NCBI GenBank assembly: GCA_951799425.1
Contig: OX637392.1
Coordinates: forward strand, 32,820,093 to 32,884,092
Reading direction: 5' to 3'
Length of the DNA stretch: 64,000 bases
DNA from: Ilex aquifolium
Lineage: Eukaryota; Streptophyta; Magnoliopsida; Aquifoliales; Aquifoliaceae
Below the pieces are notes generated by a model, which was not told where the DNA came from, did not search any database, and saw nothing but the letters and a program-made list of their open reading frames with translations. A program made the translations under genes and the position numbers. Positions within the stretch are counted from its first letter, which is position 1, and every line of letters begins with the position of its first letter. Positions 1-64,000 of this stretch are shown one piece after another.

Positions 1-447
1 TCCTCAAGGTGTCACCCAAGAAGGGAGTGTTTAGATTTGGCAAGAAAGGAAAATTAGCTCCAAGGTACATTGGAACATTTGAAGTGATCAAAGCGGTGGG
101 CAAAGTGGCATACCAACTTCGGTTACCAGCCCAGTTGTCAGGGGTACACGACGTGTTCCATGTTTCAATGTTAAGGAAATGTCAATCGGATACAACGCAT
201 GTCTTGGATTTGGAGGATATTGAATTTAAAGATGGAGCAACATATGAAGAACAACCGGTGAAGATTCTTGATACCAAGGAGAAGGTGCTTCGCAATAAAT
301 TCATCCAACTGGTGAAAGTCTTGTGGCAACATAATGGGTTTGAGGAAGCTACTTGAGAACCAGAGCTGGAGATGCGCGAGAAGTACCCTCAATTGTTCTC
401 TACTTAAGGTAAGTTTCGAAGACAAAACTTTCTTTAAGGGGGCGGAT
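1..447 (+). mobile_element. 3' end of chromovirus A: integrase C-terminus with chromodomain-like tail
   Basis: The plus strand encodes the end of a Ty3/gypsy integrase. It has the GKLAPRYIGTFEV block typical of the integrase C-terminal domain, then the GVHDVFHVSMLRK block, then a chromodomain-like tail (VKVLWQHNGFEEAT followed by a tryptophan-containing stretch) as in Tekay/Del-type chromoviruses. The matching region of E2 (minus strand, about 11.7-12.1 kb) has the same order of blocks. A polypurine tract and LTR A follow directly, so this is the 3' end of an element whose body lies left of the window. It is a fossil fragment. In the family this domain helps direct integration into chromatin. 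Confidence 0.9.
433..446 (+). other. Polypurine tract of element A
   Basis: A purine-rich run (TTTAAGGGGGCGGA) sits directly before the TGTAAACCCCC start of LTR A. In LTR elements this tract primes plus-strand DNA synthesis, and it fixes the LTR start here. Similar tracts precede LTR D and LTR B. Confidence 0.8.
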
Positions 448-823
448 TGTAAACCCCCACATTCGTATCTTTATAGCGTAATATAACTATGTTTTGAAAT
501 GCTAATGTATGTGATAATGTATGCATGAACTACTTAGATTGTATGAGTATAAATAAAATGTTAGTTGAGGTAATAGGGTATGTTGTAGAAGTTTGGAAGT
601 ATTTCGGAGTGAGATCGCATTTTAGAGATAGTTTGGGTAAGATGGATTTTGGACACTTCCTAGTACTTGGATCATAACGTTTTATACTGATGTTCTTTTG
701 ATCTAAACTTTTGATAGTAGATAGTAGACTTCCAGGGCTACAAAAGAGTATTTCACGAACATTTTCCAAATCGACCTCTAAATAGGTCAAAACTTCACTG
801 GAAGTTATAGCAAAAACTGGGAG

Positions 824-1007
824 GACGTTCGAACGTGAATAGACGTTCGAATGACAGTGAGTCCCAGTACTTTGGTGTCTGCAAAGCTCTGATGGAAATG
901 AAAAATTATTGGGAGCAACCAACGTTCGAACGCCAAAATGACGTTCGAACGTGAATCAATAATTTGCACTATTGACGTTCGAACGCCAAATGACGTTCGA
1001 ACGTGAG
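824..1007 (+). repeat. Palindromic word array, CGTTCGAACG class, in U3 of LTR A
   Basis: There are six copies of a CpG-centred palindrome with core CGTTCGAACG, starting near 826, 844, 923, 942, 976 and 994. They form three pairs with spacers of 8, 9 and 8 nt (TGAATAGA, CCAAAATGA, CCAAATGA). The last word ends about 50 bp upstream of the TATA box at 1057. The same word and the same 8-nt spacer occur in the unrelated Athila LTR at 55.8-56.2 kb. Confidence 0.9.
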
Positions 1008-1056
1008 TTACGAATTCTGACTTTCAGATTCGCGCATAGGGGACCATTTCACCCCC

Positions 1057-1064
1057 TATAAATA
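1057..1064 (+). promoter_or_regulatory. LTR A promoter TATA box
   Basis: TATAAATA within CCCCCTATAAATACTTAAGG. It corresponds to the TATAAATACCTTAAGG of LTR B at about 28.64 kb, so the core promoter is conserved although the palindromes upstream differ. Confidence 0.7.
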
Positions 1065-2455
1065 CTTAAGGACACTTCCATTAGCCCCATTTCAACATTT
1101 CTGACCCTAGGAAGACTCAGAGAGGAGGAAAGAAGGGGAAAACACAAGATCAAGGGAGGATTTACACATTGAAGAGGATCAAAACTTCAAGTTTTTCAAG
1201 AACACTAAGGAAGAAGAAGGTAGGAGTTTCTTCCTATTCTCTTCCATTGAGGCTAAGGTTTATATATATGTATGTTTTGACTTTCAATCCTATATATATG
1301 ATATGAAATCATTATTTCTTGATGCTCTTGCAAAGATTACCATGTTTTGAAGGAAGCTATGGTGGAATAGCCATGAAATCTCTTTCTTTTGTCTTGAAAA
1401 CCCTAATTTTCAAGAAAAAAGGGTTTTTTCTCTCAATTTTTATTTGATCTTGGTTTCTAAAGTCCTATTCTTGATTAAATCATGTTTTCATCTAATATTT
1501 GTTCTTGTTCTAAGAAATTATGGTTTTTTTAGCAAAACCCTAAAATATTGATATCGAAATTGTGAAGGTTTAATTGATATGATCTCTTGCATATTTTAAT
1601 TCATTTATTATTGTAGTATATGATGAATTGTATAATTGTGATACTTGAATTATTAATAGAAATGGTGATTGATTAAGATTGTGGTTGTTGAGAAAAATGT
1701 TGGTTTTATCTCTTGTATGGTTTGTTGTGACGGACTTGAATTGCCTTCGAGAGCTGCCGTAGAGTGTTAGAGGTTAGTCTATCCCAGTAGGGGTGAGATG
1801 GTTTCCTAACACTTGTAGTGGATTGTTGTTTGTGAGAGCAACCACTATTGTTCACGTAGGTTCGAGGCTGAGGGATGGTATACCTTTTCTGGAAAGGATT
1901 CGTCAATGTCGTGGGAGACGGTATACGCCCTTCCTAAAATGTCTGTGATGTGCCCTGCGGGGAATGATTGACATTGTGTGATTGTGATGGCTGAACGAGG
2001 TAGAATCGTTGTGTAGATTCCTGCGACGCAACCAACATACAAGAGAATATAGAATGATGTTACTGAATTATTTATGGATTGCTTTAATTTCTTGTAAGTT
2101 ATTCCTGTCATTGATTTACTGTATTCCGTACACTTGAGATCATTACAACTATCATGGTTTTTTTCTCAAAATCTATATATGCTATTTTCCAAAAGAGACT
2201 TGCCATATTTTATTTGTTTTAAAACCTTGTTCGAGTTTGGAAGGATGTTGCTACAGAGCTTAGTGCTCACCCCCTACAAACAATATATTTTTCAGATTAT
2301 GGTTTGGAGGAGGAGTTCGGAGTTGATGAGCAGATAGCTTGGGAAACTCAATTGGATGGAAGCGTGGATCCCAAGGGGAATGTATAGAGTTGTTCTCTTT
2401 ATGTCCTAGACTAGAAGAGGATTTTGAGACAATGTATAGATGATGGAGAGTTGTT

Positions 2456-3694
2456 CTGGAGATTAGTTTGGCATTTAGACCAACATCTCTTAGCTTGCTA
2501 TAAAGTTAGTCATAGGCTTAAGCTTTCAATTACATGCGTAGAGGAAGATAGATCTTTTGGCTAAGGATCACCCTCCAAAAGTGACTAGCTTTCTTCTACT
2601 TTCAATATTTGTTATTCCATGTTTATAAGGAAGATAGATCGTCTTTTGGTTGCGGATCACCCTCCAAAATGAATAGCTTTCTTCTACTTTCAATATATGT
2701 TTCATTCACTTCCATTGTTTGAGCTTCTTTCTTCCCTTAGAGGAGTGAAACTCTTCTACTTTTCTAGAACTTCGCCAAAGCCGTGAAGGGTGGAACATGA
2801 TTCACTTATTCTTTGTCGAAGATCGGCTCTTTTTTTTTTATGCTTTACCTTGTGAACCCTCTACTTGGAGGAATGAACATCACTCAATTTTTTAGCTTTG
2901 CCAAAGCTATGAAGAGTGAGTAGTTTCTCATTCACTCTTTAGTAAGAGGTGTTGGACATGTATAAATTATCCGGAAGTTATATCTGTGCAATTTCGATTA
3001 TGCTTAATGCTTTATATTCCCCATGCTCATTGAATGATTGATTGCATCTAGCAAAACTAAGGTACTTTGTATAACCGTGAGTTCTTTCTATAACATAGAT
3101 AACTCTTGCATAGAAAGACTCATCGGTTCAAGGCAAGTACCCCGGCTAGATCTTCATGACTACCCTTCAATCTTCACCATTATTGTGCTTCAATTAAAGA
3201 ATGGAAATGAAACATTAATGTCATGATTGTATGTCTTGTAGAAACACCTGCTTGTTTGTAGACGGGTTGAGTCTCGGCACAGATAATTCTTGTAAACTTC
3301 TAGAAAGACATCGGAATCATGTGCTTAATTCCCACAATCCACCTTTATCTTCTGATTAACCTGCTGTTGACACGGGGGTTAATTGAGTTATCTAGCACAA
3401 ATATACTAAACCGGATGATTAACTACATGTCCAGATCCTCGAACTAAAGAGTGACCTTTTTTTGTGCTTATCTTATCTTCTGTCTATAAAACCTTCTTGG
3501 AAAGAATCTTATATTCTGTCTAGGATACCCCATACATCACTCTACTTCAAATCTCAAGGATTACAATCACTAGGTCTCCACCACTACTTACCTCAAAACA
3601 TTAACAAGAGTTCCCTGTGGATTCGACTTCAGACTCAAACCGGATTATTACTACAGCTTGACCGCCTACACTTAGGTGTACACATTTTAGATCA
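2456..3694 (+). repeat. T1: Athila-type LTR, 5' part missing
   Basis: This stretch aligns closely with 56392-57569 of the E57 LTR. Shared blocks include the repeated CCCTCCAAA / TAGCTTTCTTCTACTTT units, GAATGATTGATTGCATCTAGC, and the ending GCTTGACCGCCTACACTTAGGTGTACACA...AGATCA. The 3' end at 3694 is the natural LTR end, and minus-strand gag of element M begins directly after it, so T1 inserted into M. About 700 bp of U3, where E57 keeps its palindromes, is missing and LTR A abuts instead. Probably a former solo LTR or element end, later truncated. Confidence 0.75.
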
Positions 3695-5067
3695 ATCCAA
3701 AGTCTGAGCCTTGAAATCATTGAATGCATGAGTGGACTGAGTATTAAAACTCATTGACTTTGAATGAACTGGTTGATGTTGTGTTCTAAACTTCTCTTGT
3801 GTGGGGGTTGAAAAGGCTGATATGGTTGCTAAGTCCGGGGTTGTGGTGAAGATGGACCTAGTGGTTGACTCATAGGCTGTGTATTTTTTTCAACTGAAAT
3901 TCTGGTGATTCCACCACCCTGGATTATAGGTTTTAGAATAGGGATTGAAATAAAGCTTGTTAAAGTTTGAAATGATATTGATTTGTTCCATCAAGACCTC
4001 TTTGAATGCTCGAATGGTGGGACATTCCCCCGTGGGATGTCTTGACAAAGCACAGATTCCACACAACTGTTCTGTGGGTGACACAACCCGAAACTTCCTT
4101 GAGTGTTTTCATCTCTAGAGCATCCAGCTTTCGAGACAAAGTAGTCATTATGGCCCCTAATTCATCATCCTCTTTTAACGTGTATTTTCCTCATTGGGAT
4201 GAAGTTGGTTTGGTTTCAAAAATATTTGGTGAGGTCGAGTCCCACATTTGGGAACTCTCAGAAATGGTATCAAAAAACTCGAATGCCTCATCGGGACTCT
4301 TACCCATGAATTCTCCATCGAGTATCATTTTAACAAACTGACGCATTGTAGACGGGAGGGCATCATAAAAGAAACCGACTAAGGTCCAACTCTCAAATGC
4401 ATGATGTGGGCAAGCTTGGAGAAGATCCATAAATCTTTCCCAACATTGGTAAAAATTTTCTCTTTCTTTCACAGAAAAATTCATGATTTGACGTCTCAAT
4501 GCATTAGTGCGATGTACAGGAAAGAACTTTTTAAAAAATTCAATTTGCAAAACTTGCCAACTAGGAATGCTTTTAAAGAATTTAGCCACTTTTTAGCGTT
4601 ATCCTTCTAAGGGAAAGGAAAATTTTTCAACTGGGCCATTTCAGAATTATCTTGTAATGCACCACATGCTTCACCAAATTCTTTCATATGCAAATAAGGG
4701 TTTTCATACTGAAGATCATGAAACTGAGGCAAAAGTTGTATTGTTCCTGCATTGATTTTAAAATTTGGAGCATTTGTGGGAAAAGAAAAACATGAAGGGA
4801 CACTAGTACGTGTGGGATGCAAATGTTCTCTTGAAGGTCTAACATTTTGAACTACCTCTTGTTCCCTTCGATTATTATTAGCCATGCTTAACTCAAAAGA
4901 GTCCAACGATGCTTGTGATGATGAAGATGATGAAGAAGAAGAACTAGATTGATTTACAGACCCTACTGATAACTTAAGAAACATAAAATATTAAAATAAA
5001 ACAAATAGTGTATACACATATAATACAAACTAGATGACTTCCTTATTTATTTTGAAATCACTGTAAC
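3695..5067 (-). mobile_element. Element M: Athila-type gag and leader, minus strand, truncated
   Basis: Read on the minus strand, this encodes an Athila-lineage gag protein that aligns with E57 gag throughout. It has a Ser-rich start, then the NAPNFKINAGTIQLLPQFHD and NPYLHMKEFGEACG blocks, then HRTNALRRQIMNFSVKE and PHHAFESWTLVGFFYDALPS, and finally the NPYSKTYNPGWWNH region near 3.9 kb. The gag start is near 4984, about 80 bp downstream of the PBS, as expected. Everything beyond the gag C-terminal part has been lost to T1. It is a broken fossil with several breaks. Confidence 0.85.
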
Positions 5068-5085
5068 TCCCCGGCAACGACCCCA
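5068..5085 (-). other. Primer binding site of element M (tRNA-Asp-like)
   Basis: The minus strand reads TGGGGTCGTTGCCGGGGA just inside the LTR end, close to the TGGCGCCGTTGCCGGGGA site that Athila/Tat elements pair with the 3' end of tRNA-Asp. This identifies 5093-6628 as the 5' LTR of a minus-strand element. Confidence 0.8.
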
Positions 5086-5092
5086 AAAAGCT

Positions 5093-6628
5093 TGATCTGA
5101 TCTGCTTTAAATCATACATCAAGTATTAGTGGTCAAATTGTAGTATTTATTGGTTTAACTTTGAGGTCGAACCCACATGGAGCTAACTATTGGTACTCAA
5201 AACAGAAAAAGGTAAGATTGCCGTGTGTGCTATGTGCAAAGGAAGAGCTTATGGTGTGAGCTTAGAATTATCAAATAAACACTTAATTAAAATTTGAATT
5301 ACAATGATAAAAAGAATAATACTCTTCAGTTCAGGGATTCAACATGAATTATATTGTTTGTTTATGAAAATGTCACCTTACAACAATTAACTCCCATTTT
5401 ATTGGAAAGTCAACCAGTAGGTTTGATGTATAACTGAACCATACCACAACAGCTAGTTAAGTTAGTCAAAAGTTCTATGTACCATGCAACAACCAAATAA
5501 CCCTACTAAACCCGAAGGTGAACCATTCAAAAGGTTTACTCTAGCTATTCGATTGACAGGTTGATGATTTAATGAAGATGTAGTTCCGGTTTATGCATTG
5601 AATGAAAAGCATTGGCTATGGCAAGATTTAACCCCTCTATAACTAATCTCCCAACTGTTACATAAAATCTAACTGCTTGCGCCACTGAATCATGTATGTA
5701 ATAACTTATAAACTGGTATATAGCAATAAGCTCCGCTCGGTGTTCATAACCATGAGTATATTATAGTAATAACCATCCATCAAATAAGAGAGGTGTAAAC
5801 ATTAACGCATAAATAAAACATTGACATTTTTATAGCTCAAACAATATTACACATGCATTCACCCTTCACCGAAAAGTATAAATGGACTACTCACGCTTCA
5901 TTGCTATAGACGAGCAAGAAGAATGATATAATCCCATTACAACTGAAAACAAAATACAACAAGTCCTTCCTGATGAATAGTTAAAATATTGCCACTCTTA
6001 TTACATCTAGGGCACAAAAGTGGGAGAGCTTCAACCCTCCAAGTAGAAATGATAAAAGGAAATGTAGAAGTAAGAAAAGTATTGGCTGGGAAGTGATTAG
6101 GGCAGGGTTTCGCTCTTTATGACTGTAAAAACTCTCTCTGAAGCCTCTCTTTCTTTCTTCATTCTCTCCTTTTTTGAACTGGCTTGCACTCTCATGGATC
6201 ACTCTTGACAGTGAGCTGAATAGAGCTATTTATAGGCACCAGAAGAGGGGTAGAGGCAACAATCACCCAAACAGGCCAATCAGGGCTTGTTGTTGCTTAA
6301 ATGGACCAATAGGAGGAAGAGAGCAAAGGCGATTTAGCCACTGTTTGGACGCCACCACCACCGTCCGGACGGTGCTAAATCTCTGGTTTTTCATGCTTAG
6401 TAGCCTCCTTTTTTGACTTGTTGACTTCTGAATTACACTCGCCACCCTTGCTTTATTAAACCTCTGCACTTTGATCCTCTTAAACTTCCGTATTTATCCT
6501 TAAAACCCTACAAAATATACAAACTACACATTAACCTAAATACTTTATAAATTAACCACTTTAACCTTATTTATGCACATAATTAACCCTAAACTCTAAT
6601 TCATTTATGCACTTTCTAGGGTTAATCA
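5093..6628 (-). repeat. 5' LTR of element M
   Basis: The LTR is bounded by TGATC...AATCA on the plus strand (TGATTAACCC...AGATCA in element orientation) and is 1536 bp long. Its 3' end carries CTACAATTTGACCAC followed by TACTTG, as in S1, so M and S1 belong to one LTR lineage. A TATA box reads CCTATAAATAG on the minus strand near 6226-6236. U3 (to the right) holds a GTTTGGAC/GTCCGGAC word pair at 6343-6370. Sequence of host element H resumes at 6629, so M was inserted into H. Confidence 0.8.
6343..6370 (-). repeat. Palindromic word pair, GTCCGGAC class, in U3 of LTR M
   Basis: GTTTGGAC and GTCCGGAC are separated by exactly 12 nt (GCCACCACCACC). The pair lies about 107 bp upstream of the TATA box in element orientation. 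The same 8-nt word and 12-nt spacer recur twice at 32526-32618. Confidence 0.75.
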
Positions 6629-6783
6629 ACAACCCCCTATTGGATGCAATCAAACAAGTCCCATCATATGACAATTTTTTGAAAGACCTCTACATAGTTA
6701 AAAGAAGGATCAATGTACAGAAAATGACATTTTTGACTGAACAAGCCAGTGTTGTCATTCAGCACAAGGCCCCTCTAAATTAT
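6629..6783 (+). mobile_element. Host element H, segment 1: gag-pol linker
   Basis: The sequence aligns with 59260-59410 of E57 and encodes the stretch LLDAIKQVPSY...FLKDLCTVKR between gag and protease. It is the first surviving piece of an old Athila copy (H). On its left is the LTR of M, and on its right the sequence is interrupted by S1 after a target site ATTAT. H is a broken, old copy with many breaks. Confidence 0.8.
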
Positions 6784-7009
6784 TGATTAACCTTAATTAG
6801 TGTATAAATTAGAATGATTAAGTAATCAATTTTGGAAGATAAAACAATTAAATATTACGAATTATAGTTTGTGCTTAAATTAAAGTTTTTAATACTTTAT
6901 GTTTAAAGTTCAGGGTCAAATGCAGAAATATTGAAAAATACAAGACAAATGTGCAATGCTTGAAGTCACCAAGGACCAAGGTGCAATAAAGAAACTTGGA
7001 CCAATAAGA

Positions 7010-7170
7010 AGCTGACAAGTGGCAGCCCAAGAAGGCGACACCTAGCACTACTGCAAGACACCAACCTTCCGGAAGGTTAAGGAAGGTGGTTAGGACCCTG
7101 ACAAGTGGCAGCTCCAGAAGAATGACACCTAGGACCCCTACTGCAAGGCATAACCTTTTGGAAGGTTAGG
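7010..7170 (+). repeat. Tandem duplication with CCTTCCGGAAGG-class words in U3 of S1
   Basis: A unit of about 88 bp is present twice (TGACAAGTGGCAGC...GACACCTAG...CTGCAAG...). Each copy ends with a palindrome: AACCTTCCGGAAGGTT at 7063-7078 and the decayed AACCTTTTGGAAGGTT at 7152-7167. The second copy ends about 30 bp upstream of the TATA box. A related word (ACCTTCTAGAAGGT) is found in the unrelated solo LTR S2. Confidence 0.8.
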
Positions 7171-7789
7171 AAGATGGTTGGGACCACCCTCCCCCTCTAT
7201 AAATAGGGGTGCCTTGTTCATTTTTCAAGTAATTCCTTCCAAGCCTTCCAAACACCTCTCCAAGACAAATTCTTCCTCCTTTGGCCGGCCACCCTTGAAG
7301 CCAAGAGAGTTTTTCAAAGCTAGAAAGAAAGAAAGAAAGAGAGAAAGAATAAGTAAGGGAGAGTTCAATACATAGCCTGTCTGTGATACACTTTTATTTG
7401 TTACTCTGTATTTCTACATTTCTATTGTATCTTTCTATTCGGATAGTTGAACTACCGCCACTTTTGTGTCTTGAATGATAATAAAGGTGGTTGTGTTTCA
7501 ATTGTTCCTTGTGAAAGAAGCTGTACAATTTACCGTTTAATTTTAGTTGTAATGACGAATAGTCACACTCCTTGCTTGTCTGTAGCAATGGAGCGTGAGT
7601 AGTCGTTTTATACCATTCTAACTAGGGTAAACATATGTATAATATTGGTTAAATTATGGAAATGCTGATGTTTTATTTATATGTTTATTTATATATGTAT
7701 TATATGTTTAATGCATGATATAGTGATGTACGTAATTCTGGTGTTGTGCCTGGAATTATGTCATCAGTGTATCATAAGACCATCCAGTT

Positions 7790-8500
7790 AAAGATTCACG
7801 ATGTTCCTACCGGTATGGCTTGTCCTCCATTGGAAAGTTGAGGATTTTCTACTGATGTGTGGTACAAAACCTAAATGATCCTCATGAATGGCTTGTCCTT
7901 CTGGGTTATTAGGGTTTCTTTACTTATTATATATCTAACTATACTGACAGTCTAACAACCACGGTGTTCCTACTGGTATGGTTTGTCCTCCGATGGAATA
8001 CTGAGGATGTTTAACTGGCTAACAATATCGACAGTCTAACAACCACGGTGTTCCTACTGGTATGGCTTGTCCTCCGATGGAATACTGAGGATGTTTAACT
8101 GGCATGCATAAATATATATATATATGTATAGATATATCCCAGATGACCTATTGGGTAATTCAAGTATTCCTCATGAATGGCTTGTCCTTCTAGTTCATTT
8201 GAATTAGTTAATTGGTACGTCTATAACCAGCTTTCCTAAGAAGTTGATGTGTTATATTATATTACCACCAGTTAACCTACGAAGTGGCTGTGTTATGGTT
8301 TATTCTTTATGTACTTGCTATCAAGAGATCAATTGAAGAACTCAAGTATTTCTCATGAATGGCTTGTCCTTCTGGTTTGCTTGGATTAATCAATTGACGT
8401 AAATATAACCAGCTTTCCTAAGAAGTTGCTGAGTTATAATTTATTACTACCAGTTAGCCTAAGAAGCGGCTGTGTTATAGTTTATATACATCAGACCTGC
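7790..8500 (+). repeat. Internal repeats in S1
   Basis: Three repeat types alternate downstream of the promoter. An 84-bp unit (GACAGTCTAACAACCACGG...) is present twice in tandem from about 7946 to 8105, with a diverged copy near 7800. A TCATGAATGGCTTGTCCTTCT unit occurs near 7890, 8175 and 8355. An AACCAGCTTTCCTAAGAAGT unit of about 80 bp occurs near 8227 and 8407. They explain part of the length difference between S1 and the LTR of M. Confidence 0.8.
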
Positions 8501-8898
8501 CGATTGACTTTCCAGTAAAATGGAAGTTAATTGTTGTGAGGTAGCATTTCCAGTAATCAACCAATATAAAACATATGGATCCCTAAACTGAAGGGTATCT
8601 TTTATACTGTTATTATTTATACGCTTTACTTATGCAGTTTATTATTTCCGCACTTTATTTCTGCAGTGTATTTAAATTAAACTAGTTATCAATCTAAGCT
8701 CACATCACAAGCTATCAAACATCATACTACTTCAAACAACAACTTTACTGTTTTTATTTTGTTTTTATTTTAAAATCTAAATTACTAAAACTCTTCGTGG
8801 GATCGATACTTGGACTTAAAACCGAGAAAACTACAATTTGACCACTTATACTTGGGTGTATAATTAATATAATTCAGATCACAAAAAGTGGCGAATCA

Positions 8899-9190
8899 AT
8901 TATAATGATCTTGGGAGTCCCACAGTTTCATGCATAATTAGAGACTTCATACTTGAGTAAGCTTTGTTTGATCTGGGAACAAGTGTCAATTTACTCCCGC
9001 ATATAGTTTATGAGCAGTTAGGGTTGGGAGAGTTGAAACCCATAAATGTCATATTATTGTTGGCATACCGATCTATAAAAATTTCACGAGGATTTGTTGA
9101 GGATGTGCTTGTTCAAGTTGATAAGTTTTATTTTCCTATGGATTTTATTATTTTAAATACTCATCTAGTTTTGCAAGTCTCTACACAAAT
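8899..9190 (+). mobile_element. Host element H, segment 2: start of protease
   Basis: The encoded protein has the retropepsin block DLGTSVNLLPHIVYEQLGLG, followed by FVEDVLVQVDKFYFPMDFII. It aligns residue by residue with the E57 protease near 59.48-59.68 kb. The reading is cut at 9190 by E2 and continues at 19110 with the ILGHPFLATSNALINC block. The target duplication CAAAT (9186-9190 and 19110-19114) confirms the insertion. Confidence 0.85.
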
Positions 9191-11617
9191 TGTGACGCCC
9201 CAAAATTTGGGGGTCCGTTGATCACCCATCAACCCGCGGAACACCTGTGGATATCGTGTAACTCGATATCACACCGTTGTGTCCCATTTACCGAGATCCA
9301 AAATTTAACAAAATCAGACAGATTCTCCTTTGTACGGGGAGCTCTACCCAAAACCCAACCTGTACAATATACAATACATGACCCATCCGAGGCCCAATAT
9401 AACACAATGACCGCACCGGGTCCATTTATGAGTAAAAATTGACCACACCGGGTCCATTTATCTATACTCATATAAAAACATACAAGATTATATTAAAAAC
9501 AGTACATATGAGTTCCATTACAACTCTCTTATATAAAATTACATGTCAAAACTAGTTTGCTCCAAAAGTTTTACAAAAGGAGTTATAAAAGCCACAAGTC
9601 AGCTTTCTTCACCCTTGCGGCCCCAAATGAGAGCCGTCCACCGGCATATATCCCGCACCTGAAATGTTTTCCCCGTATAGGGTGAGCCACGCCCAGTAGA
9701 GTAATTCCTACAGAGGCTACTCCCCACCTAAGTGCATATGCAATGTTCACATTCAATAATTCATACTCACATCAACATTCCAAGTAAGAATATGCAATTC
9801 TAAGTTGGAATTCTACATGCCATGCTATGAAATGAGATGAAACTCACTCATGCAACTCAATCCGAGCCCTCACCGTCTCCCACCACACAATGCAATGCAA
9901 GTGTGTAAAACCTTCATCATAGATGAATTACCTCCAATGCTTGTTTAAAATAAAATCATGTGTTTATAAAAATCAAGCATTGTTGGATGTTGCACATCCA
10001 AGAGTATGTTTATAAAACAAAATCTTTAACAAAATCTTGTGTCTTTGTTGGGCAACGAATTTTGGAATTTCACTGCCGGCTCCATACGCCTAATTCACTT
10101 TTTTTTACTTGCACCGACGGAAGTGAATAAACCAGTAACCGGGTCTTGCACCCGAGTGAACGTCTATCCCTTCTTGCTATACCCGACACAAGTTTTTCCA
10201 TGCATGCAACCGTGCGACTCAGTAGGATCTTCAATCCCACTTTCCCGAGCCCACCCTTCAACCACCAAGTATGATGTTTGAATTAACCATGCACACGCAC
10301 ACACACACCCATACTCATGCCTAAGCCCATGAATGGGATGCCTCCGTGCAAATGCAATGTAATGTACCATCGCATATCAATGTCAAGTCCCATATGTAAT
10401 GAATGCTATATGGATCAATTTAACCACATACTTCAACATATGCCATGGCAATTCATATCTTATGCATATAAATTCCATAATTCACCCCAATGCCAACATA
10501 TCATAAGCACACATCGACATTTACATTTCCAATTATAAATCATATCATAAGCATATGATTTCACTTTACCACATCATCCAAGCATGTTATAGCATAATAT
10601 CATGCAATTAACACACTTTATTTCACATAGGCATTTTATCAAACACCTTCAAGGCACCAAATCATGTAATCACATAAAATGCTCAAATTTGTCACATAAC
10701 TCAAAAAAAATCAGAATACATGATTTCCACATACCCAATTATCAAAACATCCAAGAAATCACAAATGAGCAATTTCTATTTACCAATTCACACTAGAATT
10801 GAACTTACCCATTTCCTTTAAACCAACTATAATAGGCAAGTGTTCAAAACACACAAAACAGCCCACACATTCCCTAAGAACACCATAGGTTAGAAATAAA
10901 CCAAAGTAAGAGGGAACCCTACCTCTTGAAGCGTAGAAATGAAGGTAGAACCTTTAAGAACACCAATACAAGCCCAAAAGTCTTGATTTCCCCAAACTCC
11001 CTCCTTGGATCTTCGGTGAAATCCCTTTTTTTTGGTATGGTTGTGTAGTCCTCGTCGCGTAGATGAAGTTTAATTCTTGGTCCGACGAATTCCGACCGAC
11101 GGAACTCCGGGAATCGAAGAAAAAAGATTGGATTTTCCTCTTGTCTCTCCCTCTTTCTCCCAACGTTGAAGAAACTGGTTTTCAGCAGAGAAATCTGCTG
11201 AAAATCAGATATTTTACCCCTTTTTATAATTTTAAAAACTTGGCCCGAGTCGCGCCACATGTCCCCTACTTGTCCGGGTCCGTTTTCGCTCCGAAACGAT
11301 TAAATTTCGCTCCGGTTCAAGCTCAAATATTTTTATTTCAACTTTTTTTAAATTATTTTCTAAATATTAAAATTTTATTACAAATTCGTTTTTGGGGGTC
11401 ACCGGACGCCCGTCGTCTCGAAAAACATGAAAAATCTGACTATCTCGGAATTCGGCGAAATTTGACAGGGTAACTAGATTTCGCGATACGAATCCAATGG
11501 CGAAGTCCGTTTCCTCATCCAAGGTCTAGAGAAGTACTTATTTCAAATCCGCAGAGCGGTGACAAATTATTATTTTGCCATTTTTCAGAAAAAGTTCAAA
11601 TTCACCCGGGTCTTACA
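9191..11617 (-). repeat. 3' LTR of E2
   Basis: On the plus strand it reads TGTGACGCCCC...TTACA. It is matched over its full length by 16684-19109. In element orientation it starts TGTAAGACCCGGG. A direct repeat GACCRCACCGGGTCC occurs twice at about 9411 and 9439, in the same slot where relatives S2 and S3 carry palindromic words. Confidence 0.92.
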
Positions 11618-11630
11618 TTCTTCCCCCTTT
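11618..11630 (-). other. Polypurine tract of E2
   Basis: The minus strand reads AAAGGGGGAAGAA directly before the TGTAAGACC start of the 3' LTR, which fixes element orientation and the LTR edge. Confidence 0.85.
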
Positions 11631-11711
11631 AAAAGAATTTTGTCCCCGAAATTCACATACACATACACATAAACTCACATGCATATACAACATTCATTCA
11701 ATATTAAATGA

Positions 11712-14700
11712 CTATAAGAATGTACCTCCATTCTCGAATAAGAAAGGATAATTGGTACGGATAGTGTCCTCACACTCCCATGTCGCCTCCTCCACTCCTC
11801 GGTGCTGCCACAACACCTTTACTAGCTTCACGGTCTTGCCTCGCAAAACCTGATCTCGGCTATCCATGATATGCACCGGTCCCTCCTCGAAGATCCCATC
11901 CGCATCAACAACAAGCTCGCCCCAATCCACCACATGAGTCGGATCTGGGGTGTATTTCCAGAGCATGGAGACATGGAATACGGCGTGAACACCCGATAGA
12001 TTTGGCGGTAACACCACCCGGTAAGCAACTGTACCTACCCTTTCGAGTACCTCAAAGGGCCCGATATACCTCGACGACAGCTTTCCCCGCTTGCCGAACC
12101 TGACCACTCCTCTCTTAGGCATCACCTTCAAGAAGACATGATCTCCCACCTCAAATTCTAGAGGTCGTCGCCGTCTGTCGGCGTAGCTCTTCTGCCGGCT
12201 CTGATCCGTGAGAAAACGCTTCCGTATCAAATCCACCTTCTCAGAGGTGTCTCTAACCAAATTCGGACCCGTAGAGGGTCTCTCTCCTACCTCCGTCCAA
12301 CAAACCGAAGATCGACAAGGCCTTCCATATAGTGCCTCATAAGGTGTCATCTGTATGCTCGTCTGGTAACCGTTGTTGTAAGCGAACTCCACTAAGGGCA
12401 AGTGCTCTTCCCAGCCACCCTTGAGATCTAGGACGCATGTCCGTAGCATGTCCTCTAAAGTTTGGATTGTCCTCTCCGACTGACCGTCCGTCTGGGATGA
12501 AAAGCAGTGCTCATCATCAACTGTGTCCCCATGGCTCGCTGGAAACTCTCCCAAAAATGAGCCGTAAGCCTGGGATCCCGATTCGATACTATAGATACGG
12601 GCACCCCATGCAACCGGACAATCTCCTGTATATATAACCTGCATAATTCCTCTAGTGTGAAGGTCATCCGCACCGCCAAAAAGTGTGCCAACTTCGTAAG
12701 CCGGTCCACTATCACCCATACCGCGTCATGACCTCGCAATGTCCGTGACAAGTGGGTCACAAAATCCATCGTGACATGCTCCCACTTCCACTCAGCCACC
12801 TCTAAAGGCTGGAGCAAACCTGCTGGTCTCTGATGCTCTGTCTTGACCTGCTGACATGTGAGACATCTACTGACAAAGTCTCCCACGTGTCTCTTCATCC
12901 CACTCCAGTAATACTGGCGACGAAGATCATGGTACATCTTCATGCCACCTGGATGAATAGCAAAACGGGAGCAATGAAACTCCCTGAGGATCACTTCTCT
13001 CAGATCATCAGACTTGGGAACCACAACTCGTCCCCTGTACCGAAGACTACCATCCGAATGAATGGCCCAGCCCTCAGCACCTGTACCAGCCTGTACTCGG
13101 TCCTTAATGGACAATATCTCTAGGTCTTGCCCCTGGGACTCAATCACTCTATTCAGTAGGGAAGGCGTAGCCACCAAACTTCCCAAAGTACCCTGAGCCT
13201 GACCCCTGTAGTGTAGCCCGAACTATCCCACAGTCTCGAGCATCTGCCACTCCCGGGAAGCCACACTAGCCAAGACTCCCCGTGACTTCCGGCTGAGTGC
13301 GTCAGCCACCACATTTGCCTTACCGGGATGGTAATGCAAAGTGAAGTCATAGTTCTCCAGAAACTCCATCCACCTGCGTTGCCTCATATTGAGGTCCCGC
13401 TGTGTAAAGATGTACTTCAGACTTTTGTGGTCCAAAAACACCTCGAAATGCTCACCGTATAGATAGTGGCGCTAAGCCTTTAAGGCGAATACAATGGCCG
13501 CCAACTCCATGTCATGTGTGGGATAGTTCTGCTCGTGGTTCTTTAACTGCCGAGAACCATAAGCCACCACCCTCCCGGACTGCATTAAAACGCAACCAAG
13601 TCCGTCCTTCGAGGCATCACAAAACACCGTGTACCTCTGTCTCCTTTCTGGGACTATCAAGATAGGAGCTGAAGTAAGACTCCTCTTCAACTCCTGGAAT
13701 GCCTTCTCACACGAGTCATTCCACTCAAACTTGACCTCCTTCCGGGTCAACTTTGTCATAGGTGCAGCTAATCGGGAGAAGTCCTCAATAAACCGCCGGT
13801 AATACCCTGCCAATTCCAAGAAACTACGTATCTCAAAAACTGACTTCGGTCTCTCCCAATTCATGACTGCCTCAACCTTCTCCGGGTCCACGGATACGCC
13901 CGAAGCCGACATCACATGCCCCAAGAATTTCACCTCAGTAAGCCAAAATTCACACTTACTGAATTTGGCATACAACTGATGGTCTCTCAAGGCCCGGAGA
14001 ACAATCCTCAAGTGACTCTCATGCTCCTCCTCAGACTTGGAGTAGATCAAGATGTCATCAACGAAGACCACAACGAACTGATCTAGGTAGGGTTGGAACA
14101 CCCTGTGCATGAGATCCATGAATGCCGCCGGGGTATTCGTCAATCCAAATGGCATCACTGTGAACTCGAAATGTCCATATCGCGTCCTAAACGCCGTCTT
14201 AGGGATATCCGCCTCCCTAACCCTCAACTGATGGTAACCGGTGCAGAGATCTATCTTGGAGTAGACCCGCGCCCCTCTCAGTTGATCAAACAAATCATCA
14301 ATCCGCGACAAAGGGTATCTATTCTTGATAGTAACCCTATTCAACTGCCGACAGTCTATGCATAGCCGAAGGGTCTTGTCCTTCTTCTTGGCAAACAACA
14401 CCGGAGCGCCCCAGGGTGAAGTGCTCGGTCTAATAAAACCCCTGTCCAACAATTCCTGTAATTGGACCTTGAGTTCTTGCAACTCAGCAGGTGCCATCCT
14501 ATGTAGAGTCATAGAAATGGGCGATGTACCGTGATGCAACTCAATGGTAAAGTCTATATCCCTATGTGGAGGTAATCTTGGTAGTTCATCCGGAAAAACA
14601 TCCTCATACTCACAAACCACCCGAGGTAGACCCAACCCCTGTCTCGCCTCGTCCTCCAGGGTAAGGCTTGCTAGCCAACCCATCAACTGCCTGTGCCATC

Positions 14701-15217
14701 TAGAGTCGTACACGGCTTGGGGTAAAGCATCATGCTTATCCCCCTGAAACATAAAACAAATACCGTCTGGTGTGTAGGCAGTGACCCTCTTACGATCACA
14801 ATCAATGACGACTCGGTGTGCCGTCAACCAGTCCATCCCAAGGATGACATCAAACTCCGACATGTCCATGACCCTAAGGTCCACAGTGAGTAGAATCCCC
14901 GAGATCTCTAACTCACAACCCCGACATATCTGATAAATGCTCACCATAGCTCCTAGGGGAGACCTCACATGCAGTGGCTCTTCCAAGGTTTCAACCTCTA
15001 AGTCCAAATCTTTCACACATGATGCAGCAATAAAGGAATGAGATGCACCAGAATCAAATAACACCCTTGCCCATAAGCGAGAGAGTAGAAATGTACCCTG
15101 AATAATCGATTGATCTGCAGGCTCAGTCTGAGGTGTGATGGCGTAGACACGCCCCTGGGTCCCTGAAGTCCCAGCTTGAAAGCCTTGTCCTTGACCTCGA
15201 CCCATACCCTGGCCCAT
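11712..15217 (-). pseudogene. E2 pol region: protease, RT, RNase H, integrase, chromodomain-like tail
   Basis: Domains follow in order on the minus strand. The protease has [12 protein letters not shown] (about 15.05 kb). The reverse transcriptase has [11 protein letters not shown] (14.3-14.4 kb) and [14 protein letters not shown] with the catalytic DD pair (14.05 kb). RNase H has [15 protein letters not shown] (13.6 kb) and ends near [12 protein letters not shown] (13.3 kb). The integrase has a zinc-binding CLTCQQVK (12.85 kb), core residues within VTMDFVTHL and VSIVSNRDPRLT, and FHVSMLWKYTPDP (11.95 kb). A tail containing VKVLWQHRGVEEATWE (11.75 kb) follows. The product would copy and integrate the element. 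It is broken in a few places and treated as a fossil. Confidence 0.9.
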
Positions 15218-15359
15218 CTGGCCTGATTGTGAAGTAGTAGGGGCCTGTGCAGCACCCTGGGACTGGTACTAGCTCCCCTGACCCATGGTGTGGTAGGGAG
15301 GAACAAACTAAGTCTGTGAACGTCCCACTGATGACTGGGACTGGGGTGTCCCATAACTC

Positions 15360-16300
15360 TGGGATCCCTGCCTCTGAGGGCAATCCCGTTTCATGTGTCC
15401 AGGCTTGTGGCACTAGAAACATGCTCTCTGCCCTGGCTGGCTAGGAGCCCTAAAATGTCTCCCACCTTGGGCTGATTAACCCTGGCCTTGGCCTTGATAG
15501 CCACGGCCCTGTCCCTGAAACCCTTGCGGAGTAGAAGTCCTCTGCTTCTTCCCCGAGCTAGAAGAAAAAGGTTGGCTCTCATTTCTCTTATCTTTAACAC
15601 CCGCCTCCCGGATGTTCCGCGCGTCGTCCACTTCCCTCTCAATGGTCATAGCAGTCTCAACCATCAAGTCCAAGTCTTGCAGGAGAAGACCTACAATTTT
15701 TTCCCGGATGGACAATTTTAGGCCATCCTCAAACTTCCTCACTTTGGCCATGTATGTGGCCACGTACTCATCGGCGAAACGGACTAATTCAGTGAACTTA
15801 GCCACGTATTCGAGTACCGTCAGCGTCCCTTACTTCAGGACTAGGAACTCCCGAGCTTTTGCATGCCGGGCAGACGCGGGGAAGTATTTGCCCATGAAGA
15901 GCTCACGAAACTCTTCCCATGTCGTTGCCTTCAAGTCCCTTGAGGCTTTGACCCAATCTCACCACACTTGGGATTCTCCCTCTAACTGGAACGCAGCTAA
16001 CTTTATCTTAGTGGCATCGGAGGTGATCTCCATAGCCCCTAAGATCTTGTCCACTTGTCGGAACCAATGGTCGGCCACCATCGGATCAGCCCCTCCTACA
16101 AAAACCGGAGGTTGGTGTGCCTTAAACTTCTGGAGGTTGTTTGAGCCTCCTTGTCCCCCACTGGCACTAGCCTGTGCAATGGTAGCCGCTGTAGCACTAG
16201 CTTGTGCAATTGTAGCAGCCGCAGTACGAATAGCCTCTATGAAGGCTTGTTGGTTGTTGTTCCGCCCACCGCCTCGGCGTCCTCTTCCTCGATTAGCCAT
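15360..16300 (-). pseudogene. E2 gag region
   Basis: The start MANRGRGRRGGGRNNNQQ is at 16300 on the minus strand. The gag core follows (PPVFVGGADPMVADHWFRQVDKIL), then a region ending in Gly/Gln-rich repeats (GYQGQGQG-like), and finally a CCHC zinc knuckle of the CHKPGHMKRDCPQ type near 15.38-15.42 kb. Gag forms the particle shell, and the knuckle binds element RNA. Protease begins shortly downstream, as is usual for chromoviruses with a continuous gag-pol. It is broken at a few points. Confidence 0.85.
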
Positions 16301-16663
16301 CTACATATGTCAGATAGCAATAGAGTCTCAAATTGTATCCCAAAATAGGGATCAAACACAAATGTTGAGAATTTTCTCATTGTCCCCCTAGTAGAATATG
16401 TGTCACATACTAGTAGACGTTTAACCCTCAAACTATCCCGTTCATCCCTTTTCCGAACCCAAGGTTATGTTTTCTAACCCTTGTGTTCCTTTTTTTTTTC
16501 CATATACATTTTACCATGCATAGAATTCACATAACACATAGCACATAATCATGTAGCATATTAGAGCACATAATCAGGCAGCATATTAGAGCACATAACA
16601 TGAAATGCACAATGAATGCAATGGTCTAGACCCATGCCCATCAAGCCCTAGATAAATCGCATA

Positions 16664-16680
16664 CCTAGGCTCTGATACCA
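16664..16680 (-). other. Primer binding site of E2 (initiator tRNA-Met)
   Basis: The minus strand reads TGGTATCAGAGCCTAGG three bases inside the 5' LTR. This is the classic plant initiator tRNA-Met complement (TGGTATCAGAGC). Confidence 0.92.
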
Positions 16681-16683
16681 AGC

Positions 16684-19109
16684 TGTGACGCCCCAAAATC
16701 CGGGGGTCCGTTGATCATCCATCAACCCGCGGAATACCTGTGGATATCGTGTAACTCGATATCACACTATTGTGTCCCATTTACCGGGGTCCATAATTTA
16801 ACAAAATCGGACAGAGTCTCCTTTGTAAGGGGAGCTCTACCCAAAACCCAACCTGTACAATACACAATAACATGACACATCCGAGGCCTAATATAACACA
16901 ATGACCGCACCGGGTCAATTTATGAGTAAAAATTGACCACACCGGGTCCATTTATCCATACTCATATAAAAACATGCAAGGTTATATTAAAAACAGTACA
17001 TATGAGTTCCATTACAACTCTCTTATATAAAATTACATGTCAAAACTAGTTTGCTCCAAAAGTTTTACAAAAGGAGTTATAAAAGCCATAAGTCGGCTTT
17101 CTTCACCCTTGCGGCCCCGAATGAGAGCCGTCCACCGGCGTATATCCCGCACCTGAAATGTTTTCCCGTATAGGGTGAGCCACGCCCAGTAGAGTAATTC
17201 CTACAGAGGCTACTCCCCACCTAAGTGCACATGCAATGTTCACATTCAACAATTCATATTCACATCAACATTCCAAGTAAGAATATGCAATTCTAGGTTG
17301 AAATTCTACATGCCATGCTATGAAATGAGATGAAACTCACTCATGCAACTCAATCCGAGCCCTCACCGGCTCCCACCACACAATGCAATGCAAGTGTGTA
17401 AAACCTTCATCATAGATGAATTACCTCCAATGCTTATTTAAAATAAAATCATGTGTTTATAAAAATCAAGCATTGTTGGATGTTGCACATCCAAGAGTAT
17501 GTTTATAAATCAAAATCTTTAACAAAATCTAGTGTCTTTGTTGGGCAACGAATTTTGGAATTTCACCACCGGCTCCGTACGCCTAATTCACTTTTTTGGA
17601 CTTGTACCGACGGAAGTGAATAAACCAATAACCGGGTCTTGCACCCGAGTGAACGTCTATCCCTTCTTGCTATACCCGACACAAGTTTTTCCATGCATGC
17701 AACTGTGCGACTCAGTAGGATCTTCAATCCCACTTTCCCGAGTCCACCCTTCAACCACCAAGTATGATGTTTGAATTAACCATGCACACGCACACACACA
17801 CCCATACTCATGCCTAAGCCCATGAATGGGCTGCCTCCGTGTAAATGCAATGTAATGTACCATCGCATATCAATGTCAAGTCTCATATGTAATGAATGTT
17901 ATATGGATCAATTTAACCACATATTTCAACATATGCCATGACAATTCATATCTTATGCATATAAATTCCATAATTCACCCCAATACCAACATATCATAAG
18001 CACACATCGACATTTACATTTCCAATTATAAATCAAATCATAAGCATATGATTTCACTTTACCACATCATCCAAGTATGTTATAGCATAATCTCATGCAA
18101 TTAACACACTTTATTTCACATAGGCATTTTATCAAATACCTTCAAGGCACCAAATCATGTAATCACATAAAATGCTCAAATTTGTCACATAACTCAAAAA
18201 AAATCAGAATACATGATTTTCACATACCCAATTATCAAGATATCCAAGAAATCACAAACTAGCAATTTTTATTTACTAATTCACACTAGAATTGAACCTA
18301 CCCATTTCCTTTAAACCAACTATAATAGGCAAGTGTTCAAAACACAAAAAACAGCCCACACATTCCCTACGAATACCATAGGTTAGAAATAAACCAAAGT
18401 AGGAGGGAACCCTACCTCTTGAAGCGTAGAAATGAAGGTAGAACCTTTAAGAACACCAATACAAGCCCAAAAGTCTTGATTTCTCCAAAATCCCTCCTTG
18501 GATCTTCGGTGAAATCCCTTGTTTTTGGTATGGTTGTGTAGTCCTCGTCGCGTAGATGAAGTTTAATTCTTGGTTCGACGAATTCCGACCGACGGAACTC
18601 CGGGAATCAAAGAAAAAAGATTGGATTTTCCTCTTGTCTCTCCCTCTTTCTCCCAACGTTGAAGACACTGGTTTTCAGCAGAGAAATCTGCTGAAAATCA
18701 GATATTTTACCCTTTTTTATAATTTTAAAGACTTGGCCCGAGTCGCGCCACGTGTCCCCTACTTGTCCGGGTCCGTTTTTGCCCCGAAACGATTAAATTT
18801 CGCTCCGGTTCAAAATCAAATATTTTTATTTAAAATTTTTTATATTATTTCCCAAATATTAAAATTTTATTAAAAATTTATTTTTGGGGGTCACCGGACG
18901 CCCGTCGCCTCGAAAAACGTGAAAAATCTGACTATCTCAGAATTCGGTGAAATTTGACAGGGTAACTAGATTTCGCGATACGAATCCAATGGCGAAGTCC
19001 GTTTCCTCATCCAAGGTCTAGATAAGTACTTATTTCAAATCCGCATAGTGGTGAAAAATTACTATTTTGCCCTTTTTCAGAAAAAGTTCAAATTCACCCA
19101 GGTTTTACA
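16684..19109 (-). repeat. 5' LTR of E2
   Basis: It is a near-identical partner of 9191-11617, including the CA-rich tract CACACGCACACACAC and the block GGACGGAGGAATTCG-like region near 18.6 kb. It ends at TTACA (19109) on the plus strand, followed by the target duplication CAAAT. Confidence 0.92.
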
Positions 19110-19734
19110 CAAATTCCTATAATTTTGGGTCATCCATTCCTAGCCACATCAAATGCATTGATAAATTGTGGAATTAAGAAACTTTCATTCGGTAACATGA
19201 CATTGGAATTGAATGTGTTTCATATTGCTAACCAACCCACGGAGGAGGAAGAGTTACAAGAAGTCAATTGCATTGAGTTGTTTAATCAGAGTCTATTTGA
19301 AAGTGCTTGTAACAAAAAGGAGTCACATGCATTAGTAGAGTCTGTAAATAATATTGAGTCCATTGTGAACATTGTTGAGACATGGGTTCCAAAATTTGAA
19401 GAATTGTCACCCAAGGGAACAAAGTTTGTTGAGTCCAGTTTCGTGGCTCCTAAGCCAGTGTTGAAACCTCTTCCAACAGACTTGAAATATGTCTTCTTCG
19501 GGGCGGATGAAAGTTATCTAGTGGTGATATCTTCAAAGTTGTTAGAATTTCAGGAAAATCAGTTGAGAAGATTAGTAAAAAGTCATTAAAATGCAATTGG
19601 TTGGACAATAGCCGATATTAAGGGAATAAGTCATTTTCTCTGTACTCATTATATATACTTATAAGAAAAATCTAAACCATCCCGACAGCTGCAACATAGG
19701 TTAAATCCACATCTTAAGGAAGTTGTTCAGGATG
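19110..19734 (+). mobile_element. Host element H, segment 3: end of protease and linker to RT
   Basis: It begins with PIILGHPFLATSNALINC and continues through FGNMTLELNVFHIA, aligning with E57 at 59.70-59.83 kb. It then passes through an acidic linker into the start of the RT region (LKPLPTDLKYVFFG, matching LKHLPSDLKYAFLG in E57). It is interrupted at 19734 by S2. This is a broken fossil segment. Confidence 0.85.
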
Positions 19735-22066
19735 TGTGACGCCCCTAAAACCGGGGGTCCTTTGTCAAATTGTTGATCACCCATCAATCTGCAGAAATAC
19801 CCGTGAATGCCGCATAACCTGACACCACGGCACAAACAATAAAAAGTTTGGACAGAGTCTCCCTTGTACCGGGAACTCCCAAACGCGTAACATGTGTACA
19901 TTTAAACCACATGACCCATCCGAGGTCCAATATACCACTATTTATACTCCATTATTATTCATTTGCATCATTTGTATAAAAGGACTCAAAGCCCGGAAGC
20001 ATAGGAAAACATTCTCAAAATTTCAGATTTTTGGAAAACCTACCAGAAGGTTTTGTCAGACCTTCTAGAAGGTTTTCCACAACATTCCAACACATGTATA
20101 ATGAATTTTTTTCATACAAAACATGGTTTATACAAGTCCTATTACAATCATTTCCATATAATTACATGCCCAACACCAAATTCCACAAAAGTTTTACAAA
20201 AATGGTTTTAAAAGCCACAAGTCTGCTTTCCTTCATCTTTGAGGCCCCGAGTGAGAGCCTTCCACCGGCGTATAGCCTGCACCTGAAATGTTTTCCCATA
20301 AAGGGTGAGCCACGCTCAATAGGGTATCTCCTACAGAGACTATTCCCCAACCTAAGTGCATATGAAATGTTCACATGCAACATTCAATAAGCAACAACCA
20401 TCCCAAACAAGAATATGCAATTCAATGTTAGAATTCTACCATGCCATGCCAAGAAATGAGATGAGAATCACTCATGCACTTTAACCCGAGCCCTCACAAG
20501 CTCCCACAACACAATGCAATGCCAATGTGTAATAAATCCGCCATTGATGTTATACATCCAATGACTATTTTTATAAAACAAAATCATGTGTCTTTGTTGG
20601 GTAGCATATTTTTGGTGTCGCACCGCCGATTCTGCACACCGATACACTTTTTTGGACTTGCATCGACGAAAGTGTATTAACCAGTAACCGGGTCTTGCAC
20701 CCGAGGGAGTATCTAGCCCTTCTTGTTATACTCGACACAATTTATTCATGCAACCCGTACAATTCTGTTGAACCTTGGTCCAGCTATACCGAGTCCACTT
20801 TTCAACCACCAAGGATGGTGTTTGACCCAACAACATGCACACACCCCCACACTCATGCCTCATGCCCATGAATGTGATGTCTTCGTGCATATGCAATGTA
20901 ATGAATGCCATATGGACTATTTTTACCACATTTCAACACATACCATGGATAATTATATCCTAAGCAAATAATTTCCATAATTCACCCCAATGCTAATATA
21001 TCATAAGCACATATCAACATTTACAATTTCAATTGTAAATCACATCATAAGTATATGATTTCAATTTAACACATCATCCAATCATGTTATTCCAATTTCA
21101 TCAAAACAACAATTTTAATCATTCAAGGCATTTTATCAAACACCCATACAAGGTAGAACTCATGTAAGCATATAACACGCCCAAATTTTCACATTTCTCA
21201 AGAAATTATATTAAACAATTTCTACATACCCAATTTAAGATAGAATTTATTCTACCCATTTTTAATACCCATTTCACCAAATCAGCAACAATAGGCAAGT
21301 GTTAAAATACATCTAACAACCTAACCATTTCATATTTCAAGCCTAAGTTGGGAATAAACCTAAGTAGAAAGAAAACCCTAACTCTTGAAGTGTAATACAC
21401 CCGTAGAAGACTCCAAGAATACAACCCAAGCTCTAATCCAAGCTTCCCCCCAAAATCTCTTCTTTTTTTTTTTTTTTATCTTCGGTGCAATTCCTCATTT
21501 TTGGTATGGTTGTGTAGCCCTCGTCGAGGAGATTGACTTTAATTCTTGGCTCGAGTTGACTCGAGCGACAGAGAGGCATAGATCGTAGAGAAAAGTCTTG
21601 AAATCTCTCTTTTTTTTTCTCCTTTCCCTCTCTTCTCTTCCAATGTAAAGACCCAGCTGATGAATAGGGCAAAAATATGATTTTCTGCCCTATTTATACC
21701 CTTTAAATGCTTGGTCCACGTCATGCCACACGTCCCCCATTCCCGGGTCCGTATTTGCCCCGGTTCAAGTTCAAAATACTTTTATTTCAACTTACTTTAA
21801 ATTATTTTCTAAATTTTAAAAATTTATTAAAAATTTGGTTTTTTGGGTCACCCAAGACCCGAACGCCTCGTAAAATGCGAAAAATCTGACTACCTTGAAA
21901 TTCGACGAAATTTGTCTGGGTAACTAAATTTCGCGAGACAAATCCAAAGGTGAGGTCCGTTTCGTCATCCTAGTTCTATAAAAATTCAGGTTTTCAACCC
22001 ATATCAAAATGACAAATTACCGTTTTGTCCTTTTTCATAAAAGTTCAAATTTACTCAGGTTTTACA
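19735..22066 (-). mobile_element. S2: solo LTR related to E2, nested in H
   Basis: The plus strand reads TGTGACGCCCC...TTTTACA, 2332 bp, flanked by perfect 5-bp duplications GGATG (19730-19734 and 22067-22071). It shares with the E2 LTRs the blocks GGAGTTCC/GGGAACTCCC near the edge, AGCCACGCYCARTAG, GCACCCGAG and the ACTCAGGTTTTACA end. No internal region remains, so the element was reduced by recombination between its two LTRs. It is clearly more diverged from the E2 LTRs than those are from each other, so it is an older insertion or another subfamily. Confidence 0.9.
20036..20078 (-). repeat. Palindromic words, CCTTCTAGAAGG class, in S2
   Basis: ACCTACCAGAAGGT and ACCTTCTAGAAGGT, each flanked by AAAA/TTTT, are separated by 8 nt. 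They lie about 300-345 bp from the LTR 3' end in element orientation. The same slot in relative S3 holds GTACCGGTAC words instead. Confidence 0.7.
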
Positions 22067-25000
22067 GGATGAAGTGCTAAAATTGTTAGATGCAGATATT
22101 ATATACCCTATATCTGATAGTAAATGAGTCATCCCTGCACAAGTAGTACCCAAAAATTCTGGTGTCACAGTAGTGAGAATCAAGAAAATGAATTGATCCC
22201 TATGCATACAGTCACTGGTTGGCGTATGGGTATTGACTATCAAAAATTAAATTCTTTTACTAGAAAATACCAGTTTCCTCTACCTTCTCTAAACCTAGTC
22301 CTAGAAAGGATAGTAGGACATACATTTTATTATTTTTTGAATGGGTACTCTAGTTGCAACCAAATTGAAATAGTAATTGATTACCAGAAGAAAATCACTT
22401 TTACATGTCCTTTTGGCACTTGTGCTTATAAAAGAATGTCATTTAGATTGTGTAACACTCCAATTACTTTTCAGTGTTATATGTTGAGTATTTTCAGTGA
22501 CATGGGGGAGCAATTTTTAGAAGTCTTTATGGATGATTTTTCTGTTTATAGTGATTCATTTGAACTATGTCTAAAAAATCTTGAAAAAGTACTTGCTTGG
22601 TGTGAGGAGACAAACCTTGTTTTGAATTGGGAAAAATGTCATTTCATGGTTACATGAGGTATTGTTTTAGGTCATGGAGTTTCTGCTGATGTAATTGAAG
22701 TTAATAAGTCAAAAAATTGATTTGATAGCTAATCTCCCTCCACCAAAGACTGTAAAGGATGTTCGATCCTTCCTAATGTCATATAGGATTCTATAGAAGA
22801 TTTATTAAAAAATTTAGTTTGATATCCAAACCAATGTGTAATCATTTATATCAGGATATACCTTTTGATTGAAATGAAGCATGTAAATTAGCATTTGATA
22901 AACTTAAGAGCATGCTTATTTCGAAACCAATTATACAACCTCCTTATTGGTCCTTACCTTTTGAATTAATGTGTAATGCTAGTGATTATGTTGTAGAAGC
23001 TATCTTGGGACAAAGAAAAGACAAGTGACCTTACATGATCTACTACGCAAGTAAAACTTTGAATGATGCACAAATGAATTATTCTATCACATAAAATAAG
23101 TGTTTGCTGTAGTATTTGTTTTAGATAAATTCAGATCATATTTAGTTGTATCCTCAATTTTTGTGTTTACTGATCATGAAGCTTTGAAGTACTTGCTTAC
23201 AAAGAAGGATGCTAAGCCATGTCTCCTACGATGGATACAATTACTTCATGAATTTTCTCTTACTATCAAAGAAAAAAAGGGAGTTGAAAATGTGATAGCC
23301 AATCATCTATCAAGGCTGAATTATGATACAAAAGAGGAGTTAGTACTAATCAAAGAAATTTTTCATGATTAGCAATTGTTTGCAATAACTGAGGTACCAT
23401 GATATGCAGATATAGCCTACTGCATGGCCACAGGTACCATTCTTTTTCACAATACCTTTACTGAAAAATAGAAATTTTTAAGAGAGACACGCAATTTCTT
23501 TCAGGAAGATCCCTATGTGTTCAAATACTGCAAGGATCAAATAATAAGACATTGTGTACCCAATCATGAAATAGGTAAAATTATTTCATTTTTCTATTCA
23601 AAAGCCTATGGTGGGCATTTTTCTTCAAAGAAAACTGCTATTAAAATTTTGCAGTGTGGATTTTATTAGCCCACTCTTTTTAAAGATGTACATTTTTTTT
23701 TTCAAAATTGTGACCGATGTCAAAGGTTAGGAATTATTTCAAAAAGAAACATGATGCCTTTAAAACCTATTTTAATTATTGAAATTTTTTATTGTTGGGA
23801 CATCAACTTTATCGGATTATTCCCTCATTCCTTTGGACATCGATAAATTTTGGTTGTTGTTGATTATGTTTCCAAATGGGTTAAGGCAATTCCTCGTTAG
23901 AATAATGATTATTGTGATCAATATTTTAAAATGAAATATTTTTTTCTGGATTTGGAATTCCTTGAGCTATCATAAGTGATGGGGGTGCACATTTTTGCAA
24001 TAAACCTTTTGAAAATTTAATGAAGAAATATTTGATTTCACACAAAGTATCTACCATTATCATCCTCAGACAAGTGTATAAGCTGAATTAGCCAATACGG
24101 TGATAAAATATATTTTAAAAAAAATGATTAACCCAGACCGCAAAGATTGGTCTGTTAGGTTGATTGATGTGCTTTAGGTGTACCGCACTACATATAAAAT
24201 CATTTTAAGAATGTCTTGTTATCGGCTAGTTTATAGAAAACCATGTCACTTACCTGTGAAATTGGAACATCGAACATATTGGACAATCAAAATGATGAAT
24301 TCTGTTATAGAAAAGCAAGTGCATCCCGCAAGCTTCAGATTTATGAATTGGAAAAGTTGAGAAATGAAGCGTATCAAAATACAAAAATTGCCAAGGCCAG
24401 AATGAAGATTTTTCATGATGAAAACATTTTGCGAAAGTCCTTTGTACCATCTCAAAAAGTCCTGTTATACAACTCAAGGATCCGCCTATTTCCTAGCAAG
24501 TTAAGGTCTAGGTGGATGGGTCCATGCATTGTTAAACAAATTTTTTAACATGGGGCAGTTGAAATTAAAATTTTCTTAAGTGAGAATGTTTCTAAAGTGA
24601 ATGGTCAAAGGTTTAAGCCATACAATGATGGATTTGTTCGAAATGTTGATTCCATTAATCTAGTGGAACCAAATTATTTGTCTTAAGAAGTTATTATTTG
24701 TGTTTATTTGTAAATAGTAGTACTAATTGTTTTCTTGCGTGTTTTTCAGATTATGGTTTTGCACTATGGATTTATTTCATTTCTAGACCTTATTAGCGAT
24801 TGTCTTTAAATTTTGCTTTATGAAGTTATACATTGAGGACAATGTCAAATTTAGATTGGGAGAAATAACAATTCATAACCGTCTTTGTGACTGGCAGACG
24901 TTAAAGAACCGGATAGGGAGTCTTTTTAAACTTTTCAAAAAAAAAACTCAAATTTTTTCAAAAAAATAGATGAAAAAATCTTTTGGTTTAGTCTTGGTGT

Positions 25001-25145
25001 GTTACACACATTCTTGATGGATGTGCACTATTTGATAACGATAAAAAGTAGCAGGTGTTAGAAAGAAAGAGATAATTAAAAGCCAACTAAAACCATTGTG
25101 TGGAAAGAATTCATATGCTAAACGTCGGCGAGCAAGGTGTCTTGG
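22067..25145 (+). mobile_element. Host element H, segment 4: RT, RNase H, integrase and 3' region
   Basis: It aligns with E57 from about 60.35 kb to 63.8 kb. The RT contains FMDDFSVYSDSF (22.53 kb) and NWEKCHF. RNase H has [18 protein letters not shown] (23.17 kb). The integrase remains run from 23.5 to 24.5 kb and end with the PSQKVLLYNSR block. The 3' non-coding part shares CGTCTTTGTGACTGGCAGACG with E57. The last part, about 25035-25145, matches the start of the E57 3' reading frame. At about 25145 the sequence switches to element D. H is heavily broken and is the oldest layer of this stack. Confidence 0.85.
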
Positions 25146-26736
25146 TGGGTGTGAATGATGTGGTCGACTCATGCGCATGGGTGAATGCCTTGGCAGAGTT
25201 AAGGGCTTTGGGTGTAGAATTCAAGTTAATTGGAGATGATACAATAATGGGTCAAATTAAAGTTAAGACGGTACATGAAGACCAGGTCCATGACGCTCAA
25301 TTACGAGATTTATTTGCAAAGAATATGAAGGAAATTAATGGTGGGGACCAAACTGATTTAAAAGTGCGAGAATATGATGTTTTGATATTTGGAAAATCGT
25401 CTTTATGTACCTAACGACCTCAAGTTAAAGCATGATATTTTAGAGGAGGCGCACAATTCTATCTATGCCATGCATCCGAGGAGCACCAAGATGTATCGTG
25501 ATCTCCGATAATATTATTGGTGGATGGGTATGAAGTGGTAAATAGCTAAGTGTGTATCTAGATGCTTGATATGTCAACAAGTTAAGGCGGATGATCAACG
25601 ACCTGTGAGACTCCTTCTACCACTCCCTATTCTATAATGAAAATGGGAGCATATCATGATAGATTTTGTGTAAGTTTTTCACGAACCCAGAAGGGACATG
25701 ACTCCATTTGGGTAATAGTTGATCGCTTAACCAAGTCTGCTCACTTTCTCTTTGTAAAAACAAGTTTTCCCTTAGAGAAATAAGAGAAATTGTATGCAGA
25801 TGAAATTGTGCATTTACATGGAGCACCGATGTCTATTGTGGCAAATAGAGATCCAAGGTTTACTTCGCGGTTTTGTCCAAGTTTGCAACTAGGCACTGCA
25901 CTTAAGCTCAACTCAGCTTTTCATCCTCAAACATATGGACAATCAGAGAGAGTTATCCAAATTTTAGAAGACATGCTGAGAGCTTGTGTGATGGAGTTCA
26001 AGGGTAATTGGGATGATCACGTACCCTTGATTGAATTTTCCTATAATAATAGCTATCAATCTAGTACAGGCATGGCTCCCTATGAAGCATTGAATGGACG
26101 ACATTGCAAAATTCCAGTGTGTTGGACCGAGGTGGGGAAAAGAAAAATACTGAGTCCAAAATTAGTGAAAGTAACTGTGGACAAGGTGAAAGTTATACAT
26201 GAGCGATTAAAATTCGCTCAAATTCGGTAGAAAAGTTATATAAACAATCGGAGATGAAACTTAGAACTTTATGTGGATGACCTAGTATTCTTGCGAGTAT
26301 TGCCGTGGAAAGGGGTTATGCAGTTTGGGAACAAATAGAAATTGAGTCCGAGGTATGTCAGACCATTTGGGATACTTGAGAGAGTTGGAGTTGTCGCATA
26401 TTGTTTGGCATTACGAACAAACTTGTCTTGGTTACATGATGTATGTCTTGTGTCAATGCTCCGAAAATATGTAAGTAATCCCTCTCACATCTTAACAATG
26501 GTACCGGTGGAGCTAGAAAATAATTTGACCTAAGTAGAGGAACCTGTGGCAATCCTAGATCAACGAGATCTAGTGCTTCGAACGAAAGTCATACCATTGG
26601 TAAAGGTGTTGTGGCGGAATGAAGCAGTTGAGGGAGCAACTTGGGAAGCTGAGGAACGCATGCAAATAAAATATCCTCATTTATTCCAGAATGGTAAGTC
26701 AAATTTTAGGGACGAAATTCCTAAAGGGGGGAAAAT
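25146..26736 (+). mobile_element. Element D: 3' part of a gypsy pol (RNase H end, integrase, tail)
   Basis: The protein aligns with chromovirus pol downstream of RNase H. It has ALAELRALGVEFKL, then a GFHCSR-type region, MHPRSTKMYRDL, CLICQQVKA and the integrase core with NRDPRF and FHPQTYGQSERVIQILEDML. After that come PYEALNGRHCKIPVCWTEVG and the tail VKVLWRNEAVEGATWEAEERMQIKYPHLF. A polypurine tract (AAAGGGGGGAAAA) ends it at 26735. The upstream half is missing and H lies directly to the left. It is a fossil with several breaks. Confidence 0.85.
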
Positions 26737-27945
26737 TGTAATACCCGAATACGTATGGCAATCATATAAATATTTATTACGAGCATGTTCACATGTGATA
26801 TGAATGTGCATTATAGGTAACTACTAATTAATAAGGGACATTGATTAGGTGTGAAAAGTTAAAAGAGTATGTCTACATGTGACATGATTTTATTATTTTA
26901 TGCATGTTAGTGCATGTGAGATTAAGTGGGTGTCAACCATGTGATATCAACTTATTATCTATAAAAAAAATGTGTTAATGTACACAAGAAGCAGATTAAA
27001 GTCTAGCAAAATAAATTATGGGTTATATAGATGTGAATATATATATATATACACACACATGCAAGGAGTACAACTAGATATATGGTATATAAATATGTAT
27101 GCAATGATGAAGAAGACTCTCCACTAAGGAGAGCTTGCGGATGGAATTAGGAGGGAGGGGTTAGCGGCTAAGGAGGGGAAATGAGTGGGCATCCCACTAA
27201 TTGCATGTAAATATAAAATGGATGAAAAAAAAAAAGAGAACAACAACAAAGACTTCTCCACACTTAGCAATTTTTAGCTCAGGGAGAAAAGGCAAGGAAA
27301 AAGTTCTACATATTTGAAAACAAAATTGGCTAAGGCTAGGAGGTAAGGTTGGAGGACTTGTGGTGGTGCTTGGTGGTGTAGGGGTGGTGTAAGAAATAAA
27401 CCAAGTAACCTATTAAAATTCTTAGTATGAATGTTGGATATTGCATGTAGTTCAAGAATGATGTTTTGTATGTAGTTGAGTATTGCATGTGGGTTTAATG
27501 AGATGCTTGTTATGAATGTGTAGTGCCATGGGTGTTGCTTGGAAAATTAACATAATGCTTGTGTGGGAGTTTGAGCATAATTAGTGTTGTTGCTTAGAAA
27601 ATAAAAAGAATGGGATTGTTGTTTGTGGGTTGAATTTTGGTCAAGAGAGATAGTAGTTTGGTGAGTTGTTTAGAAATCTAATGAATTCTTCTTGAATTCT
27701 CATAAAATCCATGGGTGTGATAAGAATTAGTTCGGACAATCATAAATAATTACTGAATGAAGGTGATAAATTAATGTTAGTGAATAAATAAAATATTGTA
27801 GACTTTTAATAATTGCAATGTTGGTACAAGTTTGAGGGATGAATTTAAAATTTAGAATATGAAAAATCTATTGTGACCTTGGATTTGATGCTTATAGGAT
27901 TAATATGTGTTGAGACCTTGTGGTCAATTAGGATTAAATGGACTA
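26737..27945 (+). repeat. LTR D, probably truncated on the right
   Basis: It starts TGTAATACCCG right after the polypurine tract. It contains no open coding region. Recognisable pieces are an ACATGTGA-type repeat (CATGTTCACATGTGATATG, then CTACATGTGACATG) and an AT run with TATATATATACACACACATG near 27.05 kb. It gives way near 27945 to a second polypurine-tract region belonging to LTR B, so its right end is not natural. Confidence 0.6.
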
Positions 27946-27993
27946 CGTCAACGATTAAGTTTCGAGGATGAAGTTTCTTTTAGGGGGGTGGAT
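27946..27993 (+). mobile_element. Short 3' remnant with polypurine tract before LTR B
   Basis: TAAGTTTCGAGGATGAAGTT followed by CTTTTAGGGGGGTGGA matches the sequence before LTR A (TAAGTTTCGAAGACAAAACT...). It marks B as a 3' LTR of the same family. Only about 50 bp of the internal region survives next to LTR D. Confidence 0.7.
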
Positions 27994-29773
27994 TATAAGA
28001 CCCCATATAAAATTTAAAAGTAGATAACATTATATTAAGAGTACATTCAAAAGGATGATAGAAACTTCAAATCGTTGTTGAAAGATTGATCATGAAATTT
28101 GGGCTTCGCGCGATAGTTTCGTGTCGATAGTTTCGGAGTGTTTAAGCTTGAGAATGGTGGCTTGTTAATTTTCTAAATAATTTTAGGTCAAAATAAGGTC
28201 TTCATTAAATTCGGAAGGCCGAGAAATATTGGGGGAGGTAATATGGGTTGTATTAGAAGGTTGGAAGTATTCCAGAGTTAAAACGCATTTTGGAGAGAAT
28301 TCAAGTAGGAAGGAATTTGAAACTACCTTAGTGTTTCAGCCATAAATTTATATTCTGATCTCCTATTGATATGTTTTGGACTAAAGAAATTAGAATTCAT
28401 GGGCTACAAAAAGTGTATTTCACAGAATTTTTGTGAATCAACTTCAAACTAGGCAAAATCGAGTCAGAAGTCTGGACAAAAAGTTGACACTGTCTAGATG
28501 CCCCAAAAAATAGAATTTGAGGTTCTGACAGAGAGGATATACTAGGAGTAAATATCCTCCGACACTTGTATTACTGTCAAGATGCCATGACGAAAACTAC
28601 AGCGATCATATTTTAGCACTGGGTTCGTTTTTCACCTTATAAATACCTTAAGGATGTTCCTTAGGACAATTTTAAGCAGTTGTGAACCATAGGACGCCAA
28701 GAGTGTGAGAGGGAAGAGAAAAGGCTAGAAGAATCAAAAAGCTAAGGTTGCATCAAACAGCGGATTAAAAGTAGGATGTCTTTCTCAAATTCAAGATTGA
28801 GGCTAGAGTTATTGTTTATATGCTTTCAATCCTTATATATATGCTAGATAGAAAAATATTAGGGATTCTTTTCAACTATGTGAATTGTTTCTTGAAAATA
28901 ATTGATTTCTATCTAGGATTCTTTTATTCTTTATTGAAAAATCCTAGTTCGTGAATTATAACCTAACTTATCCATGTTTTATATCAAAAATTGCAAGTTA
29001 TTGATTTCTAAAACTCTAGTTTTGGTTATGATCAATGTAAATATGTTTATTCAAGATCTCTTGCATATTTTCTTAACTTTTATTCTTCTTGAAAAGTTAT
29101 GGAATCATGATTCTTGATTGTAGTTGGTTTTGTTGAAAATTTTGTGAAAAATATCTTATGTATGAGTGGGTGTGATTGACATGGGTTGCAATCTACCAGG
29201 TATCACAGAGGGGTTAAACGAGTTTCTTACCTTGAAGGCTTTGAAGGTTTCTTAGCACTCGTAGTGGAGTTGGCGCCTTTTGGGAACCAAACCACTATTC
29301 GCTTATGGTGATCGAGGTGGAAGGTTAGTATACTATTTTTGGGAAGTTACGTTAATGTCGATGCGTCTATTTACGCGTTTCTTGAAAATGGGTCATCCTT
29401 GCAAGGATTGTATTGTCGATTGGGTGTGTGTGTGTGGGTCGGGATATTTTCGATGTGTGGATTCATGTTAGCCAACCTGGAGATGTACATGAGAAATATA
29501 TTGATTATGTTGATGTACGTGGCTTAAGAGTTGTGATCTTATTTACTCATGAATTTTTACTATGTTTACCGTAAACCTGAGATGTTATCAATTGTCACAG
29601 TTTTAATTCAAATCTTTATACATTATTTTGTAGAGATCTTACTATTTTATGTACTTCAAAACCTTGTTGGGTTTGAGAAGATTTCTCTACTTGGCTTATT
29701 GGCTTATCCTACGATATATATAATGTTTTGAATTTCAATTTCTAGGAAGATCTCGGACTACGTGAGTAAGTAG

Positions 29774-32168
29774 TGTAAAACCCGAGTAAATTTAAAATTT
29801 TTCAGAAAAAGGGTAAAATAGTCATTTGCCACTATAATGCGGGAATTAAAATACGTGTTCTCTAGAGCTTGTATGACACAACGGACTTCGCCGTTGGATT
29901 CGTATCGCGAAATCAAGTCATCCAGACTAATTTCGTCGAATTCCAAGATAGTCGGATTTTTCACGTTTTACGAGACGACTGTGTCGAATGACCTCATAAA
30001 GGTCCCCATAAGTGGAAAATATAAAATTTCCTTATAATTGAATTAAATTTCAAATAAAATTAATTTGAACTTAACCGGGATCAAATAAATCGTTTCAAGG
30101 CGAAAACGGACCCGAACAAGTGGGGGGCGTGTGGCGCGATCTGAGCCAAGCCTTGGAAATTATAAATAGGGTTAAAAAATCAGATATTTGGCACAAATAT
30201 CTCTGATTTTTCTGTTGGCTTGAACGTTGGAGAGAAAAAGGGAGAGAAAGAGAGAAATCCAATATTTCTTTCATCGATTCTCGGAGTTCTGTCGGTCGGA
30301 ATCTGTCGAGCCAAGAGTTAAAGTCGATCTACTCGACGAGGGCTACGCAACCACACCAAGAATGAAAGATTTCACCGAAGATCCAAAGAGAAGATTTTGG
30401 GAAACCAAGACTTTGAGGTTGGTGTTGGTGTTCTTGGAGGTTCTATGACTTCTATTACGCTTCAAGAGGTAGGGTTCTTCCTACTTTGGTTTTATTCCAC
30501 CCTTGGGTGTTCATAAACAAAGGGTTAGATATAGAAATTGACCCAAGACATGTCTATGGTAATGGAAATGAGGAAATTTGACATATAAATGATTTAGGCT
30601 AATTTCTAGCTTGATTTTGGTATGTGGAAGTTACTTGAATAATTTCTTGTGACTTGGTGAAATTTTGGGCATGTTATGTGTTTAACATGATTATTGCCTT
30701 GAAGGTGTTTGATAAAATGCCTTGAGTGATTGGAATTTGGCATTTGGTGGGCATGCTATATGTTTATATTGTGCCTTATGAAGTGGTTTAAATTGTCCAT
30801 ATGACATTCATTACATATGAGACATGACATTGATATGCAATGGTTCATTACATTGCATTTGCACAGAGACATCGCATCATGAGGGTGTGTGTGCATAGTT
30901 GTCGTCATCACCTCACTTGGTGGATGGCAGGTGGACTTGGAAAAGTTGGGTTGATGATCCGACTAAGTCGCGCGGTTGCATGAAAATTTGGTTGGGGTAG
31001 CAAGAAGGGCCAGACTATCCCTCTAGTGAGAGACCCGGCGATTGGATACGCACTCCGTTGGTATAAGAGCCCATAAAGTGTGTCGGTGTACGCGGAACCG
31101 TTGGTGGAAGTCCATGAATTCCATGTCGGTTGGGTGCCATTGGTGTAAGTCCATGAATATCCACCACAAGAAAGACCCTAGATTTGTAAGTGTCATTTGA
31201 TGTGTAACATAGATGACGGAGTCATTCACATGGGTACTTGCATGTGTTGAGGAGTCGGGAAGGGCTCGGGTTGATGTGCGTGAGTAAGTCTCATCTCATT
31301 TCATGGCATAGCATAGTGAATTCCTACATGGAATACATATTCTTGAGTGGAATGTTATAAAGTGTTGATCGGTTGCATTGTGAACATTTCATATGCATCT
31401 AGGGTGAGGAGTAGCCTTTGTAGGGGATACTCTATTGAGCGTAGCTCACCCTATACGGGAAAACATTTTAGGTGTGGGATACACGCGGGTGGACGGCTCT
31501 CATTTGGAGCCTCAAGGGTGAAGAAAGCCGGAATGTGGCTTTAGTTGGAGTTTTTGTAAAAAAAAAATATTTATGAAAACTTAGTTTTGGCATGTAAATT
31601 TATGTAAGTGAATGTATTAGAACTTGTGAGTACCAAATTTTGTGTGGGAAATGATGTTAAACATGTATTGGATGGATGTGGAAGGATTTGGAATGGATTT
31701 GAAATCCAAAGCAGTTGAAATAGGCAAAAATGGACAGACAGTACCGGTACGCTGCTGTCCAGTGGACAAACCATACCGGTACGCAGTACCAATACACTTT
31801 TTCCAGTAGGCAGACAGTACTGGTACAGCGTACCGGTACGCTTTTTCCAGCGGGCAAACCGTACCGGTACGCAGTACCGGTACTCTTTCCAAAAATTTTA
31901 AATTTTAAAACTATTTTGCCATGTTTTCAGCCTATGTTTTCCTTCCCTCCAAAGATGTAAATGGACCATAATGGAGTATAAACCATGGTATATTGGACCT
32001 TGGTTGGATCCAATGAACAATGGAACACTGGTTACACTTGTGGGCTATAATCCCGGTTAAGGGGATGCTATCGACGTGGTGTCGGGTTAAGCGACATCCA
32101 AGGGTATTTTCGCGGGTTGATGGATGATCAACGGTTAATAAAGAACCCCCGGTATTAGGGGCGTCACA
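29774..32168 (+). mobile_element. S3: solo LTR of the E2/S2 family, plus strand, inside LTR B
   Basis: TGTAAAACCCGAGTAAATTT...GGGGCGTCACA, 2395 bp. It has the same edges and internal order as the E2 and S2 LTRs, in opposite orientation. It has a TATA box (ATTATAAATAGGG) near 30.16 kb and the CCCTATACGGGAAAACATTTTAGGTG block near 31.45 kb. The flanks AGTAG (29769-29773) and ATTAG (32169-32173) differ at one base and probably represent the 5-bp target duplication. LTR B resumes on the right. No internal region remains. Confidence 0.85.
31741..31883 (+). repeat. Palindromic word array, GTACCGGTAC class, in S3
   Basis: Seven words lie at 31741, 31773, 31786, 31817, 31830, 31861 and 31874. Six form three pairs with a 3-nt spacer (GCA, AGC, GCA). 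Variants (GTACCAATAC, GTACTGGTAC) differ at the central CpG or next to it. The words sit in repeated units flanked by CAGTGGACAAACC-like sequence. The position is about 285-430 bp from the LTR 3' end, the slot used by different words in S2. Confidence 0.9.
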
Positions 32169-32486
32169 ATTAGAGTGTTATGCGGATGTGGATTAGGATG
32201 TGTGTCTGGATGTGGAGATTTAGATATATTTCCTTTAGTTTTGAGTTTTAGGTAATGGTTTAACAAATGTTTTGGATATTTGTGTTTATTAGTTAGTTGA
32301 AAGATCAGTATTGTTTTGGGTTTTGGATTTAACAAGAAGGTTTTAATTATGTCTTGATTGGAATTGATTTAGTTATTAATTTAATGGATGGATGCTTTCT
32401 ATTATTTAATGTTTATTTTAGATGTTATCATGGTTGGATGTCGTGTAGATAGTAATGTCTTCCAGAGTAGATGTTGGGGCGTCACA

Positions 32487-33078
32487 ACTTGTGTCCGGAG
32501 GGTTAGAGTCTGTAGCATCAATTGCGTCCGAACGGTCAATTGGGTGTCCGGACAGTCAAACTTCTCTAGAATTGATACTTTAATACTTGAGTCTGGATAG
32601 TCAATGTTGCGTCTGGACGGTGATCTTCTGTCTTCAATTTTCACTTCGGCCTCGATAAGTCAACTATTCAAACTTCAACCCTTGTGTCCTGACTGTGATA
32701 CTTATATCCATGCGGTGCTATTTATTCAATTTCTATTGGGTTTTGTGCTCCAATTTTCTGGGAATGGATTTAGATCATCCACGAGTATCCATTTTGATTT
32801 AAATCTCAATTCATACTTCAAATTATGGTTTTGCCATCCTGAGTCCAATTCATTCATCCACAGCAACTGATTCATCAAGTATCTTCAATTTTATTTCAAT
32901 TCTCCTATTTTTCCTAGAAAGTAAATCAATCACTAAAAATAATATTTAAATTGAAAATCCCACATTTAATTATATATAAGCTCAAATACTACGAATTAGC
33001 CATGAATTAAATGTAATAAAATACTCTTTTAAAGGCTAATCAGGTATCAAGGTCTCTTGTGGCAATGTAGCTTGAACT
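32487..33078. repeat. Anonymous repeat with GTCCGGAC-class words; remainder unassigned
   Basis: Just beyond LTR B are words GTCCGGAG (32493), GTCCGAAC and GTCCGGAC (32526 and 32546, 12-nt spacer), and GTCTGGAT and GTCTGGAC (32591 and 32611, 12-nt spacer). The 8 + 12 geometry equals that in LTR M, so this may be part of an unrecognised LTR. From about 32.66 to 33.08 kb I see no gene or clear repeat, only AT-rich sequence. Confidence 0.6.
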
Positions 33079-33960
33079 GTTGGACCAAAAGAGTTTTTTA
33101 AGTGTAAAAACTGAATTGTTTGTCGACTTTGAGCCTAAATTAAAGTGAGACTCACTCGTTGTTTTGAGTAAACTTTCGTGAGTTCGTGTTCTATCCCGTG
33201 AGGAGAATAACGTAGTATATTCACGTGTTTAAATCAAGTAACAAATGAATGAGAAAATAGGCACTAAAGTGACCCTCTTGAAATGTGGAAATAGAGGTTG
33301 TGCAATGTGGGATTTGACACCAATCCCACATTGGTTGAGGAAGAAGTTCTACATGGCAATATATAGACCAATTTTGCTCTATGCGATTGGGCCCCAAGGG
33401 GTACCACAATTTTATGAGCAGAGCGAGCGCTTACATGCCTTTGGTTCAACCAAACACGTGCACGCGCCGCCCGCCTGCCCGCCTCGCCACGACCACAACT
33501 GACCTGGCCGGGCTGGGTAGGACATGGGTATTGGTGTGGCTTATACCAAGCCATATCCTTTAAGACAAAATTCGTTTAATAAATTGGGCGTGAATTTCTT
33601 AATCTGGAATTTATTTTGGTACCCGTTAGATTTGAATTCGTACTAGTTCGGATTATGACTTCATTCCAGTCCGAAATCAGAGTTGTGTCTATTCATAGAG
33701 AACAGTTACACAAGTGGTGTCTTCTGGCTGCATATGTCTTCTGGGTTGAGTCATTTCGTATGATGGCTGTTAAGGTAGTCCGCATTTGGAGAGTACACAA
33801 CATAATTTTTCGTTCACTAGATGAATAGATTGGAGTGCTACTTTTATTTGTAAGATCATTGTATCCTAGGAGACATACGCTTTGATTTCCATAAGCACCA
33901 TGTGTGGGGGCAAAATTTGTCTTAAGGACATAGTTTCAAACACTAGTCTTGATCTACTTA
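33079..33960 (+). repeat. Probable Copia-type LTR remnant, plus strand
   Basis: It starts with TGTTGGACC and contains AATCCCACATTGGTTGAGGA followed by ATATATAGACCAA. Next comes TTGGGCCCCAAGGGGTACCA, then GAGCAGAGCGAGC. It ends with GTGTGGGGGCAAAATTTGTC and TTAAGGACATAG, an arrangement known from Ty1/Copia LTRs of plants. A related sequence lies in reverse orientation at about 48.2-49.4 kb. No coding region is attached, and edges are approximate. A G/C-rich patch near 33.46-33.49 kb (CCGCCCGCCTGCCCGCC) stands out from the AT-rich surroundings. Confidence 0.5.
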
Positions 33961-34233
33961 AAGTTCAATAACAGTTCCTGTACTGCAAATGGGTCAGTTT
34001 TTATATTGTTTAAACACAGATTTATTGTGTAACTATTTTGTTCGTATCTGTGACTGTTTCGTACCTGTAACTGTTTCATACATACTACTATAACTGTTTT
34101 GTTCTTGACTGTTATTGTTTTGATTTACATTACATGTTTCAAATCAAAAATTTCAATAAGTGGTTTTACTATATTTGGGATACATAAACAACATGAACTT
34201 CTTTAGCACATCTTTCTTTGGTGTTCAATCTTC
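33961..34233. repeat. Degenerate short tandem repeat (AACTGTTTYGT type)
   Basis: Between about 34.03 and 34.13 kb a motif like AACTGTTTCGTACCTGT recurs roughly five times with changes, forming a decayed minisatellite. The rest of the interval has no recognisable feature. Confidence 0.45.
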
Positions 34234-34545
34234 ATAAGCATCATGACTATCAATTTAGTTAACATACAAGTGTTAGTGACCTCACCAAATTTGTCAATTA
34301 CAATCAATTTCCTAATAATTGAGATTAAAAAGAATGTAGTATACCCCTTGGTGTATTCACTTGTGAAACTAGTATTGATCTTGTCAACTACAACTATGAT
34401 AGTAGAAAGAACATTTTTATCAATGAATATAATAAGAAATCAATTACGTAACCAGATGAGAGTTCAATAGATGAACGAGTCATTGATTACATATATCGAG
34501 AAAACAATTCTCAAATGCCATTGTAATGCTCGTCAAGAACAATTA
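34234..34545 (+). pseudogene. hAT transposase C-terminal fragment (dimerisation domain)
   Basis: The encoded peptide contains VYPLVYSLVKLVLILSTTT, then MIVERTFLSMNIIRNQLRNQ and, past a frame disturbance, an LIDYIYREN-like piece. This matches the hAT C-terminal dimerisation domain, whose consensus is PVSTATVERSFSAMNIVK...LRNRM with YIEKD following. An in-frame stop (TAG) directly follows the RVQ residues at about 34470. Only about 100 of the 600 or more residues of a plant hAT transposase remain, and no terminal inverted repeats were found. It is a dead relic of a plain DNA transposon or of a domesticated ZMM/TTF-type gene copy. Confidence 0.8.
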
Positions 34546-36730
34546 TGAAAATCTAAAAGAGGCTCAAGTGTTTGAATCTCCCGATGGATAAACTGAATTT
34601 AGAATTGAACACTATTTTTTGATTCAAAGCTTGTTAGGCCTTACGGATAACTTTATAGTGTGCTTTTTATCTTTGGACATTTTTCTACATTGCTTATTTA
34701 CATGAATAACACTTCTAATTAACGTTCTTTTAATGAAACTACACTCGTGAAAAAATATTATTAGTTAGTATTTTCGAGAAACTAATCTTTGATATAATAA
34801 AATTAAGTTCTTAGTTTCATATTTGTCCCTATTTTTGTTGTTTTTTATATTTTGATTCAATCAAAAAGGATAAATGATCAACTTTTTGAACCACTGCAAC
34901 TCTGACCAAAAAAAAAAAAAAACCACTGCAACTAAATATATTGAGAAAGAGAGTCTCCGTGTCATTTTTAAATATCAAGAAATTTTCATGTTATTCAACT
35001 AAAAATAGGATTTATAAGAGACTATCAGAAATCTGTTATCTTAAAGGTGAACCATAACTATTAACTACTTTAAGAGAATCGTAAACGGGCATACCGGGGG
35101 GTGGGGGGAGTGGGTTGTGTAATAGTCCGTTAAGGGGGTTATGGTGGCCTTCTTTTGTGAATTATTGTCAAATAAGCTAGCTTGTTATTTGGACTTGTGG
35201 GGTCCATCTAGTGTGATTATGTTTAAATATGTCTCCTGTGCTGATCCAGTCACAATTAATAATACTAATAATGCACTTAGATATGTGTCAATGGCAAACA
35301 TGTTTTGTTCAAATCCATGCATAAGATTGTGATTAAGATGCATAAATCAAATCACTGACAGATGATGTGATAATTACCTGCCATCTAACAGTGGTTTTGT
35401 CTGATCACTATTTGATGCGTGTCAAGGGGACAGCCACGAAACACTTACAGCCATTAATCAATAACACCACTACTTTAAGGACAACTTCTATCAATTATGC
35501 AATGGGGAATTACTACACATCTACAATACCGAAAAGTCATAACAAAAATTAGAAGCAAATATGAACTAATTATAATTTCTTTAGATTCAAGTTACCATTG
35601 AAAGATACCAGCTACAAGATAATTGAGTCTACTTATGATTTAAAAAATTTTGATCTATATTAAAATGTTATATTTGATTTTAAATATTAGAATCAACCTA
35701 AATAATCTCATTTATTATAATTTTACAAGATTAATTATAAGCTTATTTTTATTTTTTATAACTTTCAATAGAGTACTGATAAGTAATCATTTGTTGTTGT
35801 AGGCTTATTAAGTATAATAAAGAGTTGGACACACAAGGATTACAATTTGCATTCAAATCTATTTTTAAACCTTCTTTGTCTCATTGTTGTACCAAACATA
35901 AAATAAATAAATAAATCAGATTATGAGTAATTACAAATTAAGGATCATCCTGCAAGGACGAAGAGTGAATAGGATTACTACTTTTTCCTTTAATCTAAAC
36001 CGGTTATTTTCTACGGTAGAGAAATTCAAAATAGTACTTAGTTACACAACAAATGTGGAAGTTTGATAATTGAGTATAACTCTAGATTAGTCCCCACTAG
36101 ATTTGCGATTCAGTCGCCCAGAAAATTAGTTGATTTTGCAGCTTGGTTGACTAGGAGTGGATCTTGATTGAACAGCTGATAGACTAGCTCCAAGGGGTGG
36201 GGTGGTTGACTACCCTTCAAAATGATCGTCCTAATTTTTTTTTTTTCTTTCAGCAATTATCATCCACTTGCATTTGTTTTGTGTAAGCGAAACAATATTG
36301 CGGTTTATACACGGGTAAACTAAGAGTCAACCTAGAAACTATTCCCTGTATGATACTTTATAAATTTTCATATGCATTTGAATGTTTTCTTATGGCCGAC
36401 CTAAAACTATTACAACCTATATAAACAGAATAAGTTATCGCCATCCCTCATCCACACATCTATCCACTACGACTCTCACGCTTTCACAATAGATTTTGAG
36501 AGGCTTATTCTTCCAAGTGTACATGCCAAGTACGTGGCAATAAATTGTGAATGTACAAATTTAAGAAATTGTACCTGAAATGAAAATGAACACTGCTGCA
36601 CTAGATTTGTTCGTCAAGTTCTTCAAGCAAACGAAACTTATGATGGCAAGGAAGGATGTAAAAATACTTAAAGCTCTCCCAAATCTTTTAAAAGTGTTGC
36701 TTATTCTACGAGGAAGTGTACCTTCCTCTT
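34546..36730. other. Featureless AT-rich stretch
   Basis: I see no coding region longer than expected by chance, no RNA gene and no terminal repeats. Local peculiarities are a poly-A run near 34.91 kb next to a doubled CCACTGCAACT, and a G-rich run (CCGGGGGGTGGGGGGAGTGGG) at about 35.09-35.12 kb. Confidence 0.5.
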
Positions 36731-36860
36731 GCAAAACAAGCACATTGCTAAGGGATGGGACCGGTCAGAGACACTCTGATTCTTAAGTTAGTAAGGTTTT
36801 GAGAATAAACATGAAAGTTTTAGAGAAGAGTGTGTACCATTTTCTCCACTTAGGAGCAGG
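36731..36860 (+). repeat. Dispersed repeat shared with 50.30-50.40 kb
   Basis: GCAAAACAAGCACATTGCTA, then GGGACCGGTC, ACACTCTGAT and TTAAGTTAGTA, are matched in the same order and orientation at 50297-50400, which is inside a Tat-type LTR. It therefore is probably a fragment of the same LTR family. Confidence 0.65.
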
Positions 36861-37289
36861 AAGGTGTTAATTTTAAGGGTCCACTTTTCTGATTTGTTCT
36901 CCACTTTCTCCATTGTTACTCCCTTAAGGTTTTCTGAAGCTTTTCTATTTTTTATTCACTACTTGTTAGCTTCTTTCCCATGGCTCCTCTCACAAAGAAA
37001 GAAATCATTGCCTTCAAAGTCAAGTATAACATTCCGGATGATGTTAATGTATGTCTTGCTGGCAAGGATGAGCCCCTTCTTGACTTTAAAGAATCAATTC
37101 CCATTCACACCAAAGCCATCACCGAGGGTGGCGTGAGATTTCCTTTTCACCATCTTTTGCTATGATTGTTTTCGGCTTTAAAGTTGTGCACCATTTAGTA
37201 CTACCCTAACTTTTTTTTTCAGAATCGTGATGGGGGCAGCTGCACTTAACAGCCACTACAAGAAAATTCACTTTTAGCCGCTAAATTTA

Positions 37290-37680
37290 GATTGCAGCTA
37301 ATATTGTTGTCACTGAATATATATGTTTAGTGACAAAAAAATATTATTGTCACTGAAGATATGATGTTTAAATTATTTAGTGGCCATAGTTATTTGTCGC
37401 CACTAAAAATATATAATTAGTGGTGAAAAAGTACTATTGTCACTGAAGATATGATAGTGAATCTAATTAGTGACAATTTAAATGTTGCAGTAAAAATATA
37501 TTACTAATTCATCACTAATTTTAAATATTTAGTGACAACAATTTAAATTTAGTCACTAAAAATATAAAATATTAGTGATAACATTTTGTACTTGCAGCAA
37601 ATATGCCTTAATTTTAGTCACAATTTTTTTTTTTTTGTCACTGTGTAAATTTTATTAAATAAGTTGTCGCTGGTAAATGT
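37290..37680. repeat. Left subterminal repeats of the CACTA element
   Basis: At least eight degenerate copies of TTTAGTGACAA or its complement TTGTCACTAAA occur in about 390 bp. The right subterminal zone at 40.48-40.87 kb mirrors them. In characterised CACTA elements such repeats bind the element's own TNPA-type protein. Confidence 0.85.
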
Positions 37681-39008
37681 AATATAAGCCCCCCAAAAAT
37701 AAAACAAAAAAACTAAAATTCCTGCCTTTCATATAATACGAACGGTGCTTTTAAAATATATATATATATAAGAACGACACCCTTCTTTTTCATATTTGCC
37801 CCAAATCATTTTTTGTTCAAGTTCTCTCTCAGCCTCACCTTTCTCTCTCTTGTTCTTGATCTCTGCGTTCATCCGACGATGGATTCTACCAATCTTCCAT
37901 GGATGACCAATCTGTCATTGATGACCTCTCTGCCATGGACAATCTCTCCTAATCCATCCGCTATGGCAGATCTGCAGGTATTCATCAACATTTATCCTGA
38001 GGCATCGACCGCTTCTCAATTCTTCCGCAACATTTATCCCTCACACAACGGTCAATTCTTCTCAAATCTTCTTCAGAGATCATCTTCTTCAGCCTCTGCC
38101 ATTAGCCTCGCTTACATGGACAAGCTCTCTGCCATGGACGATCTGTCCTAGTCCGCCCGCTATGGCATAGGTCTGTAAGTTTTAACACTAGACTTCTCTC
38201 CAACAGATCTATACAAGCTACAATCACTCTGTCTTCACACACACACACTCAATCGGGATTTATATAGCCATAGATTGTGGCCTATAAGTTGCTTTTGAGA
38301 GAAATTCGTAGCTTGTATCTTCATACTATGCCATGAATTTGGCGAGTGGCAGCTTCATATTTATATGAATTTGCACTGAAAAATTATTTAGCTTGATCTT
38401 GTAATAGTTTAGGGTTTTTTCTTACTAGGAATTTTATGTGTGGTGAGTTAGTGGAAATTATTGCGGTGTTAGGTCAGTTGTTTCGTTTTCTTTTTTTGAT
38501 TCTTTTCTTTCCTCATCTGATTGAACGATCAGGCCATTATTCAGGAACTTAATTACTTATTTGCTATTGAATCCATGCCGACTCTGCAAATAGCATGATT
38601 GAAAACTATGTATCTGATTTAATGGGTAAGAAGCTTTATTGAAAACTATGAATCTCATCTGTTTGGTGAAGTTCTTGTTGTACATCTAAATTTCATGAGG
38701 CTTTTGCTTGTTTGGCACGCTCACCCTACTTTGAATCTGCCTAGGTCTAGTTAGGGCTGCTCAGAGTCATTGTAGGATTATTGTCTGATCTAGTAGTCAA
38801 TAGTTGAGTGTCCCCATAATCATGATATGAATAATTTGTGATCCATCTATATATACTCAAGTGTTATAATTTTGTTTAATTTTTTTTCCTCTAAACATTC
38901 AAACCTCTACACACATATAAAGCACAAACCATTCAACTCATGGAGTGAAACTATGTATAATTTTTTGGAGAATTTGTCTAAACTGTTTGCTTATGTGGGA
39001 TCTTTTAG

Positions 39009-39210
<202 letters not shown>

Positions 39211-39639
39211 TAAATATATTTCCAATAGTGAATTGGATGAATTTTGAGGTGATTCAGTAACACTCTATTGATCTTACTTGGTAGATTTGGTGATATTAAG
39301 TTAAACATCTTGAGTTTTTCTCTACAAAACAGAGGATTTTAACTAGATTAGTCATAGGGACATCCTTATTTGATTTAGTTTGCTTCCAATATCTTGCATC
39401 GAGGAAGCTATATACTAATAGCTGAATCGAAAATATAGGAATCATTAGTGCAAATATGCCACTGATGATATTAGACTTCAAAATTGTCCGTCGGATGTGA
39501 GCCCAAATGACTGGACTAATCTTATTGGTTATTTTGGATCTGTGAACTTCAAGGTATGCACAACTGAAACTTTCCTGTTGTTTAGGACTTTTAAGTATGC
39601 CTACATGTTTTGAACTATCCAACAGTGACAACAGTGGAT

Positions 39640-40370
39640 TTATTGTCAGGTTCTCAATGGTGTTTTTATGGGGAAGAGGCTTTGTTAAACGACCAGTAAA
39701 AGGAGGAGGTATTGGGTTCTTGTGTTTCTTTAGCTGCAGTTGATGATAAATTGATTTGGCAGCTGACTTCGTCTGGGAGTTTTTGAGGAATGATAAAGGA
39801 AATGTGGTTTTAGTTGGCTTTCTCTTCTATGGTGAGTGCTCAAACATGGCGGCTGAGTTCAGGGCATTGTATGATGGTCTTCATTTGATATGGCAGTATG
39901 ATTTGTCATGTTACAGATTTGTTATTGAATGTGATTCGCTGGTGCTTGTGAATTATGTTCTGGGTTTGTGTGCATGTCCCTGACCTTTTCTGGATATTCT
40001 AAGGCAGATTAGAGAAATGTTAAGGAGTTTGGAGTATGGCTTGGTTCATATTTTTCGAGAAGCTAATAACGTTGCTAATCGTTTGGCTAATCAAGTTGTA
40101 TTAATTAGAAAGACTATTGATTATCTGTATGGTGTTTGAAACATGGTATATGGGATGAAATTGGTAGTCTGTTAGCTTTTTTGGATGTTCTTTGCTTTGC
40201 TGGTTTGCTACTTTGGACTGGTCTGGAGGGAGCTTTTGGAAGGAGTTGTTTAGTTGTTTTGGTTATTGTATATCTTTTGTTAGTTTTGAATAGGCTATGG
40301 CCTTACTTGCTTCTTGTAATTCTGTTGGTTTTGTGAATAAATAAAATTTGTTTTTGTTTTAAAAAAAAAA
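39640..40370 (+). mobile_element. LINE 3' end (RNase H-like domain and poly-A), inside the CACTA element
   Basis: The encoded protein shows LRNDKGNVVLVGF, MAAEFRALYDGLHL (catalytic Glu), then RFVIECDSLVLVNYV (catalytic Asp). Downstream, in another frame, comes IFREANNVANRLANQVV. This is the RNase H-like domain found at the C-terminus of plant L1-type LINE ORF2 proteins. The piece ends with AATAAATAAAATTTG and a run of ten A at 40361-40370. The 5' end is truncated, the edge near 39640 is approximate, and I found no clear target duplication. It inserted into, or was carried by, the CACTA element. Confidence 0.75.
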
Positions 40371-42724
40371 GGTATATATATTGATTCATTAAACTATAAC
40401 AGGTATGTGAAATTGGAAAATATTTAAAAATAAATTATTTCAAATATGCGATAGGTATTTTTTCTGTTCATTTTAATGTATTAGCCGCGACAATAAGTTG
40501 TCACTAAAAACATGTTTCAAATTTTAGTGGTGATTTTAATTGTGGGTAAAATGTATACTTTTAGTCACAATTAATTATTGCCACTAAAAGTCATGTTTTA
40601 ATTAGACTTCTAGTGGTGATATGGGACATTTTAGTGGCAAAATTACGTTAACTTGCTACAACAATTATTGTGGCTAAAGATTTCATATTTAGTGACAATT
40701 TTCACATTGCGGCTAAAAAATTTACATTTAGTGGCAACAATTAAATGTCATAGCTAAATGATTTAGCCACGCACATATTGCCGCGGCCTAGTGGCAATAA
40801 AAACATTGTCACTAAAATATATAGTGACAATTTTTATGCATTAGCTGCAATAATTTTCGCGGCTAAATGACCAATTTCTTGTAGTGAGCCTTCTAAAGGT
40901 TGATTTGGGTTTGTTGGACATTCTCTACTGCTACATCGTCAAGCCAGTAGGTGATAGCAACAACTATTACTTTACGGTGAGGAGGAAAGATCACTATTTA
41001 GTTACCCATCTTCCTGACTCTAACAAGGGTCATGAAAATGACATTATCTTCATATGGGAACTGGGAGCACAGAGTTGGTGAGGAACCTCCCTATCAATGC
41101 CCTTTCATGGAGGGTGCACCAGTTATTGGTGTTTTGGTTTTGTTGCTCATCTTTCTTTCTTTCTTCATTCTGTTGAAATGTCTTTGTCCCTTTTAGGTGA
41201 AACTTTTAAGGATAAGATTCGAAGAAGGTCTGGTCCTTCAACGATGGCCTCTTATACCGATTTGCTCATGTTCTCCTCGCTTATAATCTAACTTATCATT
41301 CTTTCATTTTCGTACTGGATTGTCCCAATGTGAGTCTTGTTGAAGACTGAGCAGCAGTAAGGACTTAATGTGCTTCAACTCCTCGGTCTCACAATAGATT
41401 AAGCTCTAAAGTTTCTAGAGGAGGTAGGCCTGTGAAGAGTTTCCTCAATTTCCTAAACCAGGTCGGTACTTCTAATGCAACAACTTTTCTTTCCTCTGAT
41501 CAGCCGATACCCCAAGTCTCCCCTTCTAATGAACCTACTTGACCAGGTTCGGCCGAGCCTATACCCATAGTTGTTTCGGATGAAGATCCAGTTGATGTTC
41601 CTCCTAGTCCTCAGTCCAACATCCCTAAAAATCCAACGACCCTAGTGCCCCCACTTTCTACCCCTAACAAAAAGTCCCTCTTCGAGAGTGAGGTTTTCCC
41701 ATCTTTGGGGTTCAAGACATCAATATATGTCACAAAGAAAAGAAAAGTTGAAGAAAGTTGCCCATCTGACCCTCCTAGAGAAGTGGTTCCTTCCTTTCGG
41801 TACTTTAAAGGCTAAGGGTAAGGAAATCGAAGTGCGAGACTCGACAGTGAAGGATGGGAACGTGGTAGTTGGGTTTGCTAGGGGGGTAATTATTCTCCTT
41901 GATTTGGCAACCGATGAGAAGATGTCTGATGATGAGATTATTCAGAGTGTCGTCCAGTAGATGGTGTCAGTATGATGCATTATCTCCTTTACTTCCTCTT
42001 TTCTACATCCATTCTTCTTTTTTCTTTTTCATTTTTCTAAGTACTAGTTCCTTTACAGGTTTAACAGTGATTCCATGAGGTCGGGGCCCGGATTATGAGG
42101 AAGGACAAGGCCATTTATGACTGCATGGTCGCTTTGGAGAAAAATGAGACCCTAGTCGCTGATGTCACCAAGCTCTACGAAGAGGCCCTCGTTCTCTAGG
42201 CCTAGATGACCGAGCTCAAGGAATAGAGAGATCATCCAAAATCTCTAAATGATGATTTGAAGTCTTCAGAAACATTGTGTTCCCATGAGCTCTTCCACAT
42301 CCAAGAGGAACATGCTTCTCTCCTCAAAGAATTTGAGGCCTACAAAGCCAAATCTAGAGCTAGGGAAGATGAATCTTTTGAAGATGGGATGGAGAAGGCG
42401 GAGGAGGAGCTAGCTTAGCAATTACTGTTGATTGAGAAGACACATTTCAAGAAAGGTTAGGATGAAGCCTTTCGTGCCGCCGGTATTCCTATATCCTCCA
42501 AGTTATTCTCTCGTCATGATGCTGGTGGTACTTCTACTTCTTATGTTGCGCCGACAAACAATCATCCTCAAAATATGTACTTTTTTTTGTACTCATTTAT
42601 GCTTTCCTTAATAAAAAGAAACTTCTATTTATTTATTGATTATGAAAATTTTCTAGTCCATTATTTTTCCTATTAACTATTTTCTAACTATTCGTGCTTC
42701 CTCCCCTTTGTAGATGCTCCGCCT

Positions 42725-43215
42725 CCCTTGAGAGCTAGGGCCTTCTATAATTATAAAAAAAAAAAATTAGATAGTTTCCCTTGTCTTAGCATAGAGGCTC
42801 AGACTCAATGAAGGACTAGAGCCTTCCACACTTAGGAAGTTTTTAAGATAAGACCCCTTACCATAGAAAAAGGCTCAGCCTAAATGAAGGGCTAGGGCCT
42901 TCTATACCCAAGAAAAATATTTAACATCTGCCCCTTTCCCTAAGCAAAGATGCTAGGCATCAATGAAGGGCTAGGGCCTTCTATACTTGGAAAAAAATTC
43001 AAGATATGTCCCCTTCCCCTATAAAAGAGGCTCTGCCTCAATGAATGGCTAGAGCCTTCTATAATTAGAAAATTTTATAGATAGGTCATCTTCCCTAAGC
43101 AAATAAACTCAACCTAAATGAAGGGCTAGGGCCTTCCATACAAAGAAAATTGTTAAGATATGTCTGCTTCCCCTAGCAAAAAGGGTTGGCCGTAATGAAA
43201 AGGTATGGCCTTCTA
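42725..43215 (+). repeat. Minisatellite, about 78 bp x 7
   Basis: The landmark GCTAGGGCCTTCTATA (with variants) recurs at about 42735, 42815, 42891, 42970, 43048, 43125 and 43202, giving steps of 76-80 bp. Each unit also has TCCCCTTCCCTAAGCAAA-like sequence and GGCTCAGCCTAAATGAAG. Tandem repeats of this size are common in the 3' untranslated part of Tat-type LTR elements, which fits its place just downstream of the PF04195-like gene. Confidence 0.9.
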
Positions 43216-43559
43216 TTCTTAGTTTCTTCTTCTATCCACTGCAGTGACCCACCCAACAAATTGGCCTCAAATATTATCCATCTTGGCTTACACCGTCGTG
43301 CCTACACTTGGGCACAGTTTTATCGGATGGCTGCAATTGATCTAGGGCTCTACCTCTGTAAGTAATTTTGCCCTTCCTACCTTGGTAGTAGGTTGAATTG
43401 CTCCCAGGTCTTCCTAGGTCTTTTCCCATAATTCCATCCTTGGGACTTTCCTTTGCCTCGACAAAGGCTAATTGTATAAAAATTTTACGAAGGTACTTTG
43501 ATGAACACTCAATATTACATTATTTCATAGTCTTCCACGTCTAACTTAGGATTGCTAAC
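43216..43559. other. Anonymous spacer
   Basis: No coding region or repeat recognised between the minisatellite and the LTR-like sequence that starts at 43560. Confidence 0.5.
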
Positions 43560-45343
43560 TGATGAGCACGTAATATTGCATATTTAACGGCCTCATTACA
43601 TGCATTTTAACTCACTTTGCATTTAATTACTTAGAGTTAATCGAAGCTATGAATAATGTGAAAATTTTGATGTTGCAGGTAATCATAGGGTAAATGATGG
43701 CTTTCGGAACCCTAAAACTAAGTGTGGATGAGTGGTGAAGTGATATACACATTACATGACGATTAGGAGGCTTTAAAGTGAAAGAAATCAAGGTGGTAGA
43801 GGTACTTGGTATCATAGGTACCGGTATCTAAGCCTACTTGAATTTTGGTATCGGCACCCGCACCATTTGGTAGCAGTACCTCGATATTCCCCATTTTTTA
43901 CTATGATCCACTTCGAATATGAAAAAGTTGAAACCATGAAAGTTGTAGATCTGGATGTCCTCTTTCTTGTGTCAGAAATTTAAGCTTAATCGGACAGTTT
44001 GATCAAAATTTATGACAAATTTACGAATACTGGTCCTGAGCTAGCATCCCCCTTACGACCTACCAGTAGAAGGAAACCAAAACCTACCGGTAGGTTTTGC
44101 CTACTAGACAAAAACCTACCAGTAGGTTTTGCTAAAAAATACCAGATTCTGCAACTCAAGCTCCACTTGCTTGGGGGGGCCACCAAAGCTTCTCTCACAC
44201 ATCTGCTGACATAGTCTACATACAACCATGCCTACAAGACCCTAAAATCTAAATTTTGAGGATTTAGGATGGGAAAGGAAGAGAAGAAGGAGGTAGGCAT
44301 CGTGGGTACAGGCTAAGCATGTCCTAGCCTGTCCAATGCATCAAATCACTTCCCATTAATGGGAAGCCTGCTCCCACAGGCCATAGGGGGATGATGGACA
44401 AAAATGCATAATCCTTACACCGTTTATTCAGCTTCACACAAGCTTTTGAGGGGGGAGGCTACCTAAGCTTAGGAGTAGTTTTAGAGATAGAAAGCTCAAG
44501 GAAAAAGATGAAGTTAGAGGGAGAAAGTTGGGTTTTCATATTTCTTTATCATTTTCAGTGTTGTAAGCTTTAAACTACTTGTAATCTTTCCCTTTTTCAC
44601 TTTCAACTCTTTCATCCAAGTTGTATGCAAGCTTAGCTAAATATTTCTAGCATTTCAAGTTCTACATTTGGGTATTTGTTTCCAATCTTTGTATTTTGAC
44701 TATGAATGTCATTTCTCTTGTAGTTTAACTCTTATATTGCATTAATACTAGTTCCATGTTTCATTTCTTCATCATGTCTCTTTACATTGTGTTTGTCTTT
44801 GAATTTATTATGAGTAGCTAAGTTTTAGTTGGCTAATCCAAGGGAGATTTCCTCTTGGGTATGCTAAATCAACTCTCATTCACTCCTCCTCGTAGTGTAA
44901 AGTGTTTTGTTTGACTAGGTTGAGTGCGGACGTGGGTGTGAGCTCTTGATACACCAAGACTTGCCACAGGGTATGCCTACACCTCCATATTAGTCTCTCA
45001 CTTCCTACGAATCAATCAAGCACCAAGATACTATTGGAAGAATATTTTGAGTTGATTTGGTATTCCCATTGGAATGACCCTTTCGTATTAGCCAACCTTG
45101 TTTTTCATTGCATTTTTATCAAAAACTTCACTCATCAAAACACAAACTCACAAGATTTTACACTTTTCTATTTTTAAAAAATTATCTTCACACAATTCAA
45201 CCTTCTTTCCCTCAGGAGACGACCTTGGAATACCCATTCCAAGTAAAACCCGACACTCGAAAGTCTCTCTTCGCTTAGAGAGCACTTTTGCACACACACT
45301 CACATTTTTATCCACACACACGTTTTTCCCATTTCTAGCATCA
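43560..45343 (+). repeat. Probable solo LTR (TGATGAGC...GCATCA)
   Basis: It begins TGATGAGCACGTAATATTGC, as LTRs of the Tat/Ogre kind do, and ends TTCTAGCATCA, so the edges form a TGATG/CATCA inverted repeat. The 3' part has TTCGTATTAGCC, GGAGACGACCTTGGAATACC and CCGACACTCG, a leader-like arrangement. No TGGCGCC primer site follows. A CTAAC duplicate is found at 43555-43559 and 45437-45441, but it lies in a CTAA repeat and is weak evidence for a target duplication. No coding region. Confidence 0.55.
43817..44125 (+). repeat. Palindromic words in the 43.6-kb LTR: GGTACCGG and CTACCGGTAG classes
   Basis: GGTACCGGTATC (about 43817) and GGTATCGGCACC (about 43848) are followed 200 bp later by CTACCAGTAG (44060), CTACCGGTAG (44084, inside a perfect 20-bp palindrome) and CTACCAGTAG (44116). 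Two word types occur in one LTR. The CTACCGGTAG type recurs at 45.62-45.85 kb. Confidence 0.8.
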
Positions 45344-45443
45344 AACCCAAGGGAGAGTGACACTCATCTACACACATAAGCCATAAACACTTAGTCCGGG
45401 TTAGTGTTTGGAGATTAGGGTGAACGCCATCAAGCACTAACTA

Positions 45444-46400
45444 ACTAACTTGTCTAACTTATTGCATTTTGTAGCTTAAGTTTTGTTTTTGGTGTTATTG
45501 GTATTTTAGGTATAAATATGGAGTTTTAGCATTAATATGATGAAAAGGTGGCAATGAGTTTTCTCAAGATTAGATAAAGTTGGAGGCCTTGTAAAGTCAA
45601 TTGGAGAAAAGAGAAGAACTACTAGTAGGTGTTCTACCGATATGAAGACATAAAAACAATGTTCTACTGGTAGGAAATATGTTCTACCAGTAGCAGAGCA
45701 CATAGAATTTTTCAAGTTTTCATCAAAGAAGTTCTACCAGTAGTTGTATCGTGTTCTACTAGTAGCTGAAGCCCCAATATGTTTATCAGAAGAGTCCTAC
45801 CGGATTAGTTCTTGAAAGACAAAGAACTACCGGTAGGTCTACTGTGCCACTGGTAGATCGAGGCAGATATTCCCGGAAAGTTTAATTAAAGATCAGATTT
45901 TACCTAATCTTTTGGGGATTCTCAACCAATAGAATTGAGAGATATTTTATGAATTGATATCTTTCAAAGAGCTGAAGATTCTCCTTCAAAATCATTATAA
46001 ATAGAGACTCTTTAATAAATCAAATAGAGGTTCACAGCTTTCTAGATACGTTTTAGGAGTTTTTTTTTTTATTTTCTTGCTACATAATTTTAGGGTTTGC
46101 TCTACATAATTTCATTTAAATTTCTGTTCTTTTGACTTATTTGGTAAAGCAAATTCAATTTCTGTTGTCTTTACTTCGGAAGTTTTGTTATTTAAATTCG
46201 GTCTTTCAATACAAGCAATCAATTTCAATTTTTTTATTTTCTTTTTTTGCATTCAGTTATGTCTTCTTTTAAGCTTTATGTCATTTTCATTATCATAAGT
46301 GAGTAGTCTTCTTCTAGATGATCTGAGGAAGGAGTCCCAAACCTATGAAATAGGGCCTATGCCTTAAACTAGGGTTTTAATGTTTATGTGATTGATTAAA
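45444..46400 (+). repeat. LTR-like block with palindromic words and a TATA box
   Basis: No coding region is present. It holds CTACTAGTAG (45619), CTACTGGTAG (45664), CTACCAGTAG (45684 and 45734), CTACTAGTAG (45756) and CTACCGGTAG (45827). These are followed by a TATA box TATAAATAG (45996-46004) about 160 bp after the last full word. The arrangement of palindromes, then TATA box, then T-rich leader is that of the LTRs here, so I call it an LTR by analogy. Its ends were not found. Confidence 0.5.
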
Positions 46401-46831
46401 TATGTTATGCTTCCAAAAACCTAATTCATTTGCATATGTCCCTATTATACACCAAATTGGTTTTATCATCACACAAAAGACTTTGCCATTATATCAAAAT
46501 TTGGTGTATATAATTGGTATAACCATGTCGTGATACTAAATGGTGCAACTATTTGGTTTATGTAAACAACTAAATGACAAATTGAGTTGGTGTTATAATT
46601 TCGTGTAATTGTTTAGTGTAACTGTTTGATTTATTATAACACATGAGTAACTGTTTAGTATATTATAGGTTAATTGTAACTGATTTGTGTAATTTTGTTG
46701 TTGTAACATTGATATAAAGAGAGATAAAGAGTAACTGTGGGAGAAAATAAGGGGAGAGATAGTGAGAGAGAAAAAATAGGGGAGAGATGAAAAAATTAAA
46801 TTTTTGCATATTTGAAAAAAAAAATTATCGA
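46401..46831. other. Anonymous spacer with TTTGGTGTA / AACTGTTTRGT repeats
   Basis: Loose repeats such as GTGTAACTGTTTGAT and GAGTAACTGTTTAGTATA occur around 46.61-46.70 kb. No gene is recognised. Confidence 0.4.
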
Positions 46832-46832
46832 A

Positions 46833-46893
<61 letters not shown>

Positions 46894-46915
46894 GGAGAGA
46901 TAAGGAGAGTAATGG

Positions 46916-46948
<33 letters not shown>

Positions 46949-47040
46949 AAATAGGGGAGAGATAGTGAGAGAGAAATGGAGAGAGAGGGAGAGAGACAAA
47001 TGGAGAGAAAATAGGGGAGAGAGAAAGAGAGATTGAGAGA
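46832..47040. repeat. Compound microsatellite (GT)n(GA)n
   Basis: About ten GT units at 46833-46851 run into about 19 GA units to 46888. Interrupted GA-rich sequence (GAGAGAAAATAGGGGAGAGA) continues to 47040. The long Leu/Ser-rich minus-strand frames here are products of this repeat, not proteins. Confidence 0.95.
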
Positions 47041-47229
47041 ATAAAAATTATGCATAATTTAAGAAAGGGTAAGTAAGTAAAAAAATTCAATTGTCCTTTG
47101 AATTTTGTACCAAATCACAATATATTTTATTAAAATTGAACTTAATAGAGTAAAATACTTATCCACACACTTTCTTTCAAATAAGTCTGAAAAAATGTAC
47201 CCACACCAAAAAAAATCTTTTTTCAAAAT

Positions 47230-48150
47230 TGGATGAACTGAGTTTACTAATAAGGGCCTAGATGACTAATTAGCAACATCACGGGCTAGTCGATCAACCA
47301 AGTCCCTAATTGGTCAGAGTGGGCCTATTCGGTTATCATTTTCCTTGCTTATTCTAATTGTGTGTACCAATTACTAACACTACCGCGTAAGTCTAAACCA
47401 AACACCTAGTCCTACAACCATAAGACGACTCCAATATACTTGAAGGCCATGTTTGGATGACATTAGTCTTATTTGAGAATGAATATCTCATTCCTAATAA
47501 TAAGATACCAAAGTTTCAATTACCATGATAATCTCATATTAAGTGTTTGGTTCTTGTCAATAATCTAGCGTCGGAATTAATATCATTTTTATGTTTTTTT
47601 AGAAAAAGAACTAATTATAGAAAGGAGATTGATTTTAATTCTAGGAAGTAGCTTTATTTTGGGATTTTTGTTTCTTTTTTACAATACCCAATCAATATAG
47701 GTATGAGATTATCGTCATTGACAATGAGTTTAGGATATCAAACATCATTGGAAATTTGATTACGGTAGTAATCTTATTCCCTATTTGGATTATTGCATAG
47801 CTGACTAGCTTCATTTTTAGATTTTTATTTATTTTTTAACATATCTAATCAATATATGTATGAGATGACTACCATTGGCAATGGATTTAGGATATCAAAC
47901 ATTATTGAAAATTTGATTACGATAGTAATCTTATTCTCTACTTGGATTATTGCATAGCTGACTATCCAAATATGATAATCTAGTATTTAGGAATAAGAAT
48001 CTCATTCTTAATCAAAATTATCATCATCCAAACGATGCCAAAGTTGTTCCAAAAGTTTTCTTTTTGCTCACCTTGAATTCTTTGATTTTAAGGCTTGAAT
48101 TCACTCTTCTTAGGACGCTTGTAATTTTCTCGCTCAAGTAATGTAATGTG
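47230..48150. repeat. Dispersed repeat shared with 51.28-51.62 kb, split by a MITE
   Basis: The parts at 47230-47444 and 48040-48150 align in order with 51.28-51.62 kb. Shared landmarks include CTAGTCGATCAACCAAGTCC / GCCAAGTCGATTAGATTGG, the CTATATACTTGAA block and GACGCTTGTAATTTTCTC / GATGCTTGCAATTTCTGC. The second copy has no insert at the matching position. The repeat probably belongs to the Tat-type LTR family at 50.2-51.6 kb. Confidence 0.7.
47445..48039. mobile_element. MITE with imperfect terminal inverted repeats
   Basis: The left end GGCCATGTTTGGATGA and the right end (reverse complement GGCATCGTTTGGATGA) extend into an imperfect inverted repeat of about 50 bp (TGAGAATGAATATCTCATTCC and its mate). 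The element is 595 bp, non-coding, and contains two tandem copies of a 157-bp unit (from about 47691 and 47848; landmark GGATATCAAACATYATTG). The empty site in the related copy at about 51.50 kb confirms the edges. A possible 3-bp target duplication (GAA/AAA) is imperfect. The class, perhaps PIF/Harbinger, is uncertain. Confidence 0.8.
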
Positions 48151-48169
48151 TATTGTACATGTATTCTAA

Positions 48170-49421
48170 AATTATGTATAGCCAAACAAAAGGTAGCACT
48201 TAATTATGAAAATTAATACACTATTACACACTATTTCAATAAACTATCAATAACCCGTGTCTGAAGAAACTTTGTAATACCAAAAAATCGAATATTTATC
48301 GTACCAACATTTATAATTTATTACATGTGTGATCAATATGTAATTAGAATTAAACAATAATTACTGCATCAAATCTCTATCTCTATGTATAATGTTATAG
48401 TAAAAGAATTATATAAATTAGAATGTATAAAAACAGAAGTAATGCATTTACTTGAATGCAAAAACAACAATAAGAAATAACCGAAATAAGAAATAATCTT
48501 AGCCTTGTGAAACAAAGTTTCCTTAAGATAAATTCGTTCCCTCTCGGTGCTCAAGACTAATAAGGAACTGTCTTCCAAGATAGAATGAATTTCATCTTTG
48601 AAGAAATAACACTTCAATCTCCAAAAAACCAATGAACACAACAAGTGTTTGCACTTGAACTGAATAGAAATGAAATGCATATAGAAAGAGAATGCATGAA
48701 TTTTCTATGTTCAAAAACGGCTTCAAGAGAGTCCTTTGATAGACACTTCTGTGTCTGTTCGGATTGACATGACACTATTGTTCATTGTATCTACTCAGAT
48801 TAAATAGACACTACTGCTCAATTAACAATCACGAAAGGCATCTCTATGGTGAGAAGGACACTTTTGAAATAGGCGCCAAATTCAAAAATAACGGACAGGA
48901 AATTTGAATTTCGGATGAAAGAATAAAGGTGATCCGATTCCGGACCTGTTTGATTTAACCCACAACCCGCACCGCGCCAAATAAAATTTTAGAAAAAATA
49001 TAAGATCTTGTAAGCCCAAGCCTAAGCTTGAGCCCAATCAGGGCGACGCATGCACCTGTGGTAACCAAGTTTGTGTAGGTGCTCGCTATGCTCACAAAAT
49101 TATGGTACCCCTTGGGGCCCAACACAATAAGCCAACTAGGAATGTATTAATTCACCAAGTTTTTGGTTTCTAGTCAATGTGAGCAAAGCTTATTATACTA
49201 CACTACGTCATTCTTCATTTTCTCCATCCATTCAAGTGGGAACTTTGAAATACAATTTCTAATTCAATACTTAATGGTTTTGAACAAGTGAATATACCAC
49301 ATTAAACTACTCGCAGAGGAGAGCATGTTTAAAAATGGTCCCACCAATTTCGAGGTATGAGTTCCACTGTTATTTAAGCCCAAAGTTAAAATAAATTGTT
49401 CAAAAACTATTTTTTCCAACA
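48170..49421 (-). repeat. Copia-type LTR, minus strand
   Basis: The minus strand has a polypurine-like CATTTGGGGGAT followed by TGTTGGAAAAAATAG at 49421, the usual start of Copia LTRs. Inside are TTGGGCCCCAAGGGGTACCA and GTGAGCATAGCGAGC, shared with the plus-strand copy at 33.4 kb. A TCTTAAGGAAACTTTGTTTC part near 48.53 kb also matches that copy. The other end was not located, and 48170 is a guess. The frame encoding MHFISIQFKCKHLL lies in the LTR and is probably not a gene. Confidence 0.6.
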
Positions 49422-49739
49422 ATCCCCCAAATGAATGAAAAATTGTTATAGAAAAATACAAACATTGGTTCAATTACAGTTTAAATGTTACTACATCATG
49501 ATAACTAGCCCTGTAGCCTTGAACTTTTCTTAGTGAAAGACTATTAGATTTACTTGGCTAATCTAAGGACTTGATGTCTTTGAACTGCCAGCTATTTGTG
49601 GACAGCAAGATAATAGAATTCACACAGTTTTCCTTCGAACACAGTTGGTTCTCACGTTTGTGTTCATTTTGGCTTGAACACCACTTTGTTTTAGGGAATT
49701 CAACCTAAGACTCTCATAGAAGCGGCCCCTTCTTCCTTG
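49422..49739 (-). mobile_element. Short internal remnant next to the Copia-type LTR
   Basis: About 300 bp precede the polypurine tract on the minus strand. No pol domain is recognisable. By position it should be the 3' untranslated end of the same element. It passes into a Tat-type gag remnant near 49.74 kb. Confidence 0.4.
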
Positions 49740-50181
49740 AATCTTTGAGGATTATTCTCTAATAGATAATTTTGAGGATCGGCACGATTGGTCTTGTCCT
49801 TGAGTTTGGTCCTCTGGTGGTCCGACCCCTCTAGGACCTCTCGGTCCATAGATCTCCTTAAGGTCTCTTTAAGCGCCTCATTCTATTGCCTCAACTTTTC
49901 TTCTCCCTATTGAGATCTCTTTAGCATGGTATCATGTGCATCGAGACGGACTTGGAGAGACCGGACTAGTGTCATGAACGCCGAGACCTCCCCATCGGTA
50001 CTTGGGGAGTTTTTTTGGTGTCGGTTCATTCGATTTCTAGTGGCGTCCTCCCTAATATCACTATCCGAAGGAAAAGGACACCGTGTAGTTATGTCCATGG
50101 TCATACTCGTTGGTATCTAGGTTGTTGCATCGTGACCCAATTTTACTTTGGAGGTTTGACATGATCTTTTTTATTTGTGTT
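49740..50181 (-). mobile_element. Tat-type element: gag start and leader, minus strand
   Basis: The minus-strand protein starts MTMDITTRCPFPSDSDIRED and continues with ...EVSAFMTLVRSLQVRLDAHD. Further downstream a charged EEKLRQ-type region and RTKLKDKTNRADP are seen. It follows a Tat-type primer site and resembles the poorly conserved N-terminal gag region of Tat-lineage elements (a helical segment with QVRLDAHD). It is a truncated fossil with a few breaks. Confidence 0.55.
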
Positions 50182-50198
50182 TCCCATAGATGGTGCCA
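50182..50198 (-). other. Primer binding site of the Tat-type element
   Basis: The minus strand reads TGGCACCATCTATGGGA, close to the TGGCGCCGTCTGTGGGA site of Tat-lineage gypsy elements. It lies two bases inside an LTR end (TGTACAAG on the plus strand at 50201). Confidence 0.75.
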
Positions 50199-50200
50199 AT

Positions 50201-51620
50201 TGTACAAGAAAAAAATATCGTACCTCTGCAAGTGGTGATGATTGAGAAACCCGGTAGGTATGTGAGAGAGACGAACATGAGTGCAACGTTCTATTGCAAA
50301 ACAAGTAGACTGCTAGGGGTTGGGACCGGTCGAAAACACTCTAATACTTAAGTTAGTATGGTTCAAAGAATAACCAGGAGAGTTGAAGGGAAGAGAATGT
50401 GTGCCTTAGACTTCAGCATTACTTGGTAATTATACTAGTTCGTGGAGCCCTTTCTGGTAGGATTTCCACCACTAGCTTTTCAACGTGGCACACCTTCATC
50501 TTAGGTGAATTCCCCATAGTTAGTGTTGGATCCTTCCTTACTCACTTATTCTTTAGGCCACGTTTTATTTTGATCACCCATAACTTAGGCGACTTCCTTA
50601 TCGGTTTTGTATTTTTTTTTTTTCTAATTTCTCGAGATAGTAGAGCTATCTTTAGCTCGCTTTTCATCTTGGCAAAATCAACCTAATGGCTTCCATTCAT
50701 TTTCCTCGGATCAGCCAGTTGCTTGGTATCCTTGCTAACCGAACAACCCCTCCAAATAGCTGGTTTTGTTCGGGTTCATCAGGTAGGTCGGCATATGGCT
50801 CAGTCAACCGAACTGCTAGCCTAGAAGGGGCTTTGTATCTATCAATGTCTTTTATGCCACATGTTTGTTGTCGCGGCCTTTCTTGCCACGTCTCCGTTGT
50901 CATGTGCTTGTCTTGGTTACAAGTCGATGCCAATTGAAATTATTAAAGGGTCTAGTCATGCATAGTAATTATGCATCCTTTCACTTACTATAAATATATG
51001 ATTTACGACTCTCAAGGAATAGTTTAGTATACGAAGTTCTTGTCACTATGAATTATGAGTTGAGTCAGATGAACTCAGTTTTAACCCTGCAAAAAGAGTC
51101 AGAGTCTGTTTTGTGACTAGAACTACTGACACTCAAATCACAATAAAACAACTTTAGTATTATGCCGAGCTCACCGACTCCCAATAGCATCAGTCTATCA
51201 ATTGAAAGACAATTGTGCATATTTTTGGAGTGCTCAACATCTATCTAACGGTTAGTTATTCAACCTTGATTGAGCTAGTTGATTAGCATAAAGGCAGAGT
51301 TGATTGGCTAGTTAAAAACATTAGGGTAGGGCCAAGTCGATTAGATTGGTTCTGCTCAACAGTCCCTAACTGTTCGACTAAACCTATTTCGGTTTAAATT
51401 TTTCTTCTTGTTTTAGTTCGGAGCATGTCTATCAATTCCATGGACCAAGTCTAAGCCTAATACCTATTTCCCATGACTCCAAGACTCCGTCCTATATACT
51501 TGAAGTGGTTTCCCTAATTGTGTTCTTCATGTCCACCTTGGAATCTTTAAGTTTGACCCTTGCATCGACTCATCTCAAGATGCTTGCAATTTCTGCACTT
51601 TTAACTATAAAATAAGTCTT
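50201..51620 (-). repeat. 5' LTR of the Tat-type element, outer edge unknown
   Basis: It starts after the primer site. It includes a block shared with 36.73-36.86 kb (50297-50400) and one shared with 47.23-48.15 kb (51.28-51.62 kb). It has no coding content: the frame beginning MASIHFPRISQLLG at 50686 lies within it, and I regard it as non-genic. The outer end lies somewhere near 51.6-51.7 kb. Confidence 0.55.
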
Positions 51621-53059
51621 GAACCCCTTACTGTAAGATAATAGACATAATATACCTTCTAATATTTTGGACCCTTAGCACATTAGTTCAAAGGGTAATA
51701 CTATGCTTATCAAATTTTTTTTATCAAATCTCCATCATAAATGGTGTGAAATAGTTTTTCAACATCAGATAAGTGGATCCCATTAATATTTAATGACGGA
51801 GATTGTGCCACATCATTTGGTATGAAAAATTTGAAAAAAATATTTGGTAAACATAGCATTTTCTTAGTTCAAATGGTTTATACCTCAACCTTACCCTCTA
51901 CCATACCTTTTTATGGTTTCAAAACTTACATTTTGTCCCCTCAAGTTTTTCGAGTAAAGTACAACAACTAATGGAGTTAGCAACTCAATATAAAGAGACA
52001 TTATTCTCCTTCAACCTTTTTCAATAAATTTGTTAATTTTTCTCTCTCAACACAAAAAAACAATAAAAATACCAAGATGTAACCGATAAAATATTGATTT
52101 AAGTTAGAGAGATGGAGAAGGAAAAAGAATAGAAAACTAATTCAATAAGAAAATAAAAGTTATTACTGAGTTACAATATAATTGAACATCTCGATATGTG
52201 AATCTTTAAACATCAATTTAAATGAAGATTCTAAAGATAACACTTTAGTCTAAAAATAGTAAATGGACAAAAAAAAGTATGTTTTTAGCCCACATGAGGT
52301 GAAATATAAATATTCCCAATCACGAAAAAGGTCAACTTCAATTTATTCTAATTTACCATAACTGATATTTAACTGGTTGGAAATGAGAACCATATTTTCA
52401 TGAAGACTGAATGGATTTGAAAGAAGAGATTATTCTGTCTCCTTGTCTTTCCAAATCTAAGGCAACATCAACATGTGCTTAATCCCACGAAGCATGTGCC
52501 CATGTATATCAAATAATGTGATGCGTTCACTATTATTAAATAAGTGATCACATTAATATTTAATTTCTTTAATATGAAAATTAAATAAGAGTACTATTAT
52601 TTCGAAATGCAATAAGAGCTCAAAAATATCAAATAGTAGGTCCACGGTGGGCATGATCACGATTCTTTCTTTCTTTCTTTTTTTTTTTTTTTTACTGGTG
52701 CATAATTTTGATTCATCAATTGCTTTCATGAAACTTGTAGAAAATAAATTTACCAAAAAAAAAAAACTTGCAAAACTTCTTTTTTTTTTTTAGCAGTTCT
52801 TACAAAATAGTAACCACAAGGGCACTGATATCTAAGCTCTAGGGTTGTGGTGTTGTTTGAAAGAAGCTGCACTATTTTTTTAGATACTAAATTTTAGACC
52901 ATTATAACCACTACGGATTTGTGTTCCTGCCTACTTGGAACCATTGAAATGTATCCAAACATTTAATGAGCAGGACAAGGGCTATCTATCCGAGCATTTG
53001 TGTTTGGTAAATCTCTCTTCTAGATTACAATTAATCTTAAATACGTTGAAACAATACAA
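51621..53059. other. Anonymous AT-rich stretch
   Basis: No coding region, RNA gene or terminal repeat recognised. Poly-T/poly-A runs lie near 52.68 and 52.77 kb. Confidence 0.5.
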
Positions 53060-53370
53060 TTTCGCTCTCCTAACTTCTTTCAAAAAATTTAAAAATAACT
53101 CTTGCGAATTTTTTTCCTTTATAAGCCAAATTTCTAGATTGGTCCATGGCAACTTCAAACTAATGTTCGAATTATGTCCACCTAGCATTGCTTGTAGGCA
53201 ATCTAAAAGCCCCAAATCAACGATATGAATTCACTCTCTTAGCTAGCTTCTTTCAAATTTTTAAAAATCACCCCCAAAATTTTATACCCTTTTAGCCAAA
53301 TTCGTAGATCGGTCCATGGCCGAATTTTGTCCACTTAGAGTAGCTTGAAGGGAATCAAAAGCCCCGAGGA
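53060..53370 (+). repeat. Diverged tandem duplication, about 170 bp
   Basis: CTAACTTCTTTCAAAAAATT...AGCCAAATTTCTAGATTGGTCCATGGC...GTCCACCTAGCATTGCTTG...AATCTAAAAGCCCC is repeated as CTAGCTTCTTTCAAATTTTT...AGCCAAATTCGTAGATCGGTCCATGGC...GTCCACTTAGAGTAGCTTG...AATCAAAAGCCCC. It has no clear coding potential. Confidence 0.75.
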
Positions 53371-53740
53371 ATTTGGGCTTAAAGCGAAAAGGTTTCATCT
53401 GAATACAGAGGAACAAGAACTAGGCCCATCAAAGGCTATGGTCCTTCTTTCTTTTGTATAAAAGGCTATGGTCCCTTAGAATCATGGTATTAGTTATTGT
53501 ACCGCCACAACTATTTTTTTTGGGTCTTTTGGAGGTCGGTATATTTAATTAGATTTACTGTTGTTTAAGTCCATACAAAATTATTTTTGCAAAAACTCCA
53601 CCAGTACATATATTAATACATGAAATATTAATAGGGCTCATGTAAATTTTTTGCCTATAGCACAGGTTTACGTTGGGCTGCCACTGATTTTAATAGCTAG
53701 ATTTTTCAAGAGTTTTTTAGAAGTCAGTGCACTATTATTG
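53371..53740. other. Anonymous spacer
   Basis: It contains a doubled AAAGGCTATGGTCC near 53.43 and 53.46 kb and nothing else that I recognise. Confidence 0.5.
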
Positions 53741-55691
53741 TGTAACACCCCGCATTTTCTTTTATATATGTATATAGATATATAGTAGATAATTGAGGTA
53801 AAAATGGGGATATGTGTAGTGACGGTAGGAATAAAAACAAAAACTAGAGATACAAATTGATTGGAGAGTTAAGTTTCGAAGGTGTGTAAATTTGAGAAGA
53901 GGGATTATGGAAGTTTCTAAATATTTTTAGGTCAAAATAAGTTCTCCGTTGAATCCGGAAGGTCGAAAAACATTGGGAGAGGTAATATGGGGTGTATTGG
54001 AAGTTAGGAAGTATTCCGGAGTGAAAACACACTTAGAGAGAATTTGGGTAAAAAAGAGTTGGGACACCTTCTAGTATTTTGGTCATAACTTTTTATCCTT
54101 ATATCCAATTGATTTTAAATTTGTACAGTAGATAGTAGACATCTAGGGCTACAAAAGTGTATCTCATGAAAATTTTCCAATTCGACCTCTAAATGGGTCA
54201 AAAATTCCCTGGAAGTCGGAGCAAAAATCTGTCAAACCGTACCGGTACGATACCGTACCGGTACGCCCGACTCCAGTAGCTTTGGAGTACCAGTACTGAG
54301 TACCGGTACGGTACGATTTTCTCTGACACTCGCCGAACAGTTAAAAAGTCAGGATTTTTTGGTTTAAAACACCATCTCAAGCCCTCATTTGCCCCATTCT
54401 TCCATCTCACTCTCACCCCAAACATCTTAGAGCTCTAAGAGAAGAGAAAATGAGAGAAAAACACAAAGATCTTGAGAGAGTTACCCCTTATAGAGATCAA
54501 AACCGAAATTCCTCAAGAACACCATTATTCTACTCTCTTCTTCTACACTTTCACTACACCCTTACCCACACCTCTTGGAATCCTAGAGAGAGTCTTAGAA
54601 AAGAATAAAGAAGGAGAAAACACAAGATCAAAAGGGAAAAACAAAGGATTTAAGAGTGATTCAAGATCAAACCCTAGATTTTCAAGAACATCAAGGTAGG
54701 GGTTTTCTTCCATTCTTTTACATTGAGGCTAGGTTTATTTATATGTATATCTTCACTCTAAATGTTATATGTATGCTATCCAATCCTTAATTCTTGCTAT
54801 TCTTGCAATTAATGCCATGTGGAAAATATTGTGATTGTTGGGTAACCCTTAAATCTCCTTGCTTGCTACCAAACCCTAGTCTTCAAGGGAAATGTGTTTT
54901 TCTCTTGACTTCTCCTTTGTTATTGATTTCAATACATGATTGTTCCTTTGTTTTGAATTCTAAGCTTGATATTCTTTATTCTTGGTTCCAAGACTTGAGT
55001 TTTCTTTTGGTCTTGATTTCTAAGCTTCATAATCATTTGCTCTTGATTTCACACCTTGATAGTCGTTTGTTATTTATTTTCATACATGATTGTTCCGTTA
55101 AATCTTACTTTCTCCTTTGTCCATGATTTTCAAGCTTGGTTCGCCTTTATTCTTTATTCTCCAAGCTTAATATCCATTTGTAATGATTCCAAAGTTTGAT
55201 TACTCATAGGTTCTTGATTTCAAAACTTTAGTGTTTCATATTGAACAACAAAATGGTATTTATGATGATCTCTTGTACATTTTCTTATATTGCTCTTTGT
55301 ACAACTACTTGAGAAAATTGGGGGTTTATGGAATTGTTTGTTAATGGAGGAAATTGTGGATATCGTATTTCTTGTTTGGTTGTTTGGAGGAATATGAGTG
55401 AGAGGTTCCTTGTAAGGATGCTCATCCCTTCTCAAGAGGTTCCCGGTAAGGATGCTTGAGAATCAAAGATGATCTAAAAGGGGGTGGAGGTTACCACAAA
55501 GTATGCCACCTACCGAAAGAATTGTTGGGAATTGGGGACTTGTGTGATTGTTGGTATTTTATTTCTTGTGTGGTTGTACGATACGAACATGGATTACTAT
55601 TGACCGGGTATCATGTAGTGGGTGATTAGTACTTAAAGTTGACATATTATTATGACATTTTAAAACTAACTGTACTTTAATGGAGTTTAAG
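53741..55691 (+). repeat. LTR C (family 1), interrupted on the right by E57
   Basis: It starts TGTAACACCCCGC. It aligns with LTRs A and B through GAGGTAATATGGGGTGTATTG, GGAAGTATTCCGGAGTG, GATAGTAGACATCTAGGGCT and TTCGACCTCTAAATGGGTCA. No polypurine tract precedes it, so it may be a solo or 5' LTR. Its U3 slot carries GTACCGGTAC words. E57 begins at 55692 inside it, judging by the match of ACTGTACTTTAATGGAGTTT with LTR B near 29.66 kb. The rest lies beyond the window. Confidence 0.75.
54239..54309 (+). repeat. Palindromic word array, GTACCGGTAC class, in U3 of LTR C
   Basis: Words lie at 54239 and 54255 (6-nt spacer, each within CGTACCGGTACG), and at 54287 (GTACCAGTAC) and 54300 (3-nt spacer TGA). 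A half word GTAC follows at 54311. The array occupies exactly the place where LTR A has CGTTCGAACG words. Confidence 0.88.
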
Positions 55692-55806
55692 TGATGTCAT
55701 TTCAGGCCCTAAACTGAACAAGGACCCAAGAACAACAAGTACCATACTTGGATGCAACACCACCACATTAGAGCCAAAATTGGAGCAGCTTGGAGCACAG
55801 CTAGGA

Positions 55807-56168
55807 CGTTCGAACGCCACCTCACGTTCGAACATCCACATTACACTGTAGCAGACTCAACTGCTGAGAGAAGGCATGTTGCAGTTAGGAAAGAAGACTG
55901 GAGCTCTGAAGCACTTGAGTGTCACATTCGAACGCCAACTCACGTTCGAACGTGCACTTGAGTTGATGGAAGACCAGACTACTGCAAAGAGTTGGAACTG
56001 AACTTCACAGAAGACCAACAGACCACTCGAGTGAAAGGGTCAGAGCAAATCTGGCGTTCGAACGCCCTTAGTGCAAAAACAGAAGAAACGTTCGAACGGC
56101 AGTCAACGTTCGAACGCCCTTAGTGCAAAAACAGAAACAACGTTCGAACGCCAACTCACGTTCGAACG
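55807..56168 (+). repeat. Palindromic word array, CGTTCGAACG class, in U3 of E57
   Basis: Nine words lie at about 55807, 55825, 55925, 55943, 56055, 56089, 56107, 56141 and 56159. Eight of them form four pairs, each with exactly an 8-nt spacer (CCACCTCA, CCAACTCA, GCAGTCAA, CCAACTCA). A 52-bp tandem duplication (CCCTTAGTGCAAAAACAGAA) carries some of them. The array ends about 95 bp upstream of the TATA box. Confidence 0.92.
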
Positions 56169-56262
56169 TTCTCCACAGACTGGCAGCAGAGTTGTTGACT
56201 GTTCACTTGGACTTGGGCGGCAAACACTATTCCTTCACCTCCTCTTGTCTCCTCCTCTTGCC

Positions 56263-56270
56263 TATAAATA
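56263..56270 (+). promoter_or_regulatory. E57 LTR TATA box
   Basis: TATAAATA within CTTGCCTATAAATACTCCCC, downstream of the palindromic array and upstream of a leader-like region. This is the expected place for the element promoter. Confidence 0.7.
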
Positions 56271-57582
56271 CTCCCCTTGTTGGAGAGCTTCAGGAGCCAA
56301 GTAGGAAGTAGGAAAGTTGATGGAGGCTTAGACTCCCACTCTCATTGTAGATTTAGCTTATTTTCCTTTTATGAAGTTTTTATTTTAGAGATTAGTTTGC
56401 CTTTAGTCCAACATCTCTTGCTTGTTATAAAAGTAGTTTTATGCTTATGCTTATGTTTATGCTTTCATTTTACATGCATAGAAGAGAGATAGCTCACCTT
56501 TTGGTTGAGGAAGCAACCCTCCAATTCTTGGTTGAGGAAGCCACCCTCCAAATGTGACTAGCTTTCTTCTACTTTTATTGTTCATGCATTTCACTTCCAT
56601 TGCTTGAGTTTCTTTCTTTCTTAGAAGAGTGAAACTCTTCCACTTTTCTAGAGCTTTACCAAAGCCGTGAAGGGTGGAACGTGATTCACCCATTCTTTGT
56701 TAAAGATTGGCTCCGTGTTTGTTGTTACTTTATCTTTTAAGCTCTCTACTTGGAGGGATGAGCATCACTCACTTTTCTAGCTTTACCCAAGCCATGAAGA
56801 GTGAGTAGTTTCTCATTCACTCTTTAGTAAGAGGAGAAGGGCATGTATAAGTTATCCGGGAATCATATTTGTGCAATGTTTTTATGCCTAACGTTTATTT
56901 CTTTTTGTTATTGGATGATTGATTGCATCTAGCAAAGCTAAGGTACTTTGTATAACTGTGAGCTCTTTCTATGACACGGATGACTCTTGCATAGAAAGAC
57001 TCATCAGTTCAAGGCAAGTACCCCGGCTAGATCCTCATGACTACCCTTCAATCCTCCCCCTTATTGTACTTCATTTAAAGAATGGAATATTAATATCATG
57101 ATTGGATATCTTGTAGAAACACTTGCTTGTTTGTAGACGGGTTAAGTCTCGGCACAGGCAATTCTTGTAAACTTCTAGAAAGACATTAGAATCATGTTCT
57201 TAATTCTCACAATCCATCTTTATCTTCCGATTAACTTGTTGTTGACACGGGAGTTAATTGAGTTATCAAGCACAATTATGACAAATCGGATAACTGACTA
57301 CATGACCAGATCCTTGCACTAAAGAGTGACTCTTTTTAATTAGCACTTATCTCCTATTTTGTTAAGAAAATCATATTGGAAAGAATCTTATATTCTGTCC
57401 AGGAAAACTCATATCTCACAGCAAATCTCAAGGGTTACAATCAATAGGTCTCTACCACTGCTCACCTCAGAAATATCAACAAAAGTTCCCTGTGGATTCG
57501 ACTCCGGACTCAAACCGGATTATTACTACAGCTTGACCGCCTGCACTTGGGTGTACACATTTCGGATCAAGAACAAGTTTTT

Positions 57583-57600
57583 CGCGCCGTTGTCGGGGAG
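57583..57600 (+). other. Primer binding site of E57 (tRNA-Asp-like)
   Basis: CGCGCCGTTGTCGGGGAG, 13 bp downstream of the LTR end, is close to the TGGCGCCGTTGCCGGGGA site of Athila elements. Confidence 0.8.
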
Positions 57601-57694
57601 CCTTTGAAATGTGTTTTAAGGTGAAAGGTAAAAAGACCTTCAACGTTATGTATAGTCTTTGGTTTATTGTAAATAACTTTGTTTTATTTTCTTT

Positions 57695-58720
57695 ATGACT
57701 GAGGGCACTCCTCACTTCCAAAATTTGCCGGCAGAATTGTGTGAGTCCGTGAATCAGCCTGAACCTAATTCACCTAGATCAGTAGCAGACTCTTGTGAGG
57801 GTAGTATGGCAAATAATGAAAGAAATGGAGAAGTCCCTATGAGAGAGGAGGAGGTCCCTAACATCCGAACTTTGCGGGATTACTTAAATCCCACAAGAAA
57901 TAGTGTCCCCTCTTGTTTTATTTTTCCTGAAAATGCTCCCCTCTTTACTGTAAAGCCGGGGACAGTGCAGTTATTACCCGTGTTTCATGGATTGGATGCA
58001 GAAAATCCATATCTGCATATAAAAGATTTTGAGGAAGTGTGTGGAACATTTCAAGACAATTCTGAATTGGCCAAGATGAAACTGTTTTCTTTCTCCTTGA
58101 GGGATAGAGCCAAACAATGGTTAAATTCTTTAAAGGCTTTTTCCATACCCTACTGGCAAGCATTACAAAATGAATTTTTTAGAAAGTTTTTTTCTCTACA
58201 CCGCACAAATGCACTAAAAAGGAAAATCATGAATTTTGCGGTCAAAGAAGGAGAAACTTTTTATCAAAGTTGGGAGAGATTCAAAGATCTGCTCCAATCC
58301 TACCCACATCATGCTTTTGAAAATTGGACTTTGGTAGGATTTTTCTATGACTCTTTACCCTCTAGACTACGTCAGTTTGTCGAAATGATGGCCCAAGGAG
58401 AATTCATGGGGAAAAAGTCCGGAGGAAGCATTCAATTTTTTCGACACCATATCTGACAGTTCTCAGATGTGGGATTCAGCCTCCCCTACCACTGTAGAAG
58501 CCAGACCATCTAATTCCCAAGGAGGAAAATATGTCTTAAGAGAGGATGATGACTTGAGAGCAAAAATGTCCACATTGTCTCGAAAGCTTGAAGCTTTAGA
58601 GATGAAGAAAGTCCATCAAGTTGATGTTAGCCCTTCCACCGAGCAAGTGTGTGGAATCTGTGCGCTAACAGGACACCCTACTGGGGAGTGTCCCACCATC
58701 CCAACATTCAAATAAGTCTT
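57695..58720 (+). pseudogene. E57 gag
   Basis: The start MTEGTPHFQNLPAEL lies about 95 bp after the primer site. An acidic, Ser-rich lead is followed by FPENAPLFTVKPGTVQLLPV, the NPYLHIKDFEEVCGTFQDNS block, HRTNALKRKIMNFAVKEGET and FYQSWERFKDLLQSYPHHAF. A zinc-knuckle-like CGICALTGHPTGECP (CX2CX4HX4C) lies near 58.66 kb. Gag builds the particle, and the knuckle is expected to bind RNA. It is nearly complete and has a small number of breaks. Confidence 0.85.
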
Positions 58721-59936
58721 GTTGGAACAAACACATGCAGTTTCCAACTTCAACAAGCCCTACTCCAACCCATATTCTGAAACATACAATCCAGGGTGGC
58801 GAAACCACCCTAACTTCAGCTGGAAGAACACACAACCAATACCCATGAACCAACAACAAGGGTCATACCCACCACCTCAAGGACCTCCTGCAAATCAACC
58901 ATATCAACCACAAGGCCAATTCCATGTAGGGAACCCTTCAACAACAGGAAACACCCAAGACCAAGCCCAAGTTGTCACGACACTAAGAAGTGGCAAAGTG
59001 ATTGACAAAACAATCAGAGACATACTCTTTCCCAAGCCAAGACCTGAGTCAAGCCCAGCCAATCCATCATCTGAACCTGAACCAATTGAGACTAAACTTG
59101 AGAAAGACCCTGAGCCTGTGATTGAACAAGAGCCAGAACCTTCTGAGAAAAGGGAACTTTCGTATCCCATTCCGGCTCCGTTTCCTCATCGACTCAAAAA
59201 CAAACAGAAAGTGAAAAATCAGCCTGAAATTTATGAGCTTTTTAAGCAAGTAAATATCAACATCCCACTTCTGGATGCAATCAAACAAGTCCCGTCTTAT
59301 GGCAAGTTTCTAAAAGACTTGTGCACAGTCAAGAGAAGCCAGAATGTCCAAAAGAGAGCTTTCCTAACGAAACAAGCTAGTGCTCTTCTCCAACATAAAA
59401 CTCTTCCAAAATACAAAGACCCAGGGTGTCCGACTATCTCATGTATCATTGGGAACTTCAGGATTGAACAAGCTTTGTTAGACCTTAGAGCCAGCGTTAA
59501 TCTGCTACCCTACTTTGTCTATCAGCAGTTGGGTTTGGGTGAACTTAAACCCACTTGTGTCACACTCCAGTTGGCCGATAGATCTGTCAAAACCCCCAGA
59601 GGGATTGTTGAAGATGTGCTTGTCCAAGTAGATAGTTTTTTCTTCCCTGTTGACTTCATTGTTCTGGATACTCAACCAGCAGTAAATTCGGAGAACCAAA
59701 TTCCCGTCATTCTTGGTCGGCCATTCCTAGCAACTTCCAATGCTTTAATCAATTGCAGGAATGGAGTCATGAAATTAACTTTTGGGAATATGACTCTCGA
59801 ACTGAACATTTTCAATATTGCTAAACATCCAGAAAAAGAAAAGGAAGTAAACTCCATAGAATCTTTGATACAGGAACATCTGGATGATACATTCTGTGAG
59901 GATCCTACTGAATCATCTCTGTTAGAACTCATCTAA
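58721..59936 (+). pseudogene. E57 gag C-terminal part, linker and protease
   Basis: An Asn/Pro/Gln-rich segment (NPYSETYNPGWRNHPNFSW, then PPPQGPPANQPYQPQGQ) leads into a Glu/Pro-rich linker (EPEPIETKLEKDPEPVIEQE). Next come the conserved LLDAIKQVPSYGKFLKDLC block and the retropepsin-like domain from about 59.4 to 59.8 kb (ASVNLLPYFVYQQLGLGELK, VDFIVLDT, VILGRPFLATSNALINC). The protease would process the polyprotein. H segments 1-3 align with this part. Confidence 0.85.
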
Positions 59937-60074
59937 TCAGAAATAACAGATGATGACACAAATCCACCAAGTGGCCCTACTCATACTGTTGAGACATGGG
60001 CACCCAAATTCGAAGAAATTTCACCAAGTGGCACAAAGTCAGTCTCATCAAGTGTTAGCCCACCAAAGCCTGAA

Positions 60075-63036
60075 TTGAAACATCTCCCATCTGACCTCAA
60101 ATATGCATTTTTGGGAGAGAATGAGTCATATCCAGTGGTAATTTCATCTAAACTCACAGACTTGCAAGAGTCTAAATTGCTTGAAGTTCTTCGAAGTCAT
60201 AAAAGTACCATTGGATGGACCATCGCTGACTTGAAAGGTATAAGCACGTTAATCTGCAATCATGCCATATACCTTGAAGAGGATTCAAAACCCTCTCGTC
60301 AAATGCAGCGACGACTGAACCCTCACAGGAAGGAAGTTGTGAGAATCGAGGTACTCAAACTCTTAGATGTAGGAATAATCTTCCCTATCTCAGATAGTAA
60401 ATGGGTCAGTCCAACCCAAGTTGTGCCAAAAAAATCTGGGGTCACAGTGGTCAGAAATGATGCAAATGAACTAGTACCAACTCGAGTCGTCACAGGATGG
60501 CGAATGTGTATTGATTATCGAAAACTCAATTTGGTCACTAGAAAATATCATTTTCCTCTCCCATTTCTTGACCAAGTCCTAGAGAGAATTGCAGGCCATG
60601 CATTTTACTGGGTATTCAGGGTATAACCAAATTGAGATAGCCCTAGATGATCAGGAGAAAACAACCTTCACATGCCCCTTTGGCACATTTGCATTCAAAA
60701 GGATGTCATTTGGACTTTGTAACGCTCCTGCAACATTCCAAAGATGTATGCTAAGCTTGTTCAGTGATATGGTTGAAAAAAATTTGGAAGTATTTATGGA
60801 TGACTTCTCTGTCTATGGTGATTCCTTCGATTTGTGTTTAACCAATCTGGAGAAAGTACTGATCAGATGTAAGGAAGCCAACCTAGTGCTCAATTGGGAA
60901 AAATGCCATTTTATGGTAACACAGGGCATTGTTCTTGCTCACATTGTGTCGTCTGAAGGCATGAAAGTTGACAAGGCAAAAATAGATTTGATTGGAAATT
61001 TGCCTGCCCCTAAGACTGTAAAGGATGTCTGATCATTCCTAGGACATGCAGGGTTCTACAGGAGATTCATAAAAGATTTCAGTACCATAGCAAAACCAAT
61101 GTGTCACCTCCTAAGTCAGGATGTAATATTTGATTGGAATGAAGCATGCCAAAAAGCCTTTGACAAGCTAAAAGACATGTTAATTTCTGCACCAATAATG
61201 CAACCCCCTGAATGGAATCTTCCCTTTGAACTAATGTGTGATGCAAGTGATTTTGCTGTAGGTGCTGTATTGGGACAAAGAAAAGATAAGAAACCCCATG
61301 TGATTTACTATGCAAGCAAAACTTTGAATGATGCTCAAATGAATTATTCGACAACTGAGAAAGAATTGTTTGCTGTAGTTTTTGCACTGAAAAAATTTCG
61401 TTCTTATCTTGTTGGTTCTTCTGTTACTGTATTCACTGACCATGCAGCCCTAAAATTTTTGCTCACAAAGAAGGATGCCAAACCAAGACTCTTGAGATGG
61501 ATACTTTTGCTCCAAGAGTTTGATCTTGTCATCAAAGACAAGAAGGGTGTCGAGAATGTGGTGGCAGATCATCTGTTCAGACTAACCTATGAATCTCATG
61601 AGGATGGACTGCCAATCAATGAGAAATTCCCTGATGAACAACTGTTCATGATTGATAGGACACCATGGTATGCAGACATTGCTAACTTTCTTGCTACTGG
61701 TACACTCCCTCCATCCTTTACCATGTTGGACAAAAAGAAATTTCTGAGGGAGGTTCGTAACTTCTTTTGGGAGGATCCTTACGTATTCAAGTACTGTAAA
61801 GATCAAATCATAAGACGATGCATCCCTGCTCATAAAAGTAGCCAGGTAATAACATTTTGTCATTCTGAAGCATGCGGTGACCACTTTTCATCAAGAAAAA
61901 CAGCTGCAAAAATATTGCAGTGTGGATTTTACTGGCCCACATTTTTCAAAGATGTTCATGCCTTTTGTTTAATTTGTGATAGGTGTCAAAGGTTGGGAAC
62001 CATTTCTAAAAGAAATATGATGCCCTTAAACCCCATTCTGGTAATTGAAATTTTTGACTGTTGGGGCATCGATTTTATGGGACCATTCCCCCCTTCCTTT
62101 GGCTATCTGTGCATTTTAGTGGCTGTAGACTATGTATCCAAATGGGTTGAAGCAATTCCATGCCGAAACAATGATCACAAAACAGTGATCAAATTTTTGA
62201 AAGAAAATATTTTGTCTCGGTTTGGAATTCCGAAATCAATCATAAGCGATGGGGGTGCTCATTTTTGCAATCATCCCTTTTGGAATTTAATGAAAAAATA
62301 CTTGATTTTTCACAAAATTGCAACCCCTTATCACCCACAGACCAGTGGACAAGCTGAGTTAGCTAATCGGGAGATCAAATTAATTTTGGAAAAAACGGTG
62401 AATCCAGATCGCAAAGATTGGTCGTTAAGACTAACTGATGCGCTCTGGGCATACCGTACTGCTTTTAAAATAATTTTAGGCATGTCTCCTTATTGATTAG
62501 TCTATGGAAAGCCATGTCACTTGCCTGTGGAATTGGAACATAGGGCATACTGGGCCATTAAAGCAATGAATTTTGACTTGGACAAGGCTGGGCTAACAAG
62601 GAAACTTCAGATAAATGAATTGGAGGAGTTGAGAAATGAAGCATATGAAAATGCTAAGATTGCTAAAATCAGGATGAAAATTTTTCATGACAAACACATT
62701 GTGCAGAAATCTTTTGAGCCATCTCAAAAAGTCTTGCTATTTAATTCAAGACTCCGCCTCTTTCCTGGTAAGTTGAAATCAAGATGGACTGGGCCTTACA
62801 TTGTCAAAAAGGTGTTTGAACATGGAGCAGTTGAAGTGGAAAACCCAGCAAACGGTAATAATTTTACTGTTAATGGTCAGAGGTTAAAACCATTTTTGGA
62901 GAATTTTGTTAGAAATGTGGAAACCATTCTTTTAATGGAACCAAAGTACTCCTCCGAAATTCGCGCCTGCCGACACTCCAGTGGATTGGGTCAGGAAATA
63001 TCTACTCCAACCCGACCCACTGGGGCGCCTTTATAA
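60075..63036 (+). pseudogene. E57 reverse transcriptase, RNase H and integrase
   Basis: The RT runs from about 60.3 to 61.1 kb and has GWRMCIDYRKLN, FGLCNAPATFQRCM and the catalytic VFMDDFSVYGDSF. RNase H (61.2-61.6 kb) has [26 protein letters not shown] and [18 protein letters not shown]. The integrase (61.8-63.0 kb) has an HHCC zinc finger (ending [11 protein letters not shown]). Its core residues lie in [25 protein letters not shown] and [16 protein letters not shown], and the C-terminal domain contains FPGKLKSRWTGPYIVKKVF. No chromodomain is present, as expected for Athila. A few breaks are present. Confidence 0.88.
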
Positions 63037-63065
63037 GGCACCCACTTTTTCCCCAACCGCCGCAG

Positions 63066-63302
63066 TTGCCCCCCCCCCCCCACTTCTTCTTCTTTTTCTT
63101 TTCTTCTTCTTCCTTCTGTTCGTCTTCGAGTTCTCTGTTACCCAAGAAACCACCCATGACCACACACTCCACAAACACGATTTTTTGCTTCATGCTTTCC
63201 ATTTTAATCTTATATTTGCTCATGGGTGTTCTTCTCTTGTTCGCACTCACATATAAGGATTTTCAGTCTACCCGAAATCCAGATCTGCGCACAGATGAGT
63301 AA
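63066..63302 (+). other. Small frame with one hydrophobic segment, 3' region of E57
   Basis: A 78-codon frame encodes a Pro/Phe/Ser-rich low-complexity start (from a poly-C, CTT-rich tract), then a strongly hydrophobic stretch (FCFMLSILILYLLMGVLLLF), then a polar tail. It begins 30 bp after the integrase frame ends. The equivalent part of H (24.67-24.85 kb) shows no similar frame, and the low-complexity start speaks for chance. Athila elements often carry an env-like gene in this region, so a membrane peptide is conceivable. I do not claim one. Confidence 0.3.
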
Positions 63303-63676
63303 TTTTTGTGTTTTTATTTGTAGGTCTCAGCGGTGAACAAATCTCTACCATTCAACCTCGTCTCCACACTCCATGAAACGGTAAAATCGAAACATTGGGG
63401 ACAATGTTCAGTTTAGGTTGGGGGGTATGATCAGTTCATCAGTTCATTAGTTCATATTTTCGTAAATTTTTAAAATTTTTATTGTCGTCGTTGATCATGC
63501 TTGAACATTGATTGTATAAATTGATGATTATGCTTACGAATCAGCTTCAATCGTCTTTGTGACTGGCAGACGTTAAAGAACCAGATAGTGAGTCTTAAAA
63601 CTTAGCAATCATGGATGTAAATCCTTTTTGGTTTAGCCTAGGAGTTCTACATACTTTTCCATCTGATGTACATACT
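63303..63676 (+). other. 3' non-coding region of E57
   Basis: It contains TTTTATTTGTAGGTCTCAG, which could be a 3' splice site. A block TTGGGGACAATGTTCAGTTT, followed by AGGTTGGGGGG, is typical of Athila/Tat elements upstream of their extra gene. CGTCTTTGTGACTGGCAGACG then holds an imperfect hairpin (GTCT/AGAC). H has the same two blocks at 24.83-24.90 kb, so the region is conserved between copies. Confidence 0.6.
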
Positions 63677-64000
63677 ATGATCATGAGAAAAGCAAGATTA
63701 GTAAGGAAGGCTGAAATCAAAGAAAAACAAGCAAAACCCCTCTGTGGCAGAAGCAGCTTTGCCAAACGCCGTCGTGCCAAAAGGCTTGGTGCCTGTAAAC
63801 AGTGTGGCAGATTCTTTCACGAAAAAAGATACAACCAGTGTTCTGAACCAATTTCCGGTCGCGCACTTGATCGATTAGACTGGATAGTGAATGGGCTGAG
63901 TAAGGATTACCCTGATACGCCATACTATTCCGGTACTGTGCTTAACCGATTTGTGAGAGAGGAAGTTGGGAGAGTTACTGGTTGTCCATTTCACACAGAC
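63677..64000 (+). CDS. Unrecognised frame in the E57 3' region, open to the window edge
   Basis: Starting at ATG 63677, 108 codons are open without interruption up to base 64000 (the last two codons are TNPD-unrelated H-T-D). The protein begins MIMRKARLVRKAEIKEKQAK, then has PLCGRSSFAKRRRAKRLGAC, KQCGRFFHEKRYNQCSEP and ALDRLDWIVNGLSKDYP. It has a very basic stretch (KRRRAKR, a possible nuclear signal) next to a Cys/His cluster (CKQCGRFFH...C). The matching part of H (about 25035-25145) keeps PLCGKNSYAKRRRAR and CLGG. I do not recognise the family. The position is that of the extra (often env-like) gene of Athila elements, but this start shows no signal peptide. Confidence 0.5.
   Translation, partial: MIMRKARLVRKAEIKEKQAKPLCGRSSFAKRRRAKRLGACKQCGRFFHEKRYNQCSEPISGRALDRLDWIVNGLSKDYPDTPYYSGTVLNRFVREEVGRVTGCPFHTD

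Follow-up and report, generated by a model that had tools for sequence, protein, structure and literature searches.

Many retrotransposon LTRs across this genome carry arrays of short CpG-centred palindromic words that are homogeneous in class and spaced in a class-specific manner, and the word at a given position can differ between related LTRs whose flanks are conserved. We favor, with somewhat more confidence than doubt, the interpretation that these arrays are promoter-proximal sites for class-specific dimeric proteins. An earlier note on this DNA had offered three explanations, namely a dimeric protein that binds a symmetric CpG site, exchange of a cassette between elements, or pairing of RNA loops, of which the first accounts best for the evidence below.

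Across 264 kb of the 800-Mb genome, 94 of the 118 CG-centred 10-bp palindromes correspond to four words, which define the classes used here: CGTTCGAACG (class T), GTACCGGTAC (class A), CTACCGGTAG (class K) and CGTCCGGACG (class G, together with GTCCGGAC). All adjacent pairs of perfect words belong to the same class (126/126), and the words decay mainly through CpG deamination. Class K and the CTTCCGGAAG class may mix, because the class K array at position 45116 of contig C1 includes one decayed CTTCCGGAAG-type word, and the L073 array has a decayed word that lies equally near class G and class T. As a separate observation, single symmetric pair changes link the five words into a chain, as they do for 49 of 200,000 random and 768 of 200,000 composition-matched sets; this chain is given little weight, since it hinges on CTTCCGGAAG, a rare word, and was spotted post hoc. 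IMG/VR viral contigs contain the words too, in 4 and 18 stretches of GC 0.34-0.71, which is not taken as cross-species evidence, and the matches listed for the word letters in the literature include no title on retrotransposons.

The window (the whole 64-kb stretch of DNA analyzed) contains four arrays in which one CG-centred 8-bp palindrome recurs at least three times, and a 200-kb part of contig C1 contains 15, compared with none in each of 10 dinucleotide shuffles; genome-wide, CGTTCGAACG pairs separated by 0-20 nt occur 10,553 times and the reversed control 0 times. The arrays described in the earlier note are confirmed and are found genome-wide. Arrays centred on AT and TA also exceed the shuffles (3 and 3 in the window, 16 and 13 in C1), an excess to which simple AT repeats contribute in part. 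Neutral slippage generating arrays that are CpG-rich by accident would fit the 18-bp steps by which array length varies among relatives of one family; however, unrelated families use the same four words, no array of at least three GC-centred palindromes exists in the window or in 200 kb of C1, and the distance to the TATA box described below is nearly constant, so that this origin is scarcely credible.

The features of the window that bear on the argument are as follows.

560..816, + strand: U3 flank in the first LTR, with homology to its counterpart in the 54.2-kb LTR
826..1003, + strand: class T CGTTCGAACG array of the first LTR, five perfect words and one CpG-decayed word, spacings 18, 79, 19, 34 and 18
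1057..1062, + strand: TATAAA of the first LTR, 53 bp past the last word
6360..6373, - strand: CCGTCCGGACGG, class G, a single perfect CGTCCGGACG word at 6362 with a decayed partner
7064..7165, + strand: CCTTCCGGAAGG (CCTTCYRGAAGG class, word at 7065) and a decayed second word; the carrier LTR is a relative of that at 6.36 kb
20038..20076, no strand assigned: CCTTCTAGAAGG (CCTTCYRGAAGG class, word at 20061) and a degraded partner, within an LTR
31741..31883, no strand assigned: class A GTACCGGTAC array, spacings 13 and 31-32, with the companion TTCCAGTAGG between two doublets
32525..32619, no strand assigned: decayed class G words CGTCCGAACG, TGTCCGGACA and CGTCTGGACG
44060..44125, no strand assigned: class K CTACCGGTAG, one perfect and two decayed words
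45619..45836, + strand: class K CTACCGGTAG, one perfect and five decayed words
54239..54309, + strand: class A GTACCGGTAC array, in an LTR flanked like the first one, with matches of 79.6% over 250 bp on the left and 73.6% over 91 bp on the right
55807..56168, + strand: class T CGTTCGAACG array of the LTR preceding a Ty3/gypsy element, spacings including 18 and 34
56263..56268, + strand: TATAAA of the 55807 LTR, 94 bp past the last word
57677-58453 and 61033-62493: gag and RNase H/integrase, respectively, of the Ty3/gypsy element after the 55807 array

The five word classes described for the window are unevenly represented there, with CGTTCGAACG and GTACCGGTAC strong and GTCCGGAC, CTACCGGTAG and CCTTCYRGAAGG thin, and the LTR at 9191-11617 is without any of these word arrays. 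The catalogue comprises 27 arrays and includes, outside the window, four CGTCCGGACG and four CTACCGGTAG arrays. In 23 of the 27 (four were left out as copies), the shortest spacing depends on the class, measuring 17-18 in class T (5 arrays), 12-13 in class A (8), 20-24 in class K (6) and 20-23 in class G (4), an association matched by 0 of 100,000 label shuffles; the doublet spacing of each class is also kept across unrelated LTR families. A companion motif, CTACTGGAA, occurs six times in 324 kb, each time at most 60 bp from an array of class A, K or G.

Word class is stable among close copies and changes at greater divergence. The arrays at 826..1003 and 54239..54309 occupy the same slot and differ in word (CGTTCGAACG versus GTACCGGTAC), while both flanks of the LTR at 20038..20076 have homologues in the 31.7-kb LTR (class A) and in an LTR at C1 20070666 (class K). 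Such same-slot switching was found in three LTR sets homologous on both flanks and in one set homologous on one flank; these four sets support the earlier claim that relatives hold different words in the same slot, although the relatives are not close, being ~69-82% identical. Among flank matches of at least 100 bp, every pair at 82% identity or above has a common class, and close copies (87-96% identity) keep the word in 20 of 20 cases; therefore, inheritance of the class holds over short branches, and its changes fall on longer ones. This retention would be expected under vertical descent from an ancient common U3, with apparent switches arising from misaligned flanks or nested insertions. 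That account is nonetheless highly improbable, given the homology on both sides of the array in three sets and the presence, within 30 nt after one short U3 flank, of either CGTYCGRACG (265 matches) or STACCGGTAS (284 matches). The U3 flank at 560..816 has 3436 first-look candidates genome-wide, 40 of which were scored.

Conversely, the same word is found in LTRs without detectable mutual similarity once the words are masked. Taken with the different words in homologous slots, this supports the view that element ancestry does not set word class at depth, and the independence from ancestry proposed earlier holds to that extent. Recombination or template switching that carried whole arrays between element families could explain why class-specific spacing and companion motifs are common across families and why flanks are conserved on either side of a changed array; moreover, short phrases look alike by eye among the class T carriers, and the 826 and 55807 arrays each have a 24-base spacer in which TTTGCACTA can be recognized by eye. 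Against this, blastn with words masked detected no common stretch at E 0.01 among three unrelated class T carriers (the 826 LTR, the 55807 LTR and the internal array at C1 28647), which leaves whole-cassette exchange less supported for the CGTTCGAACG class and, in our assessment, unlikely overall.

The position of the arrays is consistent with a promoter function. In one family, the start of the last word lies 62-63 bp before TATAAA in 18 of 20 relatives, and in the catalogue a TATAAA is located within 260 bp of 16 of the 27 arrays, compared with 1476 of 5000 random placements; the other 11 have no TATAAA inside 260 bp. Two Ty3/gypsy families have an additional array, equal in class to that of the LTR (LTR/internal pairs T/T and G/G), ahead of the TATA box of an open reading frame (ORF) located after pol, and the distance from the last word of this array to the TATA box is 13 bp in all three internal arrays seen, which come from three elements, two of them of one family. 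One of these internal arrays was predicted beforehand and then found just beyond the window. The assignment to Ty3/gypsy rests, for the carriers typed, on a PF03732 gag and on RT-RNase H placed before integrase.

RNA hairpins, selected or tolerated as a small-RNA source or as element RNA structure, could also maintain such arrays in place of protein sites. All five arrays folded were more stable than each of 200 shuffles (z -4.5 to -10), which makes RNA loop pairing conceivable, and small-RNA hotspots at maize Sirevirus palindromes are described in the parts available of PMC5311732 and PMC10760457. Hairpins, however, require inverted repeats and not palindromy of every word, and a promoter role agrees with the steady word-to-TATA distance and with the presence of another array ahead of the internal ORF; we thus assign this alternative a rather low probability.

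In the preferred interpretation, that of dimeric-protein sites, each LTR family carries a single self-complementary, CpG-centred word, present in several copies at the spacing typical of its class. In several families these copies lie shortly 5' of the TATA box, and some Ty3/gypsy families have a further array of that class before the TATA box of the ORF after pol. Each word class would be the putative site of a particular sequence-specific protein, probably dimeric, which could be a host factor or a factor from one element exploited by others, and whose binding would probably activate or de-silence the carrier promoters. Short tandem duplications may enlarge the arrays (in class T, in steps of 18 bp), a family can swap class over longer divergence while its flanks stay, and shared use of one protein is proposed to bring unrelated families to the same class. 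A more specific and distinctly doubtful proposal is that the PF20167-family ORF after pol has its promoter in the internal array and encodes a candidate reader of the element's own word class. Such a protein would be a sequence-specific activator or anti-silencer, unrelated elements would adopt the word and hitch-hike on it, and a single genome would then contain competing regulatory codes in the form of its word classes. A search with a 328-aa query gave no relatives of this ORF at E 0.001, and an alignment query gave three.

Heat-shock elements exist in plant LTRs such as ONSEN, and their pattern TTCnnGAA is fitted by CTTCCGGAAG and CTTCTAGAAG and not by the other classes. Two other candidate readings that were considered are the tRNA B-box and a CXC-domain site (TTYGAA). 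LBD transcription factors, considered as possible word readers, received no support from the literature matches listed or from the available text of PMC11524276. If the classes are sites of distinct trans-acting factors, the genome records the regulatory code of each retrotransposon family, the time at which a code changed and the unrelated families that have a code in common, and the escape of LTR promoters from host control, or their attraction of it, becomes directly testable.

Several known systems resemble these arrays in part. According to the portion available of Hosaka et al. (2017, PMC5735166), the VANC target motifs of VANDAL elements are likewise arrays of short motifs in noncoding parts, and the motif varies between related elements and recurs in an unrelated one. 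VANDALs, however, are not retrotransposons, whereas the carriers here have retroelement domains; the VANC targets have a known binding protein, whereas the reader here is conjectural, with the PF20167 ORF as candidate only; and the word 'palindrome' is absent from the text of that paper. The plastic 5' CpG islands of Del LTRs (Cruz et al. 2014, PMC4029996) also constitute a variable CpG-rich LTR region in a Ty3/gypsy lineage and have been suggested to present silencing with a moving target; in the sections available, no palindromic words are described for Del, and eudicot Del is reported without CpG islands. Palindromes in the LTR regulatory region are also attributed to maize Sireviruses (Bousios et al. 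2016, as relayed in the available parts of PMC5311732 and PMC10760457).

The earlier note knew of no named system that matches; this has to be revised, as the repeated motifs (RMs) of Sireviruses match in kind. As described in the available text of Bousios et al. (2010, PMC2829016), these are arrays of palindromic, CpG-rich words 5' of the LTR TATA box and of env, called Sirevirus-specific within the set of that paper. The arrays reported here are alike in the repetition of one CpG-rich palindromic word per element, in near-identical words in divergent elements, in a word cluster shortly 5' of the TATA box (in the family with the 62-63 bp distance) and in extra copies before an ORF at the putative env position (the three elements of classes T and G). 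With regard to the CGG-CCG core signature of Sireviruses, CCGG occurs within the words of classes A, K and G and within CCTTCCGGAAGG, and class T (TTCGAA) lacks it; the signature is also missing from Tnd-1 in the same source. Sireviruses are Ty1/copia elements, whereas the carriers examined here are Ty3/gypsy, and the present genome holds four or five words with class-specific spacing and homologous slots that differ in word. The arrays are thus of a known kind, that of the Sirevirus repeated motifs, to which they add words common to different Ty3/gypsy families, a spacing particular to each class and a change of word within the same slot; if the proposed reading is true, the cis-architecture of Ty1/copia Sireviruses extends to Ty3/gypsy elements.

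CG-centred 10-bp palindromes are far more frequent than expected in the window and 200 kb of contig C1 (264 kb together; short C1 positions are counted from 20,000,000): 118 occur. Reassigning the arms at random among the CG sites gives an expectation of 25.8, and the highest count in 200 such shuffles was 39. Four words, each defining a class, account for 94 of the 118.

Word classes, with palindromes in 264 kb and catalogued arrays
Class A, GTACCGGTAC: 39 of the 118 palindromes; 10 arrays
Class T, CGTTCGAACG: 33 of the 118 palindromes; 6 arrays
Class G, CGTCCGGACG: 13 of the 118 palindromes; 4 arrays
Class K, CTACCGGTAG: 9 of the 118 palindromes; 6 arrays

The sample of 324 kb includes 60 kb of contig C3 from the same 800-Mb plant assembly, and 20 short stretches and 1.5 kb beyond the window end were added to it; the best named relatives of the RNase H/integrase region in the window are eudicot proteins. 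Across the 324 kb, a copy of the same word lies within 130 bp for 31/33 CGTTCGAACG, 39/39 GTACCGGTAC, 11/13 CGTCCGGACG and 9/12 CTACCGGTAG words. Arrays of at least three copies of one CG-centred 8-mer number 4 in the window and 15 in the C1 stretch against 0 in shuffles (10 of each), which bears out the earlier note's observation of such arrays. Equivalent GC-centred arrays number 0. Those centred on AT or TA are likewise commoner than in shuffled sequence (3 and 3 in the window, 16 and 13 on C1), an excess for which simple AT repeats account in part. Genome-wide, 10,553 CGTTCGAACG pairs lie 0-20 nt apart, with 0 for the reversed control. The C3 stretch is sparser, with 9 CG-centred 10-bp palindromes, 3 of them CTACCGGTAG. 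The words are not universal among young LTR elements here, since an LTR pair at C1 20079217-20093040, whose 1768-bp LTRs are 100% identical, carries no CG-containing palindrome of at least 8 bp. In the window LTR at 9191-11617, which is free of word arrays, an interrupted dyad, GACCCGGTGYGGTC, occurs twice toward one end (9191-9600), as seen by eye. Elsewhere, 8 GTACCGGTAC words, mostly in one array, are present in an IMG/VR contig whose GC content is 34% (L046:4222-4382).

The catalogue, which allowed up to two decay-type changes per word, comprises 27 arrays. In each of the 26 that contain perfect words, these belong to a single class. Among neighbouring perfect words no more than 130 bp apart, all stretches taken together, 126 pairs agree in class and 0 disagree. 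Decayed words of different classes may mix, as the K array at C1 45116 additionally contains a decayed CTTCCGGAAG-type word. The shortest spacing within arrays is also class-specific: class T has 17-18 bp, class A 12-13, class K 20-24 and class G 20-23, the last two ranges overlapping. None of 100,000 label shuffles equalled this separation (23 of the 27 arrays, four being dropped as copies), a test that overstates the evidence because arrays within one family are not independent. The spacings recur, however, in LTRs with non-matching flanks, namely 826 and 55807 for class T (LTRs are named by array start) and 31741, 54239, C1 114327 and C1 149177 for class A.

The arrays were excised and the 350-bp flanks on either side compared. 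Both flanks are homologous between 826 (T) and 54239 (A), the left at 79.6% over 250 bp and the right at 73.6% over 91 bp; among 20038 (CCTTCTAGAAGG), 31741 (A) and C1 70666 (K), at 69-77% for one flank and 73-81% for the second; and between 44060 (K) and C1 198633 (A), at 73.5% (317 bp) and 81.6% (49 bp). These three sets substantiate the claim that related LTRs hold different words in the same slot. In a further set, C1 11521 (G) and 7064 (CCTTCCGGAAGG), a single flank is homologous (71.4% over 192 bp) and the words are one symmetric pair apart, CCGTCCGGACGG versus CCTTCCGGAAGG. Among 350-bp-flank matches of at least 100 bp, the two members of every pair at 82% or more have the same class. 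Extending the flanks to 1 kb brings in some stretches, 101-213 bp long and 82-87% identical, that link arrays of differing class; several of these (e.g., C1 11521, 25070, 187554) lie just outside the LTR and therefore inform on how closely the element interiors are related rather than on the slot. Across the genome, the U3 stretch CTGGAAGTNNNAGCAAAA is followed 4-30 nt behind by CGTYCGRACG in 106 + 159 matches and by STACCGGTAS in 96 + 188, with 0 in the reversed controls; an LTR can give two matches, so these are not LTR numbers, and 33 entries of the STACCGGTAS list belong to a single tandem array, located at about 28.2 Mb of C1. This array (C1:28180195-28262083; 17 units listed, with 5124 bp for 10 of the 16 steps between them) is LTR-derived and satellite-like, and in every unit that U3 flank is accompanied by GTACCGGTAC words.

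The converse claim, that unrelated carriers share a word, holds for class T: with words masked, blastn at E 0.01 found no similarity among 826, 55807 and C1 28647. A Tf2-1-type SH3 tail precedes the 826 LTR and a gag domain (PF03732) lies behind the 55807 LTR (Pfam); the lineage names chromovirus and Athila come from the earlier note and from general knowledge of such elements. Independence of class from ancestry stands only in part: words differ at 69-82% flank identity, but in 20 close relatives of the 826 LTR (87-96% over the U3 flank; from 39 other places listed, with 40 of 3436 candidates scored) every word found is class T.

Across these relatives, word copy number varies from 3 to 7 (at most one base off), largely in 18-bp steps, and in 18 of 20 TATAAA follows the start of the last word by 62-63 bp; in the two exceptions, at 79 and 81 bp, the expected nearer word is absent or more than one base off. 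Over the catalogue, the TATAAA excess is moderate: for 16 of 27 arrays one lies no further than 260 bp away, on one or both sides, whereas random placement gave this in 1476 of 5000 trials, and 11 arrays have none.

A second array precedes the open reading frame (ORF) after pol in two Ty3/gypsy families. These ORFs, each with its own TATA box upstream, are compared below with PF20167 ("putative plant transposon protein"), one scoring above cut-off.

L073:805-1353, ORF in the stretch directly past the window end
C1 20027785-20028444, ORF after pol in the T element
C1 20189677-20190660, ORF after pol in the G element

The G-element ORF scores 97.4 bits (cut-off 45) and the T-element ORFs 39.8 and 33.8, under the cut-off; the G and T ORFs on C1 are homologous (43% over 182 aa, E 8e-40). 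The T element (C1 23681-44355) has a T array in each LTR and another at 28647-28910, downstream of the integrase region and upstream of the ORF. The G element (about C1 186796-197750), with gag, protease, RT, RNase H and integrase (Pfam), has G arrays at 187554-187667 and 190879-191087, the latter before its ORF. The former falls outside the 609-bp stretch matching the 5' copy, which has no counterpart; as sequence bordering the LTR in other elements starts only near C1 187880, this array probably lies inside the 3' LTR. In both internal arrays a TATA starts 13 bp past the last word. From this pairing a T array was predicted beforehand just beyond the window for the 55.8-kb element, and was found: 293-574 bp past the end lie five perfect words and further decayed ones, one equally close to G and T, with a TATA 13 bp later and then the ORF. 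Since this element and the C1 T element are of the same family, the independent families with an internal array number two. Direct copies at window 2833-3462 and 56718-57337 (84-92% alike) place sequence related to the 55.8-kb element near the window start too.

Of 23 words that lie near perfect ones and deviate by a single base, 20 show a CpG transition; in the 20 relatives of the 826 LTR the figure is 18 of 24 (5 transversions, 1 other transition); 6 of the 10 bases of CGTTCGAACG are in CpG. This dominance of CpG transitions suggests that the words were perfect at the start and the arrays CpG-methylated after insertion. A companion motif, CTACTGGAA, first spotted by eye and counted afterwards, occurs 6 times in 324 kb on either strand, always within 60 bp of a class A, K or G array, a zone making up 2.2% of the sequence; ACTGGAA falls there in 11 of 66 cases. 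RNA folding is more stable than in 200 shuffles for 5 of 5 arrays (z -4.5 to -10), a by-product of the palindromes, which themselves entail it. At window 42759-43226, a tandem repeat is present in six diverged copies with a period of about 77 bp.

These features are those that a putative dimeric DNA-binding regulator would require: the site is symmetric and roughly one helical turn long, its copies keep a spacing that depends on class, its distance from TATA is steady in the family examined, and it is used twice within one element. Such a regulator, host- or element-encoded, might serve activation or protection from silencing. In the literature covered, which includes few subscription papers, neither such arrays in Ty3/gypsy elements nor class-specific spacing or same-slot switching are reported. 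The earlier note's statement that no named system matches nevertheless does not stand: the kind is known from the repeated motifs (RMs) of Sireviruses, whose additional copies upstream of env resemble the internal arrays before the ORF after pol (PMC2829016). The nearest worked example is the VANC proteins of VANDAL elements, whose motif arrays differ between relatives and are also present in an unrelated element (PMC5735166).
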